This document shows positions 1 to 64,000 of a DNA stretch of 64,000 nucleotides, piece after piece. This DNA comes from Thiomicrorhabdus aquaedulcis (GTDB lineage Bacteria; Pseudomonadota; Gammaproteobacteria; Thiomicrospirales; Thiomicrospiraceae). The position numbers and the translations under genes were made by a program. The notes under the pieces are model-generated. The model made no database searches. It worked only from the letters and a program-made list of their open reading frames with translations, and was not told the origin of the DNA. The stretch covers positions 682,001-746,000 of the forward strand of contig NZ_AP018722.1 of assembly GCF_004001325.1 (NCBI RefSeq), given 5' to 3'. How positions within the stretch are numbered: the stretch's first letter is position 1; each line of letters opens with the position of its first letter.

Positions 1-1
1 G

Positions 2-1027
2 ACTGGGCAAACCGGGGTCGATTTAAACCGAGCCGGCACACCGTTGCTTGAAATTGTCTCGGACCCCGACATGTCTTCGGCGCAAGAGGCGGTGGCGTAC
101 GCCAAAAAAATGCACGAACTGGTGCAGTATTTGGGCATTTGCGATGGCAATATGCAAGAAGGCTCGTTTAGGGTCGATTCAAACGTGTCGGTGCGTCGCC
201 CTGGCGAGCCTTTGGGCACACGTGCCGAGCTTAAAAACATCAACTCGTTTAAGTTTATTGAAAAAGCCATCGAAATTGAAATTGAACGCCAAATAGACAT
301 TTTAGAAAGCGGCGGCAAAGTGGTGCAAGAAACCCGTTTGTACGACGCCGAAAAGAACATCACCCGTTCTATGCGCACCAAAGAAGAAGCCAACGACTAC
401 CGTTATTTTCCGTGCCCCGATTTACTGCCGGTGATGATTACCCAAGCCGATATTGACGCGATACGCGCCACCATGCCCGAACTGCCTGCCGCCAAACGCG
501 ACCGTTTTGTGAGCCAGTTTGGCTTAAGCGAATACGACGCCACTCAGCTTACCAGCAGCCGCGCCATGGCCGAATACTTTGAAAACTTGTTGGCTAAAAC
601 CGATGCCAAAGACCCTAAGTTATGCGCTAATTGGATGTTGGCTGGGTTTTCAGCCGCGTTAAATCGCGATGGGTTAGACGTGGCGCAAGCGCCGGTGAGC
701 ACCGAACAGTTTGCCGGTTTAATCGGCCGAATTTTAGACAATACGCTGTCGGGCAAAATTGCCAAACAGGTGTTTGATGCCATGTGGGCGGGCGAGGGTT
801 CGGCCGACGACATTATTGAGGCCAAAGGCCTAAAACAGATTACCGACAGCAGCGCCATTGAGGCCTTGGTGGACGAGGTGTTGGCCAATAATCCTAATCA
901 GGTGGCGGCCTTTAAAGCTGGGCAAGAAAAAATGTTGGGTTATTTTGTCGGGCAAATTATGAAGGTGTCGGGTGGGCAAGCCAACCCAGCGCAAGTGAAT
1001 CAAATTTTGTTGAGCAAGTTAAGCTAA
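2..1027 (+). CDS. gatB: Aspartyl/glutamyl-tRNA amidotransferase subunit B (5' end outside window)
   Basis: GatB is the kinase/transamidation subunit of GatCAB, which converts Glu-tRNA(Gln) and Asp-tRNA(Asn) to the amidated forms. The frame is open from base 2, so the gene starts before the window; about 341 C-terminal residues are present. The visible catalytic-domain sequence ([49 protein letters not shown]) is characteristic of GatB. The last ~150 residues match the helical GatB/YqeY tRNA-binding tail, ending [15 protein letters not shown] near base 44 is internal and not the real start. Stop is TAA; the next gene follows after 31 bases on the same strand. Confidence 0.95.
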
Positions 1028-1058
1028 GCAAGCTAAGCTAACGTAAGTTAATTAGGGC

Positions 1059-1892
1059 ATGAACCAGGTGCAAATTGGCGCGCATACGGTGGCGTTGGTG
1101 CGCACCACGCGCAAGCAATCGTTGGCGCTTAAATTTAAACCCAGCGGCGTGGCGTTATTGGTGCCTCGGCATTTGTCGCAGGCACACATAATGCGTTTGC
1201 TCAGCGTTCACCAGGCCTGGTTAGTTGAGCAATTAGAACGCTATGCGCAACGCGTGCCACCATCACCGCAATCACCGCAATCACCATACGCGCTAGCGTC
1301 GAGCGCAAACCCCGCATTTAAGGTGCAAGACGGGGCGCAGTTTGAGTGGTTGGGCAACCACGTCACCGTGCGCGTGTTACCAGGCCTGGTTAATTCTTCG
1401 TTGTCTGCTTCTTTTCAGTCTTCTAATACGCTTAATAAGGCGCTTAATAATGCGCTCAATTATGTTGAATGGCGGTGGGACGACAACGTCTTGGGCGTGC
1501 ACGCGCCTGCGCTAGAAGCGGTGCAAGCGCATTTGCCCAGCGCGTTTAAACAGCAGCTTATGGAGCGCGCTCACGCCTACATTGCCCCAAAATTGGCACA
1601 TTACGCGCAACACATTGGAGTAAATGTGCGTCAATTGCACATTAAAACCTACAAATCGCGTTGGGGCAGTTGTTACACCGACGGACGCATTCAATTTAAC
1701 TGGCGCTTAATGCAAGCCCCAGCATTTGTGGTCGATTATGTGATTGTGCACGAACTGTGTCATCTTATTCACGCCAATCATTCGGCGCATTTTTGGCGCC
1801 TGGTAAGCCAATACTACCCGCAAACGCCCGCCGCAAAAGCCTATTTAAAAACCCACGGCCGCCGTTTAATTACCTTTTTAGACGGGGTTTAG
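1059..1892 (+). CDS. YgjP/DUF45-type zinc metallopeptidase (M48-like)
   Basis: 277 residues. The C-terminal half carries the zinc motif HELCHLIHANH at about residues 231-241, preceded by YKSRWGSCYTDGRIQFNWRL, which is typical of the YgjP/WLM DUF45 family of putative metal-dependent hydrolases. The cellular role is not established. The middle of the protein (about residues 65-145) is low complexity (SPQSPQSP, SLSASFQSSNTLNKALNNALN) and looks like an expansion relative to the family. Two copies of the dispersed palindrome lie inside the gene, read as HQAWL (1211-1220) and LPGLV (1380-1389). Start ATG 1059 has only a weak AGGG upstream. Confidence 0.88.
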   Translation: MNQVQIGAHTVALVRTTRKQSLALKFKPSGVALLVPRHLSQAHIMRLLSVHQAWLVEQLERYAQRVPPSPQSPQSPYALASSANPAFKVQDGAQFEWLGNHVTVRVLPGLVNSSLSASFQSSNTLNKALNNALNYVEWRWDDNVLGVHAPALEAVQAHLPSAFKQQLMERAHAYIAPKLAHYAQHIGVNVRQLHIKTYKSRWGSCYTDGRIQFNWRLMQAPAFVVDYVIVHELCHLIHANHSAHFWRLVSQYYPQTPAAKAYLKTHGRRLITFLDGV

Positions 1893-1910
1893 GATTTGTC
1901 GCAACCATTA

Positions 1911-1935
1911 GTTGCAACTTTTCGTTGCAATTTTT
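1911..1935 (+). terminator. Rho-independent terminator
   Basis: GTTGCAAC, a five-base loop and GTTGCAA form a stem followed by TTTTT, 18 bases after the YgjP-like stop codon. Confidence 0.7.
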
Positions 1936-1989
1936 AATCGCACCCGTAGTCACACCTATTAACCGCACCTTTTAAAACAGCAGAGCGCC

Positions 1990-4911
1990 ATGAGTTTAAT
2001 TTCTGATTTTGATGGTTCCACCGTGATATTAACCGCCAACAGTCGTTTGGCGCAAAGCCTTAAACACGATGCATTGGGCGACCGTGCGGTGAGCGTGTTG
2101 CCCCAAATTATGTCGTTTAGTCAGTGGTGGAATGCGTGGTTGGATGAGGTAATTTTGGCCGGTGAACTCTCTTTAGAACAGATGAGCCAGCGCCATTTAA
2201 ACGCTTTTGAAGCGCAGGTTTTGTGGGAAGAGGTGTTACAGCAAGAACTGAATGAATGGGTAAAGTTAAGTGCCGATAATCTGGTACAAGAGGATGACAT
2301 ACCAGAACCCATCGAGTTGTTAAACCCCTCCAGCACCGCCAAACAGCTTTACCAGGCCTGGTCATTACAACAAGGTTGGTTAGACGACGCACTGTGGCAA
2401 ACCACGTTGGCACAAGGCGGCACATCAAAAGAGGTGGCGTTATTTGAACGGTGCCAGCAGCGTTATCGCCAACTGTTGCAACGCCATAATTGGCTGGACG
2501 AGCCGTTATTGAGTCAGCAGCGTTTGGTTTGGTTGGCGCAAGGTAAAGGTCGTTTGCCGTTGGCCTTTAACGTAGTGGGATTTGATGAGTTAACACCTGA
2601 GCTTTTAGCGTGGCAAACCATTGTGCAACAGCGCGGTGTTAAGGCCATTATTGAGTTGCCCACGTTGTCCACGGCGGCGATACAGACCCAAAACACTGCG
2701 CACGCTTTGTACATGGCCGCCGATGCGGTTGACGAAGCGCAGCAAGTGGCGCTGTGGTGTGTTGAACAGTGGCAACGTTTGTCGCAGTGCAAAGACAGCA
2801 ATCAAAACCCCAATCAAAAAAACCTGCGCATAAAAATTGGCGTGGTCGCCCCCAACTTGGCCGATCACAAAGCGTTATTAACCCAAGCGTTAGACGAGCA
2901 ATTGTATTTGGCCGGCCTGCAACCGCTGCGCAGTGTGAGCGTGCAACCGCCATTTTACAATTTGTCGTTGGGCGAGCCATTAAGCCAATTGCCTTTGGTT
3001 AAAAACGCCTTGTTGGGGGTCGAGTTGTTATTGCAGCCGCACAAAACCTGTTCGTTTGCCAACTGGAGTCAGTGGCTTATTTCACCTTATACCTTGGGCG
3101 ATTTAAACGCCCGCCAAACCCTAGAAGCCAAATGGCGGGGGTTGCAATGGGCCGAGTTTAAATGGCCTAAATTGCTGGATAGCGCCACCCCAGCGTTGCA
3201 AGAACCAGGCCTGGCCAAATTCAAAAACGCCTTAGAACAGCAAGCCAATATCACGTTGGCCAGTCGCTTAACCTTGCGCGAATTTGTGCAGGCGGTGCGG
3301 GCGTGTTTGGATCTGTTTAACCAACCTTTGCGCACCCTTAACAGCGATGAATACCAACAAAACAAGGCGTTACAGTCGGCTCTTGAGGCGTTTTCACGGC
3401 TGCTGTTTTTAAAGCCGTCGGCACGGTTGGGCGACTGGCTCAGTCGCTTAAAACGCTTTTTAGGCGAGCAGGTACATCAATCGCAAAGTAAGGGGTTGCA
3501 GCCCATTCAACTTATGGGGGTGTTAGAAGCCGGCGGGCAACATTTTGATGCGCTGTGGGTGATGGGGTTAACCGATGAGGCCTGGCCAAGAAGCCCCAAT
3601 CCCAATCCGTTTTTGCCCATGCGATTGCAACGCCAAGCCGGTTTACCACGTTGCGATGCGTTGCGTGAGCTGGTGTACGCGCAAAGCATCACCGCACGCC
3701 TTAAAACCGCCGCCACCAATACCGTGTGGAGTTACCCCCAACAAACCGCCGGTGCGGTGTTGCTGCCCAGTCCATTATTGAGCGAGATGTTGACCACGCC
3801 GTATGTGCCGCGCCCTTATCAAACCTTGGCGCAATGGAGTTTTATGCAACGCGATGTCGCCGCCCCGTTAGAGTGGATTGAAGACGCGCAAGCGCCCGCC
3901 ATGCCCGAACACAGCCAAGCGCCTGGTGGCACCAGTATTTTGGCGGCGCAAAGTCAGTGTCCGTTAATGGCGTTTATTGATTATCGGTTGGGCGCACGGT
4001 ATGGCTTACAGACCGTCACCGACGGACTGCAAAACACCCATCAGGGCACGTTAATTCATTGGGTGTTAGAGCGTTTTTGGCAAGTGACGCGCACGCAAAG
4101 TGCGTTATTGGCGTTAAGCCAAACGGCCTTAGAAGCGCGGTTAAACGAATTAATAACCCAAGCCTTTAGCGAACTGCACGGCCAGTTAACCGCGGCGTAT
4201 CTGCACATTGAACAGGCCCGAATAGGTGAGTTGTGTTTGGCGTGGTTAAACTTAGAAAAAACCCGTCCAAGTTTTGAGGTGGTGGCGCTGGAAACACAGC
4301 AGCTTATTCATTTGGCGGGGATAGAATTTAAAGTCATTATTGACCGGGTTGACCGAGTCAATGCACAGAGTGGCACGCCGCAAATGGTTATTTTAGACTA
4401 CAAAACCGGCGCGGCTAACATTACCAACTTGCTAAAAACGCCCACCAAAGCGCCGCAATTGGCGGTGTATTTGCACGCCTTACAGAGCTTAGACAGCGTC
4501 AGCGACTTGAACGACTTAAAAGACTTTAACGATATGAACAACATTGGCGGTATTGGCTATGGTTTATTGCACTCCGACGACGGCGCTAAAATCAGCGCAC
4601 TGTGCCAAGCGGCTGATATTTTGCCCGACTCACGCACCATCACGGTGTTTAGCAAATTGGCCGACAAAGAGGGCGGCGACTATTACCAAGTGGCGTGGAG
4701 CGACTTTTTAGACGCGTTGCGCGAGCAAGTTTTTACCCTAGCGTTACACATTAAGCAAGGCGTTGCCCCCATGCAATTTGACCGATTAGAGGATGTGCAA
4801 TACGCGCACGGTCGTTTGGCACTGCGTTTGCCGGAAGTGGCGGCGCAATTAAACCAAGTGGGCGCTCTAAAAGGTGAAGCCGATGAAAGCGAAGGGGTCG
4901 CACATGAGTAA
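1990..4911 (+). CDS. PD-(D/E)XK nuclease family protein, AddB-like 'probable DNA repair protein'
   Basis: 973 residues. The N-terminal part resembles the inactive-helicase architecture of AddB/RecC-like proteins (VILTANSRLAQSLK at the start, then long helical stretches; LMGVLEAGGQHFDALWVMGLTDEAWPRSPNPNPFLP about residues 505-540). The C-terminal ~280 residues carry a RecB-type nuclease fold with GTLIHWVLERFW, then IDRVDRVN and VILDYKTG, the latter supplying the D-x-K catalytic signature. I did not find the full four-Cys iron-sulfur pattern of classical AddB. The next gene, an AddA-like helicase-nuclease, overlaps by 8 bases, so the two are translationally coupled and probably form one end-resection complex. 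Two dispersed palindromes are inside (YQAWS, EPGLA). A short DLNDLKDFNDMNN tract looks like slippage-type low complexity. Confidence 0.85.
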   Translation: MSLISDFDGSTVILTANSRLAQSLKHDALGDRAVSVLPQIMSFSQWWNAWLDEVILAGELSLEQMSQRHLNAFEAQVLWEEVLQQELNEWVKLSADNLVQEDDIPEPIELLNPSSTAKQLYQAWSLQQGWLDDALWQTTLAQGGTSKEVALFERCQQRYRQLLQRHNWLDEPLLSQQRLVWLAQGKGRLPLAFNVVGFDELTPELLAWQTIVQQRGVKAIIELPTLSTAAIQTQNTAHALYMAADAVDEAQQVALWCVEQWQRLSQCKDSNQNPNQKNLRIKIGVVAPNLADHKALLTQALDEQLYLAGLQPLRSVSVQPPFYNLSLGEPLSQLPLVKNALLGVELLLQPHKTCSFANWSQWLISPYTLGDLNARQTLEAKWRGLQWAEFKWPKLLDSATPALQEPGLAKFKNALEQQANITLASRLTLREFVQAVRACLDLFNQPLRTLNSDEYQQNKALQSALEAFSRLLFLKPSARLGDWLSRLKRFLGEQVHQSQSKGLQPIQLMGVLEAGGQHFDALWVMGLTDEAWPRSPNPNPFLPMRLQRQAGLPRCDALRELVYAQSITARLKTAATNTVWSYPQQTAGAVLLPSPLLSEMLTTPYVPRPYQTLAQWSFMQRDVAAPLEWIEDAQAPAMPEHSQAPGGTSILAAQSQCPLMAFIDYRLGARYGLQTVTDGLQNTHQGTLIHWVLERFWQVTRTQSALLALSQTALEARLNELITQAFSELHGQLTAAYLHIEQARIGELCLAWLNLEKTRPSFEVVALETQQLIHLAGIEFKVIIDRVDRVNAQSGTPQMVILDYKTGAANITNLLKTPTKAPQLAVYLHALQSLDSVSDLNDLKDFNDMNNIGGIGYGLLHSDDGAKISALCQAADILPDSRTITVFSKLADKEGGDYYQVAWSDFLDALREQVFTLALHIKQGVAPMQFDRLEDVQYAHGRLALRLPEVAAQLNQVGALKGEADESEGVAHE

Positions 4912-7900
4912 CGAATTTATAAATAACGAATCGACGCTAAACCAAGTGCACATTAATCCCCAAGCGGCTTACGTCCAATTGAGTCATGCACTGGGGTTGC
5001 AAGAAGACGCCAATTTGCCCGATGCCGCCGTGCGGTTTGCGGCGATTAATCCGTTTGACTCGTTTATTGTGCAAGCCCCGGCGGGTTCGGGTAAAACGGC
5101 CCTTTTAACCCAACGTTATTTGGCGCTATTAGGCCAGGTGAATCAGCCTGAGCAAATTGTGGCCATGACCTTTACCAAAAAGGCCGCCGCCGAAATGCGC
5201 GAACGCATTATGGCTGCATTGCGCCTGGGGCTAAACGCTGCCAAACCCAATGCAACCTTATTTGAGCAAAACACCCATGCGCTGGCGGTGTGCGCGCTTA
5301 AACGCGATGCCCAATTGGGTTGGAATATTTTGCAAGCTCCACATCGTTTACGCATTAAAACCATCGACGGCATGAACGGCTATTTGGTAGGGCAAATGCC
5401 GTTACTCTCCAAAATGGGCGCACAACCGCAGGTGGCACAAAACAGCGATTTGGCGTATTTAGAAGCGGTGCAGCTCACCTTAAAAAGCACCTATTGCGAA
5501 GACGCGGTGGGTCAATTACTGCGTTTGGTCAATGGACGTTTTAACCGTGCCGAAAATTTATTGGTGAGCATGCTTAAAAAACGTGATCAATGGATGGGGC
5601 ATTTGGTGCGCCTGCGCAGCACCGACCAAGATGAGGCGCGTCTCCATTTAGAGAGCGCGTTGCACAGTATTGTGCAAAGCGAACTGAATGAGCACGTTGC
5701 GCATTTAAGCGGTGTACAAACGTATTTGCAAGAAGCCTGCGAACTGGCCGATTACGCCGTGCAAAACCAACAACCGCAGTTATCGCCATTATGCGGCGCG
5801 TGGCCACTGCACGCCGATTTAGAACATTTAATGCCCTGGCGCGCCTTGGCGCAATGGCTGTTAACCAGCGATGAAAAAGGGTTGCGTAAAACCGTTACGG
5901 TTAAAAATGGTTTTCCGGCCGGCAAAGGCTTGGCTAAAGAGCAAAAAGATCGATTTTTAAATGCGTTGGCTGGTTTAAACGCCGACCCGCATCGCGCCCA
6001 GTTGGTCGAAAGTTTAGCGGTGTTAAAGAACCTGCCGCAACCGCAGTACAGTGAAGAGCAGTGGGACAATTTGCAATGGTTGGTGCATCTGCTGACGGTG
6101 GCGGCGGGGTATTTAAAAGTGGTGTTTCAAAGTCGCGGGCAGGCCGATTTTATCGAAATTGCCCAAGCCGCCAGTCAGGCACTGGGCAGCGCATTAGAGC
6201 CGACCGAGCTGGCCGAGCAATTGGATTATCAAATCAAACATATTTTGGTGGACGAGTTTCAGGACACCAGCGCCGAGCAAAACAGTTTAATGTGCAAATT
6301 GGTGGCCGGTTGGCAACCCGGTGATGGGCGCACATTGTTTATTGTGGGCGACCCCATGCAGTCTATTTACCGTTTTAGAGAAGCCGAAGTGGGCAATTTT
6401 TTGCAGGCTTGGAAAGGTCGTTTGGGCGAGGTGTGTTTAACCCCGGTTCATTTAACGGTCAACTTTCGCTCAACGCACGGCGTGGTCGATTGGGTAAATC
6501 GAACCTTTGTAAAAGTGTTTCCAAAGCGCGATAACATTGAAAAAGGGGCGGTCAGTTACAGTCCAGCGGTTGCCGCGTCTACTGATGCCACGCCCGCTGT
6601 GCACGAGCATTGGGCGTTAAATCAAGCGCCCGAAAGCGAAGCCCAAGCGATGTTTGCGTTGGTGCAACAGCGTTTAGCGGAGCTGGCGGCGCAGGCTAAG
6701 GTTAATCCGACCCAAAAGTTGGCTAATATTGCCATTTTGGGGCGTTCACGCGCCAGTTTAATGGGCATTGCGCGCAGGTTTAAAGACGCCAATATTGCCT
6801 TTAAAGCGGTGGAACTTGAAAGCTTGGCCGAGCGTCAAGAGGTGCAAGATGTGTTGGCGTTAAGCCGCGCATTATTGCATTTGGCCGATCGTCCGGCGTG
6901 GATTGCTTTACTGCGCTCGCCGTTGGTGGGGTTGTCGTTGGCCGACTTGTATGCGCTGATGGGCGACGAACCCGCTAAGTTGCATCAAACGGTGTGGCGT
7001 TTATTGACCGCAAACACCACGCCATTGTCTGACGAAGGGCAAACGCGCTTAAACGGGGTTGTGCCGATTTTGCACGGCGCGTTACAGCGCTTGGGCAGTG
7101 TGGCATTTTCGACCTTGGTGCGCGAAACTTGGTTGCAATTAGACGGCGCGCAAACGGTGGAAAACGCCGTGGCGTTAGATAATGTGCAGGTGTTTTTTGA
7201 CACCTTGGCCGGGTTGGACGGCGAGGCGTTGGAGTTTAGCCAACTGGACAGTCTGTTGGCCGATTTGTACGCCAAAGCCGACGCGCGGCCAGAGGCTCAG
7301 CAAATTGAGCTGATGACCATGCACAAATCCAAAGGCTTGGAATTTGATACGGTTATCCTACCAGGCCTGGGCAGAAAGCCGCGCAGTAACGATCATCAAC
7401 TGGTCAGTTGGTTTGCATTTTTGGACAATAGCGCCTTGGACGAAACACCGGTTGAGCAGTTGGTGATTGCGCCGATTGATCAAAAGGCCAGGACGCGTCG
7501 CCTTTAAGCAAGTTGTTAAAACGCTTTGAGCAGCAAAAGCAAGACTATGAGTTGGCGCGTCTGTTTTATGTGGCGTGTACCCGGGCCAAATGCCAATTGC
7601 ACCTGTTTGGCAGCGTGCGTTTTCAACTGTCGGACAAGGACAGCGATACCTTGGACAGCGGTTTTACCGACACGCTAAAACCACCCAGCAGCAGTTTGCT
7701 GGCACCTCTCTGGCCGTGCGTGGCGGCGCAATTTGTGGCCTTGGCCAAAGCGTTTGAGCCCGCGCCAAGCCAAGTCGATGCGCTTAAACCCATCATAAAA
7801 GTCAGTCGGTTGCCGCTTGAACGAGTTGGATTTAAACCCTCAGCACTCATGTTAAAAGACGTTGCGGTAAATAAGCTGGCTGATCAGGTTAAAAACCCGG

Positions 7901-8541
7901 TAAATGAAACCTTACCAGGCCTGGTCGAATCGGCATTGCTTAATACCGAAGTGGGTAAACTGGTGCATAAAGTGTTAGAGCATGTGGTGGTACAAGGGCT
8001 TGAACACTGGCCATTAGCGAATGTTGCGGCGCAACTGCTGCAACGTCAACCCATTTACGCCCACTGGTTAACGCAGCAAGGGGTTATCGACGATTTACCC
8101 GTTGCGCTCGCGCGGGTGCAGCAGTCGTTACAAAATGCGTTAAGCCATGCGCAAGTGCGTTGGGCGTTGAGCAACCATTGGGACGAATCGGCGACCGAGC
8201 TGGCGTTGGTGAGCACGCAATTAAGTGACGCAACCGTTGACGAATCCATCGAACATCTTCAACAAACCAACCAACTTAATCTGCATGTGGTAGACCGAAC
8301 GTTTGTGGATGACGCCAATACGCGTTGGATTATTGATTACAAAACCAGTGCGTTTGTCGGTGAATGGCGTGCGCTTGATGTAACCGAACGCCAAGCCTTT
8401 ATAAACGCCAAAATAACCCACTACCAGCCACAATTAGCGCGCTACGGCGCGTTATTTGCCCAACTTGAAAACCGACCCCAAAAATGGGTGCTGTATTTTA
8501 GCGACCTTAATGAATGGGTTGAGTTGGCGGTGGAGGGGTGA
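4904..8541 (+). pseudogene. UvrD-family helicase/nuclease, AddA/RecB-like, interrupted by a frameshift
   Basis: Start ATG 4904 (MSNEF) overlaps the upstream gene and has AAGGGG before it. The first frame runs to 7507. It has Walker A (VQAPAGSGKTALLTQRYL), MTFTKKAAAEMRER, Walker B (HILVDEFQDTSAEQN), GDPMQSIYRFREAEVG, TVNFRST and MTMHKSKGLEFDTVILPGLG: helicase motifs I-V. The second frame continues from about 7480 to 8541 with LARLFYVACTRAK (motif VI) and a nuclease domain (EVGKLVHKVLEHV, WIIDYKTS). One missing A in the AAAA run at about 7482-7485 would restore a continuous ~1210-residue protein reading IDQKGQDASPLSKLLKRFEQQ. All catalytic motifs survive, so this is either a very recent mutation or a sequencing indel. 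Confidence 0.85.
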
Positions 8542-8602
8542 AAAAAGTTTAATACACTTGGATATTTGATATGTTTGGCGTATAAGCATTCGTGGTTTAA
8601 TT

Positions 8603-8643
8603 GACCTTTGATCACGGTTTGAAAAAAATGAAAGTCAAAGGTC
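8603..8643. repeat. Inverted repeat upstream of DUF4160 gene
   Basis: GACCTTTGA (8603-8611) and TCAAAGGTC (8635-8643) form a 9-bp inverted repeat with a 23-base, A-rich spacer, 35 bases before the GTG start of the next gene. It may be a regulatory hairpin. It partly resembles the GAGACCTTTG ends of the MITE seen elsewhere in the window, but lacks the rest of that end. Confidence 0.4.
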
Positions 8644-8677
8644 TCTCAAAGACAATAAAGTATGAGGAGTAATATAA

Positions 8678-8947
8678 GTGCCAACCATTTCGATGTTTTA
8701 TGGGATTGTGATTTATTTATACTTTTTTGATAATGAACGACACAACTTGCCACATATTCACGCTAAATTTCAGGATTATGACGCTTCTTTTTCCATTGAA
8801 GATGGTGATTTGTTGTCAGGAAATATTCCATTAAACAAACAGCGTTTAGTTCAGGCATGGATTGAGATTCACCGCGAGTCATTGATGGCAGATTGGGAGT
8901 TGGCTGTGAATGGCCTGCCGCCATTTAAAATTGAACCTTTAAAATAA
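8678..8947 (+). CDS. DUF4160 domain protein
   Basis: 89 residues starting at GTG 8678, with GAGGAG about ten bases upstream. The sequence MPTISMFYGIVIYLYFFDNERHNLPHIHAKFQDYDASFSIEDG... (only its start is characteristic) fits DUF4160: an N-terminal F-G-I-x-I-Y motif, then HxxPHIHA, then a short acidic stretch. Family function is unknown; members usually sit next to a DUF2442 gene, as here, and such pairs have been proposed to be toxin-antitoxin-like or mobile accessory modules. Codon use is more A/T-rich than in neighbouring housekeeping genes. Confidence 0.8.
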   Translation: MPTISMFYGIVIYLYFFDNERHNLPHIHAKFQDYDASFSIEDGDLLSGNIPLNKQRLVQAWIEIHRESLMADWELAVNGLPPFKIEPLK

Positions 8948-8959
8948 CGAGGCTTTTAA

Positions 8960-9205
8960 ATGCATTTAGTCAGTTCAGTAAAACCACTTGATAATTATCA
9001 GTTGGCGGTTACATTTAAAACGGGTGAAGAGAGGTTGTTTGATGTTTCGCCTTTTTTAGAAAAAGGGGTGTTTGTGCAATTAAAAAATCCCGACTTTTTT
9101 AGGCGAGCATTCATCGCATGGGACACCGTTTGCTGGCCTAATGAGTTGGATATTTCACCCGATACGATTTATTTGTGCTCTAAACCATTACAGGCGGCGC
9201 AGTAA
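8960..9205 (+). CDS. DUF2442 domain protein
   Basis: 81 residues starting 12 bases after the DUF4160 gene and presumably co-transcribed with it; CGAGG lies upstream of the ATG. VKPLDNYQLAVTFKTGEERLFDVSPFLEKG followed by WPNELDISPDTIYL is the usual DUF2442 pattern (small beta-rich protein, about 80 residues). Function is unknown; the pairing with DUF4160 is the main clue and is compatible with an antitoxin-like or partner role. Confidence 0.8.
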   Translation: MHLVSSVKPLDNYQLAVTFKTGEERLFDVSPFLEKGVFVQLKNPDFFRRAFIAWDTVCWPNELDISPDTIYLCSKPLQAAQ

Positions 9206-9263
9206 TAGTGCGTTAATGGCGCATTAATAGGTGGGCATCACTTCACTCGCGCAAAATCCTCTT

Positions 9264-12200
9264 TTAACCAGGCCTGGTCAGATTTATTTGAAGGGTTTGT
9301 GCGTTAAAGAAGGCTTCAAATTCGTTGATGGGCAAGGGTTTGCTAAACAAATAGCCTTGGTACAGCGTGCAGCCTTGTTCTAATAGTATTTGACGTTGCT
9401 GCTGGGTTTTCAACGCCTTCGGCGACCACTTCGAGTTTTAAGGCTTTTGCCATGGCCAAAATGGTTTGTACAATGGTAACGTTTTCTTGATTGCGTTCGC
9501 GCTCTAAGCCTTTAACAAACGATTGGTCTATTTTGACTTGCGCCAGCGGCAGTTGTTTAATAACCGACAGTGATGAGTAACCTGTGCCAAAGTCGTCCAT
9601 CGAAAATTGAATGCCTATTGAACGAAGTTGTTGCATGGTTTGAATGGTCTGTTCTATGTTTTGAATGGCTAAGCTTTCGGTGAGCTCAAGTTTTAAACAC
9701 GTTGGGTTAATGCCGGTGTCTTGTATAGTTTTGAGCAGATTGGGTACAAATTGTTCGTGCGCAAATTGTTTAGGACTCACGTTTACCGCAATTTGCACAT
9801 GGCGTAATTGGTCGTGGGTTTGCCATTGTCGTAGTTGCTGACAGGCTTGGTATATAACAAACTCGCCCAAGGCTAAAATTAAAGTAGATTCTTCGGCTAA
9901 GGGAATGAATTCGGCAGGCGATATCATGCCTTTTTGTGGATGGTTCCAACGAATAAGGGCTTCGCAACCTGTAATGCGTAAGTGCTGATTTATTTGCGGC
10001 TGGTAGTGCAGTTCAAACTCGCCACGCACTACGGCTTGACGCAAATCGCTAAGCATGGCCGCGTGGTGTTCTATTTTAATTTGCATGTCGTTATTAAAAA
10101 ATCTTACGGTATTGCGACCTTGTTTTTTGGCCTCGTACATGGCCATATCGGCATGCATAATAATTGATTCGGCACTCTCAGCTTTGGGGCCAAATTGGTC
10201 TATGCCGATGCTGGGGCTTGAATGATGGGTGATATTTTCTAAGATAAAGTCGGCTTCAAAGGCCGCTAGAATTTTTTGAGCAATATCGGCGGATAATTCA
10301 GACGCACTTACGCAGTCGAAGCCAATGCCTTCAATAAGCACTACAAATTCGTCACCGCCAATGCGCGCCACGGTGTCTATTTCACGCACTGCATTTTTTA
10401 AGCGGTGCGCTACTTCTATTAACAACAAGTCGCCCATTCGATGACCTTTAGAATCGTTAAGGGTTTTAAAGTTGTCTAAATCTATAAAAGCAGCACGCTG
10501 TATTCTTGGGTACGCACGCATTTTTGAATCGCCAAATCTAAACGATCCCACAGCAAACGTCGGTTGGGCAGTTGGGTTAGTGGGTCGTAAAAGGCCAGTT
10601 TTTCAATTTTAGCTTGGTTTTTATGGCTTTCGGTAATGTCTGAAAAGTTGGCGACGTACTGAGTAATCTTCAACTCGGGGTCGAGCACGGCGGTGATGGT
10701 TAACCATTCCAAATACAATGTACCGTCTTTGCGGCGATTCCAAATCTTACCCTGCCAAAAATGTTGGGTTGTTAGAACCTCCCAAAGAGTTCTGTAAAAT
10801 TCTTGGGTTTGCTTGCCTGAGTTTAAGATGGCCGGAGTCAACCCAATCACTTCGTTGGCGGCATAGCCGGTTAAGCGACAAAAAGATTGGTTAACGCGCA
10901 AAATAATGCCTGCCGCATTGGTAATCATTATACCGTCTTGGCTTTCAAACGCTGTAGCGGCCACGCGCAAGGCGTCTTGGGCTTTTTTGGTGTGCGAAAT
11001 GTCGTGAAAAACCACCACAGTGCCCGCCAATTTTTGATGCATGTGCAATGGTTGCGACGATATATGGACTGCAAACGATTTGCCATTGGCATGTATAAAA
11101 GTAAGTTCGCCTTCAAAGGTGATTGTTGTTTCAATAGGGCAAGTCTGATGTTTGCTTTCTTTGGGATTGTGAAACAAGCTGTGCGCATTTTGGCCAATTA
11201 AATTGGCTTTTGAGTAGCCTAATATTTTTAAAGCGGCTTCGTTTACCTCGGTTATATGGCCTTGTAAATCTGTGGCGTAAAGCCCTTCGGTCATAGTGTT
11301 GTATAGGCTTTCTAAATAATGGGTGGTTTGCATTTTAGCGCGATTTGAACGACGATTTTGATGAATAGCCGCCCCTAATATTAGCAATGTAACCGTGCTG
11401 ATGAGTGCGTAAAACCAAAAGTATTGCACATTCTGGTCCATTTCGGGCGCGGGTTTAATCGACACTAAATAGGCGTTTACTTGGTTGTCTAAGTTTTTGA
11501 CAGCACTAAAGGTTGCCAAGTGCGTTAACCCATCTAGGGTCAGAAGATGGCCAAAACTTACATGCTGATTCAGTTTTTTAGACAAAGAGGCATCGCTTTG
11601 CCAAACTGATCCCAGTGCTTTAGCTGGTCTAGGGGTTTGATGGGTTTGCTCTAGCCAATCGCTTGAGAATAAGCTGGGCTGATAGAGTGCCGAAAACTCA
11701 CTAAAACTTTTAAGCTCTAAATCGTGCTTATTTTGAATTAAGCTAAAATCACTGTGCGGGTCGAGTAATCCCATTTCTATGCGCAAGGGTTCAAACGATT
11801 GACTAAGCTCAACGCTGCCCAAGTGCTCACCGTGTAAAATTATTGGAAATACATGTCTAAAGCCCGACTCTATTCGGCCAGCTTCAAAGCCATGCACGGC
11901 CTGTAAGGTTGCATTAGCTCGTGTGACCGAAATGCGCACGTTGCTTAAGTCGTCACCAAACTTATCGGGTTGGTGAAAGCGTAAAAAGCTTTGGTTAGTT
12001 GGCGTATGAAAGTGAAAGACATTCATATTTTGCGCGGCTAATTTGTCTTGCAGCGGCAAAAGTGCGTTATAAAGTTGCGCGCGGGCAATGTCGGCTTGAT
12101 TAGGGTTTAGAGCAAGGCGAAGATTGTTGATAACTTTTGGATTATTGACTACGGTTTCAAAGTAGGCTTCTATGCCTTTTAAATGAATTTTTTGTACTGC

Positions 12201-12385
12201 CTGCCAAGCAATGTGTTGGGTTTGAATGTTTTTTTCAATAAAGCGTTGTTGGGTTTGCTGGGCTTGTACGCATAAAAAATAATAAATGCTATCCACACTA
12301 AGCCTAAAATAAAGTAGCTAAAGTATTCGGCGCGCTCAAGTTGGTCGCTTGAGTTGTTTTTTGGGTTAGCGTTTGTAATATTCAT
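9264..12385 (-). pseudogene. GGDEF-EAL sensor protein (c-di-GMP turnover), three frameshifts
   Basis: Read on the minus strand this is one gene in four frame segments. Segment 1 (from ATG 12385) gives MNITNANPK and a membrane helix (YFILGLVWIAFIIF). Segment 2 gives a periplasmic sensor region, a second membrane helix (WFYALISTVTLLILGAAI), two PAS domains (YNTMTEGLYATDLQGHITEVNEAAL; FESQDGIMITNAAGI) and the start of GGDEF. Segment 3 gives FIDLDNFKTLND, RIGGDEF (intact active site) and an EAL domain (YQPQI, CEALIRW, MDDFGTGYSSL, VVAEGVE). Segment 4 gives the EAL end (QGYLFSKPLPINEFEAFF) and stops TRPG-stop at 9264. The breaks are one T short in the run near 12275, one T short near 10485, and one extra A near 9405. 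Motifs are intact, so decay is very recent or the breaks are base-calling errors. Confidence 0.85.
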
Positions 12386-12918
12386 CTGCCGTCATTAAAT
12401 CCAACTCAATATATTTAGAGGCGTTTGCGTGAGTGAATGCACGAAATAAAGTGGTTTAAAGGTATTTGATTGTTGTTAGCAAACCTGAAAATAATCTACC
12501 GCTCAAGGAGCATGACAACCTTTGTCAGGTGCGTTTTACCCTTAAAATTTTACGCCTATTTTTATTTTAGCCATTTTTAACCGCGCCTTGACTCGTGCAA
12601 AGGTCTCATTTTGCATTCATTCATGCACAGGTATTGTCTGAGGTGTTTAAGCCATTTTTTAAAAAACTTGGTTTGGTGATTAAACTTAAAAACCGTACAG
12701 ATTGTAGCGTTTAATCCCGTTAAGTGTCTTTTTAATGTACATTGAGAGTTCTTTTAAGGGCTTAATAAGTCTTTAAGCGGGGCTAAATTAAGTTTTTATA
12801 CGTTAAAAGTTGCAAGGTTTGCGAGAATTTATTAATTAAAAAGAGTCAGCGCAATCCACAGATAGCACGCAACATAATATTCAAAAGTCTCTCAAAATAA
12901 CCAAATAAAGGAGTCAGT
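12386..12918. other. 533-base non-coding interval
   Basis: An A/T-rich divergent region between the GGDEF-EAL gene (minus strand) and the methyltransferase gene (plus strand). No open reading frame of note. It holds one solo copy of the MITE terminal sequence (12592-12607) and a small hairpin TGACA-ACCTT-TGTCA near 12512-12526. Promoters for both flanking genes should lie here, but I could not pick convincing -35/-10 pairs. AAAGGAG before ATG 12919 is the ribosome binding site of the methyltransferase. Confidence 0.6.
12592..12607 (-). repeat. Solo MITE/IS terminal inverted repeat remnant
   Basis: CTCGTGCAAAGGTCTC is identical over 16 bases to the right end of the MITE at 39998-40158. A candidate degenerate left end (ACCTTTG near 12514) lies about 80 bases upstream, so this may be a decayed copy of the same element. 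Confidence 0.6.
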
Positions 12919-13608
12919 ATGCAAGCCACTCAAGCACAAATTTTAAAACACCACGGCGGGGATGCCGAGCACGCCCGTCAAATGATTACCCAAAGTTACG
13001 CTCGGCGCCATGATGCCGATTTTTGGGACTTTTGGGACACTAAAATGGCACCGGTGATTGAGCCAGGTAACTTGTTAATGGACGTGGGCGCCGGCATTGG
13101 TCAGTTTGTAAACGATTTGGCGTTGCGTTATCCGCACAACACGGCGCTGGGCATTGACGCGGCGCAATACATGTTGGCCGCACAACTGGCGTTACCGGCC
13201 AACGGCCGATTTTTAAAAGACGATTTAAATCAACCCGCCGCACCCATAGAACCTGGGTCGGTGGCGGTGGTCATGGCCAATATGTTGGTGCACGAACTGC
13301 CACAACCGGTTAATTTGTTTAAAGCGGTGTTTGCCTGGCTTAAACCCGGTGGACGTTTTTGTGTGATTGATTTGGTACGCCAACCGCTGCAACAGTATTT
13401 AGAACACAAATACAGCCCGCCACAAATTTGGCAAGAACCCATGCCGCGCGCACAGTTAGAAGATGTGTTTGAGCATTTTTTAGAGCACAACCGTTATCAC
13501 GCCGACGATTTGATTTATTTGCTGACGCAAGCGGGTTTTGTTGTATTAGAAAACACCCCGCAAAACAGCGGTCGCATGGTGCGTATTGTGGTTGAAAAAC
13601 CGCTTTAA
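12919..13608 (+). CDS. Class I SAM-dependent methyltransferase
   Basis: 229 residues, start ATG 12919 preceded by AAAGGAG. SAM-binding motif I is LLMDVGAGIGQFVNDLA (about residues 53-69), followed by an acidic loop (ALGIDAAQYM), motif III-like AVVMANMLVHELP and LKPGGRFCVIDLVR. This is the layout of UbiE/methyltransf_11-type small-molecule methylases; the substrate cannot be told from sequence. The C-terminal third (HKYSPPQIWQEPMPRAQLEDVFEHFLEHNRYHADDLIYLL) is family specific and not recognised. It is followed by ppsA after 57 bases, possibly in one transcript. Confidence 0.8.
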   Translation: MQATQAQILKHHGGDAEHARQMITQSYARRHDADFWDFWDTKMAPVIEPGNLLMDVGAGIGQFVNDLALRYPHNTALGIDAAQYMLAAQLALPANGRFLKDDLNQPAAPIEPGSVAVVMANMLVHELPQPVNLFKAVFAWLKPGGRFCVIDLVRQPLQQYLEHKYSPPQIWQEPMPRAQLEDVFEHFLEHNRYHADDLIYLLTQAGFVVLENTPQNSGRMVRIVVEKPL

Positions 13609-13640
13609 TACCCAAAAAAACACAGGCCTCATGCAACCAA

Positions 13641-13650
13641 CCAGGCCTGG
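13641..13650. repeat. Dispersed palindrome abutting the ppsA ribosome binding site
   Basis: CCAGGCCTGG followed directly by TCAAAGGAG, the Shine-Dalgarno of ppsA. The palindrome ends four bases before the AAGGAG, so a DNA-bound protein or a short RNA hairpin here could affect ppsA translation. Confidence 0.6.
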
Positions 13651-13665
13651 TCAAAGGAGTCACTT

Positions 13666-16130
13666 ATGTCAATGTCATCGTTAAACTCATCGCTTAAAGA
13701 GTATCAATACATTCGATTTTTTAACCAACTGCGTTTAACCGATGTGCCGTTGGTAGGGGGCAAAAACGCCTCACTGGGCGAGATGTATCAACAGTTGGTG
13801 CCCCAAGGCGTGCCGATTCCCAATGGCTTTGCCATTACCGCCCAGGCCTATCGTTACCTGCTCGACCAAAATGATTTATGGCCGCAAATGCACGCCTTAT
13901 TGGACGATGTTGAGGTAGGACAAACCGTCAAGCTGCAAGCGCGTGGCGCACAGTTAAGAGCGCTTATTAATAATGCGCCACTGCCCGAGCCTTTGGTGGC
14001 CGAAATGACGGACGCCTATCACGCGTTAATGGCCAGTTTTGGTGTAGAAGGCTCGTTGGCGATTCGCAGTTCGGCGACCGCGGAGGATTTACCCACCGCC
14101 AGTTTTGCCGGTCAGCAAGAAACTTTTTTAAACATTCTGGGCGTTGAGGCGTATTTGAGCGCGTGCCAACAGTGTTTTGCCAGTTTGTTTACCGACCGCG
14201 CCATTCATTACCGCATGGAAAAAGGCTTTGACCACTTTGATGTCGCACTGTCGATTGGCGTGCAGTGGATGGTGCGTTCCGATTTGGCCACCTCGGGGGT
14301 GATGTTTTCGATTGACACCGAAAGCGGTTTTAGTGATGTAGTGATGATTAATGCGGCCTATGGTTTGGGCGAAAACGTGGTGCAGGGTGCCGTTGATCCA
14401 GACGAGTTTTACGTCCACAAACCCACCTTTAACCAAGGCTATCGCGCGGTGTTAAAGCGCCATTTAGGGGCTAAAAAAATCAAAATGATTTACACCAGGC
14501 CTGGTCAAAACACCAAAGACGCACCGTCGATTATGAATGTAGCGACCACGCACGCCGAACAAACGCAGTATTGCATTACCGACGCCGAAGCGCTTAAGTT
14601 GGCCGAGTTTGCCATTAAAATTGAGCAGCACTATTCGGAACAAGCCGGCCAACCGCGCCCCATGGACATTGAATGGGCCAAAGACGGCGTAACCGGTGAG
14701 TTGTTTATTGTGCAAGCGCGCCCCGAAACCGTGGTGTCGCAAACCAATGCGCACACCTTGGCGCAGTATCATATTGGTACGCCAACCCCCGCACCCTTAA
14801 TTTGTGGGCGCGCGGTGGGGGCTAAAATTGCCAGTGGTCGCGTGCGAGTGATTGAATCGGTGGCGCAGTTAAGCGAGTTTAAGCCAGGCGAAGTCTTGGT
14901 GTCCGACATCACCACTCCCGATTGGGAGCCAGTCATGCAAACCGCCGCCGCGCTGGTCACCAATCGCGGCGGTCGAACTTGTCATGCCGCCATCATCGCG
15001 CGCGAGCTGGGGATTCCCGCCGTGGTTGGAACAGAACACGGCACTGCAACGCTTAAAACCGGCCAAAGGGTGACCGTGTCGGCCGCCGAAGGCGATGAAG
15101 GTCGCGTGTACGACGGTGAGGTGGCGTTTAGCATACTTAAAACCGATTTAAGCGCCCTGCAAAAACCCAAAACGCAGATGATGCTTAATTTAGGCAATCC
15201 CGAGTTGGCGTTTAGCGTCAATCAACTCCCTAATGATGGGGTGGGTTTGGCGCGTATGGAATTTATTATCAGCAGTCAAATTCAGGTGCATCCGCAAGCG
15301 TTGTTGGCACCGCATTTGGTGACGTGCGCGGATACGCGCGCCAAAATTAACCAATTAACCCAAGGATTTGCCAGCGGCAGTGACTATTTTGTGCACACCT
15401 TAATTGAAGGGATTGGCACCATTGCGGCAGGATTTTACCCAAAGCCCGTGGTGGTTCGTTTATCGGATTTTAAGTCAAACGAGTACGCCAGCCTGTTGGG
15501 CGGCGAATTTTTTGAGTTAAAAGAAGAAAATCCCATGCTGGGGTTTAGGGGGGCATCGCGTTACAACGACCCCGACTTTAGCGCCAGTTTTGCCTTAGAA
15601 TGCCAAGCCATTAAAACCGTACGCGAAACCTTGGGGCTTAGTAATGTGATTGTGATGGTGCCGTTTTGTCGTCGGGTTGAAGAGGCTAAAAAAGTGATTG
15701 AAACGCTCAGCGCCAATGGTTTAAGCCGTGGGCAGGCCGGATTACAAATTTATATGATGTGTGAGATTCCTAATAACGTATTGTTAATAGACGAGTTTTC
15801 GGTGTATTTTGATGGGTTTTCGATTGGCACAAACGATTTAGCGCAATTGGTGCTAGGCGTGGATCGAGATTCGGCCAAAGTGGCGTTTAATTACGATGAA
15901 CGTGACGCGGGCGTTAAAAAATGGTGCAAATGGCGGTAGAAGGCGCGCATCGCAATGGCAAATACATTGGTCTGTGCGGCCAAGCGCCGTCGGATTATCC
16001 TGAGTTTGCCGACTTTTTGGTTGAGCTGGGCATCGACTCGATGAGCCTGAATCCAGACTCACTGTTAAGCACATTGCCGACGGTATTGGCCGCCGAAGCG
16101 CGCCTTAAACCAGGATTGCAAAAGGGTTAA
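13666..16130 (+). pseudogene. ppsA: Phosphoenolpyruvate synthase, frameshifted near the 3' end
   Basis: PEP synthase (ATP + pyruvate + water to PEP, AMP and phosphate), a gluconeogenic enzyme also found in autotrophs. Start ATG 13666, with AAGGAG. Order: ATP-grasp domain (LVGGKNASLGEMYQ, SLAIRSSATAEDLPTASFAGQQETFLN), swivelling His domain with GGRTCHAAIIARELGIPAVVG (phospho-His about residue 440), and the PEP/pyruvate-binding barrel (LSDFKSNEYASLLGG, ENPMLGFRGASRY, FSIGTNDLAQLVLGVDRDS). The first frame ends at 15939 after DAGVKKWCKWR. The normal ending, MVQMAVEGAHRNGKYIGLCGQAPSDYP..., continues in another frame to 16130. Restoring one A in the A6 run near 15916-15921 gives AGVKKMVQMAVEG. The catalytic Cys region lies after the break. 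Confidence 0.92.
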
Positions 16131-16146
16131 AAATGTTTAAAGACGT

Positions 16147-16608
16147 CTAAAGACGTTTTTGACCTTCGGCTTGAATGCGTTTAATCATGTGATACAGACC
16201 CGTTGAACGATTGGGCGACAGTTGGTCAAGCAGGCCAATTTGCCCTAAAAAGTCTAATGGCGTGTGCGCCACTTCTTCTGGCGTGCGGCCGTGGTAAATT
16301 TTAAGCAGTAAAGCAATCAACCCCGACACAATGGCTGCATCGCTTTTAGCTTGCATAAATAAATGGCCGTTGTGCTCTTCTATGTGCACCCAAACTTGTG
16401 ATTGACAGCCATGAATGCGGTTCTCTTCGGTTTGAAACGACTCGTCTAACATTTGCAGTTGTTTGCCCATATCAATCAAATACTTATAGCGATCTTTTGG
16501 ATTAGCAAAATGGGTAAAGCGTTTAATTAAATCGGCGCTTGTATCGGCAATGCTTTTAGTGGGAAGCGTAAAATCCACGGCTGAGTCCTTGAGTGAAGTT
16601 GATGACAT
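16147..16608 (-). CDS. SufE family sulfur acceptor protein
   Basis: 153 residues. SufE/CsdE proteins take persulfide sulfur from a cysteine desulfurase and pass it to the iron-sulfur cluster assembly scaffold. The active-site Cys is in RIHGCQSQVW (Cys68). DRYKYLIDMGKQL and SDAAIVSGLIALLLKIYHGRTPEEV are standard family blocks. There is an ~20-residue N-terminal extension before the usual start. No cysteine desulfurase gene is adjacent. It converges with ppsA (16-base gap). The hairpin made from two AGACGT/ACGTCT halves around 16141-16155 overlaps the stop and may serve as a weak terminator. Confidence 0.9.
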   Translation of the reverse strand: MSSTSLKDSAVDFTLPTKSIADTSADLIKRFTHFANPKDRYKYLIDMGKQLQMLDESFQTEENRIHGCQSQVWVHIEEHNGHLFMQAKSDAAIVSGLIALLLKIYHGRTPEEVAHTPLDFLGQIGLLDQLSPNRSTGLYHMIKRIQAEGQKRL

Positions 16609-16664
16609 TATGTAAGTTGTCGAGTTTAACAGAGGGTTTGGCGTGAGTCGATGGCTTAAAAAGG

Positions 16665-16693
16665 CGATTGACCAGGCCTGGTCAATCGTTTTT
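16665..16693. terminator. Terminator built on a 24-bp perfect palindrome
   Basis: CGATTG + ACCAGGCCTGGT + CAATCG (16665-16688) is a perfect 24-bp palindrome with T5 on the plus strand and a T-rich run on the minus strand. It lies at the 3' end of tonB (its T-run overlaps the tonB stop) and contains the dispersed palindrome at its core. Confidence 0.65.
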
Positions 16694-17504
16694 AGTGTAA
16701 ATGGTAGTTAACCGGGACTTGAATTAACCAGTCGGTGCGCGGGATTTCTGCCGGAAACGCTTTAAAGCGTGCTTGCATTTTATCGGTAAAAATAGACAGA
16801 GCCGCTTCGTCTAACAACGGTTTGTCAGAAGAAGTAATGATTTTTAAATCGCGAATCGTGCCATCTTTTTGCACGCGAAACTCAACCAGTACCACCCCTT
16901 GCCACTGCATGCGTTTAGCGCGTTTGGGGTAAGTGTCACGTGCGTATTGGACAATTTGATCGCGTAACGCCGTTAAATATTCACGCTCGGCGTCGGCCGA
17001 TTGTTGCGGACTAAACGCCGGCGGAGTGGGCTTAGGTTGTGCTACTACGTCTGCTTTAGGCGGTGTTTTTGTGGGCGCAATGGGCGGCGTAATCGGCTCT
17101 GCTTTGGGTACGGTGACCGGCTCAATCGCTGGCTTGGGGGGTGATTCTACCTTAGGCTTTGCAACAACTGGCTTGGGCGTTGGCTTGGGTTCAGGCTTGG
17201 GTTCAGGCTTGGGTTCAGGCTTGGGTTCAACTACAGGTTCAACTACAGGTTCAACTACAGGTTCAACTACAGGTTCAACTACGGGTTCAACTACGGGTTC
17301 AACTACGGGTTCAACTACGGGTTCAACTACGGGTTCAACTACGGGTTCAGGCTCGGCAAACATGCTTAAGGTGACCGGAACTTGCACGGTTTTTGGCGCT
17401 TCAGGTTGCATAATGGGTTGCATAAAAAACCAGTAAGCGCCTAGCATGGCTAGGCCATACACGGCAGCACTCAATAAAAAAGCCGAACGACCGTTTAACG
17501 TCAT
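16692..17504 (-). CDS. tonB: TonB family energy transducer
   Basis: 270 residues. TonB couples the inner-membrane ExbBD proton channel to outer-membrane receptors. It has one N-terminal membrane anchor (AFLLSAAVYGLAMLGAYWFFM), a long proline-rich periplasmic spacer with ten VVEP units, then KPEP units, then the C-terminal TonB domain (YPKRAKRMQWQGVVLVEFRVQKDGTIRDLKIITSSDKPLLDEAAL). The stop/start junction with exbD is immediate (17504), so exbB-exbD-tonB is one operon. No TonB-dependent receptor gene is in the window, so the transported substrate is unknown. Confidence 0.93.
   Translation of the reverse strand: MTLNGRSAFLLSAAVYGLAMLGAYWFFMQPIMQPEAPKTVQVPVTLSMFAEPEPVVEPVVEPVVEPVVEPVVEPVVEPVVEPVVEPVVEPVVEPKPEPKPEPKPEPKPTPKPVVAKPKVESPPKPAIEPVTVPKAEPITPPIAPTKTPPKADVVAQPKPTPPAFSPQQSADAEREYLTALRDQIVQYARDTYPKRAKRMQWQGVVLVEFRVQKDGTIRDLKIITSSDKPLLDEAALSIFTDKMQARFKAFPAEIPRTDWLIQVPVNYHLH
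17224..17343. repeat. Ten tandem 12-bp repeats inside tonB
   Basis: Ten head-to-tail units GGTTCAACTACR on the plus strand encode VVEP repeats. The first four end in A and the next six end in G, so two homogenised blocks meet at about 17272. A second 12-bp family (GGTTCAGGCTTG, KPEP) adjoins it on the low-coordinate side. The pattern indicates recent slippage or unequal-recombination expansion. Confidence 0.92.
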
Positions 17505-17887
17505 TAAGGTGCCGCTTTGGTTAAGATGGTGAGTTGGGTGAGCTGTTGCTGTTTTATGGCGTCAACCAACGCCACAAAATCGCCAAAGTTGGCTTGTTTG
17601 TCTACCTGCAAAATCAGCGGTTGTTGCTTGTCTAGGCTCACTAAAAAATCAGAAATGTCGGCAAGACTACGCGGTTGTTCGTTTAAATAGAGTTGATTAT
17701 TAGCGTCAATATGAAAGCTAATAGGGGGTTTTTCTTCGGGCATATACGCCTGCGTGCTTTGGGTTTGCGGTAGGTCAATTTTTAAATTGTCTTTAACAAT
17801 AAAACTGGCGGTGGTCAGCACAATGGCCAGTAACACCAACATGACGTCAATCAAAGGGATTACATTAATAGTATCAAAACGTTTCAT
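17504..17887 (-). CDS. exbD: ExbD biopolymer transport protein
   Basis: 127 residues, usual length for ExbD/TolR. It has a short cytoplasmic N-terminus (MKRFDTINVIPLIDVMLVLLAIVLTTASFIV) that contains the single membrane helix and the conserved proton-pathway Asp (LIDVMLVLL, Asp14). The rest is a periplasmic domain ending in VDAIKQQQLTQLTILTKAA. It is the partner of exbB upstream and tonB downstream. Confidence 0.93.
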   Translation of the reverse strand: MKRFDTINVIPLIDVMLVLLAIVLTTASFIVKDNLKIDLPQTQSTQAYMPEEKPPISFHIDANNQLYLNEQPRSLADISDFLVSLDKQQPLILQVDKQANFGDFVALVDAIKQQQLTQLTILTKAAP

Positions 17888-17920
17888 AGGGAGCGCTTTT
17901 GCAAGGGATTAAGAGCGGCA

Positions 17921-18352
17921 TTATTGGGCACGGTATTGGGCGTTGAGTACATCGACTTTTCGCAATAGGCCGTTGTAGGCCATAATGCTGGGAATCGCCA
18001 GCGCAATCCCTGCGGCCGTGGCTTTTAACGCCAGCGCCAAGCCGGTCATAATCGCACCGGTATCAATACTTTGTTGTTGGCCAAGTTCGTAAAAGGTAAT
18101 TAAAATACCAATTACCGTACCCAGCAGTCCAATGTAGGGCGCATTCGCGCCAATAGTAGACAGTGTGGTTAGGTTTTTAGTCAGCGCAATGTTAATGTGT
18201 TCGGCGTGCGAATAATCGGCAAGCGACAATTGGCGGTAAAAAAACAGCCGTTCCAGTGTAATCCATAAGGCGATAAACCCCATCAGGCCTAAAATTCCAA
18301 ACACCGAAATATCCAAGTAGGTTTTTAACAGTTCCATAGCGGATTGATCCAT
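17921..18352 (-). CDS. exbB: ExbB/TolQ/MotA-family proton channel
   Basis: 143 residues with three predicted membrane helices (VFGILGLMGFIALWITLERLFFY; ANAPYIGLLGTVIGILITFYEL; MTGLALALKATAAGIALAIPSIMAYN). The LLGTVIGI and GLALALKATAAGIALAIP blocks are the MotA/TolQ/ExbB signature. It is a short version without the N-terminal extension. First gene of the exbB-exbD-tonB operon; a 33-base gap separates it from exbD. Confidence 0.92.
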   Translation of the reverse strand: MDQSAMELLKTYLDISVFGILGLMGFIALWITLERLFFYRQLSLADYSHAEHINIALTKNLTTLSTIGANAPYIGLLGTVIGILITFYELGQQQSIDTGAIMTGLALALKATAAGIALAIPSIMAYNGLLRKVDVLNAQYRAQ

Positions 18353-18477
18353 TGCATTTTTTAAACGGCTATTTTAGCTATTTATGTTTCATTAGGGTTA
18401 AAAAAGTATGACGGTTTGCCGTTTAAGAATGATAATATTAGAAAATTAATTCAACACTATAAAAAGAGGAGTCGCGC

Positions 18478-19473
18478 ATGAAGCGTCGTGAATTATTAAA
18501 ATCTGCATTGGGGTTTTCCATCGGTTTGGTGGGTGTGTCTGCGCTAAATCCTTTGTATGCCAACACCGATATGGTTGTAAAAGCCGATCCAATGTACGAT
18601 GTTCCGGTTACTAAAGTAACCGATCGTTGCTATTATTTATTGGCCAAAGACCCAGAACCTTCTCCTGAAAACCATGCCTTTTTTAATAACCCCGGTTTTG
18701 TTGTCACCAGCAAAGGCGTTGTGGTGGTAGACACGGGCAGTTCGGTGCAAATTGGTGAGATGTTGTTGCGTCAAATTAAAACCGTTACCGATAAGCCCGT
18801 TATTATGGTGATTAACACGCATTATCATGGCGACCATTTCTTGGGTAATCACGCGTTTGAAGCGGCGTATCCAGGTGTTGATATTTACGCACACCCAGCC
18901 ACCATCGCAAAAATTAAAGCCGGTGCGGGCGATTTTTGGTTCGGCTTTATGCAACGTAACTCAAACAACGGTATTTCTGGTACGGTAGTTACACTGCCCA
19001 ATAAAGAGTTTAAAGGCGGCGAAACCATTAAGTTGGGCGACGTGACCTTAAACATTCACCAATTTGGCAAAGCGCATACCGAAGCCGATTTAATTGTGGA
19101 AGTGGTAGAGGATAAAGTGGCCTTTTTAGGCGATACTGCGATGCGTCGTGTGGCTAACATGGCTGACGGTTCGTTTGCCGGCACCATTGAAACCATGAAA
19201 AAAGCCAAGGCTTTGGGTTGCAATCACTATATTTTAGGTCACGGTCCGCATGACAATGCGTCCATTTGTGAAGACATGCAAAAGTTTTGCGAGGTTATTT
19301 ACAATGATGCCACCAAGTATTATGACCAAGGAATGTCTGATTTTGAGATGAAACCCAAAATTATGGAAAACCCTTTTATGAAAGACGTGGCCAGCAAATG
19401 GCCAGGTTACGACAGCACCTTGGGTGTGTTTGTCGCCACCGCCGTAGCGGAAGTGGAAAAGAGCATGTTTTAA
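18478..19473 (+). CDS. Exported metallo-beta-lactamase-fold hydrolase (SoxH-like)
   Basis: 331 residues, start ATG 18478 with GAGGAG. The N-terminus MKRRELLKSALGFSIGLVGVSALNPLYA has a twin-arginine and hydrophobic segment, suggesting Tat export to the periplasm. Zinc ligands: HYHGDH (about residues 121-126), the later AHTEADLI His, FLGDTAM Asp and GHGPH His, the complete MBL set. The overall form matches the SoxH/quinoprotein-relay group of MBL hydrolases often found near sulfur-oxidation genes; in this window fccAB points the same way. The substrate is unknown. The assignment to SoxH rather than another MBL subfamily is an inference. Confidence 0.82.
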   Translation: MKRRELLKSALGFSIGLVGVSALNPLYANTDMVVKADPMYDVPVTKVTDRCYYLLAKDPEPSPENHAFFNNPGFVVTSKGVVVVDTGSSVQIGEMLLRQIKTVTDKPVIMVINTHYHGDHFLGNHAFEAAYPGVDIYAHPATIAKIKAGAGDFWFGFMQRNSNNGISGTVVTLPNKEFKGGETIKLGDVTLNIHQFGKAHTEADLIVEVVEDKVAFLGDTAMRRVANMADGSFAGTIETMKKAKALGCNHYILGHGPHDNASICEDMQKFCEVIYNDATKYYDQGMSDFEMKPKIMENPFMKDVASKWPGYDSTLGVFVATAVAEVEKSMF

Positions 19474-19520
19474 GAGTCTAAGATAATTATTGCTTAACCG
19501 CGATGTTATATAGACACACA

Positions 19521-19549
19521 AAAAAGCCGGAATTATTTCCGGCTTTTTT
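19521..19549 (+). terminator. Rho-independent terminator
   Basis: AAAAAGCCGG, loop AATTATTT, CCGGCTTTTTT: a GC stem with a T6 tail 48 bases after the metallo-hydrolase stop. Nearly symmetric, so it could also act for serB on the minus strand. Confidence 0.85.
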
Positions 19550-19599
19550 GTTTTTAAAATAAAACGGTAAAACGTTAAGCGGTAAAACCCTGCAAGCAA

Positions 19600-19642
19600 T
19601 TGACCAGGCCTGGTTAAATCGGTTTTAACCAGGCCTGGTCAA
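19600..19642. repeat. Head-to-head pair of dispersed palindromes (19-bp arms, 5-base loop)
   Basis: Two copies of the palindrome (19604-19613 and 19629-19638) are arranged so that the outer 19 bases on each side (19600-19618 and 19624-19642) are perfect reverse complements around the loop TCGGT. It lies between the convergent metallo-hydrolase and serB genes, just after the serB stop in its reading direction. Confidence 0.9.
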
Positions 19643-19659
19643 TGTAATAAGGCTTGTAG

Positions 19660-20490
19660 TTACGCAATAAAGTCTAAGATGGCGTTTAGGCCACTAAAGT
19701 TTAATGCCGTGCTGGCATGGGCTTGCACGGTGGGTTTGGCGTGGTACGCTACGCTTAAACCGGCCGCTTGCATCATTAACAAATCGTTAGCGCCATCGCC
19801 CACCGCAATCACTTGTGCAGGAGTTATGTTAAGGTGCGCGCACAGCTCGTGTAAAAAATCGGCCTTTGCTTGTGCGCCAATAATGCCGCCCAGCACCTTA
19901 CCAGTCAGTTGGTTTTGCGCGGTATCGAGTACGTTGGCGCGGCTAAACTCTAAGTTTAAGCGCTCTTTTAAACGGTCGGTAAAAAAGGTAAATCCACCCG
20001 ACACTAGGGCAAACGCAATGCCTTGATTTTTTAAGCCGGTAATCCACGCTTGCGCGCCTGGGTTAAGCGTTAAGCGCTCGTCGTAAACGTGTTGCAAGGC
20101 ACCGGCGTCCAGACCTTTTAATAAGGCCACGCGCTGGGTTAGCGACTCTTCAAAGTTAAGTTCGCCGCGCATGGCGGCCTCGGTAATGGCAGACACCTGC
20201 GGTTTTACGTTAATAAAATCGGCAATTTCATCAATGCATTCAATCGAAATTAAAGTTGAATCCATGTCGCTTATCACCAGTTTAATGCCGTTGGCATTAA
20301 ACCCTTCGGGCAATAGGTTTACATCTATTTGCAACTGCTGGGCTAGATTGGCGAGTTGTGTTTTTTCAGGGGTGAATGGCAGGATGACACGATAATGCTG
20401 AGCCACTTTTGTAGGTGAGCCAAAAGTGGTTTCAATAAGGATGGTTTGTTCACGGTTGAGCACGTTTGAGTGAATAATAAGGGTTGCCAT
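19660..20490 (-). CDS. serB: Phosphoserine phosphatase
   Basis: 276 residues. It catalyses the last step of serine synthesis, O-phosphoserine to serine. HAD motifs: LVISDMDSTLISIECIDEIAD (nucleophile Asp and acid/base Asp of DMDST), ALVSGGFTFF (motif II Ser), and GDGANDLLMMQAAGLSVAYHAKP (motif III/IV). The ~65-residue N-terminal segment is the usual ACT-like regulatory part. No other serine genes are adjacent. The start ATG at 20490 leads LIIHSNVLNREQTILIE. Confidence 0.95.
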   Translation of the reverse strand: MATLIIHSNVLNREQTILIETTFGSPTKVAQHYRVILPFTPEKTQLANLAQQLQIDVNLLPEGFNANGIKLVISDMDSTLISIECIDEIADFINVKPQVSAITEAAMRGELNFEESLTQRVALLKGLDAGALQHVYDERLTLNPGAQAWITGLKNQGIAFALVSGGFTFFTDRLKERLNLEFSRANVLDTAQNQLTGKVLGGIIGAQAKADFLHELCAHLNITPAQVIAVGDGANDLLMMQAAGLSVAYHAKPTVQAHASTALNFSGLNAILDFIA

Positions 20491-20552
20491 TCAAGAGTTC
20501 CTATGTGGCCTGTTGGCCCAAGTTTAGCGAGTTGAGGGAGTATCGGTGCGAG

Positions 20553-20960
20553 TTAGTCAGCGTTGATGTCTAAAACGGCGATTATTTTAGTGTGTGATAA
20601 CCTATCTTGCACCAATTGTTTTTGCGGTGTAAATAAGCCAATCCAGCCAATTGGCCATAAAAATACCGTTAATAAAAAGCGCAAATTGGCGTTGTGACGG
20701 GTGAGTAAATAACCGTCTGTGCGCACCAATTGCATTTTCCAAGTGCGTAATCCGGGCGTTTGTCCGCTTTGCGTCCAAAAGTATGTTAAATAAAAATACG
20801 TAATGGTTAAAAGGTATAGTTGAAATCCAAGCAGGCGAATAGGGTCTTTTTCAAAGCCTTCGCCTTGCCAAATTACAAACGGAATGGCGGCCACAAACCA
20901 CACCGCACACAGTAAGATAAGGTCATAAAACAGGGCAAATATAATTTTAAAAGAGGTCAT
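20553..20960 (-). CDS. RDD family membrane protein
   Basis: 135 residues with three hydrophobic segments (LFYDLILLCAVWFVAAIPFVIW; LGFQLYLLTITYFYLTYFW; FLLTVFLWPIGWIGLF). The Arg and Asp that name the RDD fold appear only in part (FYDLIL). The TPGLRTWKMQLVRTDG block after the second helix is diagnostic of the family. Function is unknown for most members. It has its own promoter region and lies upstream of serB on the same strand with a 62-base gap. Confidence 0.82.
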   Translation of the reverse strand: MTSFKIIFALFYDLILLCAVWFVAAIPFVIWQGEGFEKDPIRLLGFQLYLLTITYFYLTYFWTQSGQTPGLRTWKMQLVRTDGYLLTRHNANLRFLLTVFLWPIGWIGLFTPQKQLVQDRLSHTKIIAVLDINAD

Positions 20961-21084
20961 AGGGTGTTTAAAGCGCTTAAAGTGTTATTAATGGGCAATT
21001 ATTGTACACACTCATTAGCTTAGTGGTAGGTTAAAATGGTGTAATAAAGGGGTTTAAATAGCGTTAAACACTTAAGGAGATTAT

Positions 21085-21750
21085 ATGAATTTAGTGGCAG
21101 AAGGGTTGGGCTTACCTTGGTTAGTGGGCGGCGGATTGTTGTTTTTAAGTGCACTTGTTTGGGCGTTTAAAACCGCGCCATGGCACAAAGTGCAAAACGA
21201 TAAAGGCGCACAACATGTGTTTTTAGCCGCCACGTTGGTCGTGTTTTTGGTATGGCAAGTGGGCGCTAGTTTAGGCAGTGGCATTACGTTTCACTTTTTA
21301 TTAATGACGACGCTTGTTTTAATGTTTGGTGCGCAATTTGCTATTTTAGCCATGAGTTTGGCACTATTGGGCGTGGTGTTTCAAGCTGATTTGGGGGTGT
21401 TAGCATTGGGTATTAATGCTGTGATTATGGGGTTGGTGCCTATTTTTATCACTGTTGGGTTGCTTAAAATAGCCAGGCGATATTTAGAGGTAAATTATTT
21501 TGTATATGTGTTTTTTAACGCGTTTTTGGCCGCTTCAATCAGCGTGGTGGTGTCGTTAAGTTTGGCCACTCTGGCATTGTGGTCGTCAGAAGTGTTGTCG
21601 TATACTGCTTTAAAACAGGTCTTTATTCCCTTTATTCCACTTATGGCTACACCAGAGGGGTTTATTAATGGAATGATTATTGGTGCGTTGTTAATGCTTA
21701 AGCCGCACTGGGTTGCTACGTTTGATTGGGATGCAGCGTCTAAAAGTTAG
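21085..21750 (+). CDS. CbiM-like energy-coupling factor transporter permease
   Basis: 221 residues, ATG 21085 with AAGGAGA. Six or so hydrophobic segments; the arrangement (GLPWLVGGGLLFLSALVWAFK, then GITFHFLLMTTLVLMFGAQFAIL, GINAVIMGLVPIFITVGLLK, FVYVFFNAFLAASISVVVSL and a C-terminal MATPEGFINGMIIGALLMLKPHWV) matches CbiM-like ECF S components, which bind Co2+ or Ni2+ in other members. The classical N-terminal Met-His metal-binding start (MHIxxG) is absent here. No ECF ATPase or T-component gene is nearby, so this is a solitary CbiM-like protein whose ligand is unknown. Confidence 0.75.
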   Translation: MNLVAEGLGLPWLVGGGLLFLSALVWAFKTAPWHKVQNDKGAQHVFLAATLVVFLVWQVGASLGSGITFHFLLMTTLVLMFGAQFAILAMSLALLGVVFQADLGVLALGINAVIMGLVPIFITVGLLKIARRYLEVNYFVYVFFNAFLAASISVVVSLSLATLALWSSEVLSYTALKQVFIPFIPLMATPEGFINGMIIGALLMLKPHWVATFDWDAASKS

Positions 21751-21784
21751 TTTGAAAAGACGTTAGTTTGCAAAGGTAAATTGA

Positions 21785-21794
21785 CTAGGCCTGG
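21785..21794. repeat. One-mismatch copy of the dispersed palindrome
   Basis: CTAGGCCTGG, one base from CCAGGCCTGG, in the spacer after the CbiM-like gene. Confidence 0.6.
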
Positions 21795-21831
21795 TTACAA
21801 TGCAAAAATTTCTATTTGAAAATTCGGACAT

Positions 21832-21858
21832 AAAAAAACCGGTTTAAACCGGTTTTTT
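21832..21858. terminator. Bidirectional Rho-independent terminator
   Basis: A7, ACCGGT, TTAA, ACCGGT, T6: a symmetric hairpin with a U-run on both strands, between the convergent CbiM-like gene and the small lipoprotein gene. Confidence 0.85.
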
Positions 21859-21883
21859 ATGTAACTTAAAGCGCGAGTCTAGA

Positions 21884-22216
21884 TTATTTTGACCAAGCCG
21901 CTTTTAAATCGGCGTTGTCATTAATTTGCGCAACTTGAGCATTGGCTGTTTTTAACGCATTTTTTGCGTGTTTTATGGCCGCATCTTCATCACCTTTCTT
22001 TTTAGCTTCTGCAGCTAAAGCAAGGTAATGCTCAACGTAGTTGGTTTTCATCGCTTTTTGTTTCCAAACGTGTCCACCTTTTATCGACACTTCTTGTGCG
22101 GCTTTGGCTTCTGCTACAATGCTTTCGTAAGTAGCGGCGGTTTTAACTTCGTTTCCAGTACAACCACTTAATGTTAAAACAGCGGCGATTGATGCACCAA
22201 TAATCAATTTCTTCAT
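21884..22216 (-). CDS. Small lipoprotein of unknown function
   Basis: 110 residues from ATG 22216 (MKKLIIGASIAAVLTLSGC). The start is chosen because GGAGA lies 8 bases upstream; an in-frame TTG at 22231 is less likely. The lipobox LTLSGC places the acylated Cys at residue 19. The mature part is helical and Ala/Lys-rich (YESIVAEAKAAQEVSIKGGHVWKQKAMKTNYVEHYLALAAEAKKKGDEDAAIKHAKNAL) and looks like an SoyB20/DUF-type repeat-like helical periplasmic protein, but I do not recognise a named family with certainty. Confidence 0.78.
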   Translation of the reverse strand: MKKLIIGASIAAVLTLSGCTGNEVKTAATYESIVAEAKAAQEVSIKGGHVWKQKAMKTNYVEHYLALAAEAKKKGDEDAAIKHAKNALKTANAQVAQINDNADLKAAWSK

Positions 22217-24007
<1,791 letters not shown>

Positions 24008-24061
24008 TATTGCGATGATGTTGACGTAACGTCCGCAAAACAACCCTATAACGCCATAAGC

Positions 24062-24094
24062 GCTTGCCAGGTTCTCTGGTAAGCCTTTTTGTTT
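24062..24094 (+). terminator. Terminator/attenuator between guaB and guaA
   Basis: GCTTGCCAG, loop GTTCT, CTGGTAAGC followed by CTTTTTGTTTT. It may reduce read-through from guaB into guaA. Confidence 0.7.
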
Positions 24095-24160
24095 TAATAT
24101 CGTTTTATAAAAATTTATAAAAATTTATAAAAGTTTATAAAATTTAGATCTGGAATCCCT

Positions 24161-25750
24161 ATGACGCAAATGACGCAAACAAACATTCATGAACATCGAA
24201 TTCTTATTTTAGATTTTGGTTCGCAATACACTCAATTAATTGCCCGTCGTATTCGTGAAATTGGCGTCTATTGCGAAGTAGAACCCTGGGATATTGATGC
24301 CAAGAGTGTCGCAGACTTTGGCGCAAAAGGTATTATTTTGTCGGGCGGCCCCGAAACCGTTACCGGTGACGATGCACCGGTTGCGCCCGAGATTGTCTTT
24401 AACTTGGGTGTGCCGGTGTTGGGGATTTGTTATGGTATGCAAACCATGGCCGAACAGTTGGGCGGCAAGGTAATTAATGCCGACGAACACGAATATGGCT
24501 ATGCGCAAGTGCGCGCTCACGGCCACACTGCGTTTTTAACAGACATTGAAGACAGCGTGACCCCAGAAGGGTTTGGCATGTTGGATGTATGGATGTCGCA
24601 CGGTGATCGCGTGGATTTAATGCCCGAAGGTTTTAAATTAATGGCCAGTACGCCCAATTGCCCCATTGCGGGGATGGCCAATGAAAGCAAACATTTTTAT
24701 GGTATTCAATTTCACCCAGAAGTGACCCACACCAAACAAGGTCAACGCATGATTGAGCGTTTTGTGGTGGAGTTGTGTGGCTGCGATAAAAACTGGACCA
24801 CCGAAAACATCATCGAAGACAGCATCAAGCGCGTGCGTGAGCAAGTAGGAACCGATCAGGTGATGCTTGGTTTGTCGGGCGGGGTTGATTCTTCGGTGGT
24901 GGCGGCGTTATTGCACAAAGCCATTGGCGATCAACTGACTTGTGTGTTTGTTGATCACGGTTTGTTGCGTCATAAAGAGGGCGATCAAGTTATGGCCATG
25001 TTTGCACAAAACATGGGCATAAAAGTGATTCGCGCTGACGTAGAGCAACGCTTTATGGACGCGTTGGCTGGCGAGGTTGATCCTGAGCAAAAACGTAAAA
25101 TTATTGGTCGTGAATTTATTACTGTATTTGATGCGGAATCGGCCAAGTTAAAAGGGGTTAAATGGTTGGCACAAGGCACTATTTACCCCGACGTAATTGA
25201 ATCAGCCGGCTCTAAAACCGGTAAAGCCAAAGTCATTAAATCGCATCACAATGTGGGTGGTTTGCCCGAAGACATGCAAATGTCGTTAATTGAACCGTTG
25301 CGTGAGCTGTTTAAAGACGAAGTGCGTAAATTGGGTGTGGCCTTAGGCTTGCCTTACGACATGGTGTACCGCCATCCGTTTCCAGGACCAGGCCTGGGCG
25401 TGCGCATTTTGGGCGAAGTTAAAAAAGAGTTCGCCGATATTTTACGTTTGGCTGACCATATTTTTATTCAAGAGTTGGTTAAGTGGGATTTATACAATAA
25501 AACCTCGCAAGCCTTTACGGTGTTTTTGCCGGTAAAATCGGTGGGCGTGGTCGGCGACGCGCGTCGTTACGATTACGTGGTGGCGCTGCGTGCGGTAGAA
25601 ACCATCGACTTTATGACCGCGCGCTGGGCGCATTTGCCGTATGAGTTTTTAGAACATGTTTCGGGACGAATTATTAATGAAATTCCAAGAATTTCCCGCG
25701 TAACTTACGATATTTCGAGCAAGCCGCCGGCAACAATTGAGTGGGAATAA
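24161..25750 (+). CDS. guaA: GMP synthase (glutamine-hydrolysing)
   Basis: 529 residues. It amidates XMP to GMP. The N-terminal class I glutamine amidotransferase domain has [27 protein letters not shown] (nucleophile Cys) and [13 protein letters not shown] (His/Glu). The ATP-pyrophosphatase domain has the P-loop [20 protein letters not shown], and the C-terminal dimerisation domain ends PPATIEWE. The conserved [15 protein letters not shown] is encoded with the dispersed palindrome (25388-25397) using the PGL frame, so here the repeat coincides with a universally conserved protein motif. The first Met at 24161 is followed by a second Met four codons on; either may be used. Confidence 0.97.
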
Positions 25751-25768
25751 TCACCAGGCCTGGTGATT
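25749..25768. repeat. 20-bp palindrome at the guaA 3' end
   Basis: AATC + ACCAGGCCTGGT + GATT, starting on the guaA stop codon. It contains the dispersed palindrome extended by four complementary bases on each side. Confidence 0.85.
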
Positions 25769-25805
25769 TGACCATGCAGTGATGTGATGCATTAACGTTT
25801 AAAAT

Positions 25806-25832
25806 AAGGCTTTCAACTGAAAGCCTTTTTTA
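25806..25832 (+). terminator. Rho-independent terminator after guaA
   Basis: AAGGCTTTC, loop AACT, GAAAGCCTT and a T-rich tail. Confidence 0.85.
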
Positions 25833-25886
25833 TTTGCGAGTACCGGTTTTTATAAGGTTTTATAGGGTCTTAAGAGTTTTAAGAGT

Positions 25887-26450
25887 ATGTCATTATTAGA
25901 CACAAATAGGTCTTCAAGATTGCCAACGGTCTGTCCGGCGGATTTATCCCAACAGCAACAAGATGAATTTTGGATGCAAAAAGCCTATGAATTGGCAAAT
26001 CGTTCGCAAGCGCAGGGCGAAGTGCCGGTGGGTGCTGTTGTGGTGCTTAACAACACCTTAATTGCCGAAGGCTGGAATCAGTCCATTACTTTAAACGACC
26101 CCACCGCCCACGCCGAAGTGATGGCGCTTAAACAAGCCGGTGATGTTGTGCAAAACTATCGTTTAATTGAAACCACCCTGTACGTTACTTTAGAGCCGTG
26201 TCCAATGTGCGCGGGTGCCATGGTGCATGCGCGCGTTAAACGATTGGTGTTTGGTGCAGCCGACTTAAAAACCGGTGCGGCCGGTTCAGTGTTTAATTTA
26301 TTGACTCACAGCGCGCTCAATCATCAGGTTGAGATTACCGGCGGTGTGGCGCAGGCACAATGCAGCGCTCAGTTAAGCGCCTTTTTTAAAAGCCGACGCG
26401 CACACCATAAGCAACAGCGTGCGCAATTAAAAGAAAATTCATGTGAATGA
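25887..26450 (+). CDS. tadA: tRNA-specific adenosine deaminase
   Basis: 187 residues. TadA deaminates adenosine-34 to inosine in tRNA-Arg(ACG). Zinc/catalytic residues: TAHAEVMAL (His75, Glu77) and PCPMCAGAM (Cys105, Cys108). GAADLKTGAAGSVFNLL is the usual TadA follow-on block. A ~25-residue N-terminal extension (LLDTNRSSRLPTVCPADLSQQQQ) precedes the domain start at FWMQKAYELA, so a later start is possible but no better Met was seen. Located between guaA and the chemotaxis genes. Confidence 0.93.
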   Translation: MSLLDTNRSSRLPTVCPADLSQQQQDEFWMQKAYELANRSQAQGEVPVGAVVVLNNTLIAEGWNQSITLNDPTAHAEVMALKQAGDVVQNYRLIETTLYVTLEPCPMCAGAMVHARVKRLVFGAADLKTGAAGSVFNLLTHSALNHQVEITGGVAQAQCSAQLSAFFKSRRAHHKQQRAQLKENSCE

Positions 26451-26576
26451 AGCTTGCTAGGCTGAGTAAACAATGCGAATATACTTTAAACAAAAAATAG
26501 GATTTTAATTAAGGGCTAAACTTTTGTTTGGTTTTTAAGATGATTCCGCTTAATTAAAGATGCGTAATAGTAAACT

Positions 26577-27152
26577 ATGCAAAAAAGTGTTGACCCTGCC
26601 GAAGGCATAACCACCATTAAAATCCTTCCCGGTGAGTTTTATGTCACCAAGCTCGAAGAACGAATTGAAACCGTATTGGGTTCGTGTATTTCGGCTTGCG
26701 TACGCGACCCAATTGCCGGCGTAGGAGGAATGAATCATTTTATGTTGCCGGTAGATAAAAATTCTAAAAGCCCTTCTGCGTTGTCGGGTGCTAATCGCTA
26801 TGGTAACTACGCGATGGAAAACCTGGTTAACGCACTATTAAGCGCCGGCGCAAAACGTGAGCGCCTAGAGTTTAAACTGTTTGGTGGTGGACGTATTATG
26901 AGTTCGATGACCAACGTAGGTTGGTATAATATTGGCTTTGCGTTTGATTATGTGTATACCGAAGGCTTTAAAGTGGTGTCGCAAGACATTGGTGATATTT
27001 ACCCCCGTAAAGTGTTGTACTATCCGTTAACTGGGCGGGTAAGAGTAAGGCGATTAAATGCGATGCACAATGAATCCTTAGTGGACGAAGAAAATCGCTA
27101 TATGACTAATATTGAATCTAAGCCTGTTGAAGGCGACGTAGAACTTTTTTAA
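26577..27152 (+). CDS. cheD: Chemoreceptor glutamine deamidase CheD
   Basis: 191 residues. CheD deamidates chemoreceptor glutamines and, in other bacteria, binds CheC/CheY-type partners. Catalytic signature: LGSCISACVRDPIAGVGGMNHFMLP (Cys in GSC, His in GGMNHF). KLFGGGRIM and NVGWYNIGFAFDYV follow. The protein ends with EGDVELF, an acidic-hydrophobic tail. It is 11 bases upstream of cheA, so cheD-cheA and the following gene form an operon. Confidence 0.93.
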   Translation: MQKSVDPAEGITTIKILPGEFYVTKLEERIETVLGSCISACVRDPIAGVGGMNHFMLPVDKNSKSPSALSGANRYGNYAMENLVNALLSAGAKRERLEFKLFGGGRIMSSMTNVGWYNIGFAFDYVYTEGFKVVSQDIGDIYPRKVLYYPLTGRVRVRRLNAMHNESLVDEENRYMTNIESKPVEGDVELF

Positions 27153-27163
27153 GGACAATTATT

Positions 27164-29269
27164 ATGGATATGATGGAAACGTTTCGCCTAACTTACTTAG
27201 AAGAGAGTTTTGAAGGGTTAGATGTCATGGAAAATGGCCTTTTAGAGCTTCCGCCAGGCGTGCCTGATAATGAAAAAATAAACGAAATTTTTAGAGCCGC
27301 TCACTCAATAAAAGGCGGCAGTGGTACGTTTGGATTTAGCGAGATTGCTGGCTTTACTCACGTTTTAGAAACCTTGCTAGACGAAATGCGCGATGGCCGT
27401 CGCGACGTTACCCAAGATTCGATTGATGCCATGCTCGCCGCAGTGGACGTATTGCGTGACATGCTGACGAAGTTGCAAAACCGTAATCCTATTGATGAGG
27501 TTAAAGCAGGTATTGTCCAACGCCGTTTAGAAACTATTTTAGGTGGACATCAAGCCGGTGTAGAGCATAAAGAAACTAATGCCAATGACGCTGGTGGCTC
27601 AGAAGGGAACTGGAATATTCAAATTGTGCCCGAAAAAGGCTTATTGCAAACCGGTAACGAGCCAATTCGTATTTTTAGAGAACTTGAAACGCTAGGCGAT
27701 TTAACGGTGACAGCGGATTGGGTAGATTTGCCTGATCCTTCTTTATTTGAACCTGAATCACTTTATTTGAAGTGGAATTTAACATTGTCTGGAAACGATT
27801 TAAAAACAGATGATATTGCAGAAGTTTTTGAATGGATTAATGGGGATGGTGCGCAAATTACCATTACTGGCTCGGAAACCGCGGCAGTTCAAGCGCAAAA
27901 CACTGAAGTCATCACAAAAAGCCCAATGCCAAACACAGAGCCTAAGGCCGCCCTTAATGCTGAACCTAAGGCTGAAGCAAAAGTAGACGCAAAGGTTGAG
28001 AGCAAGTTGGATGTTAAGTCCAGTGCTGATACTACCAATAAAGGCAATAAACAGCCTGAAGGTTCTATCCGTGTTGATTTGTTTAAAATAGATCAGATGG
28101 TCAATTTGGTTGGTGAGTTGGTTATCACTCAATCGATGCTGAGCCAGTTTGGTGAGCACGCTGAACAAGGTATGGCCGACGGAAATACCGACTGGATTGA
28201 TAAGCTTAAAGAGGGGTTAACGCATTTAGAGCGCCACACCCGCGAGTTGCAAGAATCGGTAATGAATATTCGTATGTTGCCAGTGAGCTTTGCCTTTAAC
28301 CGCATGCCTCGCATTGTGCATGACGTAAGTCAAAAATTGGGCAAACAAATTGATTTGGTGATGGAAGGTGAAGGCACTGAGCTGGATAAAACCATGCTAG
28401 AGCAACTTACCGACCCATTGGTGCATATCGTGCGTAATTCGATTGACCACGGCATAGAAAGCCCTGCAGTTCGTGCGGCCGCTGGTAAACCTGAGATGGG
28501 TACGGTCAAAATGGCTGCGTTTCATCAGGGTGGTAATATTCTTATTCAAATTACCGACGACGGTGCCGGCATTAATCACGAGCGCATTGCCGCCAAGGCC
28601 ATTGAGAAAGGGGTGATTGAGGCCGATCATAATATGTCACGTGAAGAGATTATTGACCTAATTTTTCACCCTGGATTTTCAACCGCCGATGTGGTCAGTG
28701 ACATTTCGGGGCGTGGCGTGGGCATGGACGTAGTGCGTCGCAATATTCGTGGCTTGGGTGGGTCGGTAGACGTTAAGACCACCGTTGGTGTCGGCAGCGT
28801 ATTTACCATTCGCTTACCGTTAACGTTGGCTATTTTGGACGGACAATTATGTTCGGTTGGCAGTCAAACTTATGTGTTCCCACTGGTGTCTATTATTGAA
28901 TCAATTCAAGTAGATAAGTCGCTTATTAAAGTGATTGCTGGTGAAACTGAATTGTATAAATTACGTGATACCTATATTCCTGTCATTCGATTGCACAAAA
29001 AGTTGGGCGTAGACGATGCACAAGAAGATTTAGCCAATGGTTTGTTAGTGGTGGTTGAAGACGGCGGACAGCGCGCAGGCGTGTTTGTAGACGATTTGTT
29101 GGGGCAGCAGCAAGTAGTTATTAAAAGTTTAGAAAATAATTTTATGAAAATCAAAGGAATTGCTGGGGCAACAATATTGGGTGATGGTACGGTATCCCTT
29201 ATTTTAGATGTGTCGGAAACCGTTTTAAGTCATCGAGGCGGCGTGCATTCGCACTCTCACGCGGCCTAA
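27164..29269 (+). CDS. cheA: Chemotaxis histidine kinase CheA
   Basis: 701 residues. Order: HPt domain with phospho-acceptor RAAHSIKGGSGTFGF (His47); a P2-like domain beginning EGNWNIQIVPEKG; an Ala/Lys-rich linker (about residues 250-290); dimerisation helices (IRVDLFKIDQMVNLVGELVITQSML); HATPase with HIVRNSIDHGIE (N box), ITDDGAGIN (G1), and DISGRGVGMDVVRRNI (G2); and the C-terminal CheW-like domain (ILDGQLCSVGSQTYVFPLVSIIE). RBS AAGGAC precedes ATG 27164. No cheW, cheB or cheR lies in the window, so other chemotaxis genes must be elsewhere. Confidence 0.95.
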   Translation: MDMMETFRLTYLEESFEGLDVMENGLLELPPGVPDNEKINEIFRAAHSIKGGSGTFGFSEIAGFTHVLETLLDEMRDGRRDVTQDSIDAMLAAVDVLRDMLTKLQNRNPIDEVKAGIVQRRLETILGGHQAGVEHKETNANDAGGSEGNWNIQIVPEKGLLQTGNEPIRIFRELETLGDLTVTADWVDLPDPSLFEPESLYLKWNLTLSGNDLKTDDIAEVFEWINGDGAQITITGSETAAVQAQNTEVITKSPMPNTEPKAALNAEPKAEAKVDAKVESKLDVKSSADTTNKGNKQPEGSIRVDLFKIDQMVNLVGELVITQSMLSQFGEHAEQGMADGNTDWIDKLKEGLTHLERHTRELQESVMNIRMLPVSFAFNRMPRIVHDVSQKLGKQIDLVMEGEGTELDKTMLEQLTDPLVHIVRNSIDHGIESPAVRAAAGKPEMGTVKMAAFHQGGNILIQITDDGAGINHERIAAKAIEKGVIEADHNMSREEIIDLIFHPGFSTADVVSDISGRGVGMDVVRRNIRGLGGSVDVKTTVGVGSVFTIRLPLTLAILDGQLCSVGSQTYVFPLVSIIESIQVDKSLIKVIAGETELYKLRDTYIPVIRLHKKLGVDDAQEDLANGLLVVVEDGGQRAGVFVDDLLGQQQVVIKSLENNFMKIKGIAGATILGDGTVSLILDVSETVLSHRGGVHSHSHAA

Positions 29270-29295
29270 ATACCCAATTATAGTAAGAGGATAAT

Positions 29296-29877
29296 ATGTC
29301 AGATCAACAAGCCAATTACACACTAGGCTCAAGAGAAGTACAGCAAACTATATTGATCTTAAATTTGTCGGTTGCACAAATCGATTTATCTATTACCGAA
29401 GGTGATAACTCGGTCAATACATTGATTGATTCGTTTACTTTTATGTCCAAGCATATTGAGGGCATTCAAGCGGCTAGTCAGCAAATTGTCGATATGTCAA
29501 CCGAATCGGATGAGATACAAGCGCACAACAATCTGTTGCTAAGTGAAGCGTGCGAGCTGTCCGCCAAAATGCAACAGGCTGTGATTGCGTTCCAATTTTA
29601 CGACAAACTCAGTCAGCGTTTAGGGCATGTTTCTCACGGGCTATCTGGCTTGGCTGAAATTGTGTCACACGAAATGCGGGTTAAAAATGCCGAAGAGTGG
29701 GAGGAATTTAAAGCCAATGTAAGAAAAGGTACTACCATGCGTGAAGAAGAAGAGCTGTTTGAGCTTATTTTTGACCAGCATGTACCCACCAATGAAGCCA
29801 TTGAAATTATGAAAGGTCGAATGCTAAAACGTATGCATGAACAGTCTGAAGAGGAAGAAGATATTGAGTTTTTTTAA
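29296..29877 (+). CDS. Chemotaxis-operon protein of unknown function (CheZ-like helical)
   Basis: 193 residues, start ATG 29296 with AGAGGAT. No named domain is certain. It is mostly helical; the block AVIAFQFYDKLSQRLGHVSHGLSGLAEIV (about residues 92-120) recalls the dimeric helical core of CheZ-type phosphatases, although the canonical CheZ Asp-Gln catalytic pair was not identified. The tail is strongly acidic and ends EEEDIEFF, similar to the CheD tail (GDVELF) and in style to CheY-binding C-termini. Third gene of the cheD-cheA operon, followed by a strong terminator. Best guess: a CheY-P phosphatase or an adaptor; this is inference. Confidence 0.65.
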   Translation: MSDQQANYTLGSREVQQTILILNLSVAQIDLSITEGDNSVNTLIDSFTFMSKHIEGIQAASQQIVDMSTESDEIQAHNNLLLSEACELSAKMQQAVIAFQFYDKLSQRLGHVSHGLSGLAEIVSHEMRVKNAEEWEEFKANVRKGTTMREEEELFELIFDQHVPTNEAIEIMKGRMLKRMHEQSEEEEDIEFF

Positions 29878-29911
29878 ATCTTAATTTTTTAGACAATAAA
29901 GTTATCGTTTT

Positions 29912-29936
29912 AAAAAGCCCCAATTGGGGCTTTTTA
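29912..29936 (+). terminator. Terminator of the cheD-cheA operon
   Basis: AAAAAGCCCC AATT GGGGCTTTTT, a perfect GC-rich hairpin with flanking A and T runs. Confidence 0.9.
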
Positions 29937-30024
29937 ATGTCTACCCCTTTCATAAAATCACATAGGGCGTGGCAACGTTTAAGGTTTTTTTAAAAGTGCT
30001 TTTAGCTTTTTTACACCTTAGGTG

Positions 30025-30052
30025 CTTGAAAAAAACATCCTCAGTCCTTATT
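30025..30052 (+). promoter_or_regulatory. Sigma-32-like heat-shock promoter of htpG
   Basis: CTTGAAA (30025-30031) is a perfect sigma-32 -35 element; after 14 bases comes CCTTATT, a partial match to the CCCCATNT -10. It lies about 110 bases before htpG. Confidence 0.5.
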
Positions 30053-30161
30053 GATTGGGCTTAAAACAATTAACCAGGCCTGGTGTAAAGACAATGCAAA
30101 TGCACATTGTGTATTTAAACGCCGTACCTCAAAGCCGCAAACTCAATAGGGAGAAAATTTT

Positions 30162-32057
30162 ATGAGTACACCCGAAACCCATGTGTTTCAAACCGAAGTA
30201 AAGCAATTATTAAAATTAATGATTCACGCTTTGTATTCAAACAAAGAGATTTTTTTACGCGAGTTGGTGTCTAACGCCTCGGACGCGCTGGACAAGTTGC
30301 GCTTTGAAGCCGTGTCTGACGACGCACTCACCGAAGGCGAAGAAGAGCTGTTTGTTCAAATTGAATTTGATAAAGACGCGCGCACCATTACCATCACCGA
30401 CAACGGAATTGGGATGACGCGCGATGAAGTGATTGCCAATATTGGTACGATTGCCAATTCGGGTACAAAAAAATTCTTAGAAAAAATGAGCGGTGACCAA
30501 GCCAAAGACTCCAATTTAATTGGTCAGTTTGGGGTCGGTTTTTACGCCTCGTTTATTGTCGCCGACCAAGTGGTACTGATTACCCGTAAAGCCGGAAGCG
30601 CTGTGACGGAAGCCACTAAATGGGTGTCGCAAGGCGAAGGTGACTTTACGTTAGAAACCGTTGAGAAAGCGCAAAAGGGCACGCAAATTGTGTTGCACCT
30701 AAAAACTGAGATGGACGAGTTTTTAGACGAGCACCGTTTAAAGCAAATTGTCACCACCTATTCGGATCACATTAACTTTCCCATTAAAATGCTTAAAAGC
30801 GAATGGGATGCCGACGCCAAAGAGATGAAATCCACCGGCGAATTTGAGCAAGTCAACAAAGCCACTGCGCTCTGGACTCAGCCCAAATCGGAGTTGACCG
30901 ACGAAGAGTACACCAATTTTTACCAAACCATTTCGCACGACTTTAACGTCCCGTTGGCGCACATGCACAACAAGGTAGAAGGCACGCTTGAATACACCTC
31001 TTTGTTGTACATTCCCAAACAAGCGCCGTTTGATTTATACGACCGCGACCGTCGTTACGGTCTAAAGTTGTATGTAAAACGCGTGTTTATTATGGACGAC
31101 GCCGAACAACTCATGCCCACCTACATGCGCTTTGTGCGCGGGGTGATTGATTCAGCCGACTTGCCGCTGAACGTATCGCGTGAAATTTTACAAAGCAACA
31201 AAGTGGTTGATAAAATTCGCGCCGCGTCGGTAAAACGAGTGTTGGATCAGTTGGCCAAAATGTCCAGCGCCGAAGACCAAACCGACTACACCACTTTTTG
31301 GGATCAATTTGGTCAGGTGTTAAAAGAAGGTGTGGTAGAAGACTTTGCCAACAAAGACAAAGTGGCTAAATTATTGCGTTTTGCCTCGACCAGCAATGAA
31401 AGCTCGGCCGAACAACGCGTGTCGTTGGCACAGTACGTTGATCGCATGAAACCTGAACAAACCGCCATTTACTTCATTACCGCCGATACGTTTGCGGCCG
31501 CAAAAGGCAGTCCGCACCTAGAAATGTTCCGTAAAAAAGACATTGAAGTGTTGCTGTTGTCCGATCGTATTGACGAGTGGTTGGTGTCGCATTTAACCGA
31601 GTTTGAAGGAAAAACCTTAAAATCGATTACTTCGGCCGATCTAAGCGAGTTTGCAGCGGACGCCGAAAAAGATTTAACCGAAGAGACTAAACAAGCGCGC
31701 GAAGCCTTAACCGATAAGGTTAAGAATGCGTTAGCGGACATAGTGTCAGACGTTAAAATCACCCACCGTTTAACCGATTCACCGGCGTGTGTGGTGAGTG
31801 CGGCGGGCGAAATGTCGGCGCACATGGCGCGAATGATGGAACAAATGGGGCAGGCGTTTCCCAAGCAAAAACCGGTGTTGGAGTTAAACCCAGAACACGC
31901 GTTAGTAAAACAGTTAGAACGTTTGGACGACGCCGATAAGCTTAAAGAGTGGTCACTGTTTCTGCTAGAGCAAGCCCAGTTGGCCGAAGGCGATTCGTTA
32001 GCCGAACCTGCTGAGTTTATTAAACGCATGAACAAATTATTAAGCCAAATGTTGTAA
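30162..32057 (+). CDS. htpG: Hsp90-family chaperone HtpG
   Basis: 631 residues, full length. GHKL ATPase motifs: [61 protein letters not shown] and KGTQIVLHL. The middle domain is marked by [33 protein letters not shown] and the catalytic-loop Arg in [16 protein letters not shown]. The C-terminal dimerisation domain ends [22 protein letters not shown] precedes ATG 30162. Confidence 0.97.
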
Positions 32058-32105
32058 CGACACGTAGGCTTTAACAGGTTTTAACACGCTAAATGCGTTT
32101 TAAAC

Positions 32106-32154
32106 AAGCCCCGCGTATTTGACCAGGCCTGGTCAAGTCCGTGGGGCTTTTATT
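32106..32154 (+). terminator. htpG terminator carrying the dispersed palindrome at its apex
   Basis: Outer arms AAGCCCC/GGGGCTT and an inner TTGACCAGG/CCTGGTCAA stem surround CCAGGCCTGG (32123-32132); TTTTATT follows the outer arm. Confidence 0.8.
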
Positions 32155-32306
32155 AAGCTCTGTGATTAACTTCTGTGCAGGAAGTTTGTGTTTATGGCAA
32201 AATACGCCCAAATTTCAAATCTTTAACTCTTATTAATGATGAATATAATGATGAAGCGAACCACGCTTTGTTAAACGTCGTTAAACCTAACCGCTAGGAC
32301 AATACA

Positions 32307-33911
32307 TTGATTTCAACAGCAAATATCACCATGCAATTTGGTGAAAAACCTCTTTTTGAAGACATCTCGGTTAAATTTGGCGAAGGCCGACGCTACGGTT
32401 TAATTGGCGCGAACGGTTGCGGCAAGTCAACCTTTATGAAAATTTTAGGCGGCGATTTAGTGCCCACCTCGGGCACCGTGTCCGTTGACGAAAACGAGCG
32501 TTTGGGTAAATTAAAACAAGACCAGTTTGCTTACGAACAGTACAGCGTGGTCGACACCGTTATTATGGGACAACCCGAATTGTGGGAGGTAAAACAAGAA
32601 CGTGATCGGATTTATTCATTGCCCGAAATGTCCGAAGAGGACGGCATGAAAGTCGCCGATTTAGAAGTTAAGTTTGGTGAAATGGACGGTTACACCGCCG
32701 AATCACGCGCCGGAGAATTGCTGCTGGGATTAGAAATTCCAGTTGAGCAACACTACGGTTTAATGAGCGAAGTCGCGCCAGGCTGGAAACTGCGTGTGCT
32801 GTTGGCGCAAGCGTTGTTTGCCGACCCAGAAATTTTGTTGTTAGACGAACCCACCAACAACTTGGACATTAACACCATTCGTTGGTTAGAAACCGTGTTA
32901 AACGACCGCAAAAGTACCATGGTTATTATTTCGCACGACAGACACTTTTTAAACAGCGTGTGCACGCACATGGCCGATTTAGACTATGGCGAACTGCGTG
33001 TATACCCTGGTAATTACGACGAATACATGACCGCCGCCACCTTGGTGCGCGACCAGTTATTGTCGGACAATGCCAAAAAGCAGACGCAAATTAATGAGCT
33101 TAAAAGCTTTGTAAGCCGTTTTTCGGCCAACGCCTCAAAAGCCAAGCAAGCCACGTCACGCGCCAAGCAGATTGATAAAATTCAGTTGTCTGAAGTCAAA
33201 GCCTCAAGCCGCGTTAACCCGTTTATTCGCTTTGAGCAAGACAAAAAACTGTTTCGTTTGGCGCTTGAAGTTGAAAAACTCTCTAAAGTGTTTACAGACA
33301 ACGCCGGTCAAGACAATCTCATTTTTAAAAATGTTAACTTAAGTCTAGAAGTCGCCGAGCGCATTGCCATTTTGGGTGCCAACGGGATTGGTAAATCGAC
33401 CTTTTTAAAATGTTTAGTGGGCGACACCGAGCTGACCTCGGGAACGGTAAAATGGTCTGAAAACGTTAAAATTGGCTACTACGCGCAAGATCACGCCGCC
33501 GATTTTGAAGAAGACATGACGTTGCTCGATTGGATGTCACAATGGAAACAAGAAGGCGACGACGAACAAGCGTTACGTGCCGTATTGGGACGTTTATTGT
33601 TTTCGCAAAAAGAGATTGGCAAGTCGGTCAAGGTGTTAAGCGGGGGCGAGCAAGGTCGCATGCTGTTTGGTAAGTTAATGCTGCAAAAACCCAACGTCTT
33701 AATTATGGACGAACCCACTAACCACTTAGACATGGAGTCGATTGAGTCGCTTAACCAAGCCTTAGTGGACTATCCCGGAACGCTGATTTTTGTCTCACAC
33801 GACCGTGAATTTGTTTCGTCCATTGCCACGCGCTTGCTGCTAATGAGCGAAAAAGGCATTGAAGATTACCACGGTAACTACGAGTCGTATTTAGAAGCGA
33901 TGGCAAAGTAA
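32307..33911 (+). CDS. ABC-F family ATPase (YbiT-type)
   Basis: 534 residues. Two ABC domains without membrane segments. First: GANGCGKST (Walker A), [19 protein letters not shown] and [12 protein letters not shown]. The second: [25 protein letters not shown] and [17 protein letters not shown] charged linker ([32 protein letters not shown]) joins the domains, as in ribosome-associated ABC-F factors that act at the E site. The TTG start at 32307 is chosen because the family begins [12 protein letters not shown] and GGAC precedes it. Its neighbours are unrelated. Confidence 0.93.
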
Positions 33912-33937
33912 GTTTTCTTTTTTACGCTGACTTTCTT

Positions 33938-33964
33938 AAAAGCCCACCCTTGAGTGGGCTTTTG
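33938..33964 (+). terminator. Terminator after the ABC-F gene
   Basis: AAAAGCCCACCC, loop TTGA, GTGGGCTTTT with T-rich tail. Confidence 0.88.
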
Positions 33965-34029
33965 TTTAAATTGCTGTCTGTTTTATGACATTGAAAGTAT
34001 TAAAAACCCCCGACCTTAAAGGAGTGCCT

Positions 34030-34644
34030 ATGCAATTAAAACCGTCCGAACTTATCGACAATCGTTTGTCGGCTGTGCTGATTAGCCTGCTTAAAGGTGT
34101 GGTGTATCGCGATGAGCATGAGACGTTGTGGCAGGATTTAATCCATTTTCAGATACCGGTGAGTGATTATTTAAAGGTGTTGGGGTTGGAGTTAAAGCTG
34201 TTTGACGCGGACGGTTATGCTTGGTTGGTACATCAATTGCCGTCCGATGAAACAGGAGTGAGCTTGCCGCGCCTAGTTTCTCGCCGACCATTGTCGTTTG
34301 CGCTGAGTGTGTTGTTAACCCTGCTGCGTAAGCGTTTATTGGAGTTTGATGCGCTGGGGAATGACTCGCGGTTGGTGTTGAGTTTTACAGAAATTCAACA
34401 AGAGATGCAGTCGTTTTTACCCGCGAGCAGTAATGAAGCTAAGCAAGTGGATCAGCTGCAAACCCATATTAATAAAGTTGTTGAATTGGGGTTTTTAAAA
34501 AAGCTCAAGCTGACTTACGACGGCGCACCGCAGGTCTACGAAGTGCGTCGTATTATCGCCGGATTTATTGACAGCCAATGGCTTGACCAATTGCAACAAC
34601 GTATGGGTGAGTACCAAGCTTATGCCCAAGGGACGCAATCATGA
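34030..34644 (+). CDS. jetB: Wadjet protein JetB (DUF4194)
   Basis: 204 residues. ATG 34030 is preferred over the in-frame ATG at 33985 because AAAGGAG lies 7 bases before it. DUF4194 proteins are the winged-helix (KITE-like, MukE-type) subunits of the Wadjet condensin; SRRPLSFALSVLLTLLRKRLLEFD and FLPASSNEAKQVDQLQTHINKVVELGFLKKL match the family. Its last four bases overlap the start of jetC (ATGA). Wadjet complexes recognise and cleave circular plasmids by DNA loop extrusion (known for the family). Confidence 0.88.
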   Translation: MQLKPSELIDNRLSAVLISLLKGVVYRDEHETLWQDLIHFQIPVSDYLKVLGLELKLFDADGYAWLVHQLPSDETGVSLPRLVSRRPLSFALSVLLTLLRKRLLEFDALGNDSRLVLSFTEIQQEMQSFLPASSNEAKQVDQLQTHINKVVELGFLKKLKLTYDGAPQVYEVRRIIAGFIDSQWLDQLQQRMGEYQAYAQGTQS

Positions 34645-37600
34645 ATGCTTTTCAGGATACGCTATTGGATTTTGCCGAGGATAACACGCTGGCCGGGTTT
34701 CGGTTGCATCGTCTGGAAGTGTTTAATTGGGGTACATTTCACAACAAGGTCTATACGCTCAATCTTAATGGTCAGAACTCCTTGCTCACCGGCGACATTG
34801 GCTCGGGTAAATCGACTTTAGTGGACGCCGTGACCACTTTGTTGGTGCCAGCCCATCGCATTGCCTATAACAAAGCGGCGGGGGCGGACGCTAAAGAGCG
34901 TTCGTTGCGCTCGTATGTTATGGGGTATTTCCGTTCGACACGGGGCGATTTGGGATCAAAACAAGAAGCGCTGCGGGATGCCAATCAATATTCAGTGATT
35001 TTGGGCGTTTTTTACAATGAAGGTTATGATCAGTGGGTCACGATTGCCCAGGTCTTTTGGGTAAAAGAGGGTGAAAATCAGCCAGCAAAGTTTTTTGTGG
35101 TGGCCGATCGGGTGCTCAGTATTGTCGAAGATTTTTCCAATTTCGGTAAGGACATGAATGCGTTGCGCAAGCGTTTGCGTGACAGTCGGTTGGTTGAGTT
35201 GTTTGATCGTTACAAAGAGTACGCCGGCGGTTTTCGCAAACGCTTTGGCTTAAAAAACGAGCAAGCGTTGGAGCTGTTTCATCAAACCGTGTCGATGAAG
35301 CAGGTGGGCAATTTAACCGAGTTTGTGCGTGAACACATGCTTGAAGAGAGTCAGGCGGCGCAAAAGGTTGAAGCACTGATACACCATTTTGATGATTTAA
35401 ATAAGGCGCATCAACTGGTGCTCAAAGCCAAACATCAAGTCAGTTTATTGCAACCGATGGTCGCCGACGGTCAGCGTTACGATGGTCTGCAAACTGAACA
35501 AGCCCATTGGGAGACGATGCGTGAAGGCTTGGAAGGTTTTTTTGCCGAGCAGAAAATCGTGCTGTTGCAAAAGCGTGAGCAGGGTTTTCAAACCGATTTA
35601 ACGCGCACTCAAGCGCAGGTTAGCCAGCTTAAAGGCGATAAACAAGATCAACAAACACGACGCGATGAGCTAAAGCAAGCGATTAGCGCTCAAGGCGGCG
35701 ATCGCTTAGCGGCGTTGCAAAAGGCGATTTTTGAAGCGCACGCCAGTAAACAAAAGTGCCACGGTAAAGCAGAGGAATATCAACGCTTTTTGGCACAAGT
35801 GGACTTGGCAATACCCCAAGATGGCGTTGCGTTTGCGCAAACGCGCACGGACATTATTCAGGCCGCTGAGCACGTCGAGCTGCAACAGCTTGAACTTGAA
35901 AATCAGCAACAAGATTTAGCCTTTGAGTTTCGTGATCAGCGCCAACTTCACGATGAGTTGGATGCGCAAATTCAGTCGTTAAAAAAGCGCAAAAACAATA
36001 TTGACGATGCACAAATTCAGATTCGTAACGCGTTGTGTCAGGCATTAGCTGTGGATGAAAGCGACATGCCGTTTGTGGGTGAATTAGTGCAAGTCCGAGA
36101 AGAAGACCAGGCCTGGGAAGGCGCGATAGAGCGGATTTTGCATAACTTTGCCTTGTCGTTATTGGTGCCAGAACGGTATTACGCACAGGTCTCTGAATGG
36201 GTGGAGCAAACGCATTTAAAAGGGCGTTTGGTGTATTACCGTGTTAAAGAGACCGTTTCACCAGGCCTGGTCACATTGCATGCGCAATCGTTGGTGCGCA
36301 AATTGTCGATTAAGCCCGACAGCGCGTTTTATGATTATTTGCAAGTGCAGTTAGCCAAGCGGTTTGATTATGCATGTTGCGGGTCTTTGGCCGAGTTTAG
36401 GCGAGAAAAGCAAGCGGTGACGTTGCAAGGGCAAGTTAAATCCGGCGATCAACGGCACGAAAAAGACGACCGGCGTGCGCTGAACGATCGACGATTTTAT
36501 GTTCTTGGCTGGTCAAACCAAGACAAGATTGCGGCGCTGGAGACGCAAGCCGCCCAGTTGCAAACGGCTTTGGTTCATCAGGCACAGACATTGGAACAGG
36601 TTAAACAGCGCATAGCGGTGCTAAAACAAAAACTGACTGCGTTGACCAGACTGGGTCAGTACCAAGATTTTGAAGAGTTGAATTGGCAAAAATGGGTGAG
36701 TCTGCTGGATAAACTTTTAGCCGAAAAAGCCGAGTTGGAAGCCAGTCACGATCAATTAAAACTCTTACAACGCCAGCTTGAAATCTTAGAAACAGAGATT
36801 CGCCAAACCGAAGACAGTTTGAGCCAGCGTGACCGCGAATTGGGCGAGATTAACTCAAAGCTTGAAGCCCTTGCCAACGATTTAAAGCACGCGCAAGCGC
36901 TGTTGGCGCAGCAAAATCAACTTGGACGTTTTGATCTTACATTGCGCGACGCGCTCAACCAAGCGCAAACGCAATGGGATTTGCATGCGCAACGGGTGGA
37001 AAGCATCGAACCGCGCCAAAGCGACATGCGTCTAAAAATTCAAGCGGAAATCAATAATTTCAGAGGCAAGCTGGAGCGATTGCAAGGTAATTTAGTCAAG
37101 CAGATTAACGATTTTTGCCATGCGTATCCGGCTGAAACCAAAGACTTTTCGGCGGATATACCAGGCCTGGTAGAGTTTGAAAGTTTGCTTAATCAATTAA
37201 TGGCAGACGATTTACCGCGTTTTGAAGCGCGTTTTAAAGAGCAACTCAATCAAAATACTATTAACCAGATTTCGCATTTTAAGGTTCAGCTCAAACAAGC
37301 ACAACTAGAAATCAAAGAGCGCATCGAAAAAATTAATCAATCCTTGGCCGATATTGATTACAACCCAGGGCGTTTTATTCGTTTGGAAGTCGCGCCAAAT
37401 TTGGATGCGGAAATTAAGGCCTTTTATCAAGAGTTGGAGACCTGTGTTGAAAATACCATGACCGGTTCGCAAGATGATCAGTACAGCGAAGCCAAGTTTT
37501 TGCAGGTAAAGGCGTTGGTTGACCGTTTTGCGGGACGCGAAGGTTTGGTGGACTTTGATAAAAAATGGACCACCAAAGTGACCGATGTGCGCAATTATTA

Positions 37601-38036
37601 TCAGTTTTCGGCCTCAGAACGTTATCGTGAAGACGACACCGAACACGAACACTACAGCGATTCGGCGGGTAAATCCGGTGGACAAAAAGAAAAACTCGCC
37701 TACACCGTATTGGCGGCCAGTTTGGCGTATCAATTTGGGTTAGAGTGGGGTGAGGTTAAATCGCGTAGTTTCCGCTTTGTGGTGATTGACGAGGCGTTTG
37801 GACGTGGGTCGGATGAGTCGGCGCGTTTTGGTTTAGACTTGTTTAAGCAGTTAAATTTGCAGTTGTTAATCGTCACGCCAAAGCAAAAAATTCATGTCAT
37901 TGAGCCGTATATTGCCAATGTGGGGTTTGTCACCAATCGTGACGGTCGCGAATCGCAATTACGAAATCTCACAATTGAAGAGCATTTGGAACAGAAAGCA
38001 AAATTCCAAAATTTACAGTCTAAAATTAAGCTTTAA
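34641..38036 (+). CDS. jetC: Wadjet SMC-like ATPase JetC
   Basis: 1131 residues. Walker A is GDIGSGKST at residues 51-59, followed by DAVTTLLVPAHRIAYNKAAGAD. Long coiled coils occupy the middle (around residues 270-450 and 610-900). The signature SGGQKEKLAYTVLAASLAYQF starts near residue 1012, and Walker B RFVVIDEAFGRGSDES near residue 1045. This head-coil-head layout is MukB/SbcC-like, as in JetC, the motor of Wadjet. Three dispersed palindromes are inside: DQAWEG, SPGLVT, IPGLVE. Confidence 0.93.
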   Translation: MNAFQDTLLDFAEDNTLAGFRLHRLEVFNWGTFHNKVYTLNLNGQNSLLTGDIGSGKSTLVDAVTTLLVPAHRIAYNKAAGADAKERSLRSYVMGYFRSTRGDLGSKQEALRDANQYSVILGVFYNEGYDQWVTIAQVFWVKEGENQPAKFFVVADRVLSIVEDFSNFGKDMNALRKRLRDSRLVELFDRYKEYAGGFRKRFGLKNEQALELFHQTVSMKQVGNLTEFVREHMLEESQAAQKVEALIHHFDDLNKAHQLVLKAKHQVSLLQPMVADGQRYDGLQTEQAHWETMREGLEGFFAEQKIVLLQKREQGFQTDLTRTQAQVSQLKGDKQDQQTRRDELKQAISAQGGDRLAALQKAIFEAHASKQKCHGKAEEYQRFLAQVDLAIPQDGVAFAQTRTDIIQAAEHVELQQLELENQQQDLAFEFRDQRQLHDELDAQIQSLKKRKNNIDDAQIQIRNALCQALAVDESDMPFVGELVQVREEDQAWEGAIERILHNFALSLLVPERYYAQVSEWVEQTHLKGRLVYYRVKETVSPGLVTLHAQSLVRKLSIKPDSAFYDYLQVQLAKRFDYACCGSLAEFRREKQAVTLQGQVKSGDQRHEKDDRRALNDRRFYVLGWSNQDKIAALETQAAQLQTALVHQAQTLEQVKQRIAVLKQKLTALTRLGQYQDFEELNWQKWVSLLDKLLAEKAELEASHDQLKLLQRQLEILETEIRQTEDSLSQRDRELGEINSKLEALANDLKHAQALLAQQNQLGRFDLTLRDALNQAQTQWDLHAQRVESIEPRQSDMRLKIQAEINNFRGKLERLQGNLVKQINDFCHAYPAETKDFSADIPGLVEFESLLNQLMADDLPRFEARFKEQLNQNTINQISHFKVQLKQAQLEIKERIEKINQSLADIDYNPGRFIRLEVAPNLDAEIKAFYQELETCVENTMTGSQDDQYSEAKFLQVKALVDRFAGREGLVDFDKKWTTKVTDVRNYYQFSASERYREDDTEHEHYSDSAGKSGGQKEKLAYTVLAASLAYQFGLEWGEVKSRSFRFVVIDEAFGRGSDESARFGLDLFKQLNLQLLIVTPKQKIHVIEPYIANVGFVTNRDGRESQLRNLTIEEHLEQKAKFQNLQSKIKL

Positions 38037-38062
38037 TCTCATATTTTTTATAGGAAAGTGCG

Positions 38063-38500
38063 ATGACAATAAAAGAAAGCCAAGACATCCGCTGGATACA
38101 ACGTTTTGATAACTTTAAACGTGCTTTAAAGCAACTCGACAATGCGGTTACCCTCAAAAGCCAGCGTGATTTATCTGAATTGGAAGAACAAGGTATGATC
38201 CAGGCGTTTGAATATAACTATGAGTTAGTTTGGAATGTCATAAAAGATTTTTACGAGTACCAAGGTGAATTGAGCATTCAAGGTAGTCGGGATGCTTTTC
38301 GCTTGGCATTTAAACGTGGCTTAATTCAGGATGAGAAAGTTTGGTTTGATATGATTAAAAGCCGTGCTTTAAGCGTACACACCCATAATGAAGAAACGTC
38401 ATTAAAGTTAGTTGCGGATATTGAAGCCAAATACTACCCTGCTTTTTGTCAGTTAAAGCAAGATCTTGAAAATTATCAGCTCGAAAAGGCAGCACTGTGA
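38063..38500 (+). CDS. HEPN-type HI0074/HepT-like protein
   Basis: 145 residues, RBS AGGAAAG before ATG 38063. The HI0074 family (nucleotidyltransferase substrate-binding) fold is shown by WIQRFDNFKRALKQLDNAV, IQAFEYNYELVWNVIKDFYEYQG and GSRDAFRLAFKRGLI. The HEPN Rx4H motif is present: RALSVH (Arg101, His106). The following x-Tyr that is AMPylated in HepT-type toxins is His108 here. It forms a pair with the next gene by a 4-base GTGA overlap, inside the Wadjet operon. In related pairs this is an RNase toxin neutralised by the MNT partner. Confidence 0.87.
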   Translation: MTIKESQDIRWIQRFDNFKRALKQLDNAVTLKSQRDLSELEEQGMIQAFEYNYELVWNVIKDFYEYQGELSIQGSRDAFRLAFKRGLIQDEKVWFDMIKSRALSVHTHNEETSLKLVADIEAKYYPAFCQLKQDLENYQLEKAAL

Positions 38501-38847
38501 CAGAAGAACGCAAATATGGTCTACGCTTGAAAGTCATTGAGGCGATTCAATCGGTGTTTGCAACATTTCCCGAAATTGAAACGGCGATCCTTTATGGCTC
38601 GCGCGCCAAGGGCAATTACAAAAATGGCTCAGACATTGATTTAACGCTCAAGCTTATGCCTGGCATTGAGCCATCGTTGTCATTGCTGTTTGCGGTTGAA
38701 GAGGCGCTCGATAACTTAGATTTAATCTATACCATTGATTTATCGTTGTTGAGTCATATCGACAACCTAAGTTTAATTGACCACATTCAACGGGTCGGTC
38801 AGGTGTTTTATCAGGCTGAAAACGCGCGTAATGACTCCGCTCACTGA
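38497..38847 (+). CDS. MNT-type minimal nucleotidyltransferase
   Basis: 116 residues starting at GTG 38497, within the preceding stop codon. ILYGSRAKGNYKNGSDIDLTL supplies GS(R) and the two catalytic Asp residues (SDxD, about residues 45-48); YTIDLSLLSHI gives a third Asp. This matches MntA antitoxins that AMPylate HepT toxins. Its 3' end overlaps jetD by 17 bases, so it is translationally linked to both neighbours. Confidence 0.88.
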   Translation: MTEERKYGLRLKVIEAIQSVFATFPEIETAILYGSRAKGNYKNGSDIDLTLKLMPGIEPSLSLLFAVEEALDNLDLIYTIDLSLLSHIDNLSLIDHIQRVGQVFYQAENARNDSAH

Positions 38848-40000
38848 CCTAAAAGCCAAACTCGCTAAGCGTTGGCTGTCGCATTATTTGCCCGATAGCT
38901 TAGGCAACCCATCGGCGTGTTTTCCGTTGCGCTTGGGTTTAAACCCGCCCACCGACAAACAAATTTTGCAGGATTTTGCCGCCGTCAAACATTGGGTGCA
39001 AAGCTATGCACAACTCGAAAGTCCGTCGTTTGAGATTGAGTGGGTAAGCAAGCGCACCAGCTTGGGTAAAAACGATTTTCCGCAGGCGATTGTGTTTCAA
39101 GGCATTGAAAATTTGGCAAAGTTTCTGAATAAAACAGCCGAGTTAATGCTTTATAAACGTCTTTCTAATCAATTGATGGACAGGTTTTCATCGCTCAAAA
39201 TCTTTTGTCAAAAACAACCCGCACAGGTTTTGGCCTATGACCAGGCCTGGTCATCGTTATTGGTGTTTATGCAGTGGCGCTTAGCGCACCCCAATCCACA
39301 GCTTTATTTACGCCAAGTGCCCTTAGTGGCGTTTGACAGTAAGTTTTTGGAAGCGCATAAGGCGGTTTTGGCCGAGTGTTTGGATTTGGTTTTACCGCCG
39401 CAACAGATTCAATCCGAGTTTAATGGGGTAAGACATTTCTGTGCGCGCTATGGTTTTTTAGACCATGCGGAACAATTGCAAGCACGGCTATTAGACCCTA
39501 ATGAAACCTTGCAGGGTTTTAAAACGCTTAGCGCACCGTTTAGCGAATGGCGCAGTTTTCAACCGCACGCACTGGGCATTAAACAGGTGTTTATTACCGA
39601 AAATAAAGTTAATTTTTTGGCGTTCCCAAACGTCAGCCACAGCCTTATTTTATTTGGCAAGGGGTTTGGGTTTGAGCACTGGCAACAACTCAGTTGGCTA
39701 AAAAACCTGCCCATATTTTATTGGGGCGATCTGGATACTCATGGCTTTGCGATATTAAATCAGTTGCGCCATGTTTGGCCGCACACGCAAAGCCTGCTTA
39801 TGGACGAAGCCACCTTGTTGGCACATTCAGCGCTTTGGGGACAAGAACTGAAACCCACGCGCGCCGCTCTAACGGCCTTAAACCCAACAGAACAAACGCT
39901 GTATCAACAATTGATAAACCATCATTGGGGCAAGCAAGTTCGGCTTGAACAAGAGCGCATCTCTTATGAATGGCTGCAACACGCTTTATTTACCTTGTGA
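38831..40000 (+). CDS. jetD: Wadjet nuclease JetD (DUF3322/DUF2220)
   Basis: 389 residues. ATG 38831 lies inside the end of the MNT gene and is preferred to the upstream frame start at 38777. N-terminal DUF3322 arm: AKRWLSHYLPDSLGNPSACFPLRLGLNPPTDKQILQDFAAVKHWV. C-terminal DUF2220 TOPRIM-like domain: VFITENKVNFLAFP (Glu) and FYWGDLDTHGFAILNQL (Asp300/Asp302), the catalytic residues that cut plasmid DNA. The TGA stop is supplied by the first bases of the MITE inserted at its 3' end, so the natural C-terminus may have been slightly altered. One palindrome is inside (DQAWSS). Confidence 0.9.
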   Translation: MTPLTDLKAKLAKRWLSHYLPDSLGNPSACFPLRLGLNPPTDKQILQDFAAVKHWVQSYAQLESPSFEIEWVSKRTSLGKNDFPQAIVFQGIENLAKFLNKTAELMLYKRLSNQLMDRFSSLKIFCQKQPAQVLAYDQAWSSLLVFMQWRLAHPNPQLYLRQVPLVAFDSKFLEAHKAVLAECLDLVLPPQQIQSEFNGVRHFCARYGFLDHAEQLQARLLDPNETLQGFKTLSAPFSEWRSFQPHALGIKQVFITENKVNFLAFPNVSHSLILFGKGFGFEHWQQLSWLKNLPIFYWGDLDTHGFAILNQLRHVWPHTQSLLMDEATLLAHSALWGQELKPTRAALTALNPTEQTLYQQLINHHWGKQVRLEQERISYEWLQHALFTL

Positions 40001-40158
40001 GACCTTTGCACGAGTGGATGTACGGCCAAAAATGGTTAAAATTTTCCTGCTTTTCGTTGGAAAACTTGTGAATAGCCCGCTATTCACTGCGTTTCCCGCC
40101 TCAATCAGGAAAATTTTTCCGCATTTTTTTCTCGTACCCCACTCGTGCAAAGGTCTCA
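39998..40158. mobile_element. 161-bp MITE with 20-bp terminal inverted repeats
   Basis: TGAGACCTTTGCACGAGTGG at 39998-40017 and its exact complement at 40139-40158. Flanking TTG on both sides (39995-39997, 40159-40161) fits a 3-bp target duplication. The interior is nearly symmetric: subterminal AAAATTTTCCTG/CAGGAAAATTTT, and a central GAATAGC-CC-GCTATTC hairpin (40070-40085). No transposase is encoded. Ends of the form GAGACCTTTGCA are common in IS5-family elements, so it is probably mobilised by an IS5-type transposase elsewhere in the genome (inference). Confidence 0.87.
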
Positions 40159-40211
40159 TTGTCTAAAAATCACGATTAAATCAGTAACAATACATTTTTG
40201 AGAAAAGCACC

Positions 40212-41705
40212 ATGGATTACTCTTATTTAGTTAAATTGCGCCAAAGTCATCCCGCTTGGCGTTTGATGCGAGCCGATAACGCGCCTTTAATCGTGAGTTT
40301 CTTGCATCAAGCTTTTATTGTGCCCAATTTGCGCAGCGTTAAGCAGACCGAGCTGATTTTGATGCTCGACGATTTTTTGTACCACTTGCGTTTAAGCGAA
40401 GGCGAGAGCAGTTTTCCTAAATCGCCCCATCAATACCTTGACGATTGGGCGCACAACGACAAAGGGTGGTTACGCAAATTTTATCCAATGCATTCTGATG
40501 AAGCGGCGTTTGATTTAACGCCTGGAACTGAGAAAGCCATTGGTTGGTTGGCGGCGCTGAATCAAGCCAGTTTTGTAGGCACCGAATCCCGTCTGTTAAT
40601 GCTGTTTGATCTTCTTAAGCAAATGGTAACCGGTTCGCAGACCGACGCCCAATTGCGCCTGCACGAGTTACAACAACGCAAAGCGCAAATTGAAGTTGAA
40701 ATGCAGGCGATTCAGCGTGGGGACTTTGAAGTTATGGATGAAACCGCGCTTAAAGATCGGTTTTTGCAGTTTTCGCATGTGGCGCGAGAGCTGTTGGGCG
40801 ATTTTCGCCAGGTTGAGCAAAACTTTCGTGAACTGGATCAGTCTGTGCGTGAAAAAATTGCGGCGTGGGAGGGTGGTAAGGGCGCATTATTAGAAACGGT
40901 GTTTGGCGAGCAAGATGCCATCAGTGACTCCGATCAGGGAAAAAGTTTTCGTGCCTTTTGGGATTTTTTAATGTCCACTCAAAGCCAAGATGAATTTACC
41001 CAGAGATTAGACACTGTATTTGAGTTGCAAGCCATTCAAAGCCTGCAACCCGATAAAACGCTTAAAAAAATTCACTACGATTGGCTTGAAGCCGGAGAAC
41101 AAACTCAACGTGTGGTGTCGCGTTTATCACAACAATTACGCCGATTTTTAGACAACCAGGCGTATCTTGAAAATAAGCATCTAATGCACAAGATAGAAGG
41201 CGTATTGCGTCAATCCATTCAACTCAAACCGTGGTTGCCTAGTGCGCCGCTGAGCGGTGAATTTGCTGGATTTATGACACTTGATTTGCCTAAATATGAG
41301 ATTGATTTACCGATGGAGCGTGCGCTTTTTACCGTGCCGTTGGTGCAAAACTTTGCCGGCCATGTTGAGGCCGATGACGGTCAGGATGTGAACGTTGATG
41401 GGTTATTTGATCAAGTGTTTATTGACGAATTAGCACTTAAAAACCAAATCGAACGTTTGTTGCAAGTTCAAGAACAAGTAAACCTGCCTCAGGTTTTGCA
41501 CGTGCATCCGCTTAATTTTGGCGTGGCCGAGCTGGTTGGTTATTTGTCGATTGCCAGTCAAAATGACAGCGAAGGGCGTTTTTATGGCGTGATTGACGAG
41601 GCTCAACAAGACCTTATTCAATGGCAAGACAGTAACGGCCAACCTCGCCAGGCCTGGTTACCGCGTGTAATTTACAGTCGAATTCAGGCAAACCTTGTGC
41701 AGTGA
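40212..41705 (+). CDS. jetA: Wadjet protein JetA (DUF3375)
   Basis: 497 residues. DUF3375 is the kleisin-like (MukF-type) subunit of Wadjet type I. MDYSYLVKLRQSHPAWRLMRADNAPLIVSFLHQAFI and GTEKAIGWLAALNQASFVGTESRLLMLFDLL are family blocks; a helical middle follows, then a C-terminal winged-helix-like region ending QDSNGQPRQAWLPRVIYSRI. In most genomes jetA is the first gene; here it is last, separated from jetD by the MITE. Whether it is still co-transcribed is not clear: the MITE adds 211 bases of spacer. Confidence 0.88.
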   Translation: MDYSYLVKLRQSHPAWRLMRADNAPLIVSFLHQAFIVPNLRSVKQTELILMLDDFLYHLRLSEGESSFPKSPHQYLDDWAHNDKGWLRKFYPMHSDEAAFDLTPGTEKAIGWLAALNQASFVGTESRLLMLFDLLKQMVTGSQTDAQLRLHELQQRKAQIEVEMQAIQRGDFEVMDETALKDRFLQFSHVARELLGDFRQVEQNFRELDQSVREKIAAWEGGKGALLETVFGEQDAISDSDQGKSFRAFWDFLMSTQSQDEFTQRLDTVFELQAIQSLQPDKTLKKIHYDWLEAGEQTQRVVSRLSQQLRRFLDNQAYLENKHLMHKIEGVLRQSIQLKPWLPSAPLSGEFAGFMTLDLPKYEIDLPMERALFTVPLVQNFAGHVEADDGQDVNVDGLFDQVFIDELALKNQIERLLQVQEQVNLPQVLHVHPLNFGVAELVGYLSIASQNDSEGRFYGVIDEAQQDLIQWQDSNGQPRQAWLPRVIYSRIQANLVQ

Positions 41706-41774
41706 ATTGGTTTGGCTGTAAAATTTTTCCATTTTTAGATGTTATTCAATTAACGCTTTGCGTATACTACGCCG

Positions 41775-42683
41775 ATGGAAAACTCTCATACTCTTAACGG
41801 TCAACAGACCGCACTTTTTAAAGCCTTAAAAAGCATTCTTAAACCTTTAGTGGCCATGTTATTGCGCCAAGGTGTGACGTTTACCGCGCTTACTGACTTG
41901 CTTAAAATCACTTATGTTGAAGTGGCCGATAGCCAGTTTAAATTGGCGGGCAAAGCGCAAACCGATAGCCGAATCAGCGTGCTAACGGGTGTGCATCGTA
42001 AAGAGGTTAAACGCATTCGTGAATTGGCCGAAGAGTCGATGCAACCTAAAGAGAAAAAAGCCAGTTTAAGTGCGCAATTAATGGCTACATGGTTAGGGCA
42101 ATCAGCGTATTTGCTTGCTAATGGCCAACCCAAACCCTTGTTGCGTTTGCAAAACAGTGAAGACGTCTCATTTGAAAGCTTAGTGCGTTGCGTGACGCGC
42201 GATGTGCATCCACGCTCGATATTGGATGAATGGTTGCATCAAGGCGTGGCGGCTTTAGACGCGCAAGACCGTGTGGTATTGCAGCAAACCGGCTACGTGC
42301 CCGACCACGATTTTGAAGAAAAACTGTTTTTTACGGGCAAAAATATTGGTGATCACCTGAGTGCGGTGGCTCATAACCTAGCGCCAGCAACGCTCTTGGG
42401 GCAAACGCCCGCGATGTTTGACCGCGCGGTGTATTACAACGATTTATCGGCCGAATCGGTGCAGGCACTTGAAGTGTTTGCCAAGCAAGAGTCAACCAAA
42501 CTGCTGACCCAAGTCAATAAAATGGCCAGTCAATTGCAAGGCCAGAGCCAAGGTCAAGCGCCATCGCAATCGGGTTACGCCATGCATTTTGGCGCCTATT
42601 TTTATCACGATTTAACACCTATTCCCACACCCATTCCAGCCCCCATCATTGCGGCCGATTCGGCCGAATCATCGCCGGTTTAA
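41775..42683 (+). CDS. DUF6502 family protein
   Basis: 302 residues. The N-terminal part (ALFKALKSILKPLVAMLLRQGVTFTALTDLLKITYVEVADSQF, followed by SRISVLTGVHRKEVKRIREL) resembles a helix-turn-helix-like DNA-binding region of DUF6502 proteins. The C-terminal half includes FTGKNIGDHLSAVAHNL. Function unknown; the neighbouring DUF5666 gene, 12 bases downstream, is its usual partner. A Q/S/P-rich low-complexity stretch (LQGQSQGQAPSQSG) and a PIPTPIPAPI tract lie near the end. Confidence 0.8.
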   Translation: MENSHTLNGQQTALFKALKSILKPLVAMLLRQGVTFTALTDLLKITYVEVADSQFKLAGKAQTDSRISVLTGVHRKEVKRIRELAEESMQPKEKKASLSAQLMATWLGQSAYLLANGQPKPLLRLQNSEDVSFESLVRCVTRDVHPRSILDEWLHQGVAALDAQDRVVLQQTGYVPDHDFEEKLFFTGKNIGDHLSAVAHNLAPATLLGQTPAMFDRAVYYNDLSAESVQALEVFAKQESTKLLTQVNKMASQLQGQSQGQAPSQSGYAMHFGAYFYHDLTPIPTPIPAPIIAADSAESSPV

Positions 42684-42694
42684 TCGAGACGTTT

Positions 42695-43648
42695 ATGCCC
42701 ATGTTGTCGTACATGTTGTTGTCGTATTTAAAGCCTTTTGGCACACCGCGTTTTAGTCCACTTTTTGTCGGGCTTACGCTGTTGTTTGTGTTGAGTCTTT
42801 CGGGGTGTGAAACCTTGCAAACGCCAGCCGAGCCGTTGGTGAAGCCTCCGCATAGTGCGCCAGTCCCCGCGCAAACAGCAGAGCGAACCCAGCTGGCGCG
42901 CTTGGATACCGGTTCTGGATTTGGCGGCACGGGTCACAGCGCGGCATTAGACAGTGGGTTTGGCGGTACAGGTCGCACGTCCAGCGGATTTGGTGGCACG
43001 GGTGTGGTCGGGGTTATAACCGATTTTGGCAGTATTTGGGTAAATGGCATTGAAGTTGGCTTGGGGCAACAAACCCGAGTGCTGAGTAACGTGTCTAAGC
43101 AGGTGTTACAGGTAAGCGATTTGTATGTGGGTCAGCAGGTCTGGTTTGAAACGCACTCCAGTCAACGCGCCACCACCACCGATACTGTGCACATTTTTTA
43201 CCCGATTGCCGGAAAAGTTTTGGCAATAAAACCGTTAAAGAGCAAAACCTTATTGGTTATTGGTGAGCACAGTGTGTGGGTGGACGACAAAACTCGTTTT
43301 ACCATGCCCGATGGTGTGCAAGTAGGCGATTATGTGATGGTGTCGGGCACCCCCAATCTTTCGCGCACTACGCCCAACAGTTGGACTGCGACATTACTGA
43401 CGTTAAACCCAGGAAAGATTACGCATTACCAGTCAGAGCCTGCGTTGCATTTTAGCGCCAAAGTTAAGCGTTTGGTGCTGCAAACTCCGTGGTTGTATTT
43501 GCAGCAAACTCAAAAAGGCGTCTTGGATAAACTGGGTGAAGTACCTGCCTCATTGGACGGCACAACCGAGCCTAAAGATGTTGATGGTTTGAAACCCGTG
43601 CGCGTGATTAACTCTGAACGAGCGATTCAACAAGGGTTAGAGCGATAA
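42695..43648 (+). CDS. DUF5666-containing lipoprotein
   Basis: 317 residues. A signal sequence ends in LSLSGCETL (lipobox Cys). A glycine-rich repeat (SGFGGTGHSAALDSGFGGTGRTSSGFGGTGVVG) leads to the DUF5666 region: VITDFGSIWVNGIEVGLGQQTRVLSNV, VGQQVWFET, KVLAIKPLKSKTLLV, followed by a second unit. DUF5666 domains are small beta-barrel-like modules of unknown function. It probably sits in the outer membrane. It is co-transcribed with the DUF6502 gene. Confidence 0.8.
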   Translation: MPMLSYMLLSYLKPFGTPRFSPLFVGLTLLFVLSLSGCETLQTPAEPLVKPPHSAPVPAQTAERTQLARLDTGSGFGGTGHSAALDSGFGGTGRTSSGFGGTGVVGVITDFGSIWVNGIEVGLGQQTRVLSNVSKQVLQVSDLYVGQQVWFETHSSQRATTTDTVHIFYPIAGKVLAIKPLKSKTLLVIGEHSVWVDDKTRFTMPDGVQVGDYVMVSGTPNLSRTTPNSWTATLLTLNPGKITHYQSEPALHFSAKVKRLVLQTPWLYLQQTQKGVLDKLGEVPASLDGTTEPKDVDGLKPVRVINSERAIQQGLER

Positions 43649-43652
43649 AACA

Positions 43653-43716
43653 CACCCGGAATTATGAACTTTCCGGGTTAGAGACCTTTACTCGTGCTCG
43701 TTCGTGCAAAGGTCTC
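43653..43716. terminator. Hairpins in the convergent spacer, the second made from MITE ends
   Basis: First hairpin: ACCCGGAA, loop TTATGAAC, TTCCGGGT (43653-43680 approximately). Second: GAGACCTTT and AAAGGTCTC (43681-43716), with CTCGTG/TTCGTGC between, a near-minimal derivative of the MITE ends followed by TTTT. Both could terminate the convergent DUF5666 and fccB transcripts. Confidence 0.6.
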
Positions 43717-43725
43717 TTTTAAACA

Positions 43726-45099
43726 TTAGCCAAACGTATCGGCAAACAGGTTATTTGCCCATTGCAACATGGGTTGCCAGTGGATTTCGCTGGGTTCTGG
43801 TGCGCTGGCAAAGTGGGTACGTACCATGTCGCCCGCGCCGTTATTGGCCGCGGGGTCGTAGGCGTAACTGACGCCAATCCAGTTTACTTTGGTTTGCGTT
43901 AAAGCCGCAAAGCCGCCCGCAGTGGTGATGGGGTGTTCGTAAATGGGCTGTCCGGCTAATTCGCGCAACATCGCATCGGCACACACTTTGGCTTGTGCGT
44001 TGGCCATTTGTCCGGCTTTGGATTGCGCCGACTCAATCGAATCGCCTAAAATGTAAATCGCCTCTTTGCCGACTACGGTCGAACGATAGGTAAGCGGATG
44101 AATGGGCGCCCACAATTGATTAGCGTCTAGCAAGCCCGCCGCATACAAGATGGGAGCGGCTTTGTTGTCGGGTATTAAGTTAATCACGTGCGCATTGAGA
44201 GTTTCGGGTTCACTTTGACCGGTCACCTCTCCCAGTTCATTGCGTGTTAGGGTCACAAATGTAACTGAACGTCCTGAGCCATCGTCTTGCCCAGAGTTAA
44301 CCGCGGTAATTTTGCTGTTGCCACGGTACTGTACTCCAAGCTCATCGTACAGCGCATGAAATAGGGAATTTTCAACAAAAATATCAGGCTGGGTGTCTAA
44401 AACGACGACTTGGGCATTTTTGTTTTTGACTCTTAAATAATCGGCCACCGCGCTGGCACGTTCATAAGGCCCTGGCGGACAGCGAAATGGGTAGGTTGGC
44501 ACATTAATCACAAATACGCCCCCTTCGGGAAACGCGTTAAGTTGGGCTTGCAGCAGGTCGGCTTGCGCTCTAGAACCCCAAGCGTGCGGTAATTTTAGGG
44601 GATCCCAACCAGGCACATCGACAAAATCAATACCCGGTGACAAAATCAGCCGATCGTACGCTAAAGGCTCTACAACCGCACCCTCGGTCCCTTCCAAGGT
44701 GACGGTTTTAGCCACTGAATCGATGGCGGTGACTCTGTCTTGCACCCAAGTAACGCCGTGTACATCGCGTAACCGATCATAACCAAATGAGATGCGATCG
44801 GCCTCTAATTGACCGGTAATGACCATGCCACTCATAATGGGCGACATAAATTGCGCGTTGGGTTCAATCAACGTGACTTTTACGGTGTCTTTGCCCCACA
44901 ATTTTAAATATTTGGCAACGGTAGCCCCGCCAAAACCTCCACCGACCACCACAATGTGCGGCACGCTAAGCTCATCGGCCAAGCTGGGCAACCATTGCGC
45001 GCCCATAATCCCAGCCAATACACCCGCGCTGGCTTTTAATACATTGCGCCGCGACCACATGGCTTGGCGAACGTCTAACTGTACGGTTGATTTACTCAT
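43726..45099 (-). CDS. fccB: Sulfide dehydrogenase flavoprotein subunit (FccB-like)
   Basis: 457 residues. It oxidises sulfide in the periplasm and passes electrons to the cytochrome c subunit. The Tat signal is MWSRRNVLKASAGVLAG. FAD motif: VVGGGFGGATVAKYLK (about residues 51-66). NVPTYPFRCPPGPYERA holds Cys207, the equivalent of a redox-active Cys. The second family Cys, usually in a TCYS motif near the C-terminus, is replaced by AGGFAALTQTKV, and only one other Cys (KVCADAM) is present. The start overlaps the end region of fccA (2-base gap), giving an fccA-fccB operon. It may be an FccB variant with altered chemistry. Confidence 0.85.
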   Translation of the reverse strand: MSKSTVQLDVRQAMWSRRNVLKASAGVLAGIMGAQWLPSLADELSVPHIVVVGGGFGGATVAKYLKLWGKDTVKVTLIEPNAQFMSPIMSGMVITGQLEADRISFGYDRLRDVHGVTWVQDRVTAIDSVAKTVTLEGTEGAVVEPLAYDRLILSPGIDFVDVPGWDPLKLPHAWGSRAQADLLQAQLNAFPEGGVFVINVPTYPFRCPPGPYERASAVADYLRVKNKNAQVVVLDTQPDIFVENSLFHALYDELGVQYRGNSKITAVNSGQDDGSGRSVTFVTLTRNELGEVTGQSEPETLNAHVINLIPDNKAAPILYAAGLLDANQLWAPIHPLTYRSTVVGKEAIYILGDSIESAQSKAGQMANAQAKVCADAMLRELAGQPIYEHPITTAGGFAALTQTKVNWIGVSYAYDPAANNGAGDMVRTHFASAPEPSEIHWQPMLQWANNLFADTFG

Positions 45100-45101
45100 G
45101 A

Positions 45102-45548
45102 TTATTCTCCCTGCGCGTAGTTAACTTTGCTGTAGTAGGTTTTAAGCAGATCCACTTCATCGGCCGTGTACGCCAAAGCGTGTAAATGCATCGAACTGCC
45201 ACCGTATAAATCGACATCTTGGTAAATGTGCATGGCGTTGCTGATACCGCTTGCATCGTACAAATTGGGCCAGTCACGCACGGCCACGCCGTAAGTGCCA
45301 TGACATTGCGCGCATTGCGACGCCAACTGGCGGGCGCCCAATGCCAAGGTGCTTTCGTCCACACTGATGGCGCTGTAATTGACCGCGGTAATGTCAAAGT
45401 AAATACCACTGTCAGGTTGGGTGGGTGTGTCTAAAGAGCTTGTGGTGTCAGAGTTGTCCGAATCGGAACTAAAGCACCCCGTTAATAACACCCCGCTTAA
45501 TAAACTGCATGCGCCAAGGGCGCTTAACACACGGTAATTGCTTTTCAT
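45102..45548 (-). CDS. fccA: Lipoprotein cytochrome c, sulfide dehydrogenase heme subunit
   Basis: 148 residues. A lipobox LLTGC (Cys25) suggests it is acylated and membrane tethered. One heme motif, CAQCH (Cys79, Cys82, His83). The class I cytochrome c fold is plausible, with a Met-rich segment (SNAMHIYQDVDLYGGSSMHLHALAY) offering the distal ligand. Being directly upstream of fccB suggests it is the electron acceptor for that flavoprotein. An Ala/Ser/Asp-rich linker follows the lipobox. Confidence 0.83.
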   Translation of the reverse strand: MKSNYRVLSALGACSLLSGVLLTGCFSSDSDNSDTTSSLDTPTQPDSGIYFDITAVNYSAISVDESTLALGARQLASQCAQCHGTYGVAVRDWPNLYDASGISNAMHIYQDVDLYGGSSMHLHALAYTADEVDLLKTYYSKVNYAQGE

Positions 45549-45856
45549 CTTTAATACCTCTTAACTTATAAGGTTTATCGTCTTGCAAATTGACTATAAA
45601 CACCGTATTAAAAGGTCGCAATGTAAGAGTGATATTAGGTCAGTAAAAGTAAAAAGTGCGGCGAATTGTCTTCACCTAAAAGGAGGATTTATTTTTTAAA
45701 AGACATTTTAAATCAATAAATTAAGTGGTTTTTGTCATGTTGATGTTAGCTTGATTCAGATTATTTTTAGGCTTATGTTTAACAACTGCTTTAAACTAAA
45801 GCGTTGTTAAACAGTCTCTTTTAAAACTTCGACAGTAAGGTTAGGATAAAACGATT
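45549..45856. other. 308-base divergent region between fccA and the response regulator
   Basis: Should hold the fccAB promoter (leftward) and the two-component promoter (rightward). AAGAGTGAT at 45625-45633 resembles one half of the 18-bp operator-like sequence described near the surface-protein genes, at a similar distance (about 77 bases) from the fccA start. An AAAAGGAGGA block at about 45680 is not near a start. No ORF is present. Confidence 0.5.
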
Positions 45857-46531
45857 ATGAAACTGCTGTTAATTGAAGACGAGCTGCTGCTGTCGCAAAA
45901 CTTAACCAAACAGTTTAATCGCTTAGGGTTTGTGGTGGATGCGGCATTGGATGGATTGGAGGCGTTGCATTGCCTAAGTGAGCACACTTACGATGCCGTG
46001 ATTTTAGATTTGGGTTTGCCCAAACAACCAGGCCTGGTGGTATTAGAAACGTTGCGCAAACAGGGTGTGACAACCCCAGTTATCATATTAACCGCGCGCA
46101 ACACTTGGCAAGAACGCGTAAATGGTTTAAAAGCCGGTGCCGACGATTATTTGGGCAAGCCGTTTGAGTTTGAAGAGCTGTTGGCGCGGGTTCACAGCGC
46201 GTTACGGCGTGCACAGATGGCGCACAACGCGGTCGCGCAAAACGCGCTGCAACAGGGTGACTTAACGCTGGATTTAGACGCCCAACAAGTGCGCGTCGGC
46301 ACGCAAGAGTGGCAGGCACTGACCGCCACCGAGTTTAAACTGCTTAAGTTGATGATGCAGACGCCGCAAAAAATATTTTCAAAAAGTGAGTTGATTGAGC
46401 GTATTAACGACCAACATTACGATTGTGATAGTAATGTGGTTGAGGTCTACATTAGACGTTTGCGTCAACGCATTGGCAAGCAGCGCATTGAAACTTATCG
46501 CGGCCAAGGTTATCAATTTAAGGTGATTTAA
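45857..46531 (+). CDS. OmpR-family response regulator (PhoP/QseB-like)
   Basis: 224 residues. The receiver domain has Glu7/Asp8 and phospho-acceptor Asp51 (AVILDLGLPKQPG), Thr (IILTARN) and Lys (GKPFEFEEL). A C-terminal winged helix follows (EWQALTATEFKLLKLMMQTPQKIFSKSELIERI, then SNVVEVYIRRLRQRIG). The PGL palindrome lies in the loop after the phospho-Asp (46028-46037). It is paired with the histidine kinase gene 69 bases downstream and then with the efflux operon, which it probably regulates. Confidence 0.92.
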   Translation: MKLLLIEDELLLSQNLTKQFNRLGFVVDAALDGLEALHCLSEHTYDAVILDLGLPKQPGLVVLETLRKQGVTTPVIILTARNTWQERVNGLKAGADDYLGKPFEFEELLARVHSALRRAQMAHNAVAQNALQQGDLTLDLDAQQVRVGTQEWQALTATEFKLLKLMMQTPQKIFSKSELIERINDQHYDCDSNVVEVYIRRLRQRIGKQRIETYRGQGYQFKVI

Positions 46532-46600
46532 GGTCATTTAAGGTCATTTAATGTTGGAATTTTTAACTCTTTTAACCCTATTTAACCGTGAGACTACGCC

Positions 46601-48046
46601 ATGCAATCCTTAGAAACCCAACTGCGTAACGCGTTAAGCGTGAGTTTGCTGGCGCTGTTTTTACTGTTTTGGTGGGTGACCACCTACAGCATTCACCAGC
46701 TTATTGAGCAATATGTGGTGACGCGCTTAAGTCACGACGCCGAAATTTTACAGCGTCAACTCACCTTGCAAAACGGTCAATGGTCGTGGGATCAAAATAG
46801 CAACGAGGTGATTTATCAACGCCCGCAATCGGGACACTATTTTTGGGTCACCACCGTCAATGCTGATGCATCTGTCCCTTTGGCGAGCTTGTCATCGCCC
46901 TCGCTGAGTGACTTTAGCTTGTTTGCCCCAACCGATTCGCAGCACGCCGCGGTGTACGAAACCATGGGGCCAAAAGACAAAATGGTGTTGGTCTATCGAG
47001 CGGCGTTTGCAATGACCGATGCGGTGTCTGGTCAAAAAGCCGATGCGTATCTGTTTGTGGTCGAAGACCATTCGCCCATTCAAAATATCTTAAGGCAGTT
47101 TGATTGGCTGTTTGGGCTGTTTTCGCTGTTAGGGTTGTTGGGGTTGTGGTGGCTGCAAAAGCGCATCTTAAAACGCAGTTTTGCCAGTTTGCAGCCGGTG
47201 CGCCATTCGCTTAATCAAGTGTTAGCGGGTGAGGTGGCCAGTATTAACCATCAAGTTCCCAAAGAAATTGCCCCGTTGGTCAGCACGCTTAATCACGTTT
47301 TGGGGCAGTTGCAATCGCGCTTAGAGCGCTCACGGCAAGCCACGGGCAATTTAGCGCACGCGTTAAAGTCGCCGCTTAACGTGCTGTATCAATTTTTGGA
47401 CGACCCGCACATGAATGCCAACCCGGCGCTAAAAACGGTGTTATTAGAACAAGCCAAACGCATGGAAGTGCTGATTGAGCGCGAGTTGTCTAAAGCCCGC
47501 ACGGCCGGGCGTGGTCTGAGTTTGCAGACGTTTCATTTTAGCGACGATTTACGCGATTTGCTGGCGAGTTTAAAACAATTGCATATTGATAAAATCATTG
47601 AGTATCAGGTGGTTGAGTTTGACTTTGAAGGCTTGGACTTCGATCGAGAAGATCTATTTGAGCTGCTTGGCAACGTCTTGGACAACGCCAGTAAATGGTG
47701 TCAGAGTCGGGTGCGTGTGTTGGTTGTGTTAGAGCCAATGGAGCAAATCAATCAAATGAATCAAATAAATCCACCAGGCCTGGTCAATGCGCCCGCGATT
47801 CGTTTGGTGGTCGAAGACGATGGCCAAGGCGTGTCGGCCGATGACATGCTGTTAATGCAGCAACGCGGTACACGCTTGGATGAGAGTCAACCCGGCCACG
47901 GCTTGGGATTGTCCATTGCCGCCGACATTGCCAAAGCGTATGGCGGCCGTTTGGAGTTTTCGCAACATCGGGTGTTTATCGCCCAAGTTGCCCCTTTGTC
48001 GGGACTGCAAGTGAGTGTTATTTTACCAATGTCGGCGCAGGTTTAA
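46601..48046 (+). CDS. Sensor histidine kinase
   Basis: 481 residues. Two membrane helices (VSLLALFLLFWWVTTYSIHQLI and FDWLFGLFSLLGLLGLWWL) flank a periplasmic sensor domain of about 140 residues. H-box: ATGNLAHALKSPLNVLYQF (His253). N-box: LLGNVLDNASKWCQSR. G-boxes: VEDDGQGVSADDM and GHGLGLSIAADIAKAYGG. The order and the NLAHALKSPLNVL motif place it with PhoQ/QseC-like kinases. A QINQMNQINPPGL low-complexity stretch with a palindrome copy sits in the ATPase domain. The sensed signal is unknown. Confidence 0.92.
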   Translation: MQSLETQLRNALSVSLLALFLLFWWVTTYSIHQLIEQYVVTRLSHDAEILQRQLTLQNGQWSWDQNSNEVIYQRPQSGHYFWVTTVNADASVPLASLSSPSLSDFSLFAPTDSQHAAVYETMGPKDKMVLVYRAAFAMTDAVSGQKADAYLFVVEDHSPIQNILRQFDWLFGLFSLLGLLGLWWLQKRILKRSFASLQPVRHSLNQVLAGEVASINHQVPKEIAPLVSTLNHVLGQLQSRLERSRQATGNLAHALKSPLNVLYQFLDDPHMNANPALKTVLLEQAKRMEVLIERELSKARTAGRGLSLQTFHFSDDLRDLLASLKQLHIDKIIEYQVVEFDFEGLDFDREDLFELLGNVLDNASKWCQSRVRVLVVLEPMEQINQMNQINPPGLVNAPAIRLVVEDDGQGVSADDMLLMQQRGTRLDESQPGHGLGLSIAADIAKAYGGRLEFSQHRVFIAQVAPLSGLQVSVILPMSAQV

Positions 48047-48090
48047 TGTGAGCGCGCGCTTTTAAGCTTTTTGCACGTTTTGGCGTCATT

Positions 48091-48122
48091 TTCAGTTTCA
48101 ATTCAGTTTGCTGCTTTACACT
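48091..48122 (+). promoter_or_regulatory. Direct-repeat operator and -10 upstream of the efflux operon
   Basis: TTCAGTTT at 48091-48098 and again at 48102-48109 (11-base period, one helical turn), with TACACT (48117-48122) as a candidate -10. Tandem sites at helical phasing are the usual target of OmpR-family regulators such as the one encoded 2.2 kb upstream. Confidence 0.5.
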
Positions 48123-48152
48123 GGCCTCATTCATAGTGAATGGGGCTTTTTT

Positions 48153-49511
48153 ATGTCGGTACAAACATCATCGTTAGCGGCTTTAGCCGTAAATTTAATG
48201 GCGGGCTTTACGCTCATTGGTGCAAGCCATTCTGTGTTTGCGCAAACACAACCACAATCACCGGTGCAAACATCGGTACAAACATCGATACAAACTCAAA
48301 CTGCACCCAGCTTATCGCAGGTGGCTCAAGCGGTGTATCAGCGCTTGGCCGAACAGACCTTGTTAACCGGTTATGAGCAAGTGGCGCAAGCGCAAAGTGT
48401 CCTTAAAAGCGGGTTTTTAGCCGAAGGGGTCACGGTCAATCTTAAACATCAAAGTGATGCGCTCACCGAGCAGACCGGGCAGTTTAGTTGGGAGGGCGGG
48501 GTGGCCTTGCCATTGGGATTGGGTGCTCAAAATCAGGCGCGTCGCGAGCTAAGCACGCTGTACGGCGCGCAGCGCGATGCCTATGAGCGCTTGTTGCAAT
48601 CGCAGGCCTCGGGCGTGGCGCGCCAAAGCGTGTGGACGGTTAAAAAGGCGCAAGCCATTCTGCAGCACGCGACTGAGCAAGAGGCGGTTTTTAGCCAACT
48701 CACGCAACAAGTACAGCAGGCCGTAAAGGCCGGCGAACAACCGCAACTGGATTTAGTCTTGGCGCGCAAAGCCCAAGCGCAAGCCAATACACAGCGTTTG
48801 GCCGCGCTTACCCAACTTAACCAGGCCTGGTCAAGTTATGAATATTGGACGGGTTTAAATACCTTACCCAATGATGTAATGGAAAATTTTTCGAATGACC
48901 TTAGCGGTTCAACCGGTTCAAGCGGTTCAATCGCTTTAAGCGATGTCAGCAAACACCCCAAAGTGCAGTGGCAGGCGTTGCAGGTGCAAAAAGCCCAAGG
49001 TCAACTTGCGCTGGAACGGGCACAAAGTAAGCCCAAAAGCACGCTGTTTTTAGGCGCGGTCAGTGAGCAAGACGCACAAACCAGCGCACGCTCGCAGCTT
49101 ATTGCCGAGGTCAGTATTCCGCTCGGAACGCCTGAGTCGTATCAAGCCGCCATGGCCGAGCAAGCCTATGGGGTCAGCGAACAAAACAGTGCGCTGTTGC
49201 AAGCTCAGCAGACGGTGCAACAAAGCGTAAGGTTGCAAGCCCTAGAGTTGCAGGCCTTTGGTGCATTGCAACAGAGTCTTAAAGAAGCCCTTGCGCAAAG
49301 TCAGCAAGTGTATGACATGGCCAAAGCCGGTTATCAACAAGGCGAAACGCCCATGGCAACGCTGTTATTGGCGCAACAACAGCAGCTGCAATCACAGTTG
49401 GATTGGGCGATAAGTGAAGTGGAATACGGGCAAAAAATCAGCGCGTTTTTGCAAGAGCGTGGCGACAATTTAGTCACGCAAGACCTTTCAACACCACCGC
49501 ATGCAAACTAG
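48153..49511 (+). CDS. TolC-family outer-membrane efflux protein
   Basis: 452 residues from ATG 48153, chosen over 48108 because a clean signal peptide (ALAVNLMAGFTLIGASHSVFAQ) begins here. The mature protein is Gln/Ala-rich coiled-coil (QAVYQRLAEQTLLTGYEQVAQAQ; MAKAGYQQGETPMATLLLAQQQQLQSQLDWAISEVEY), as in the CusC/CzcC branch of TolC proteins. It is followed by the adaptor and the RND pump, completing a tripartite system. A GSTGSSGS tract and one palindrome copy (NQAWSS) are inside. Confidence 0.86.
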   Translation: MSVQTSSLAALAVNLMAGFTLIGASHSVFAQTQPQSPVQTSVQTSIQTQTAPSLSQVAQAVYQRLAEQTLLTGYEQVAQAQSVLKSGFLAEGVTVNLKHQSDALTEQTGQFSWEGGVALPLGLGAQNQARRELSTLYGAQRDAYERLLQSQASGVARQSVWTVKKAQAILQHATEQEAVFSQLTQQVQQAVKAGEQPQLDLVLARKAQAQANTQRLAALTQLNQAWSSYEYWTGLNTLPNDVMENFSNDLSGSTGSSGSIALSDVSKHPKVQWQALQVQKAQGQLALERAQSKPKSTLFLGAVSEQDAQTSARSQLIAEVSIPLGTPESYQAAMAEQAYGVSEQNSALLQAQQTVQQSVRLQALELQAFGALQQSLKEALAQSQQVYDMAKAGYQQGETPMATLLLAQQQQLQSQLDWAISEVEYGQKISAFLQERGDNLVTQDLSTPPHAN

Positions 49512-49556
49512 ACACGTGACACGACTTACATCGCTTACCTCGATTAATAGGAACTT

Positions 49557-50852
49557 ATGATGAACATTATTTTTGAAAAAAATTCTTTGCGCGCTGTGCG
49601 TGTGTGGTTGGCCTTAAGAGTCGGCTTAAGTTTGAGTGTGGGTTGCTTGTTGGCCGCACCTGTTACGGCGTATTCACAAGAAAACACTTCGTTGCCTGGT
49701 GCAACGCAGGTGACGGTGGTCTTAACGCAAGCCCAGCAAACCAGCTTTGGCATGCAGTTTAGTGACCCAGAAAAGGTGAGCGAACGGTTAAGTTTTGCCT
49801 ATTCTGGCTTAGTAAGCCGGCCGGCGACTCAGTTAAAAACCCTAAGCGCGCCGGCCGATGGCTTAATTGTGCAGGTGCTTAAAACCCAAGGCCGTGTGGC
49901 GGCGGGCGAGGTAATTATTGAACTGCAAAGCCTGGCGTTATTAGAGGCTCAGCAGGCCTGGTTAAACACGCAAGCCAGTTTAACCTTGGCGATGGCGGAT
50001 AATCAACGCGCGCAAACCCTGCTTAAGTCGGGCGTGGTGGCGCAAAAACAGGCCGCACACTTGGCCGCGCAAGCGCACATGCTGCAACAAGAATTACAGC
50101 AACGCGCACAAACTCTAACCCTACTGGGCATGAGCGACGACCGAGTTAAGCGTTTGCAACAGACGCGCACCATACAACCCGCTACGCTCAGCGTCATGGC
50201 GCCCAGCCAGGGTGCGGTGCAAGGTGTGAGCGTGCAAGTGGGGCAGCGCGTGAGTGTAGGGCAACCCTTGGCGCAATGGTTAGACGTAAGCCCGCTTTCA
50301 GCTGACGCGGTGGTAAGCCAGCATGTTATCGACGTGCATGTGCCTTTGCAGCAAGTCGCTCACCTGCAGTTGGGTCAGGCCGTGGTGGCGCACGCCGCCA
50401 ACGATTCAAGCACCGACCAACTAATACGTGGAACGATTTCGCTGATTGACTTCGCGGCCAATCCACTTAACCAAACCGTGCGAGTGCAATGCCATTTTGA
50501 CAACGCCGACCTGATGCCGGGTGCACTGGTAAAACTCGCGTTTGCGTGGCCGGTCGCACCAGAATTATCAAGCTCATCAAGCTATGCGTATCGTGTTGCC
50601 TCGCCAGCGGTGATTAAGGTAGACGGTCAAAACGTGGTGTTTGTGCGCCAAGCTCAGCAACCCGATGTGTTGGTGATGCACGCGGTGCACGCCTACGAAC
50701 AGCCAACGCTAATAAAAGCCAAGGCGCAAACGGTGATTGTCACCCGCGAGCCGCTTGTTAACGCCCAAGTGGTAACCCAAGGCTTAACCGCTGTACTGGG
50801 GGCGATGGCGGTCAGTGAAGCCGGTGACGAAAGTCCTCAGGGAGAACAATAA
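49557..50852 (+). CDS. Periplasmic adaptor (HlyD/CusB-type) of an RND pump
   Basis: 431 residues with a signal peptide (LSVGCLLAAPVTAYS). Lipoyl/barrel-sandwich signatures: SAPADGLIVQVLKTQGRVAAGEVIIELQS and SVMAPSQGAVQGVSVQVGQRVSVGQPLAQWLDV, with a hairpin of coiled coil between (EAQQAWLNTQASLTLAMADNQRAQTL). A one-mismatch copy of the palindrome (49952-49961) encodes QQAWLN. The stop overlaps the RND start by one base. Confidence 0.9.
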   Translation: MMNIIFEKNSLRAVRVWLALRVGLSLSVGCLLAAPVTAYSQENTSLPGATQVTVVLTQAQQTSFGMQFSDPEKVSERLSFAYSGLVSRPATQLKTLSAPADGLIVQVLKTQGRVAAGEVIIELQSLALLEAQQAWLNTQASLTLAMADNQRAQTLLKSGVVAQKQAAHLAAQAHMLQQELQQRAQTLTLLGMSDDRVKRLQQTRTIQPATLSVMAPSQGAVQGVSVQVGQRVSVGQPLAQWLDVSPLSADAVVSQHVIDVHVPLQQVAHLQLGQAVVAHAANDSSTDQLIRGTISLIDFAANPLNQTVRVQCHFDNADLMPGALVKLAFAWPVAPELSSSSSYAYRVASPAVIKVDGQNVVFVRQAQQPDVLVMHAVHAYEQPTLIKAKAQTVIVTREPLVNAQVVTQGLTAVLGAMAVSEAGDESPQGEQ

Positions 50853-53800
50853 TGTTGTCGCGTACGATGGCCTTTTTTTTAGCGCAACGCATGATGGCGC
50901 TATTATTGGCGGTGGCCTTGTTGGCCGCCGGCTGGATGGCGTTTCAAAAAACGCCCGTGGACGCGTTTCCGGACGTGTCGCCTACCCAAGTTAAAATTAT
51001 TCTTAAAGCCCCGGGTATGACGCCGGCCGAGATTGAATCGCGCATTATTCAACCGCTTGAAGTTGCGTTGTTGGGCGTGCCCAATCAGTCCATGTTACGC
51101 TCGATGGGCAAATACGGCATTGCCGACATTACCTTGGATTTTGTGGAGGGCACTGACATTTATTGGGCGCGCCAACAAGTGGCCGAACGCTTAGCGGGCG
51201 TGAGTTTACCGCAGGATGTCTCGGGCGGCATTGCCCCCATGACCACGCCGTTAGGTGAGATTTTTATGTTTACGGTGGAGGGCAATACCCTTAACACCAT
51301 GGAAAAACGCGATTTATTAGACTGGGTTATTCGACCCGCGTTGCGTTCGGTGGCCGGTGTAGCCGATGTAAACGCCTTGGGCGGTTACGCTCGAGTGTAC
51401 GCCGTTGTGCCCAATAACGCCAAAATGCAGGCGTTGCAAATTTCATTTGCCGCATTGCAACAGGCGTTAGAAGACAACAACCGCAACGACGGCGCGGGAC
51501 GGTTAATTCAGGGTGAAGAGGCGTTATTGGTACGCACCTTGGGCAACGTCAACACCTTGGACGACATTGCCAATATTGTGGTGGCCACCCGCGACGGTCA
51601 AGCCATTAAAGTGGCTGACATCAGTGAGGTTAAAATTGAATCGCTAACCCGTTATGGCGCGGTCACCCACGATGGCGTGGGCGAGGCGGTAGAAGGGCTG
51701 GTGGTGGGCTTAAGCGGCGCCAATACGCGCGATGTGATTGCCGGGGTTAAAGCCAAACTGGTGTCGATTGAATCGGCTTTGCCGCCGGGCATTAGCGTGA
51801 AGGTATTTTACGACCGCAGCCATTTAATTGACAAAGCCATCTCTACCGTGTCCACCGCATTGGTTGAGGCGGTGGTGTTGGTGGTGTTGCTGTTGTTGCT
51901 GTTTTTAGGCAACGTGCGTGCCGCGGTAACCGTGGCGCTGGTGTTGCCTATGGCCGCGTTAATGACGTTTATTTTTATGAATGCCTTTGGTTTGTCTGCC
52001 AATTTAATGTCGTTGGGTGGTTTGGCCATTGCCATCGGTATGCTGGTAGACGCTGCCGTGGTGGTGGTTGAAAACATTGTTACTCATCAAGCCAAAGACC
52101 ATCAAAAACTCCCTAAATTGCACATTATTTACCGCGCCATTGAAGAAGTGTCGGTACCGGTTATTTCGGGGATTGGCATTATTATGATTGTCTTTTTACC
52201 CCTGCTCACCTTGCAAGGGTTAGAAGGCAAACTGTTTGCCCCAGTGGCGTTAACCATTGTGTTTGCCTTGGGCAGTGCATTGGTGCTGTCGCTCACGATT
52301 ATTCCGGTGATTGCATCGTTTGTGTTGGGCAAAGCGTCGCACGAGTTGCCGTGGCTCATGCGTAAATTGGTGGCCGGCTATCGTCCCGTGCTGAGCTGGG
52401 CTTTGGCGCACGATAAGTGGGTAATGGGCTTGGCCGCACTGAGTTTAGTGTTGACCGTGGGCGTGTACACTCAGGTGGGCAAAACCTTTATGCCGCAAAT
52501 GGACGAGGGCGATTTAATTGTGCAGCTTGAAAAACTGCCGTCCATTTCGGTAGACGAGTCGATGCGGATTGATTTGCAAGTGCAGACCGCCTTGCTGAAA
52601 AACATCCCCGAAATAGAGCGCATTGTGGCGCGTTTGGGGGCGGACGAGTTGGGGCTTGACCCGATGAGCTTAAACGACACCGACAGCTTTTTGGTGTTAA
52701 AACCCACTAAAGAGTGGCGTATGAACAGCAAAGACGAGCTCATTGAAGAGATTAGAGTGTTGTTAGAACGCGATTTTCCCGGGGTTAATTACGCCTTTAC
52801 CCAGCCCATTCAAATGCGGGTAGACGAAATGTTGACCGGCGCGCGCGGAGACATTGCCGTGCAAGTGTTTGGCGAAAGCAGCGAAGAACTGAACACCGTG
52901 GCGCTGCAAATGGTGGAACTGTTAAAAACCGTGCCGGGTGCGCAAGATGTCTTTACCGCCCAAAACGACGGCATGAAATACCTGCAACTTGAGATTGACC
53001 GTTTTGAAGCTGGGCGTTTAGGGGTGTCGGTGAATGAGGTGCAAAATCAGTTGCGCGCCTATTTAGAAGGTTTAAACGTCGGTGTGGTCTATCAAGACAA
53101 CCGGCAAATTCCGCTGATTATTAGAGCCGACGCCGCCCATCGCGCTTCGCAAATGGCGTTTTTAAATCAAACATTGGTGCTTGAAAACGGTCAAAGTGTT
53201 TACCTAAACCAAGTGCTTAAGGTGCAAGAGGTCGATGGTCCTGTGTCGGTACGCCGCGAGCAAGGCAAACGGTTTTCGGTGGTGGTGGCCAACGTGACTG
53301 GGCGTGATTTGGTGGGCTTTGTCAGTGACGCGCAAGCGTTGGCCGCGCAATTAGACGTGCCGGCCGGGGTCTATTTTGAATGGGGGGGTGAGTTTAAAAA
53401 TCAGCAACGCGCCGCCGAACGTTTAACCTTGGTGGTGCCGGTGGCATTGGCGTTGATTTTTATGATCTTATTTGCCACTTTCCGGTCAGTCGCCCAAGCG
53501 GTGATGGTGTTGTCTAATATTCCGCTGGCGTTAATGGGCGGAGTATTTGCCCTGTGGATAACCGGTGAATATCTGTCGGTTCCTGCCTCGGTCGGGTTTA
53601 TTGCCTTGTTGGGTATTGCCGTGCTAAACGGCGTGGTGATGGTGAGTTACTTTAACCAACTGTTGGCGCAAGGTTTAAGCCTGTCCGAAGCGGTGTTTGA
53701 AGGCGCGGTGCGTCGTTTGCGTCCGGTGCTGATGACCGCCAGCATTGCCGCCTTGGGCTTGTTGCCGTTGGTGTTTGCCAGCGGACCGGGCTCTGAGATT

Positions 53801-53923
53801 CAACGCCCATTGGCCATTGTGGTGATTGGCGGTTTGTTGTCGTCTACCTTATTAACCTTGGTGATTTTACCCATTTTTTATCGCCGTTTTGGCGTTAAAC
53901 CCAGTATGAGAGCAGAGCAATGA
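50852..53923 (+). CDS. Heavy-metal-type RND efflux permease (CusA/CzcA family)
   Basis: 1023 residues, the length of HME-RND pumps. MSRTMAFFLAQR, KTPVDAFPDVSPTQVKIILKAPGMTPAEIE, GVPNQSMLRSMGKYGIADITLDFVEGTDIYWARQQVAERL and GMLVDAAVVVVENI (TM4 proton Asp) are typical of the family; TM blocks recur in the second half (LPLVFASGPGSEIQRPLAIVVIGGL). With the TolC and adaptor genes it forms a proton-driven exporter; likely substrates are transition metals such as Cu/Ag or Zn/Co, which the sequence does not decide. Confidence 0.92.
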   Translation: MLSRTMAFFLAQRMMALLLAVALLAAGWMAFQKTPVDAFPDVSPTQVKIILKAPGMTPAEIESRIIQPLEVALLGVPNQSMLRSMGKYGIADITLDFVEGTDIYWARQQVAERLAGVSLPQDVSGGIAPMTTPLGEIFMFTVEGNTLNTMEKRDLLDWVIRPALRSVAGVADVNALGGYARVYAVVPNNAKMQALQISFAALQQALEDNNRNDGAGRLIQGEEALLVRTLGNVNTLDDIANIVVATRDGQAIKVADISEVKIESLTRYGAVTHDGVGEAVEGLVVGLSGANTRDVIAGVKAKLVSIESALPPGISVKVFYDRSHLIDKAISTVSTALVEAVVLVVLLLLLFLGNVRAAVTVALVLPMAALMTFIFMNAFGLSANLMSLGGLAIAIGMLVDAAVVVVENIVTHQAKDHQKLPKLHIIYRAIEEVSVPVISGIGIIMIVFLPLLTLQGLEGKLFAPVALTIVFALGSALVLSLTIIPVIASFVLGKASHELPWLMRKLVAGYRPVLSWALAHDKWVMGLAALSLVLTVGVYTQVGKTFMPQMDEGDLIVQLEKLPSISVDESMRIDLQVQTALLKNIPEIERIVARLGADELGLDPMSLNDTDSFLVLKPTKEWRMNSKDELIEEIRVLLERDFPGVNYAFTQPIQMRVDEMLTGARGDIAVQVFGESSEELNTVALQMVELLKTVPGAQDVFTAQNDGMKYLQLEIDRFEAGRLGVSVNEVQNQLRAYLEGLNVGVVYQDNRQIPLIIRADAAHRASQMAFLNQTLVLENGQSVYLNQVLKVQEVDGPVSVRREQGKRFSVVVANVTGRDLVGFVSDAQALAAQLDVPAGVYFEWGGEFKNQQRAAERLTLVVPVALALIFMILFATFRSVAQAVMVLSNIPLALMGGVFALWITGEYLSVPASVGFIALLGIAVLNGVVMVSYFNQLLAQGLSLSEAVFEGAVRRLRPVLMTASIAALGLLPLVFASGPGSEIQRPLAIVVIGGLLSSTLLTLVILPIFYRRFGVKPSMRAEQ

Positions 53924-54393
53924 AAACGACTATGGTTGAAGAGAATGTGAGCCAAAAACTAAGCCAAAACCCCGTTTTACCAGAATTATTAGAGTTAACA
54001 GAGTTAACAGAGTTACCAGGCCTGGTGACTCAATCAAGCGTGTTATTAAGCCTGTTTTTGCCTAAAGCGGTGGTAAGCGACGCGGTGGATTGTTTGATGG
54101 TGCAAGAATGGGTGATTAATTTTAACGTCACGCCCGTGCAAGGCTATGGTGGCTTATTAAAGGGTCAAAATGCGTTAAATAATCAGCGCACCCAAGAGGG
54201 GCAAAATAGCCAAAACAATCAAGACAGTTTAAGCGTTAAAGAACAAGTGGCGGGTTATCAAGACAAAATGCACATTCAAGTTTTGTGTCCATCCGAGCAA
54301 GTGCCCGCCATTTTATTGGCCATAAAAGCCAACCTGCCGCACTCCACGGTGCGTTATGTTATCGTGCCGGTGTTGGCGATGGGTCAGCTTTAA
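53920..54393 (+). CDS. DUF3240 family protein
   Basis: 157 residues overlapping the pump gene by 4 bases (ATGA). The core SSVLLSLFLPKAVVSDAVDCLMVQEWVINFNVTPVQGYG...VQVLCPSEQVPAILLAIKANLPHSTVRYVIVPVLAMG matches DUF3240, a PII-like small protein often encoded after HME-RND pumps. Repeated LLELTELTELPGL (with a palindrome copy) and an NNQRTQEGQNSQNNQDS tract are insertions relative to the family. Its 3' end overlaps the convergent exosortase gene by 35 bases. Confidence 0.82.
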   Translation: MKTTMVEENVSQKLSQNPVLPELLELTELTELPGLVTQSSVLLSLFLPKAVVSDAVDCLMVQEWVINFNVTPVQGYGGLLKGQNALNNQRTQEGQNSQNNQDSLSVKEQVAGYQDKMHIQVLCPSEQVPAILLAIKANLPHSTVRYVIVPVLAMGQL

Positions 54394-54928
54394 TGGATTT
54401 TGTGGGCTTTGTCGGCTTTATGGGCTTTATAGGCGCAGAGTTGTTTTGACTCACTTTAACTCGTTGAGTAAAAATGACAAACAGTAACAGCGTCATCACA
54501 ATAAAGCTGTAACGTCCCACGCAGTCGTGCGCGCAATAAAAATAGTCGCTGTCCCACTGTGTGGCGTAAATCACCAGCGTAATGCGCAGACTGTTTAAAA
54601 AAGCCAAAATTAGATAGTTTTCCATCAGCCAAAGCGTTTTAACCCGCCAATGCGCTGGGTAAGCCAAAATCGCGGCGGCAAGCAGTAAATAGGCGGTTAA
54701 CCCATTGCAACTGTCCACAATCCAAATTTGAAATGGATGACTTAAATAGACTGTGTACCCGTCTAAGGTAACGGGCAGTGCGAATAGACTAATCCAATCC
54801 CGAGTGAGTTCGATGGTGAACTGCGTTTGCCAGGCTTGCACCGCAAACAGCGGTGAGAGGTTGGGTAAAAAAAACACCCCAACCAAACCACTGGCCCATA
54901 AAACGTAGCGAAAAAAAAACCAGCCCAT
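54359..54928 (-). CDS. Exosortase family protein
   Basis: 189 residues, multi-spanning. Exosortases cleave C-terminal sorting signals of exported proteins. Catalytic triad in place: Cys74 (VDSCNGLTAYLLL), Arg115 (LNSLRITLVIYA) and His134 (AHDCVGRYSF). It is a short, core-only form. The C-terminus is an unusual low-complexity tail (APIKPIKPTKPTKSIKADPSPTPAR), and part of it lies over the DUF3240 gene on the other strand. The gene lies 46 bases after its likely substrate gene. Confidence 0.87.
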   Translation of the reverse strand: MGWFFFRYVLWASGLVGVFFLPNLSPLFAVQAWQTQFTIELTRDWISLFALPVTLDGYTVYLSHPFQIWIVDSCNGLTAYLLLAAAILAYPAHWRVKTLWLMENYLILAFLNSLRITLVIYATQWDSDYFYCAHDCVGRYSFIVMTLLLFVIFTQRVKVSQNNSAPIKPIKPTKPTKSIKADPSPTPAR

Positions 54929-54974
54929 AGCCTTCCCCTTATAAATTGACAGGTTACTCGCGTTTATGGATTGC

Positions 54975-56561
54975 TTATTGATTGGATTTTTTACGCATAA
55001 TCCAACCGCCTAGCCCAAGCATGAGCAAAAAGGTGGTGATTAATGCGGTTAAATCCATCGCACTGGCCGAACCACCCGATGAGCTGCTTACCGTTGGCGT
55101 AACCACGGGTGTTTCTAAGGGCGTTTCTACAAACGTTTCTGGCGCTGGATTGCTTACATGACCTGGCACAGATTGATCTTGCGACACAATGGGCACCATA
55201 CGAAGTGTGAACTTAGAGTCGGTAAACGCACTTACATTACCAATGTTAACAATGTAACTTAAGCCTAAATTTAACAAGTCTTCAACACCGCCAATGCTGT
55301 ATTGATTGCTGCCATCGTTCATGCCGGTGTTACTAGACCACTCGCTGAGTTGCTCTGAGCTTATGGGCGCAAAGTTATTGGCGTTGCCACTTAACCATTG
55401 GTAGTCTACCGTGTCGGGTGTAGCCGGATTATCGCCCCAAAAGGCCACTAAAGTTGCGTCGGTAAGTGGGTTTTTGTCGTCATCGTAAAAAATGGCGCTG
55501 GGTTTATACACGCTGGGCAACCAATCGCCAAAAAATTTGGTGTAGTTACTTGGCATCACCGTGGTCGATTGAATGGTTGTTTTATTTTCGGACAACGCCA
55601 CAAAATACCCGGCACGTCGGGTGTCAAAAAAACCATCTACTGGGTGTTTATCGTCAGCAGTACCAAACAGGCCTGATGAAAACACCGCTAAATCATCGGC
55701 ATCCCAAATGTCACCGACGGGGTCTTCTTCATTATTGGGTGGGTTTTCTCCCGTGCCAATCGACAGAGATAGATTTGTATTGTCTGCTAAGGCTATAAAA
55801 TTTTCCCCTACGCCAAACCCCAACTCAACTTTGTAACCGGCTAGGCGTTTATCGGTGTAGTTATTGAGTTTTTGCAATACTTGATAACGTCGTGGAGTGG
55901 TTGTGTCTGCCTCATTCTCTACATTAAACACAATGTCAATCGCATCAGCGCCCACACCGTCTACCGATGTGGGTAAGGCATCAATTTTAAAGCGTTTGTG
56001 AGTCTGAAAAGGGCTGTCGCACAAGGTTGGGTTGGGTTCAGTTCCGTGAACTTCCATAGAATCTAACCAACCCCCAGCCGTTAAGTTGTTGGGCAGTTCA
56101 GAATATTCATAATACGACGTGCTCATAATGCAACTGGCGGGTTTATTGTTGGCTAGCACTTCGCTAATATCTGGATGGGTAATGGTTTTAATGCCCGAAG
56201 GTTCTCCCACCGGCCAGTCTTTGCCGTGTAAATGCCCGGTCACCACCGGCGTTTCACCACCATCGGTGATGTGACTTACAAACGTTTCACCGTACGTCAT
56301 GGGCGTGTAGCTGCCGTCCGTTTTATTAAATGTTTTGCCAGCAATCTCTTCACCGGTTTCAACATTAATGATTTTGACCTCAACGTTGTCTAAGTTAAAA
56401 CCGCCAAAACCATTTTTCCATGCATCTGCATTTTCTAACAATGGACTAGGAGCGCCTTGCTGAATGCCGGTGATTTTGCCAGCCCAAGCCGGGTTAAACG
56501 CGGTTAAGCAGGCGACGGTGACTAGGGTTAATGGAAAAGAATGCGTTATTTGCGTTTTCAT
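54975..56561 (-). CDS. Exported protein with C-terminal sorting signal (choice-of-anchor F-like)
   Basis: 528 residues, signal peptide MKTQITHSFPLTLVTVACLTAFNPAWA. The C-terminus has the tripartite form of a sorting signal: a small-residue linker (SSSSGGSASAM), a hydrophobic helix (LTALITTFLLMLGLGG) and a basic end (WIMRKKSNQ). The extracellular body (GAPSPLLENADAWKNGFGGFNLDNVEVKI, DGSYTPMTYGETFVSHITDGGETPVVTGHLHGKDWPVGEP) fits what I recall of the choice-of-anchor F family. As the only gene next to the exosortase, it is the probable substrate. Function unknown. Confidence 0.75.
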   Translation of the reverse strand: MKTQITHSFPLTLVTVACLTAFNPAWAGKITGIQQGAPSPLLENADAWKNGFGGFNLDNVEVKIINVETGEEIAGKTFNKTDGSYTPMTYGETFVSHITDGGETPVVTGHLHGKDWPVGEPSGIKTITHPDISEVLANNKPASCIMSTSYYEYSELPNNLTAGGWLDSMEVHGTEPNPTLCDSPFQTHKRFKIDALPTSVDGVGADAIDIVFNVENEADTTTPRRYQVLQKLNNYTDKRLAGYKVELGFGVGENFIALADNTNLSLSIGTGENPPNNEEDPVGDIWDADDLAVFSSGLFGTADDKHPVDGFFDTRRAGYFVALSENKTTIQSTTVMPSNYTKFFGDWLPSVYKPSAIFYDDDKNPLTDATLVAFWGDNPATPDTVDYQWLSGNANNFAPISSEQLSEWSSNTGMNDGSNQYSIGGVEDLLNLGLSYIVNIGNVSAFTDSKFTLRMVPIVSQDQSVPGHVSNPAPETFVETPLETPVVTPTVSSSSGGSASAMDLTALITTFLLMLGLGGWIMRKKSNQ

Positions 56562-56638
56562 GATAATGGCCTCTTTGATGTTTTATGAACTAAGTTTATA
56601 AACTTGATTTCATAGTAAATAAAAGTCAAAAAGAGGGC

Positions 56639-56656
56639 ATCACCCAAAAGAGTGAT
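56639..56656 (-). promoter_or_regulatory. Operator-like imperfect palindrome (copy 1)
   Basis: ATCACCCAAAAGAGTGAT on the plus strand: ATCAC and GTGAT arms with an 8-base spacer, centred about 86 bases before the anchor-F-like start. Matched by copy 2 at 59967-59984 in 16 of 18 positions, with GGC upstream of both. Confidence 0.65.
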
Positions 56657-56840
56657 ATGGTTTTGTCATAACGATTCAAGATGATTTGGCGCAAGTGTTA
56701 AGGCGAAAAAGTGCAATTTTTATGCATTATTATGTTGGCAATTTTGTAACGATGCACTTACTTTGGCCAGGTGATTGCAACCTTAATAGAGTCTTTAACA
56801 AAGCCTTAAAAAGAGTTTAACCAGGCCTGGTGAAAGCAAA

Positions 56841-56873
56841 AAGGCCACAATTTCATTTGAAATTATGGCCTTT
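56841..56873 (-). terminator. Terminator of the choice-of-anchor O-like gene
   Basis: AAGGCCACAATTTCA / TGAAATTATGGCCTT arms form a long stem with a T-rich tail when read on the minus strand, 69 bases after the stop. Confidence 0.8.
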
Positions 56874-56941
56874 ATTTTGGCGTTTAAAAGATAAAGCTGA
56901 GAGCCTTATTAGCGCGGTATTAGCGCGGTATTAGCGCCGAT

Positions 56942-59893
56942 TTATTGCGCTAATGTTGGCTGTGCAGTTTCTTCTATTATTTCTTCTATCGTTTCTTCTG
57001 CTACATCGTAGTCTTTACGTTGTGCCCAAATATCACTGCCCAACAAATAGGCGGCGGCACTTTCAGGGGCTTCGCTTGGATCAAGCTCTTGCAACCACAA
57101 AGAGTACAGCGTTTTACCGTCAGGGGATGCGATGTTTTGCACCTCTTTCTCTTCGGCCACCGACTGCACAATGGCTTCGTTAATCAGCTCACCGTCGGCG
57201 TTGGCGGGCACTTTGTCCCACGTTGTACCGTTATCGGTTGAGCGTGTTACAAACAAATCCAATTCCAATCCGGTTCCCATGTCCATTGTGCCATACGTCA
57301 CAAACAGGGTGTTGGCATCTCTGGTTTCTACGCCATCAATGGGTTCACTGGTGGGAATTAACCGTGGGTCAAGCGTCGATACTTGATTGTTGGTGATGTT
57401 GGAAACGTCTATGGGCGCTTGCCAATTAGCACCGTTGTCAAACGAACGTATGATGTTAAAGTTGTTGGACAAATGCCCCACTGAGGCTACGCGCCAAGAA
57501 GGCGTGTATTCGTAGCCCACTATGATGTCATTGCCGCTTAAATAGCCGCGCGGTGAGAAGGTGTTTTCTAAGTTATTTTTCCAGGTAGCGTCGTTTAAAT
57601 TGTTGGCATCCCAGGTGCCCACTAAGGTTTCTACGGCATTAGGGGTGCGCGAACTTAGATTCCAGTGGGTCGAGGTTAAGTTAGATACATCATAACCACC
57701 TTTGGCCAAACGCAAATACATGTCCGATGACGCGCCTTGGGTTTCAATGCCCGATTTGTACAAAATACCCCAGCGGTGTTGCACGTTATCGTCGTTCACA
57801 TCGCTTTCGTCTACTTGGCTGATTAAGGTTAAGCGGCGGACGTTTTCAAGCACCGGTAAATTTTCTGGGTTATTGTCAGGAACCGGACGAACACGATCAG
57901 GATCCGGTGCCATAAGTTTATTAACAATAGTACCGGGTGCGATTGGGGTGGGTAGAGTCATTGGAAACGAATGCACATAGGCTATTTTGCCTTGCGCTTC
58001 AATTGGAATCGTATCTAACGTTTCGCTGTTGGGTACGCCCGGAAGACTTTCGGCCTCACCTTTGGTCTCTTCGTAGCCTAAAATAACCTGATCGCCAAAC
58101 AGTCCTAAAATAGGCCGTGATGCACCGGTATCGCCGTTGAGCAGTTGCAGTTCGCTTTCAGGCGTGTCGTTATAAATGGCTCTGATAGGATCCAAATAGG
58201 CGCTGTAACATTTGCCATTGTCTTTGCTTTCGGCATCTTCTACCGAGCCATTGGCTGTGCATAAACTTTCGCAATACAGTGCACCGGTTTCCGAATTAAC
58301 ATTGTCGGCATTGCACACTGCGTTATCGCTGACGGGTACGGGCGATGACAGCTTGTTTAAAGCTTTGGGTTTGCTGGTTTCATCCGAAGTTGGCGTGCCT
58401 CCGGTTACCGCTGCGTCATCAATCGCGGCAAAATCGTCTATGGCAATGTAGCTGTACCAAATGTCGGTGCGGTGGTTGGTCGATGCCCCACTCCAGCCAT
58501 CGCCTGGGCCTTCACCGCCGCCAGGACGTAAGCCTTCTGGGTCTTCTTGCCACGCCAATACAAAGCCTTCGGGGCCGGCATCAATGGTGATTTTATTAGA
58601 GTCGCGGCGTCCTGTGGTTAATTGCTCGGGTGCGCGCCAGTCAATGCTGTGCGTTGCTTCATTAAACACACCGCGTGCGGTCCATACACAGCTAAAAGGC
58701 ACTTCGTGCGCGGGAATAATCTCGTCGCCGTACATGGCCTCGCCTTCGTAATTAATGGTTTTTTGTGGACCGTTCACTAAATACAAATCGGGAATAGCAT
58801 TTTCTGACAGTTCACCTGGATCGCCGCTAGGGCAAAATTTGTCGTTCCACGCCACCATCACGTAACCACCTTCGGTTTTAATGGCGGGTTTAAACGAATG
58901 CCCAAAATAATCTTCTGTGCTGCCATCGCCATCAAAATCGACTTTAATGGAGCTGTTATCGGCGGTGTTGGACACGTTTATGGCTTTCCAACTTTTTCCG
59001 CTGTCAAGGGATAAAGAGACAAAGGTATCGGCAAAATGCTCAATGTCAGGCAGTTCAGAACTGCCGGTGCCCATTAAAAAATCCCCCGTCATGGTGTCAG
59101 TGTAACTGACTAAAAGGGGTCTTACCTCAGTCGTCTCATCCACTTCGCCCGTGGTGGAGTAACTGGGGGTTTTAAGCATCATACTCACAATGCTGTGCCC
59201 GCCACTGCCGGCCTCTGGCGTTCTTGAGATGTTTTTATGCACCGTAATATCGCCGCTCATGACTTCGGTAAAGTGGGCTTCTGCCTCGTCTTCAGTTACC
59301 ACAGCGTCATCGTCTTCGGGGTTGGCGGTGGCCTCTACCACGGCTTGTAAAATGGCGATTAAATCGGCTTTAAGCTCGGTGGCGTCTTCTAGGCTCATTT
59401 GTGAAAAGTCGAGCGTGGTTAAATCAATATTGGGGTATTTCGCCAAAAGAGCGGCTTCTAACGCCGCCACCGATTCGGCGGTAATGGTGATGCCATTAGA
59501 CGGATTGGCGTCGTTGTCGAGCGACTGCAGTAGCACTAAAATGTTTAAGACGCGCTGGTCAATTGTGGCATCAGGCCCAAAAAAATCCAGCGGCGACACT
59601 TGGTCGGTACGGCCTAATAACTGGCCAAGCTTAATTTTATCGCCTAAATAAAAACTGACCATGCCGCCTTTTTTAAATTGATACAACCCACCATTTTGGG
59701 TTGTGCCATTCAGCGCGCCTTTGAAGGTTAAGCCATTAACGGGCGAATCAACAAACGTACCGGTTAAGGTTTCGGTTTCGGCCGCCGCAGTTGAATCGCT
59801 GCTGCCAGTGTCAGAACAGCCTGAAAGGCCAGAAATACTGGCGCCCATAGCCAAAGCCATGGCAAGCGCGAGGGGTTTTTGAGTGAGGTTCAT
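56942..59893 (-). CDS. Large exported BNR/sialidase-like lipoprotein (choice-of-anchor O-like)
   Basis: 983 residues. The signal peptide ends LSGCSDTGSSDST, so it is a predicted lipoprotein (Cys26), followed by an Asp/Glu-rich N-terminal region with TGTFVDSPVNGLTF, a common lipoprotein start. The body has repeated Asp-box-like units (LSLDSGKSWKAIN; SFDNGANWQAPI; STDNGTTWDKVP), suggesting a beta-propeller of BNR type. The layout fits the choice-of-anchor O family as I recall it. No sorting signal was seen at the C-terminus (EEIIEETAQPTLAQ). It shares an operator-like sequence with the next surface gene. Confidence 0.75.
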   Translation of the reverse strand: MNLTQKPLALAMALAMGASISGLSGCSDTGSSDSTAAAETETLTGTFVDSPVNGLTFKGALNGTTQNGGLYQFKKGGMVSFYLGDKIKLGQLLGRTDQVSPLDFFGPDATIDQRVLNILVLLQSLDNDANPSNGITITAESVAALEAALLAKYPNIDLTTLDFSQMSLEDATELKADLIAILQAVVEATANPEDDDAVVTEDEAEAHFTEVMSGDITVHKNISRTPEAGSGGHSIVSMMLKTPSYSTTGEVDETTEVRPLLVSYTDTMTGDFLMGTGSSELPDIEHFADTFVSLSLDSGKSWKAINVSNTADNSSIKVDFDGDGSTEDYFGHSFKPAIKTEGGYVMVAWNDKFCPSGDPGELSENAIPDLYLVNGPQKTINYEGEAMYGDEIIPAHEVPFSCVWTARGVFNEATHSIDWRAPEQLTTGRRDSNKITIDAGPEGFVLAWQEDPEGLRPGGGEGPGDGWSGASTNHRTDIWYSYIAIDDFAAIDDAAVTGGTPTSDETSKPKALNKLSSPVPVSDNAVCNADNVNSETGALYCESLCTANGSVEDAESKDNGKCYSAYLDPIRAIYNDTPESELQLLNGDTGASRPILGLFGDQVILGYEETKGEAESLPGVPNSETLDTIPIEAQGKIAYVHSFPMTLPTPIAPGTIVNKLMAPDPDRVRPVPDNNPENLPVLENVRRLTLISQVDESDVNDDNVQHRWGILYKSGIETQGASSDMYLRLAKGGYDVSNLTSTHWNLSSRTPNAVETLVGTWDANNLNDATWKNNLENTFSPRGYLSGNDIIVGYEYTPSWRVASVGHLSNNFNIIRSFDNGANWQAPIDVSNITNNQVSTLDPRLIPTSEPIDGVETRDANTLFVTYGTMDMGTGLELDLFVTRSTDNGTTWDKVPANADGELINEAIVQSVAEEKEVQNIASPDGKTLYSLWLQELDPSEAPESAAAYLLGSDIWAQRKDYDVAEETIEEIIEETAQPTLAQ

Positions 59894-59966
59894 GATGCGT
59901 GCTCCTAAGAAGTTAAGGGATTGTTTAAAGTCGCTTAAATCTTAGGCAATGAGTTGAGTTGGAGGC

Positions 59967-59984
59967 ATCACCCCAAAGAGTGAT
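59967..59984 (-). promoter_or_regulatory. Operator-like imperfect palindrome (copy 2)
   Basis: ATCACCCCAAAGAGTGAT on the plus strand, centred about 82 bases before the start of the large BNR-like lipoprotein gene. Nearly identical to copy 1. Confidence 0.65.
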
Positions 59985-60102
59985 TTTGAAAAGGAGAGTG
60001 CGATAATTTGATTTAACACAAGTATCTTTTTTAAAAAGATTGCAAGGCTCTAAAACCGGTTTAACCAGGCCTGGTTGCTTTGATTACTTTGATTACTCCG
60101 TC

Positions 60103-60124
60103 ATGCCGTGCCACGACACGGCAT
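60103..60124. repeat. REP-like hairpin
   Basis: 8-bp arms ATGCCGTG/CACGGCAT around CCACGA; the surrounding TCCGTCATGCC...GGCATCTACAGG resembles dispersed intergenic hairpins of proteobacteria. Only one copy was seen in this window. Confidence 0.5.
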
Positions 60125-60222
60125 CTACAGGGGAAAACCGAACCCGCAATGATGGGGTTTTATTGGTGGTAAAACCAAACCAACCAGGCCTGGTTAAAAT
60201 CTTAGCAAAATAATCAGACCGC

Positions 60223-60942
60223 TTATTTTTGAGACAGCTCTAAAATTTCAGGTGTATTAGCCAACTTATTTACCAGTGCATCAAGCTCTTTAGCAAAGTC
60301 CGATTCAATGGCTACCTCGCCAACGGCTTGGATTAAATCGTTGTAAAAATGTACATCACCAGTAAGCCTATGCCAAAATTCTTGACCAGTGTAAACGGGG
60401 TAGTCGTAGTCTTTACTGATTCGTTTATAGTGCCCATTTAAATCAGACGGTTCACCATAAATAACTCCCACAATCATGTCGCTGTGCGTGATTCGAATAT
60501 GATTAGTTTTCCCTAAGTTAATGACTTTTTTAAAATGATTGGCAATGGTTTCTACATCGTCTTTATTGATGGTGTCGGGGCCAGATTTAAGCTGGCAGTA
60601 CTTTTTGTGACCATCTATGTAATCGGTAAATTCAATGTCGATTCCCGAAGTGGTGCTACCAAACGAACTTAACACGTCGTTGGCAAATCTTTGAATATGA
60701 GTGCCAAATGATGTGGTGATGGATGTGCCCAACACTCTTGGGTAAATCAATGCTTTAGCGATGCTGTCGGGTTGAGAGTTACCGCTCATAAAATTGGCTA
60801 AATAAACCGCTAAAAAAGGGTTTATGTTGAACTGAGAAGCGGTTTCTAGCTTTAAGGCATTACGAATATGGTTTTGCGCAATACTCTCTCGAAACCATTG
60901 TTTTGCTTTGATTAATACAGCTTGTTTTTGTTCGTTTGTCAT
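60223..60942 (-). CDS. Putative type II restriction endonuclease (Eco47II/PmeII-like)
   Basis: 239 residues from ATG 60942 (MTNEQKQAVLIKAK). Longer starts at 60957 and GTG 60969 are possible; none has a clear RBS, so the start is uncertain. The body (WFRESIAQNHIRNALKLETASQFNINPFLAVYLANF, ALIYPRVLGTSITTSFG, TTSGIDIEFTDYIDGHKKYCQLKSGPDTINKDDVETI) contains a D...QxK pattern compatible with a PD-(D/E)XK-type active site. I recall this organisation from the Eco47II/PmeII group, which cuts GGNCC-type sites; the specificity is inference. Transcribed away from the adjacent methyltransferase. Confidence 0.78.
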   Translation of the reverse strand: MTNEQKQAVLIKAKQWFRESIAQNHIRNALKLETASQFNINPFLAVYLANFMSGNSQPDSIAKALIYPRVLGTSITTSFGTHIQRFANDVLSSFGSTTSGIDIEFTDYIDGHKKYCQLKSGPDTINKDDVETIANHFKKVINLGKTNHIRITHSDMIVGVIYGEPSDLNGHYKRISKDYDYPVYTGQEFWHRLTGDVHFYNDLIQAVGEVAIESDFAKELDALVNKLANTPEILELSQK

Positions 60943-60983
60943 AGAGTTTATTCGCATTTTTAAAGGCACTTACAGGCGCGTAA

Positions 60984-60997
60984 ACGCATTAATGCGT
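60984..60997. promoter_or_regulatory. 14-bp perfect palindrome between the R and M genes
   Basis: ACGCATTAATGCGT lies in the divergent intergenic region, 42 bases from the R start and 62 bases from the M start. It is a good candidate operator for control of the pair, possibly bound by the helix-turn-helix at the N-terminus of the methyltransferase. Confidence 0.55.
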
Positions 60998-61059
60998 GTG
61001 CAAGGGACTTTTATTCTGTTAAAATTTAATAACCATTACCAATCTTGAGTAATCTTATT

Positions 61060-62310
61060 ATGAAAAATTTCTATTCCTTAGCCGAGACCGCTGATTTACT
61101 TACCGTGTCTAAAGAGACGTTAAGGCGCTGGGACGATACCGGAAAATTAAAATCAACCCGATTGCCTAACAATTATCGCGTTTATACACCAGAATCGTTA
61201 AAGCAATATGTCCAGGGTAAAAGTATTTTTGAACTCGAGGTGATGGACGAAAATCACTATATCCCAATCAAGCCTTATAGTGTACTTGAATTATTTGCGG
61301 GCGCAGGCGGAATGGCATTGGGCTTAGAAAAAGCGGGAATGAAATGCCAACTCCTTAATGAACTTGACAAAACCGCATGCAAAACGCTAAAAACCAACCG
61401 TCCAGATTGGAATGTAGTAGAAGGCGACGTAGCCAAAGTTTGTTTTAAAAACTATTTTGGAAAAATTGATGTTGTCACCGGTGGGTTTCCCTGTCAGGCT
61501 TTTAGTTATGCCGGCAAAAAATTAGGTCTTGAAGATGCTCGGGGTACTTTGTTTTACGAGTTTGCACGTGCGGTAAAAGAGACGCAGCCATTAATGTGCG
61601 TGGGTGAAAATGTTAAGGGATTAGTAACGCATGATGATGGCAAGACGCTTAAGGGGATGATTGAAATATTGAGTGATTTGGGCTACGACGTGTTGGAGCC
61701 ACAGGTTTTAAAGTCGGCTTATTTTAAAGTGCCACAAAAGCGCGAAAGACTTTTCCTAATTGGGATAAGACGAAATTCGGGCATTCAATTTAACTATCCC
61801 AAGCCCATGCAAGAAATGATGACGCTTACGGACGCCCTAAAAGCAGGAATCTTGTATGCAACCGATGTGCCTGAGTCGCCTGGACAGCGCTACCCTGCCC
61901 GTAAAAAAGAAATTATGGATATGGTGCCTCCAGGCGGGTATTGGCGTGACCTTCCAGAGGATGTTCAAAAAGAATACATGCTTAAAAGCTATTATCTAGG
62001 TGGTGGAAAAACCGGCATGGCGCGCAGAATTAGTTGGGATGAGCCATGTTTAACCTTGACGACATCACCGGCGCAAAAACAAACCGAACGATGTCACCCA
62101 GACGAAACACGTCCCTTTACGGTTAAAGAGTATGCGCGTATTCAAACTTTTCCCGACGATTGGCAATTTATGGGCAGTATGAACCAAATATACAAACAAA
62201 TAGGCAACGCTGTACCCGTAAATTTAGCGCACGCAGTAGGCAAAGAAGTGGTTAAAGCGTTAAATCAATTTATGATTCAGCAAGAATTACGCGCCAAGTT
62301 TTCAGCTTAA
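61060..62310 (+). CDS. C5-cytosine DNA methyltransferase with N-terminal helix-turn-helix
   Basis: 416 residues from ATG 61060 (an upstream TTG at 61045 is less likely). Residues 1-50 form a MerR-like helix-turn-helix (SLAETADLLTVSKETLRRWDDTGKLKSTRLPNNYRVY). The methyltransferase motifs follow: LFAGAGGMALGL (residues 78-89), PCQ with catalytic Cys145 (GGFPCQAFSYAG), GENVKGL near 183, QKRERLFLIGIR and IGNAVPVNLAHAVG. A variable target-recognition region lies between the QKRE and IGN motifs. The paired endonuclease is divergent. The N-terminal domain suggests autoregulation. Confidence 0.92.
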   Translation: MKNFYSLAETADLLTVSKETLRRWDDTGKLKSTRLPNNYRVYTPESLKQYVQGKSIFELEVMDENHYIPIKPYSVLELFAGAGGMALGLEKAGMKCQLLNELDKTACKTLKTNRPDWNVVEGDVAKVCFKNYFGKIDVVTGGFPCQAFSYAGKKLGLEDARGTLFYEFARAVKETQPLMCVGENVKGLVTHDDGKTLKGMIEILSDLGYDVLEPQVLKSAYFKVPQKRERLFLIGIRRNSGIQFNYPKPMQEMMTLTDALKAGILYATDVPESPGQRYPARKKEIMDMVPPGGYWRDLPEDVQKEYMLKSYYLGGGKTGMARRISWDEPCLTLTTSPAQKQTERCHPDETRPFTVKEYARIQTFPDDWQFMGSMNQIYKQIGNAVPVNLAHAVGKEVVKALNQFMIQQELRAKFSA

Positions 62311-62348
62311 AAACAGAGTTCTAAAACTTAAAAAACTTAAAAAACTTA

Positions 62349-62386
62349 AAACCCATTTAGCCAGGCCTGGTTAAGTGGGTTTTTTG
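62349..62386 (+). terminator. Terminator with palindrome in its stem, after the methyltransferase
   Basis: ACCCATTTAG + CCAGGCCTGG + TTAAGTGGGT (with GU pairs) followed by T6; the palindrome (62361-62370) is the top of the hairpin. Convergent with the DUF1415 gene. Confidence 0.8.
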
Positions 62387-62438
62387 TGCGTCGCAATAAG
62401 TGTTTTATGTCCACAATTAATCCTGCCTAATGTGAAGC

Positions 62439-62999
62439 TTACCCAAACAAATGCGGAAACAACTTGGCTTTTTCGGTGTCGCTGAGGGCTTGTACGGTGG
62501 CGATGTTGTGTTCGAAAATGGCTTGTGGGTTGGGGTGGTTTTCTAGGGCGCGTTCTAGGCTGTCTTCGCGCAATAAATGCAAAATAGGGTAGGGTGCGCG
62601 GTTGGTTAGGTTTTCGGCGTCTTCGGGTTGCGTGCCGCCAAATTGATAGTGGGGGTGAAAACTGGCAACCTGAAAAATTCCTTCCCAGCCTTGTTGGGCG
62701 ACTAAATCGTCAACCAAATCTAAAAATTGATTGTAATCGTCAAAGTCGTGCAGCAAATTGGGAATCACCAAAACGGTGGTTTCTATGCTGGGTTGTTGTT
62801 CTAACGTGTGCAGTTCGGTTTGCAGTTGGGTCAGCAGGCAGAGTTTGTCGGTGCATGGGCTAATGGCAATGTGCACTTGATCGTTTTGGTAGGGATGGGC
62901 GGCAAATGGGCAAAGGTTTAAACCGATTACCACCTGTTCGAGCCAGGCGCGAATGCGGGCTTCAATGGTTTGTTGGTCAACGGGGCTGATGTGCGGCAT
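62439..62999 (-). CDS. DUF1415 family protein
   Basis: 186 residues. ARIRAWLEQVVIGLNLCPFAAHP, ETTVLVIPNLLHDFDDYNQFLDLVDDLV, IFQVASFHPHYQFGG and RAPYPILHLLREDSLERAL are the standard DUF1415 blocks. Function unknown; common in gammaproteobacteria as a soluble protein. Start ATG 62999, with AGGAG upstream on the minus strand. The next minus-strand gene upstream starts beyond 63044. Confidence 0.88.
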   Translation of the reverse strand: MPHISPVDQQTIEARIRAWLEQVVIGLNLCPFAAHPYQNDQVHIAISPCTDKLCLLTQLQTELHTLEQQPSIETTVLVIPNLLHDFDDYNQFLDLVDDLVAQQGWEGIFQVASFHPHYQFGGTQPEDAENLTNRAPYPILHLLREDSLERALENHPNPQAIFEHNIATVQALSDTEKAKLFPHLFG

Positions 63000-63043
63000 G
63001 GTGTGCTCCTTAAGATTGAATAATTTGGTTTAAATACGTCCTG

Positions 63044-64000
63044 TTAAAACAGTAAGCTTTGAAACTTACGCCGCGATTGAATGATCAAATCGGGGTAGTC
63101 GGCGGCGAGCATGTCAAGCGCGGTTAAAATAAGCTTTTGGGGTGCGCCGTCTAAATAGGCGCGGTTGACGCTAAACAGTTTAAACAGGCATTGCAGGGCG
63201 TTTTGATATTGAGCGTTGACCATTAAATAACCGGCTAAATAATAGAGCGCCTCGGGGTCGTCTTGGTTGGCGCTGGTGTTGCCGTTGCCGTGAGTATTGG
63301 GTTGTTGCGCCAAACGCGCTTGCAGGGTTTCGATGCTCGGTGCGTCTTTGACCAGGCCTGAAAAGACCAAAAGACCGCGCAAAAACTTGCCTTTTGGGTC
63401 GTCTTGAGCCACTTGCGGCAGTTTTTCAAATAGGTTTTGTGCATTTTCAAGATGGTCGGTGTGCAGATACATCGCCACTAAATCTAGGTGAATTTTAAAG
63501 TTATTGGGGTTTTCACGCGCCGCATCGCCCAAAAGTTGCACGGCTTGATCAAATTGGCCTTGTGCAAACGCCTCGGTCGCTTGCAGTCGCAATACTTCAG
63601 AGGGTTCTTGGGTGATGTTGTGGGTTAGCAAAGAGCGGTAGGCGGCTTCGGGCAATAGGCCGGCGTTTTCGGTGATCATTTTGCCGTCTTTAACCAGTTT
63701 GTAAAACGGTACATCGCTTACCCCCAGCTTTTGCGCCAACGCACGTTGTTGTTCGACGTTTATCTTGGCCAAAATAAACTGCCCGGCAAATTGGTGAGCG
63801 AGCTTTTCTAAAAGGGTGTTCGCCAGCAGGCTTTGCGGGTTAAGTGCCGACCAAAAATGCACCAACACCACAAAGCGTTGCGAGTTACGCATAACCAGTT
63901 CTTGAAAGTTGCTGTCGTTAATGTCGGCAATCATCGCCGTGGCAACGGATGCTGAAGACGCTGATGCTGAAGTTGACGTATCGGTCATAGACGGTTCCAT
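63044..64000 (-). CDS. Thioredoxin-like TPR protein, CnoX/YbbN family
   Basis: Up to 318 residues; the frame reaches the window edge, so the true start may be ATG 63988 (MTDTS) or upstream of the window. The N-terminal thioredoxin fold is FVVLVHFWSALNPQSLLANTLLEKLAHQFAGQFILAKINVEQQ; the usual CxxC is replaced by SALNPQ. A cis-Pro is present in VSDVPFYKLV. The C-terminal part has tetratricopeptide helices (EAFAQGQFDQAVQLLGDAARENPNNFKIHLDLVAMYLHTDHLENAQNLFEKLP). CnoX-type proteins are chaperones that pass substrates to GroEL/DnaK. Confidence 0.85.
   Translation of the reverse strand: MEPSMTDTSTSASASSASVATAMIADINDSNFQELVMRNSQRFVVLVHFWSALNPQSLLANTLLEKLAHQFAGQFILAKINVEQQRALAQKLGVSDVPFYKLVKDGKMITENAGLLPEAAYRSLLTHNITQEPSEVLRLQATEAFAQGQFDQAVQLLGDAARENPNNFKIHLDLVAMYLHTDHLENAQNLFEKLPQVAQDDPKGKFLRGLLVFSGLVKDAPSIETLQARLAQQPNTHGNGNTSANQDDPEALYYLAGYLMVNAQYQNALQCLFKLFSVNRAYLDGAPQKLILTALDMLAADYPDLIIQSRRKFQSLLF

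Follow-up and report, generated by a model that had tools for sequence, protein, structure and literature searches.

Why does a single ten-base palindrome recur again and again in the chromosome of Thiomicrorhabdus aquaedulcis? The window analysed here, the whole stretch of 64,000 nucleotides, contains 29 exact copies of CCAGGCCTGG between positions 1211 and 62370 (exact word count; Table 1), while 100 dinucleotide shuffles of the window yield a mean of 0.04 and a maximum of 1. A sequence-only reading of this DNA had placed 29 copies at the same coordinates and called them far above chance, which is borne out. It had left open methylation, a chromosome-structuring protein or mismatch-repair/uptake marking as the cause. 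Twenty-three of the 29 copies extend to the 12-mer ACCAGGCCTGGT, and the 8-mer CAGGCCTG occurs 32 times in the window. Measured against 42 ORFs from a set of 44 with a length of 150 aa or more (two overlapping ORFs, neither containing a copy, were excluded), 17 copies lie inside ORFs and 12 outside, in agreement with the earlier statement that both genes and intergenic DNA carry them. In a ppsA comparison, copy 9 sits at a small insertion, a single case.

Table 1. Copies of CCAGGCCTGG in the window and their surroundings
Copy	Position	Strand	Location
1	1211..1220	.	inside ORF 1059-1892 (YgjP-like)
2	1380..1389	.	inside ORF 1059-1892
3	2352..2361	.	inside ORF 1990-4911 (PD-(D/E)XK nuclease)
4	3205..3214	.	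inside ORF 1990-4911
5	7361..7370	.	inside ORF 4874-7507 (UvrD helicase)
6	7915..7924	.	inside ORF 7513-8541
7	9268..9277	.	spacer of convergent ORFs
8	13641..13650	.	spacer of tandem ORFs
9	14495..14504	.	inside PEP-synthase-like ORF 13666-15939, at 3-residue insertion relative to five relatives
10	16672..16681	.	spacer of tandem ORFs; inverted repeat extended by flanks
11	19604..19613	.	spacer of convergent ORFs
12	19629..19638	.	25 bp from copy 11
13	25388..25397	.	inside ORF 24161-25750
14	25754..25763	.	directly past end of ORF 24161-25750
15	30074..30083	.	spacer of tandem ORFs
16	32123..32132	.	spacer of tandem ORFs
17	36107..36116	.	inside ORF 34641-38036 (SbcC-like)
18	36261..36270	.	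inside ORF 34641-38036
19	37161..37170	.	inside ORF 34641-38036
20	39241..39250	.	inside ORF 38777-40000
21	41648..41657	.	inside ORF 40212-41705 (DUF3375)
22	46028..46037	.	inside ORF 45857-46531
23	47774..47783	.	inside ORF 46601-48046
24	48821..48830	.	inside ORF 48108-49511
25	54016..54025	.	inside ORF 53920-54393 (DUF3240)
26	56821..56830	.	spacer of tandem ORFs
27	60065..60074	.	spacer of tandem ORFs
28	60184..60193	.	directly past end of EcoO109I-type endonuclease gene
29	62361..62370	.	directly past end of C5-methyltransferase gene; spacer of convergent ORFs

The sequence-only reading had proposed genome-wide and one-mismatch counts. The source genome (G000; codes from G001 upward denote genomes of relatives) carries 856 copies in 2.54 Mb, 718 of them as the 12-mer, and no copy of the reversed word of CCAGGCCTGG. 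A 404-kb chromosomal sample contains 158 copies versus 1.6 under an order-4 Markov model, and perfect copies outnumber one-mismatch copies by 161 to 48 in 424 kb sampled. Neither a count near the Markov expectation nor confinement to one contig, the two outcomes named beforehand as speaking against the motif, was found: it is chromosome-wide and recurs in relatives. The proposed interval of about 2.2 kb describes the window (mean gap 2.18 kb) but not the genome, where the mean is ~3.0 kb. The second contig (C2, 97 kb) is depleted, with 5 copies versus 34 expected. Copies are denser in the first 1.05 Mb (103 in 224 kb versus 58 in 200 kb elsewhere, p 0.006), and no origin-terminus gradient was obvious by inspection of the sampled stretches. 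For the first 100 genome positions, spacing was no more regular than random (gap CV 0.94 versus 0.98 for random, with 33% of simulations as low).

The motif also recurs within the family. Among 58 genomes of Thiomicrospiraceae, CAGGCCTG has at least 409 copies in 30 and at most 74 in the remaining 28; ACCGGCCGGT has 1,025 copies in G023 and at most 15 in each of the other 57. G020 uses a non-palindromic form, AAACTCAACAGGCCGGGT, and 115 copies of AACAGGCCGG were counted in 440 kb of its sequence. Spellings around an inner GGCC are lineage-specific, clearly so for ACCAGGCCTGGT, ACCGGCCGGT and the G020 form and more loosely for CAGGCCTG. Only the 8-mer is fixed in G005, G018 and G025, where AACAGGCCTGTT accounts for 2/16, 2/12 and 3/19 copies, respectively; the outer bases are mixed there and do not form a clean third dialect. 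In an rpoB tree covering 48 of the 58 genomes, spelling states follow clades, with several losses. Motif-bearing and motif-poor sister clades occur side by side in genus g1 (G000 and G027 versus G012, G028 and G001) and in genus g6 (G072 versus G074, G076 and G078). Outside the family, each of 365 genomes of the same class has at most 5 copies of the 12-mer, so that among the genomes searched this word is confined to the family.

Motif-poor relatives did not reveal a replacement. No motif-like dispersed word appeared when every word was counted in G003, G014, G019 and G024 (40 kb each) and in G013, G026 and G031 (20 kb each), or when words containing GGCC were counted in stretches of 24 to 60 kb of motif-poor genomes; a sparse word could escape such samples. 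One 12-mer is repeated 15 times in G019. Open PMC papers, among the matches listed, contained no earlier report of the motif or of uptake sequences in Thiomicrospiraceae, and a term search of a paper on Hydrogenovibrio returned no mention of competence, natural transformation or uptake sequence (PMC6501319).

Copies strongly prefer the space between genes. In the 424-kb sample of the source genome, 75 of 161 copies lie outside called genes, a 6-fold enrichment given that non-genic DNA makes up 12.6%, and the intergenic share of three control palindromes was 0/50, 2/26 and 0/19. Density is 2.15 copies per kb in convergent, 1.42 in tandem and 0.57 in divergent spacers. Among the 86 genic copies, two reading frames dominate (41 and 36). 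The preference recurs in relatives, with 16/35 copies intergenic in G009, G015, G016, G021 and G030 pooled, 6/20 in G023, and 62/115 in G020 (9.8-fold enrichment). The G020 form, for which strand is a meaningful question, is split 63/52 between strands and shows no orientation bias; for the palindromic forms the question is trivial.

The surrounding bases carry further information. In the source genome, AT-rich peaks lie on both sides of the core at 8-10, 15-18 and 24-28 bases from the dyad, and peaks occur at the same places in six other genomes of the genus. In G020, A-tracts lie on the left side only, at -4 to -9, -18 to -21 and -28 to -31. The best-fitting flank period is 8.5-10.25 in the source genome versus 12.5-14.25 in G020, where the test takes in conserved bases adjoining the core; since the two differ, the "helical" phasing is only approximate. 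Periodicity was within the null for genic copies of the source genome (0.0141; null maximum 0.0201) and absent or weak in genera g3, g5 and g6 and in G023. All GGCC sites of the source genome pooled, about one-tenth of them motif sites, showed a weak 10.5-11-base periodicity as well; two other control words showed none. An EM orientation test found no sign of one-sidedness in the source-genome flanks (observed value below the null mean).

Matches to competence genes accompany the motif. Each of the 32 motif-bearing genomes in the family sample has both a ComEC and a ComEA-like match, and one or both are absent from 9 of the 26 others (Fisher p 0.0003, a value that ignores phylogeny). Most motif-poor genomes keep these genes (ComEC in 22/26, ComEA-like in 19/26), so they do not explain the loss of the motif. 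The ComEA-like match exceeds the curated cut-off of its family in only 39 of 58 genomes and falls below it in 5 of the 32 motif-bearing ones.

Since the motif is over-represented, restricted to the family, spelled around GGCC, enriched between genes, flanked by AT-rich tracts, depleted on the second contig and accompanied by competence-gene matches, we consider it probable that the palindrome is the core of a USS-type DNA uptake signal, by which competent Thiomicrospiraceae would prefer DNA of their own kind. Uptake marking is the best supported of the options that the sequence-only reading had left open. The core would be bound by a receptor at the cell surface, probably a type IV pilin or a secretin-associated protein, and the AT-tracts may make the duplex easier to bend or melt as it enters. 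Through preferred uptake and recombination of its copies, the motif would then accumulate by molecular drive; changes in the receptor would give rise to dialects, and loss of uptake would let the copies decay. Because the core of most species is perfectly palindromic, either strand would present the same face to the receptor, and in G020 the core would have become one-sided.

No ComP-like motif receptor was identified from PF12019, PF07963 or the pilin locus of the source genome. PF12019 matched in only three genomes, every one of them motif-poor. A PF07963 search in ten chosen genomes brought up a four-pilin cluster, which was rejected as comNOPQ-like: its neighbours and translations look like GspF-K of type II secretion, with GspG-J as the pilins. 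This lead was dropped because of that resemblance and because the cluster is absent among the PF07963 matches of the motif-rich G064. In the source genome, the neighbours of one pilin are an O-antigen-ligase-like gene and a two-component pair, an arrangement resembling a type IV pilin locus.

One alternative is that the palindrome is bound by an abundant protein that bends DNA and organises the chromosome, with a specificity that shifts from species to species. The palindromic core with symmetric phased flanks does suggest a bending dimer, and the intergenic placement would suit it. However, the asymmetric G020 form with tracts on one side, the turnover of spelling and complete loss within one genus, and the absence of an obvious origin-terminus pattern in the sampled stretches argue against such a protein, which we regard as unlikely.

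The motif could also be a by-product of methylation: an orphan methyltransferase would act on part of the palindrome, and sequences would be pushed step by step towards it through biased mismatch or very-short-patch repair. C5-methyltransferases classically act at CCWGG and GGCC, and a C5-methyltransferase gene lies within the window. That gene, however, adjoins an EcoO109I-type endonuclease gene, and the EcoO109I site, RGGNCCY, is not contained within the palindrome. In a search of 12 motif-rich genomes for PF00145 and PF01555 only, PF00145 was absent from 7 and both families from 6, among them the one-contig G015, G021 and G023, as well as G010, which is 86% complete. With respect to these two families, the methylation option finds no support in half of these genomes, and the analogy with the HIP1 palindromes drawn in the sequence-only reading fails its main test. 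What survives of that analogy is that cyanobacterial HIPs, too, are GC-rich palindromes that take alternate forms in related genomes (PMC4390886); the non-palindromic G020 form speaks against it, and phased AT flanks and a 6- to 10-fold intergenic enrichment would be unexpected from methylation. We therefore judge this route to be rather improbable.

A recombination hotspot of the Chi kind, recognised by an enzyme of the RecBCD/AddAB type, seems very unlikely. The copy number is of a suitable order, and the adjoining PD-(D/E)XK nuclease and UvrD helicase genes of the window, AddB/AddA-like by our reading, carry copies. But Chi acts by orientation and as single strand, the palindrome has no orientation, and phased duplex AT-tracts and intergenic enrichment would not be expected of such a site. 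Least credible of all are intrinsic transcription terminators with the palindrome as hairpin stem: convergent and tandem spacers are richer in copies than divergent ones, and the stem is extended by at least 4 pairs in 16 of 74 usable intergenic copies (versus a mean of 7.7 and a maximum of 15 when the flanks are re-dealt 500 times), but no more than 10 of the 75 intergenic copies combine such a stem with a T-rich tail, and 86 of the 161 copies are genic, so that termination would at most be a secondary use, as is described for USS and DUS (PMC1852404).

If the palindrome is indeed an uptake signal, the best reading is that Thiomicrospiraceae are a third family with USS-type labels of self-DNA, here mostly palindromic. 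A 2006 paper describes uptake sequences as not known outside Pasteurellaceae and Neisseriaceae (PMC1626085), and a 2020 abstract continues to name those two (PMC7811141). The third family would comprise free-living sulfur bacteria, some of them culturable, in which there are several dialects and the label has been lost repeatedly. It would allow one to ask how labels arise, change spelling and die, would put the molecular-drive model to the test, and would make the receptor findable through comparison of dialect clades. A further prediction would be that these bacteria are naturally competent, of which no report was found in open PMC papers, among the matches listed. It is tempting to go one step further, though we do so with slightly less than even confidence: this may be a third, independently evolved label whose palindromic core is read as a two-fold symmetric duplex with AT-rich DNA on both sides, and G020 may have shed half of its symmetry to become one-sided and USS-like. 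One family would then record a transition between symmetric and oriented uptake sequences.

To our knowledge, none of the known USS and DUS cores is palindromic. The intergenic enrichment, the phased AT flanks and the non-palindromic G020 form are traits of uptake sequences. HIP1 and the alternate HIPs of cyanobacteria share with our motif a highly iterated GC-rich palindrome and alternate forms in relatives, but differ in that the present motif has no consistent PF00145/PF01555 methyltransferase, has one non-palindromic relative and has phased AT flanks. The DUS dialects of Neisseriaceae likewise come in several forms that have an inner core in common and are distributed according to the species tree, with some family members lacking any motif (PMC3630211). 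DUS, however, are continuous, non-palindromic and without AT tracts, and a ComP-like receptor was not identified here among the pilin leads.

The closest likeness is to the USS of Pasteurellaceae, which are described as preferring non-coding DNA, having more perfect than mismatched copies, showing no orientation bias and carrying a pair of AT-rich segments on one of their sides (PMC1626085). Spacing more even than chance is described there as a trait of USS and DUS, not a definition; among the first 100 genome positions here, spacing is no more even than chance. The differences here are a core that in most species is perfectly palindromic and flanked by AT segments on either side, a tract spacing that is not identical, and another family. 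Shared are hundreds of perfect copies with few near misses, the preference for spacers, lineage-specific types, competence-gene matches and, in G020, one-sided AT segments. The majority half-site GGTCAATTT is identical to part of the extended Hin-USS, AAAGTGCGGTCAATTTT (PMC12616744); TCAA follows GG in 65 of 321 half-sites, compared with 3.9% after TGGT generally, and TCAATT in only 6 of 321. Among known systems, the motif most resembles the address labels by which some bacteria tell their own DNA from foreign DNA and import it.

The sequence-only reading had counted 29 copies of a palindrome in the window, and the recount agrees: CCAGGCCTGG occurs 29 times, versus 0.04 in shuffled sequence. 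The complete genome (G000; two contigs of 2,440,205 and 96,830 bases) contains 856 copies of this 10-mer and none of its reversed word. Among named bacteria, Thiomicrorhabdus and Hydrogenovibrio come closest to it, judged from a single protein (PEP synthase). That reading had also proposed a Markov comparison and a count of one-mismatch neighbours. In 404 kb of the chromosome, an order-4 model predicts 1.6 copies against 158 counted, 133 of which have the extended form ACCAGGCCTGGT; in a 424-kb sample, perfect copies outnumber single-mismatch ones by 161 to 48, and the few mismatches found in such samples mostly affect the outermost base. Motif density per stretch increases with GC content (Spearman 0.69, 19 stretches), and spacing is no more even than random. 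The second contig, C2, holds 5 copies versus 34 predicted at chromosomal density. A chromosomal stretch of low GC (0.418) with just two copies, L096, may represent acquired DNA.

Across the family Thiomicrospiraceae, 30 of 58 genomes have 409 or more copies of CAGGCCTG, and none of the remaining 28 exceeds 74. The outer bases, read in sampled stretches of the relatives, prefer ACCAGGCCTGGT in G000, G009, G015, G016, G021, G027 and G030, as well as in several genomes of other genera. G005, G018 and G025 keep the 8-mer fixed with mixed outer bases, and in G063 three of the 8 sites within a 24-kb sample read AGCAGGCCTGCT. G023 has its own spelling, ACCGGCCGGT, with 1,025 copies there and at most 15 in each of the other 57 genomes. 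These spelling states track clades on an rpoB tree (a single gene from 48 of the 58 genomes, some inner supports below 0.9), on which the motif is missing from three or more nested positions: G003/G014/G031/G019/G026/G013/G024, surrounding G023; G028/G012/G001; and G074/G076/G078. Outside the family, 365 further genomes of its class were searched for the 12-mer only, and none has more than 5 copies of it.

Placement relative to genes was assessed in 424 kb of G000 with a simple ORF caller, whose calls are approximate. Seventy-five of 161 copies lie outside called genes, in 12.6% of the DNA, a 6-fold enrichment; three control palindromes gave 0/50, 2/26 and 0/19 between genes. Convergent spacers carry 2.15 copies per kb, tandem ones 1.42 and divergent ones 0.57. 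Copies within genes fall mainly into two reading frames (41 and 36 of 86), and the encoded peptides are mostly xQAW and PGLV.

In G000, where GGTCAATTT is the majority half-site, the AT content of the flanks, counted from the dyad, peaks at bases 8-10, 15-18 and 24-28 and dips in between. The same positions peak in six other genomes of the genus (pooled) and in part in G005, G018 and G025; genera g3, g5 and g6 have the inner rise only, and G023 has no clear pattern. Flanks of the control words TTGGCCAA and GCGCGC are flat. Flank periodicity at intergenic G000 copies (0.0445) exceeds the shift-null maximum (0.0238), and at in-gene copies (0.0141) lies within the null (maximum 0.0201). All GGCC sites pooled, motif sites included, display a weak 10.5-11-base periodicity.

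G020 carries a one-sided form, AAACTCAACAGGCCGGGT, whose AACAGGCCGG part occurs 115 times in 440 kb (63 versus 52 by strand), 62 of them between genes. Its A-tracts lie near -6, -20 and -30, on the left flank only, with a best-fitting period of 12.5 to 14.25. Left-flank periodicity exceeds the null maximum for intergenic (0.384 versus 0.065) and in-gene copies (0.089 versus 0.071), the tested stretch including conserved core-adjacent bases; the right flank stays within the null. As the G020 form demonstrates, the system can do without two-fold symmetry.

Methylation, which the sequence-only reading had thought conceivable, is not borne out by a search for families PF00145 and PF01555 in 12 motif-rich genomes (G000, G002, G005, G007, G009, G010, G015, G016, G018, G020, G021 and G023, with G020 and G023 counted by their own spellings). 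PF00145 had no match in seven (G005, G010, G015, G018, G020, G021, G023), and all of these except G005 also lacked PF01555 matches, leaving 6 of 12 with neither; the sole PF00145 match in G016 is below cut-off. The window does encode a restriction-modification pair. RGGNCCY, which we take to be the site of its EcoO109I-type enzyme, occurs only twice in the window, and GGGCCC is scarce in the G000 sample (8 versus 50 expected).

Features of the window, the second contig and related genomes
Feature	Location	Remark
EcoO109I-type endonuclease	window 60223-60969	pair spans 60223-62310
C5-methyltransferase, MerR-like N-terminus	window 61045-62310	adjoins endonuclease
12-bp tandem repeat GGGTTCAACTAC	window 17223-17349	10.6 copies, inside ORF 16692-17504 (minus)
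SbcC-like ATPase gene near DUF3375 gene	window 34641-41705	resembles Mks/Wadjet operons
Low-GC stretch L096	G000:C1:2240001-2260000	
Direct repeats, 75-bp unit	C2, about 22.1-23.1 kb (L099 about 2100-3100)	~14 repeats
AACCTCTTATAA	G019 (L109/L137)	15 times in 40 kb
C/G homopolymer tracts	G017:C1 (L107)	many; 33 CCCCCCCC in 20 kb, both strands; motif-poor genome

Competence genes are common in the family: ComEC (PF03772) was found in 54 of 58 genomes and a ComEA-like HHH protein (TIGR00426) in 51, 39 of them above the curated cut-off. Every one of the 32 genomes that carry a form of the motif has both; these are G020, G023 and the 30 counted by CAGGCCTG. Among the other 26, 4 are without ComEC, 7 without ComEA-like and 9 without at least one, some gene-negative genomes being incomplete drafts (Fisher p 0.0003 for the association, ignoring shared ancestry). 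Therefore, losing these genes accounts for the motif's absence only in part.

In our favoured model, the palindrome is probably the core of a DNA uptake signal of the USS type. A putative receptor would bind it, bending might have a role in the signal, and molecular drive could accumulate motif copies.

Published accounts (PMC1626085, PMC12616744, PMC1852404, PMC3630211) describe the uptake sequences of Pasteurellaceae and Neisseriaceae (USS/DUS) as strongly over-represented in their own genomes, with more perfect than mismatched copies, a preference for non-coding DNA and no orientation bias (PMC1626085). AT segments adjoin USS (PMC1626085), USS/DUS are often used in terminators (PMC1852404), and dialects track the tree with a constant inner core (PMC3630211). 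The palindrome shares the over-representation, the excess of perfect copies, the non-coding preference and the dialects. Even spacing was not found for it and terminator use is slight; orientation can be checked among the motif forms in G020 alone, and USS-like AT segments occur in part of the family. Relative to USS/DUS, the palindromic core is a new element.
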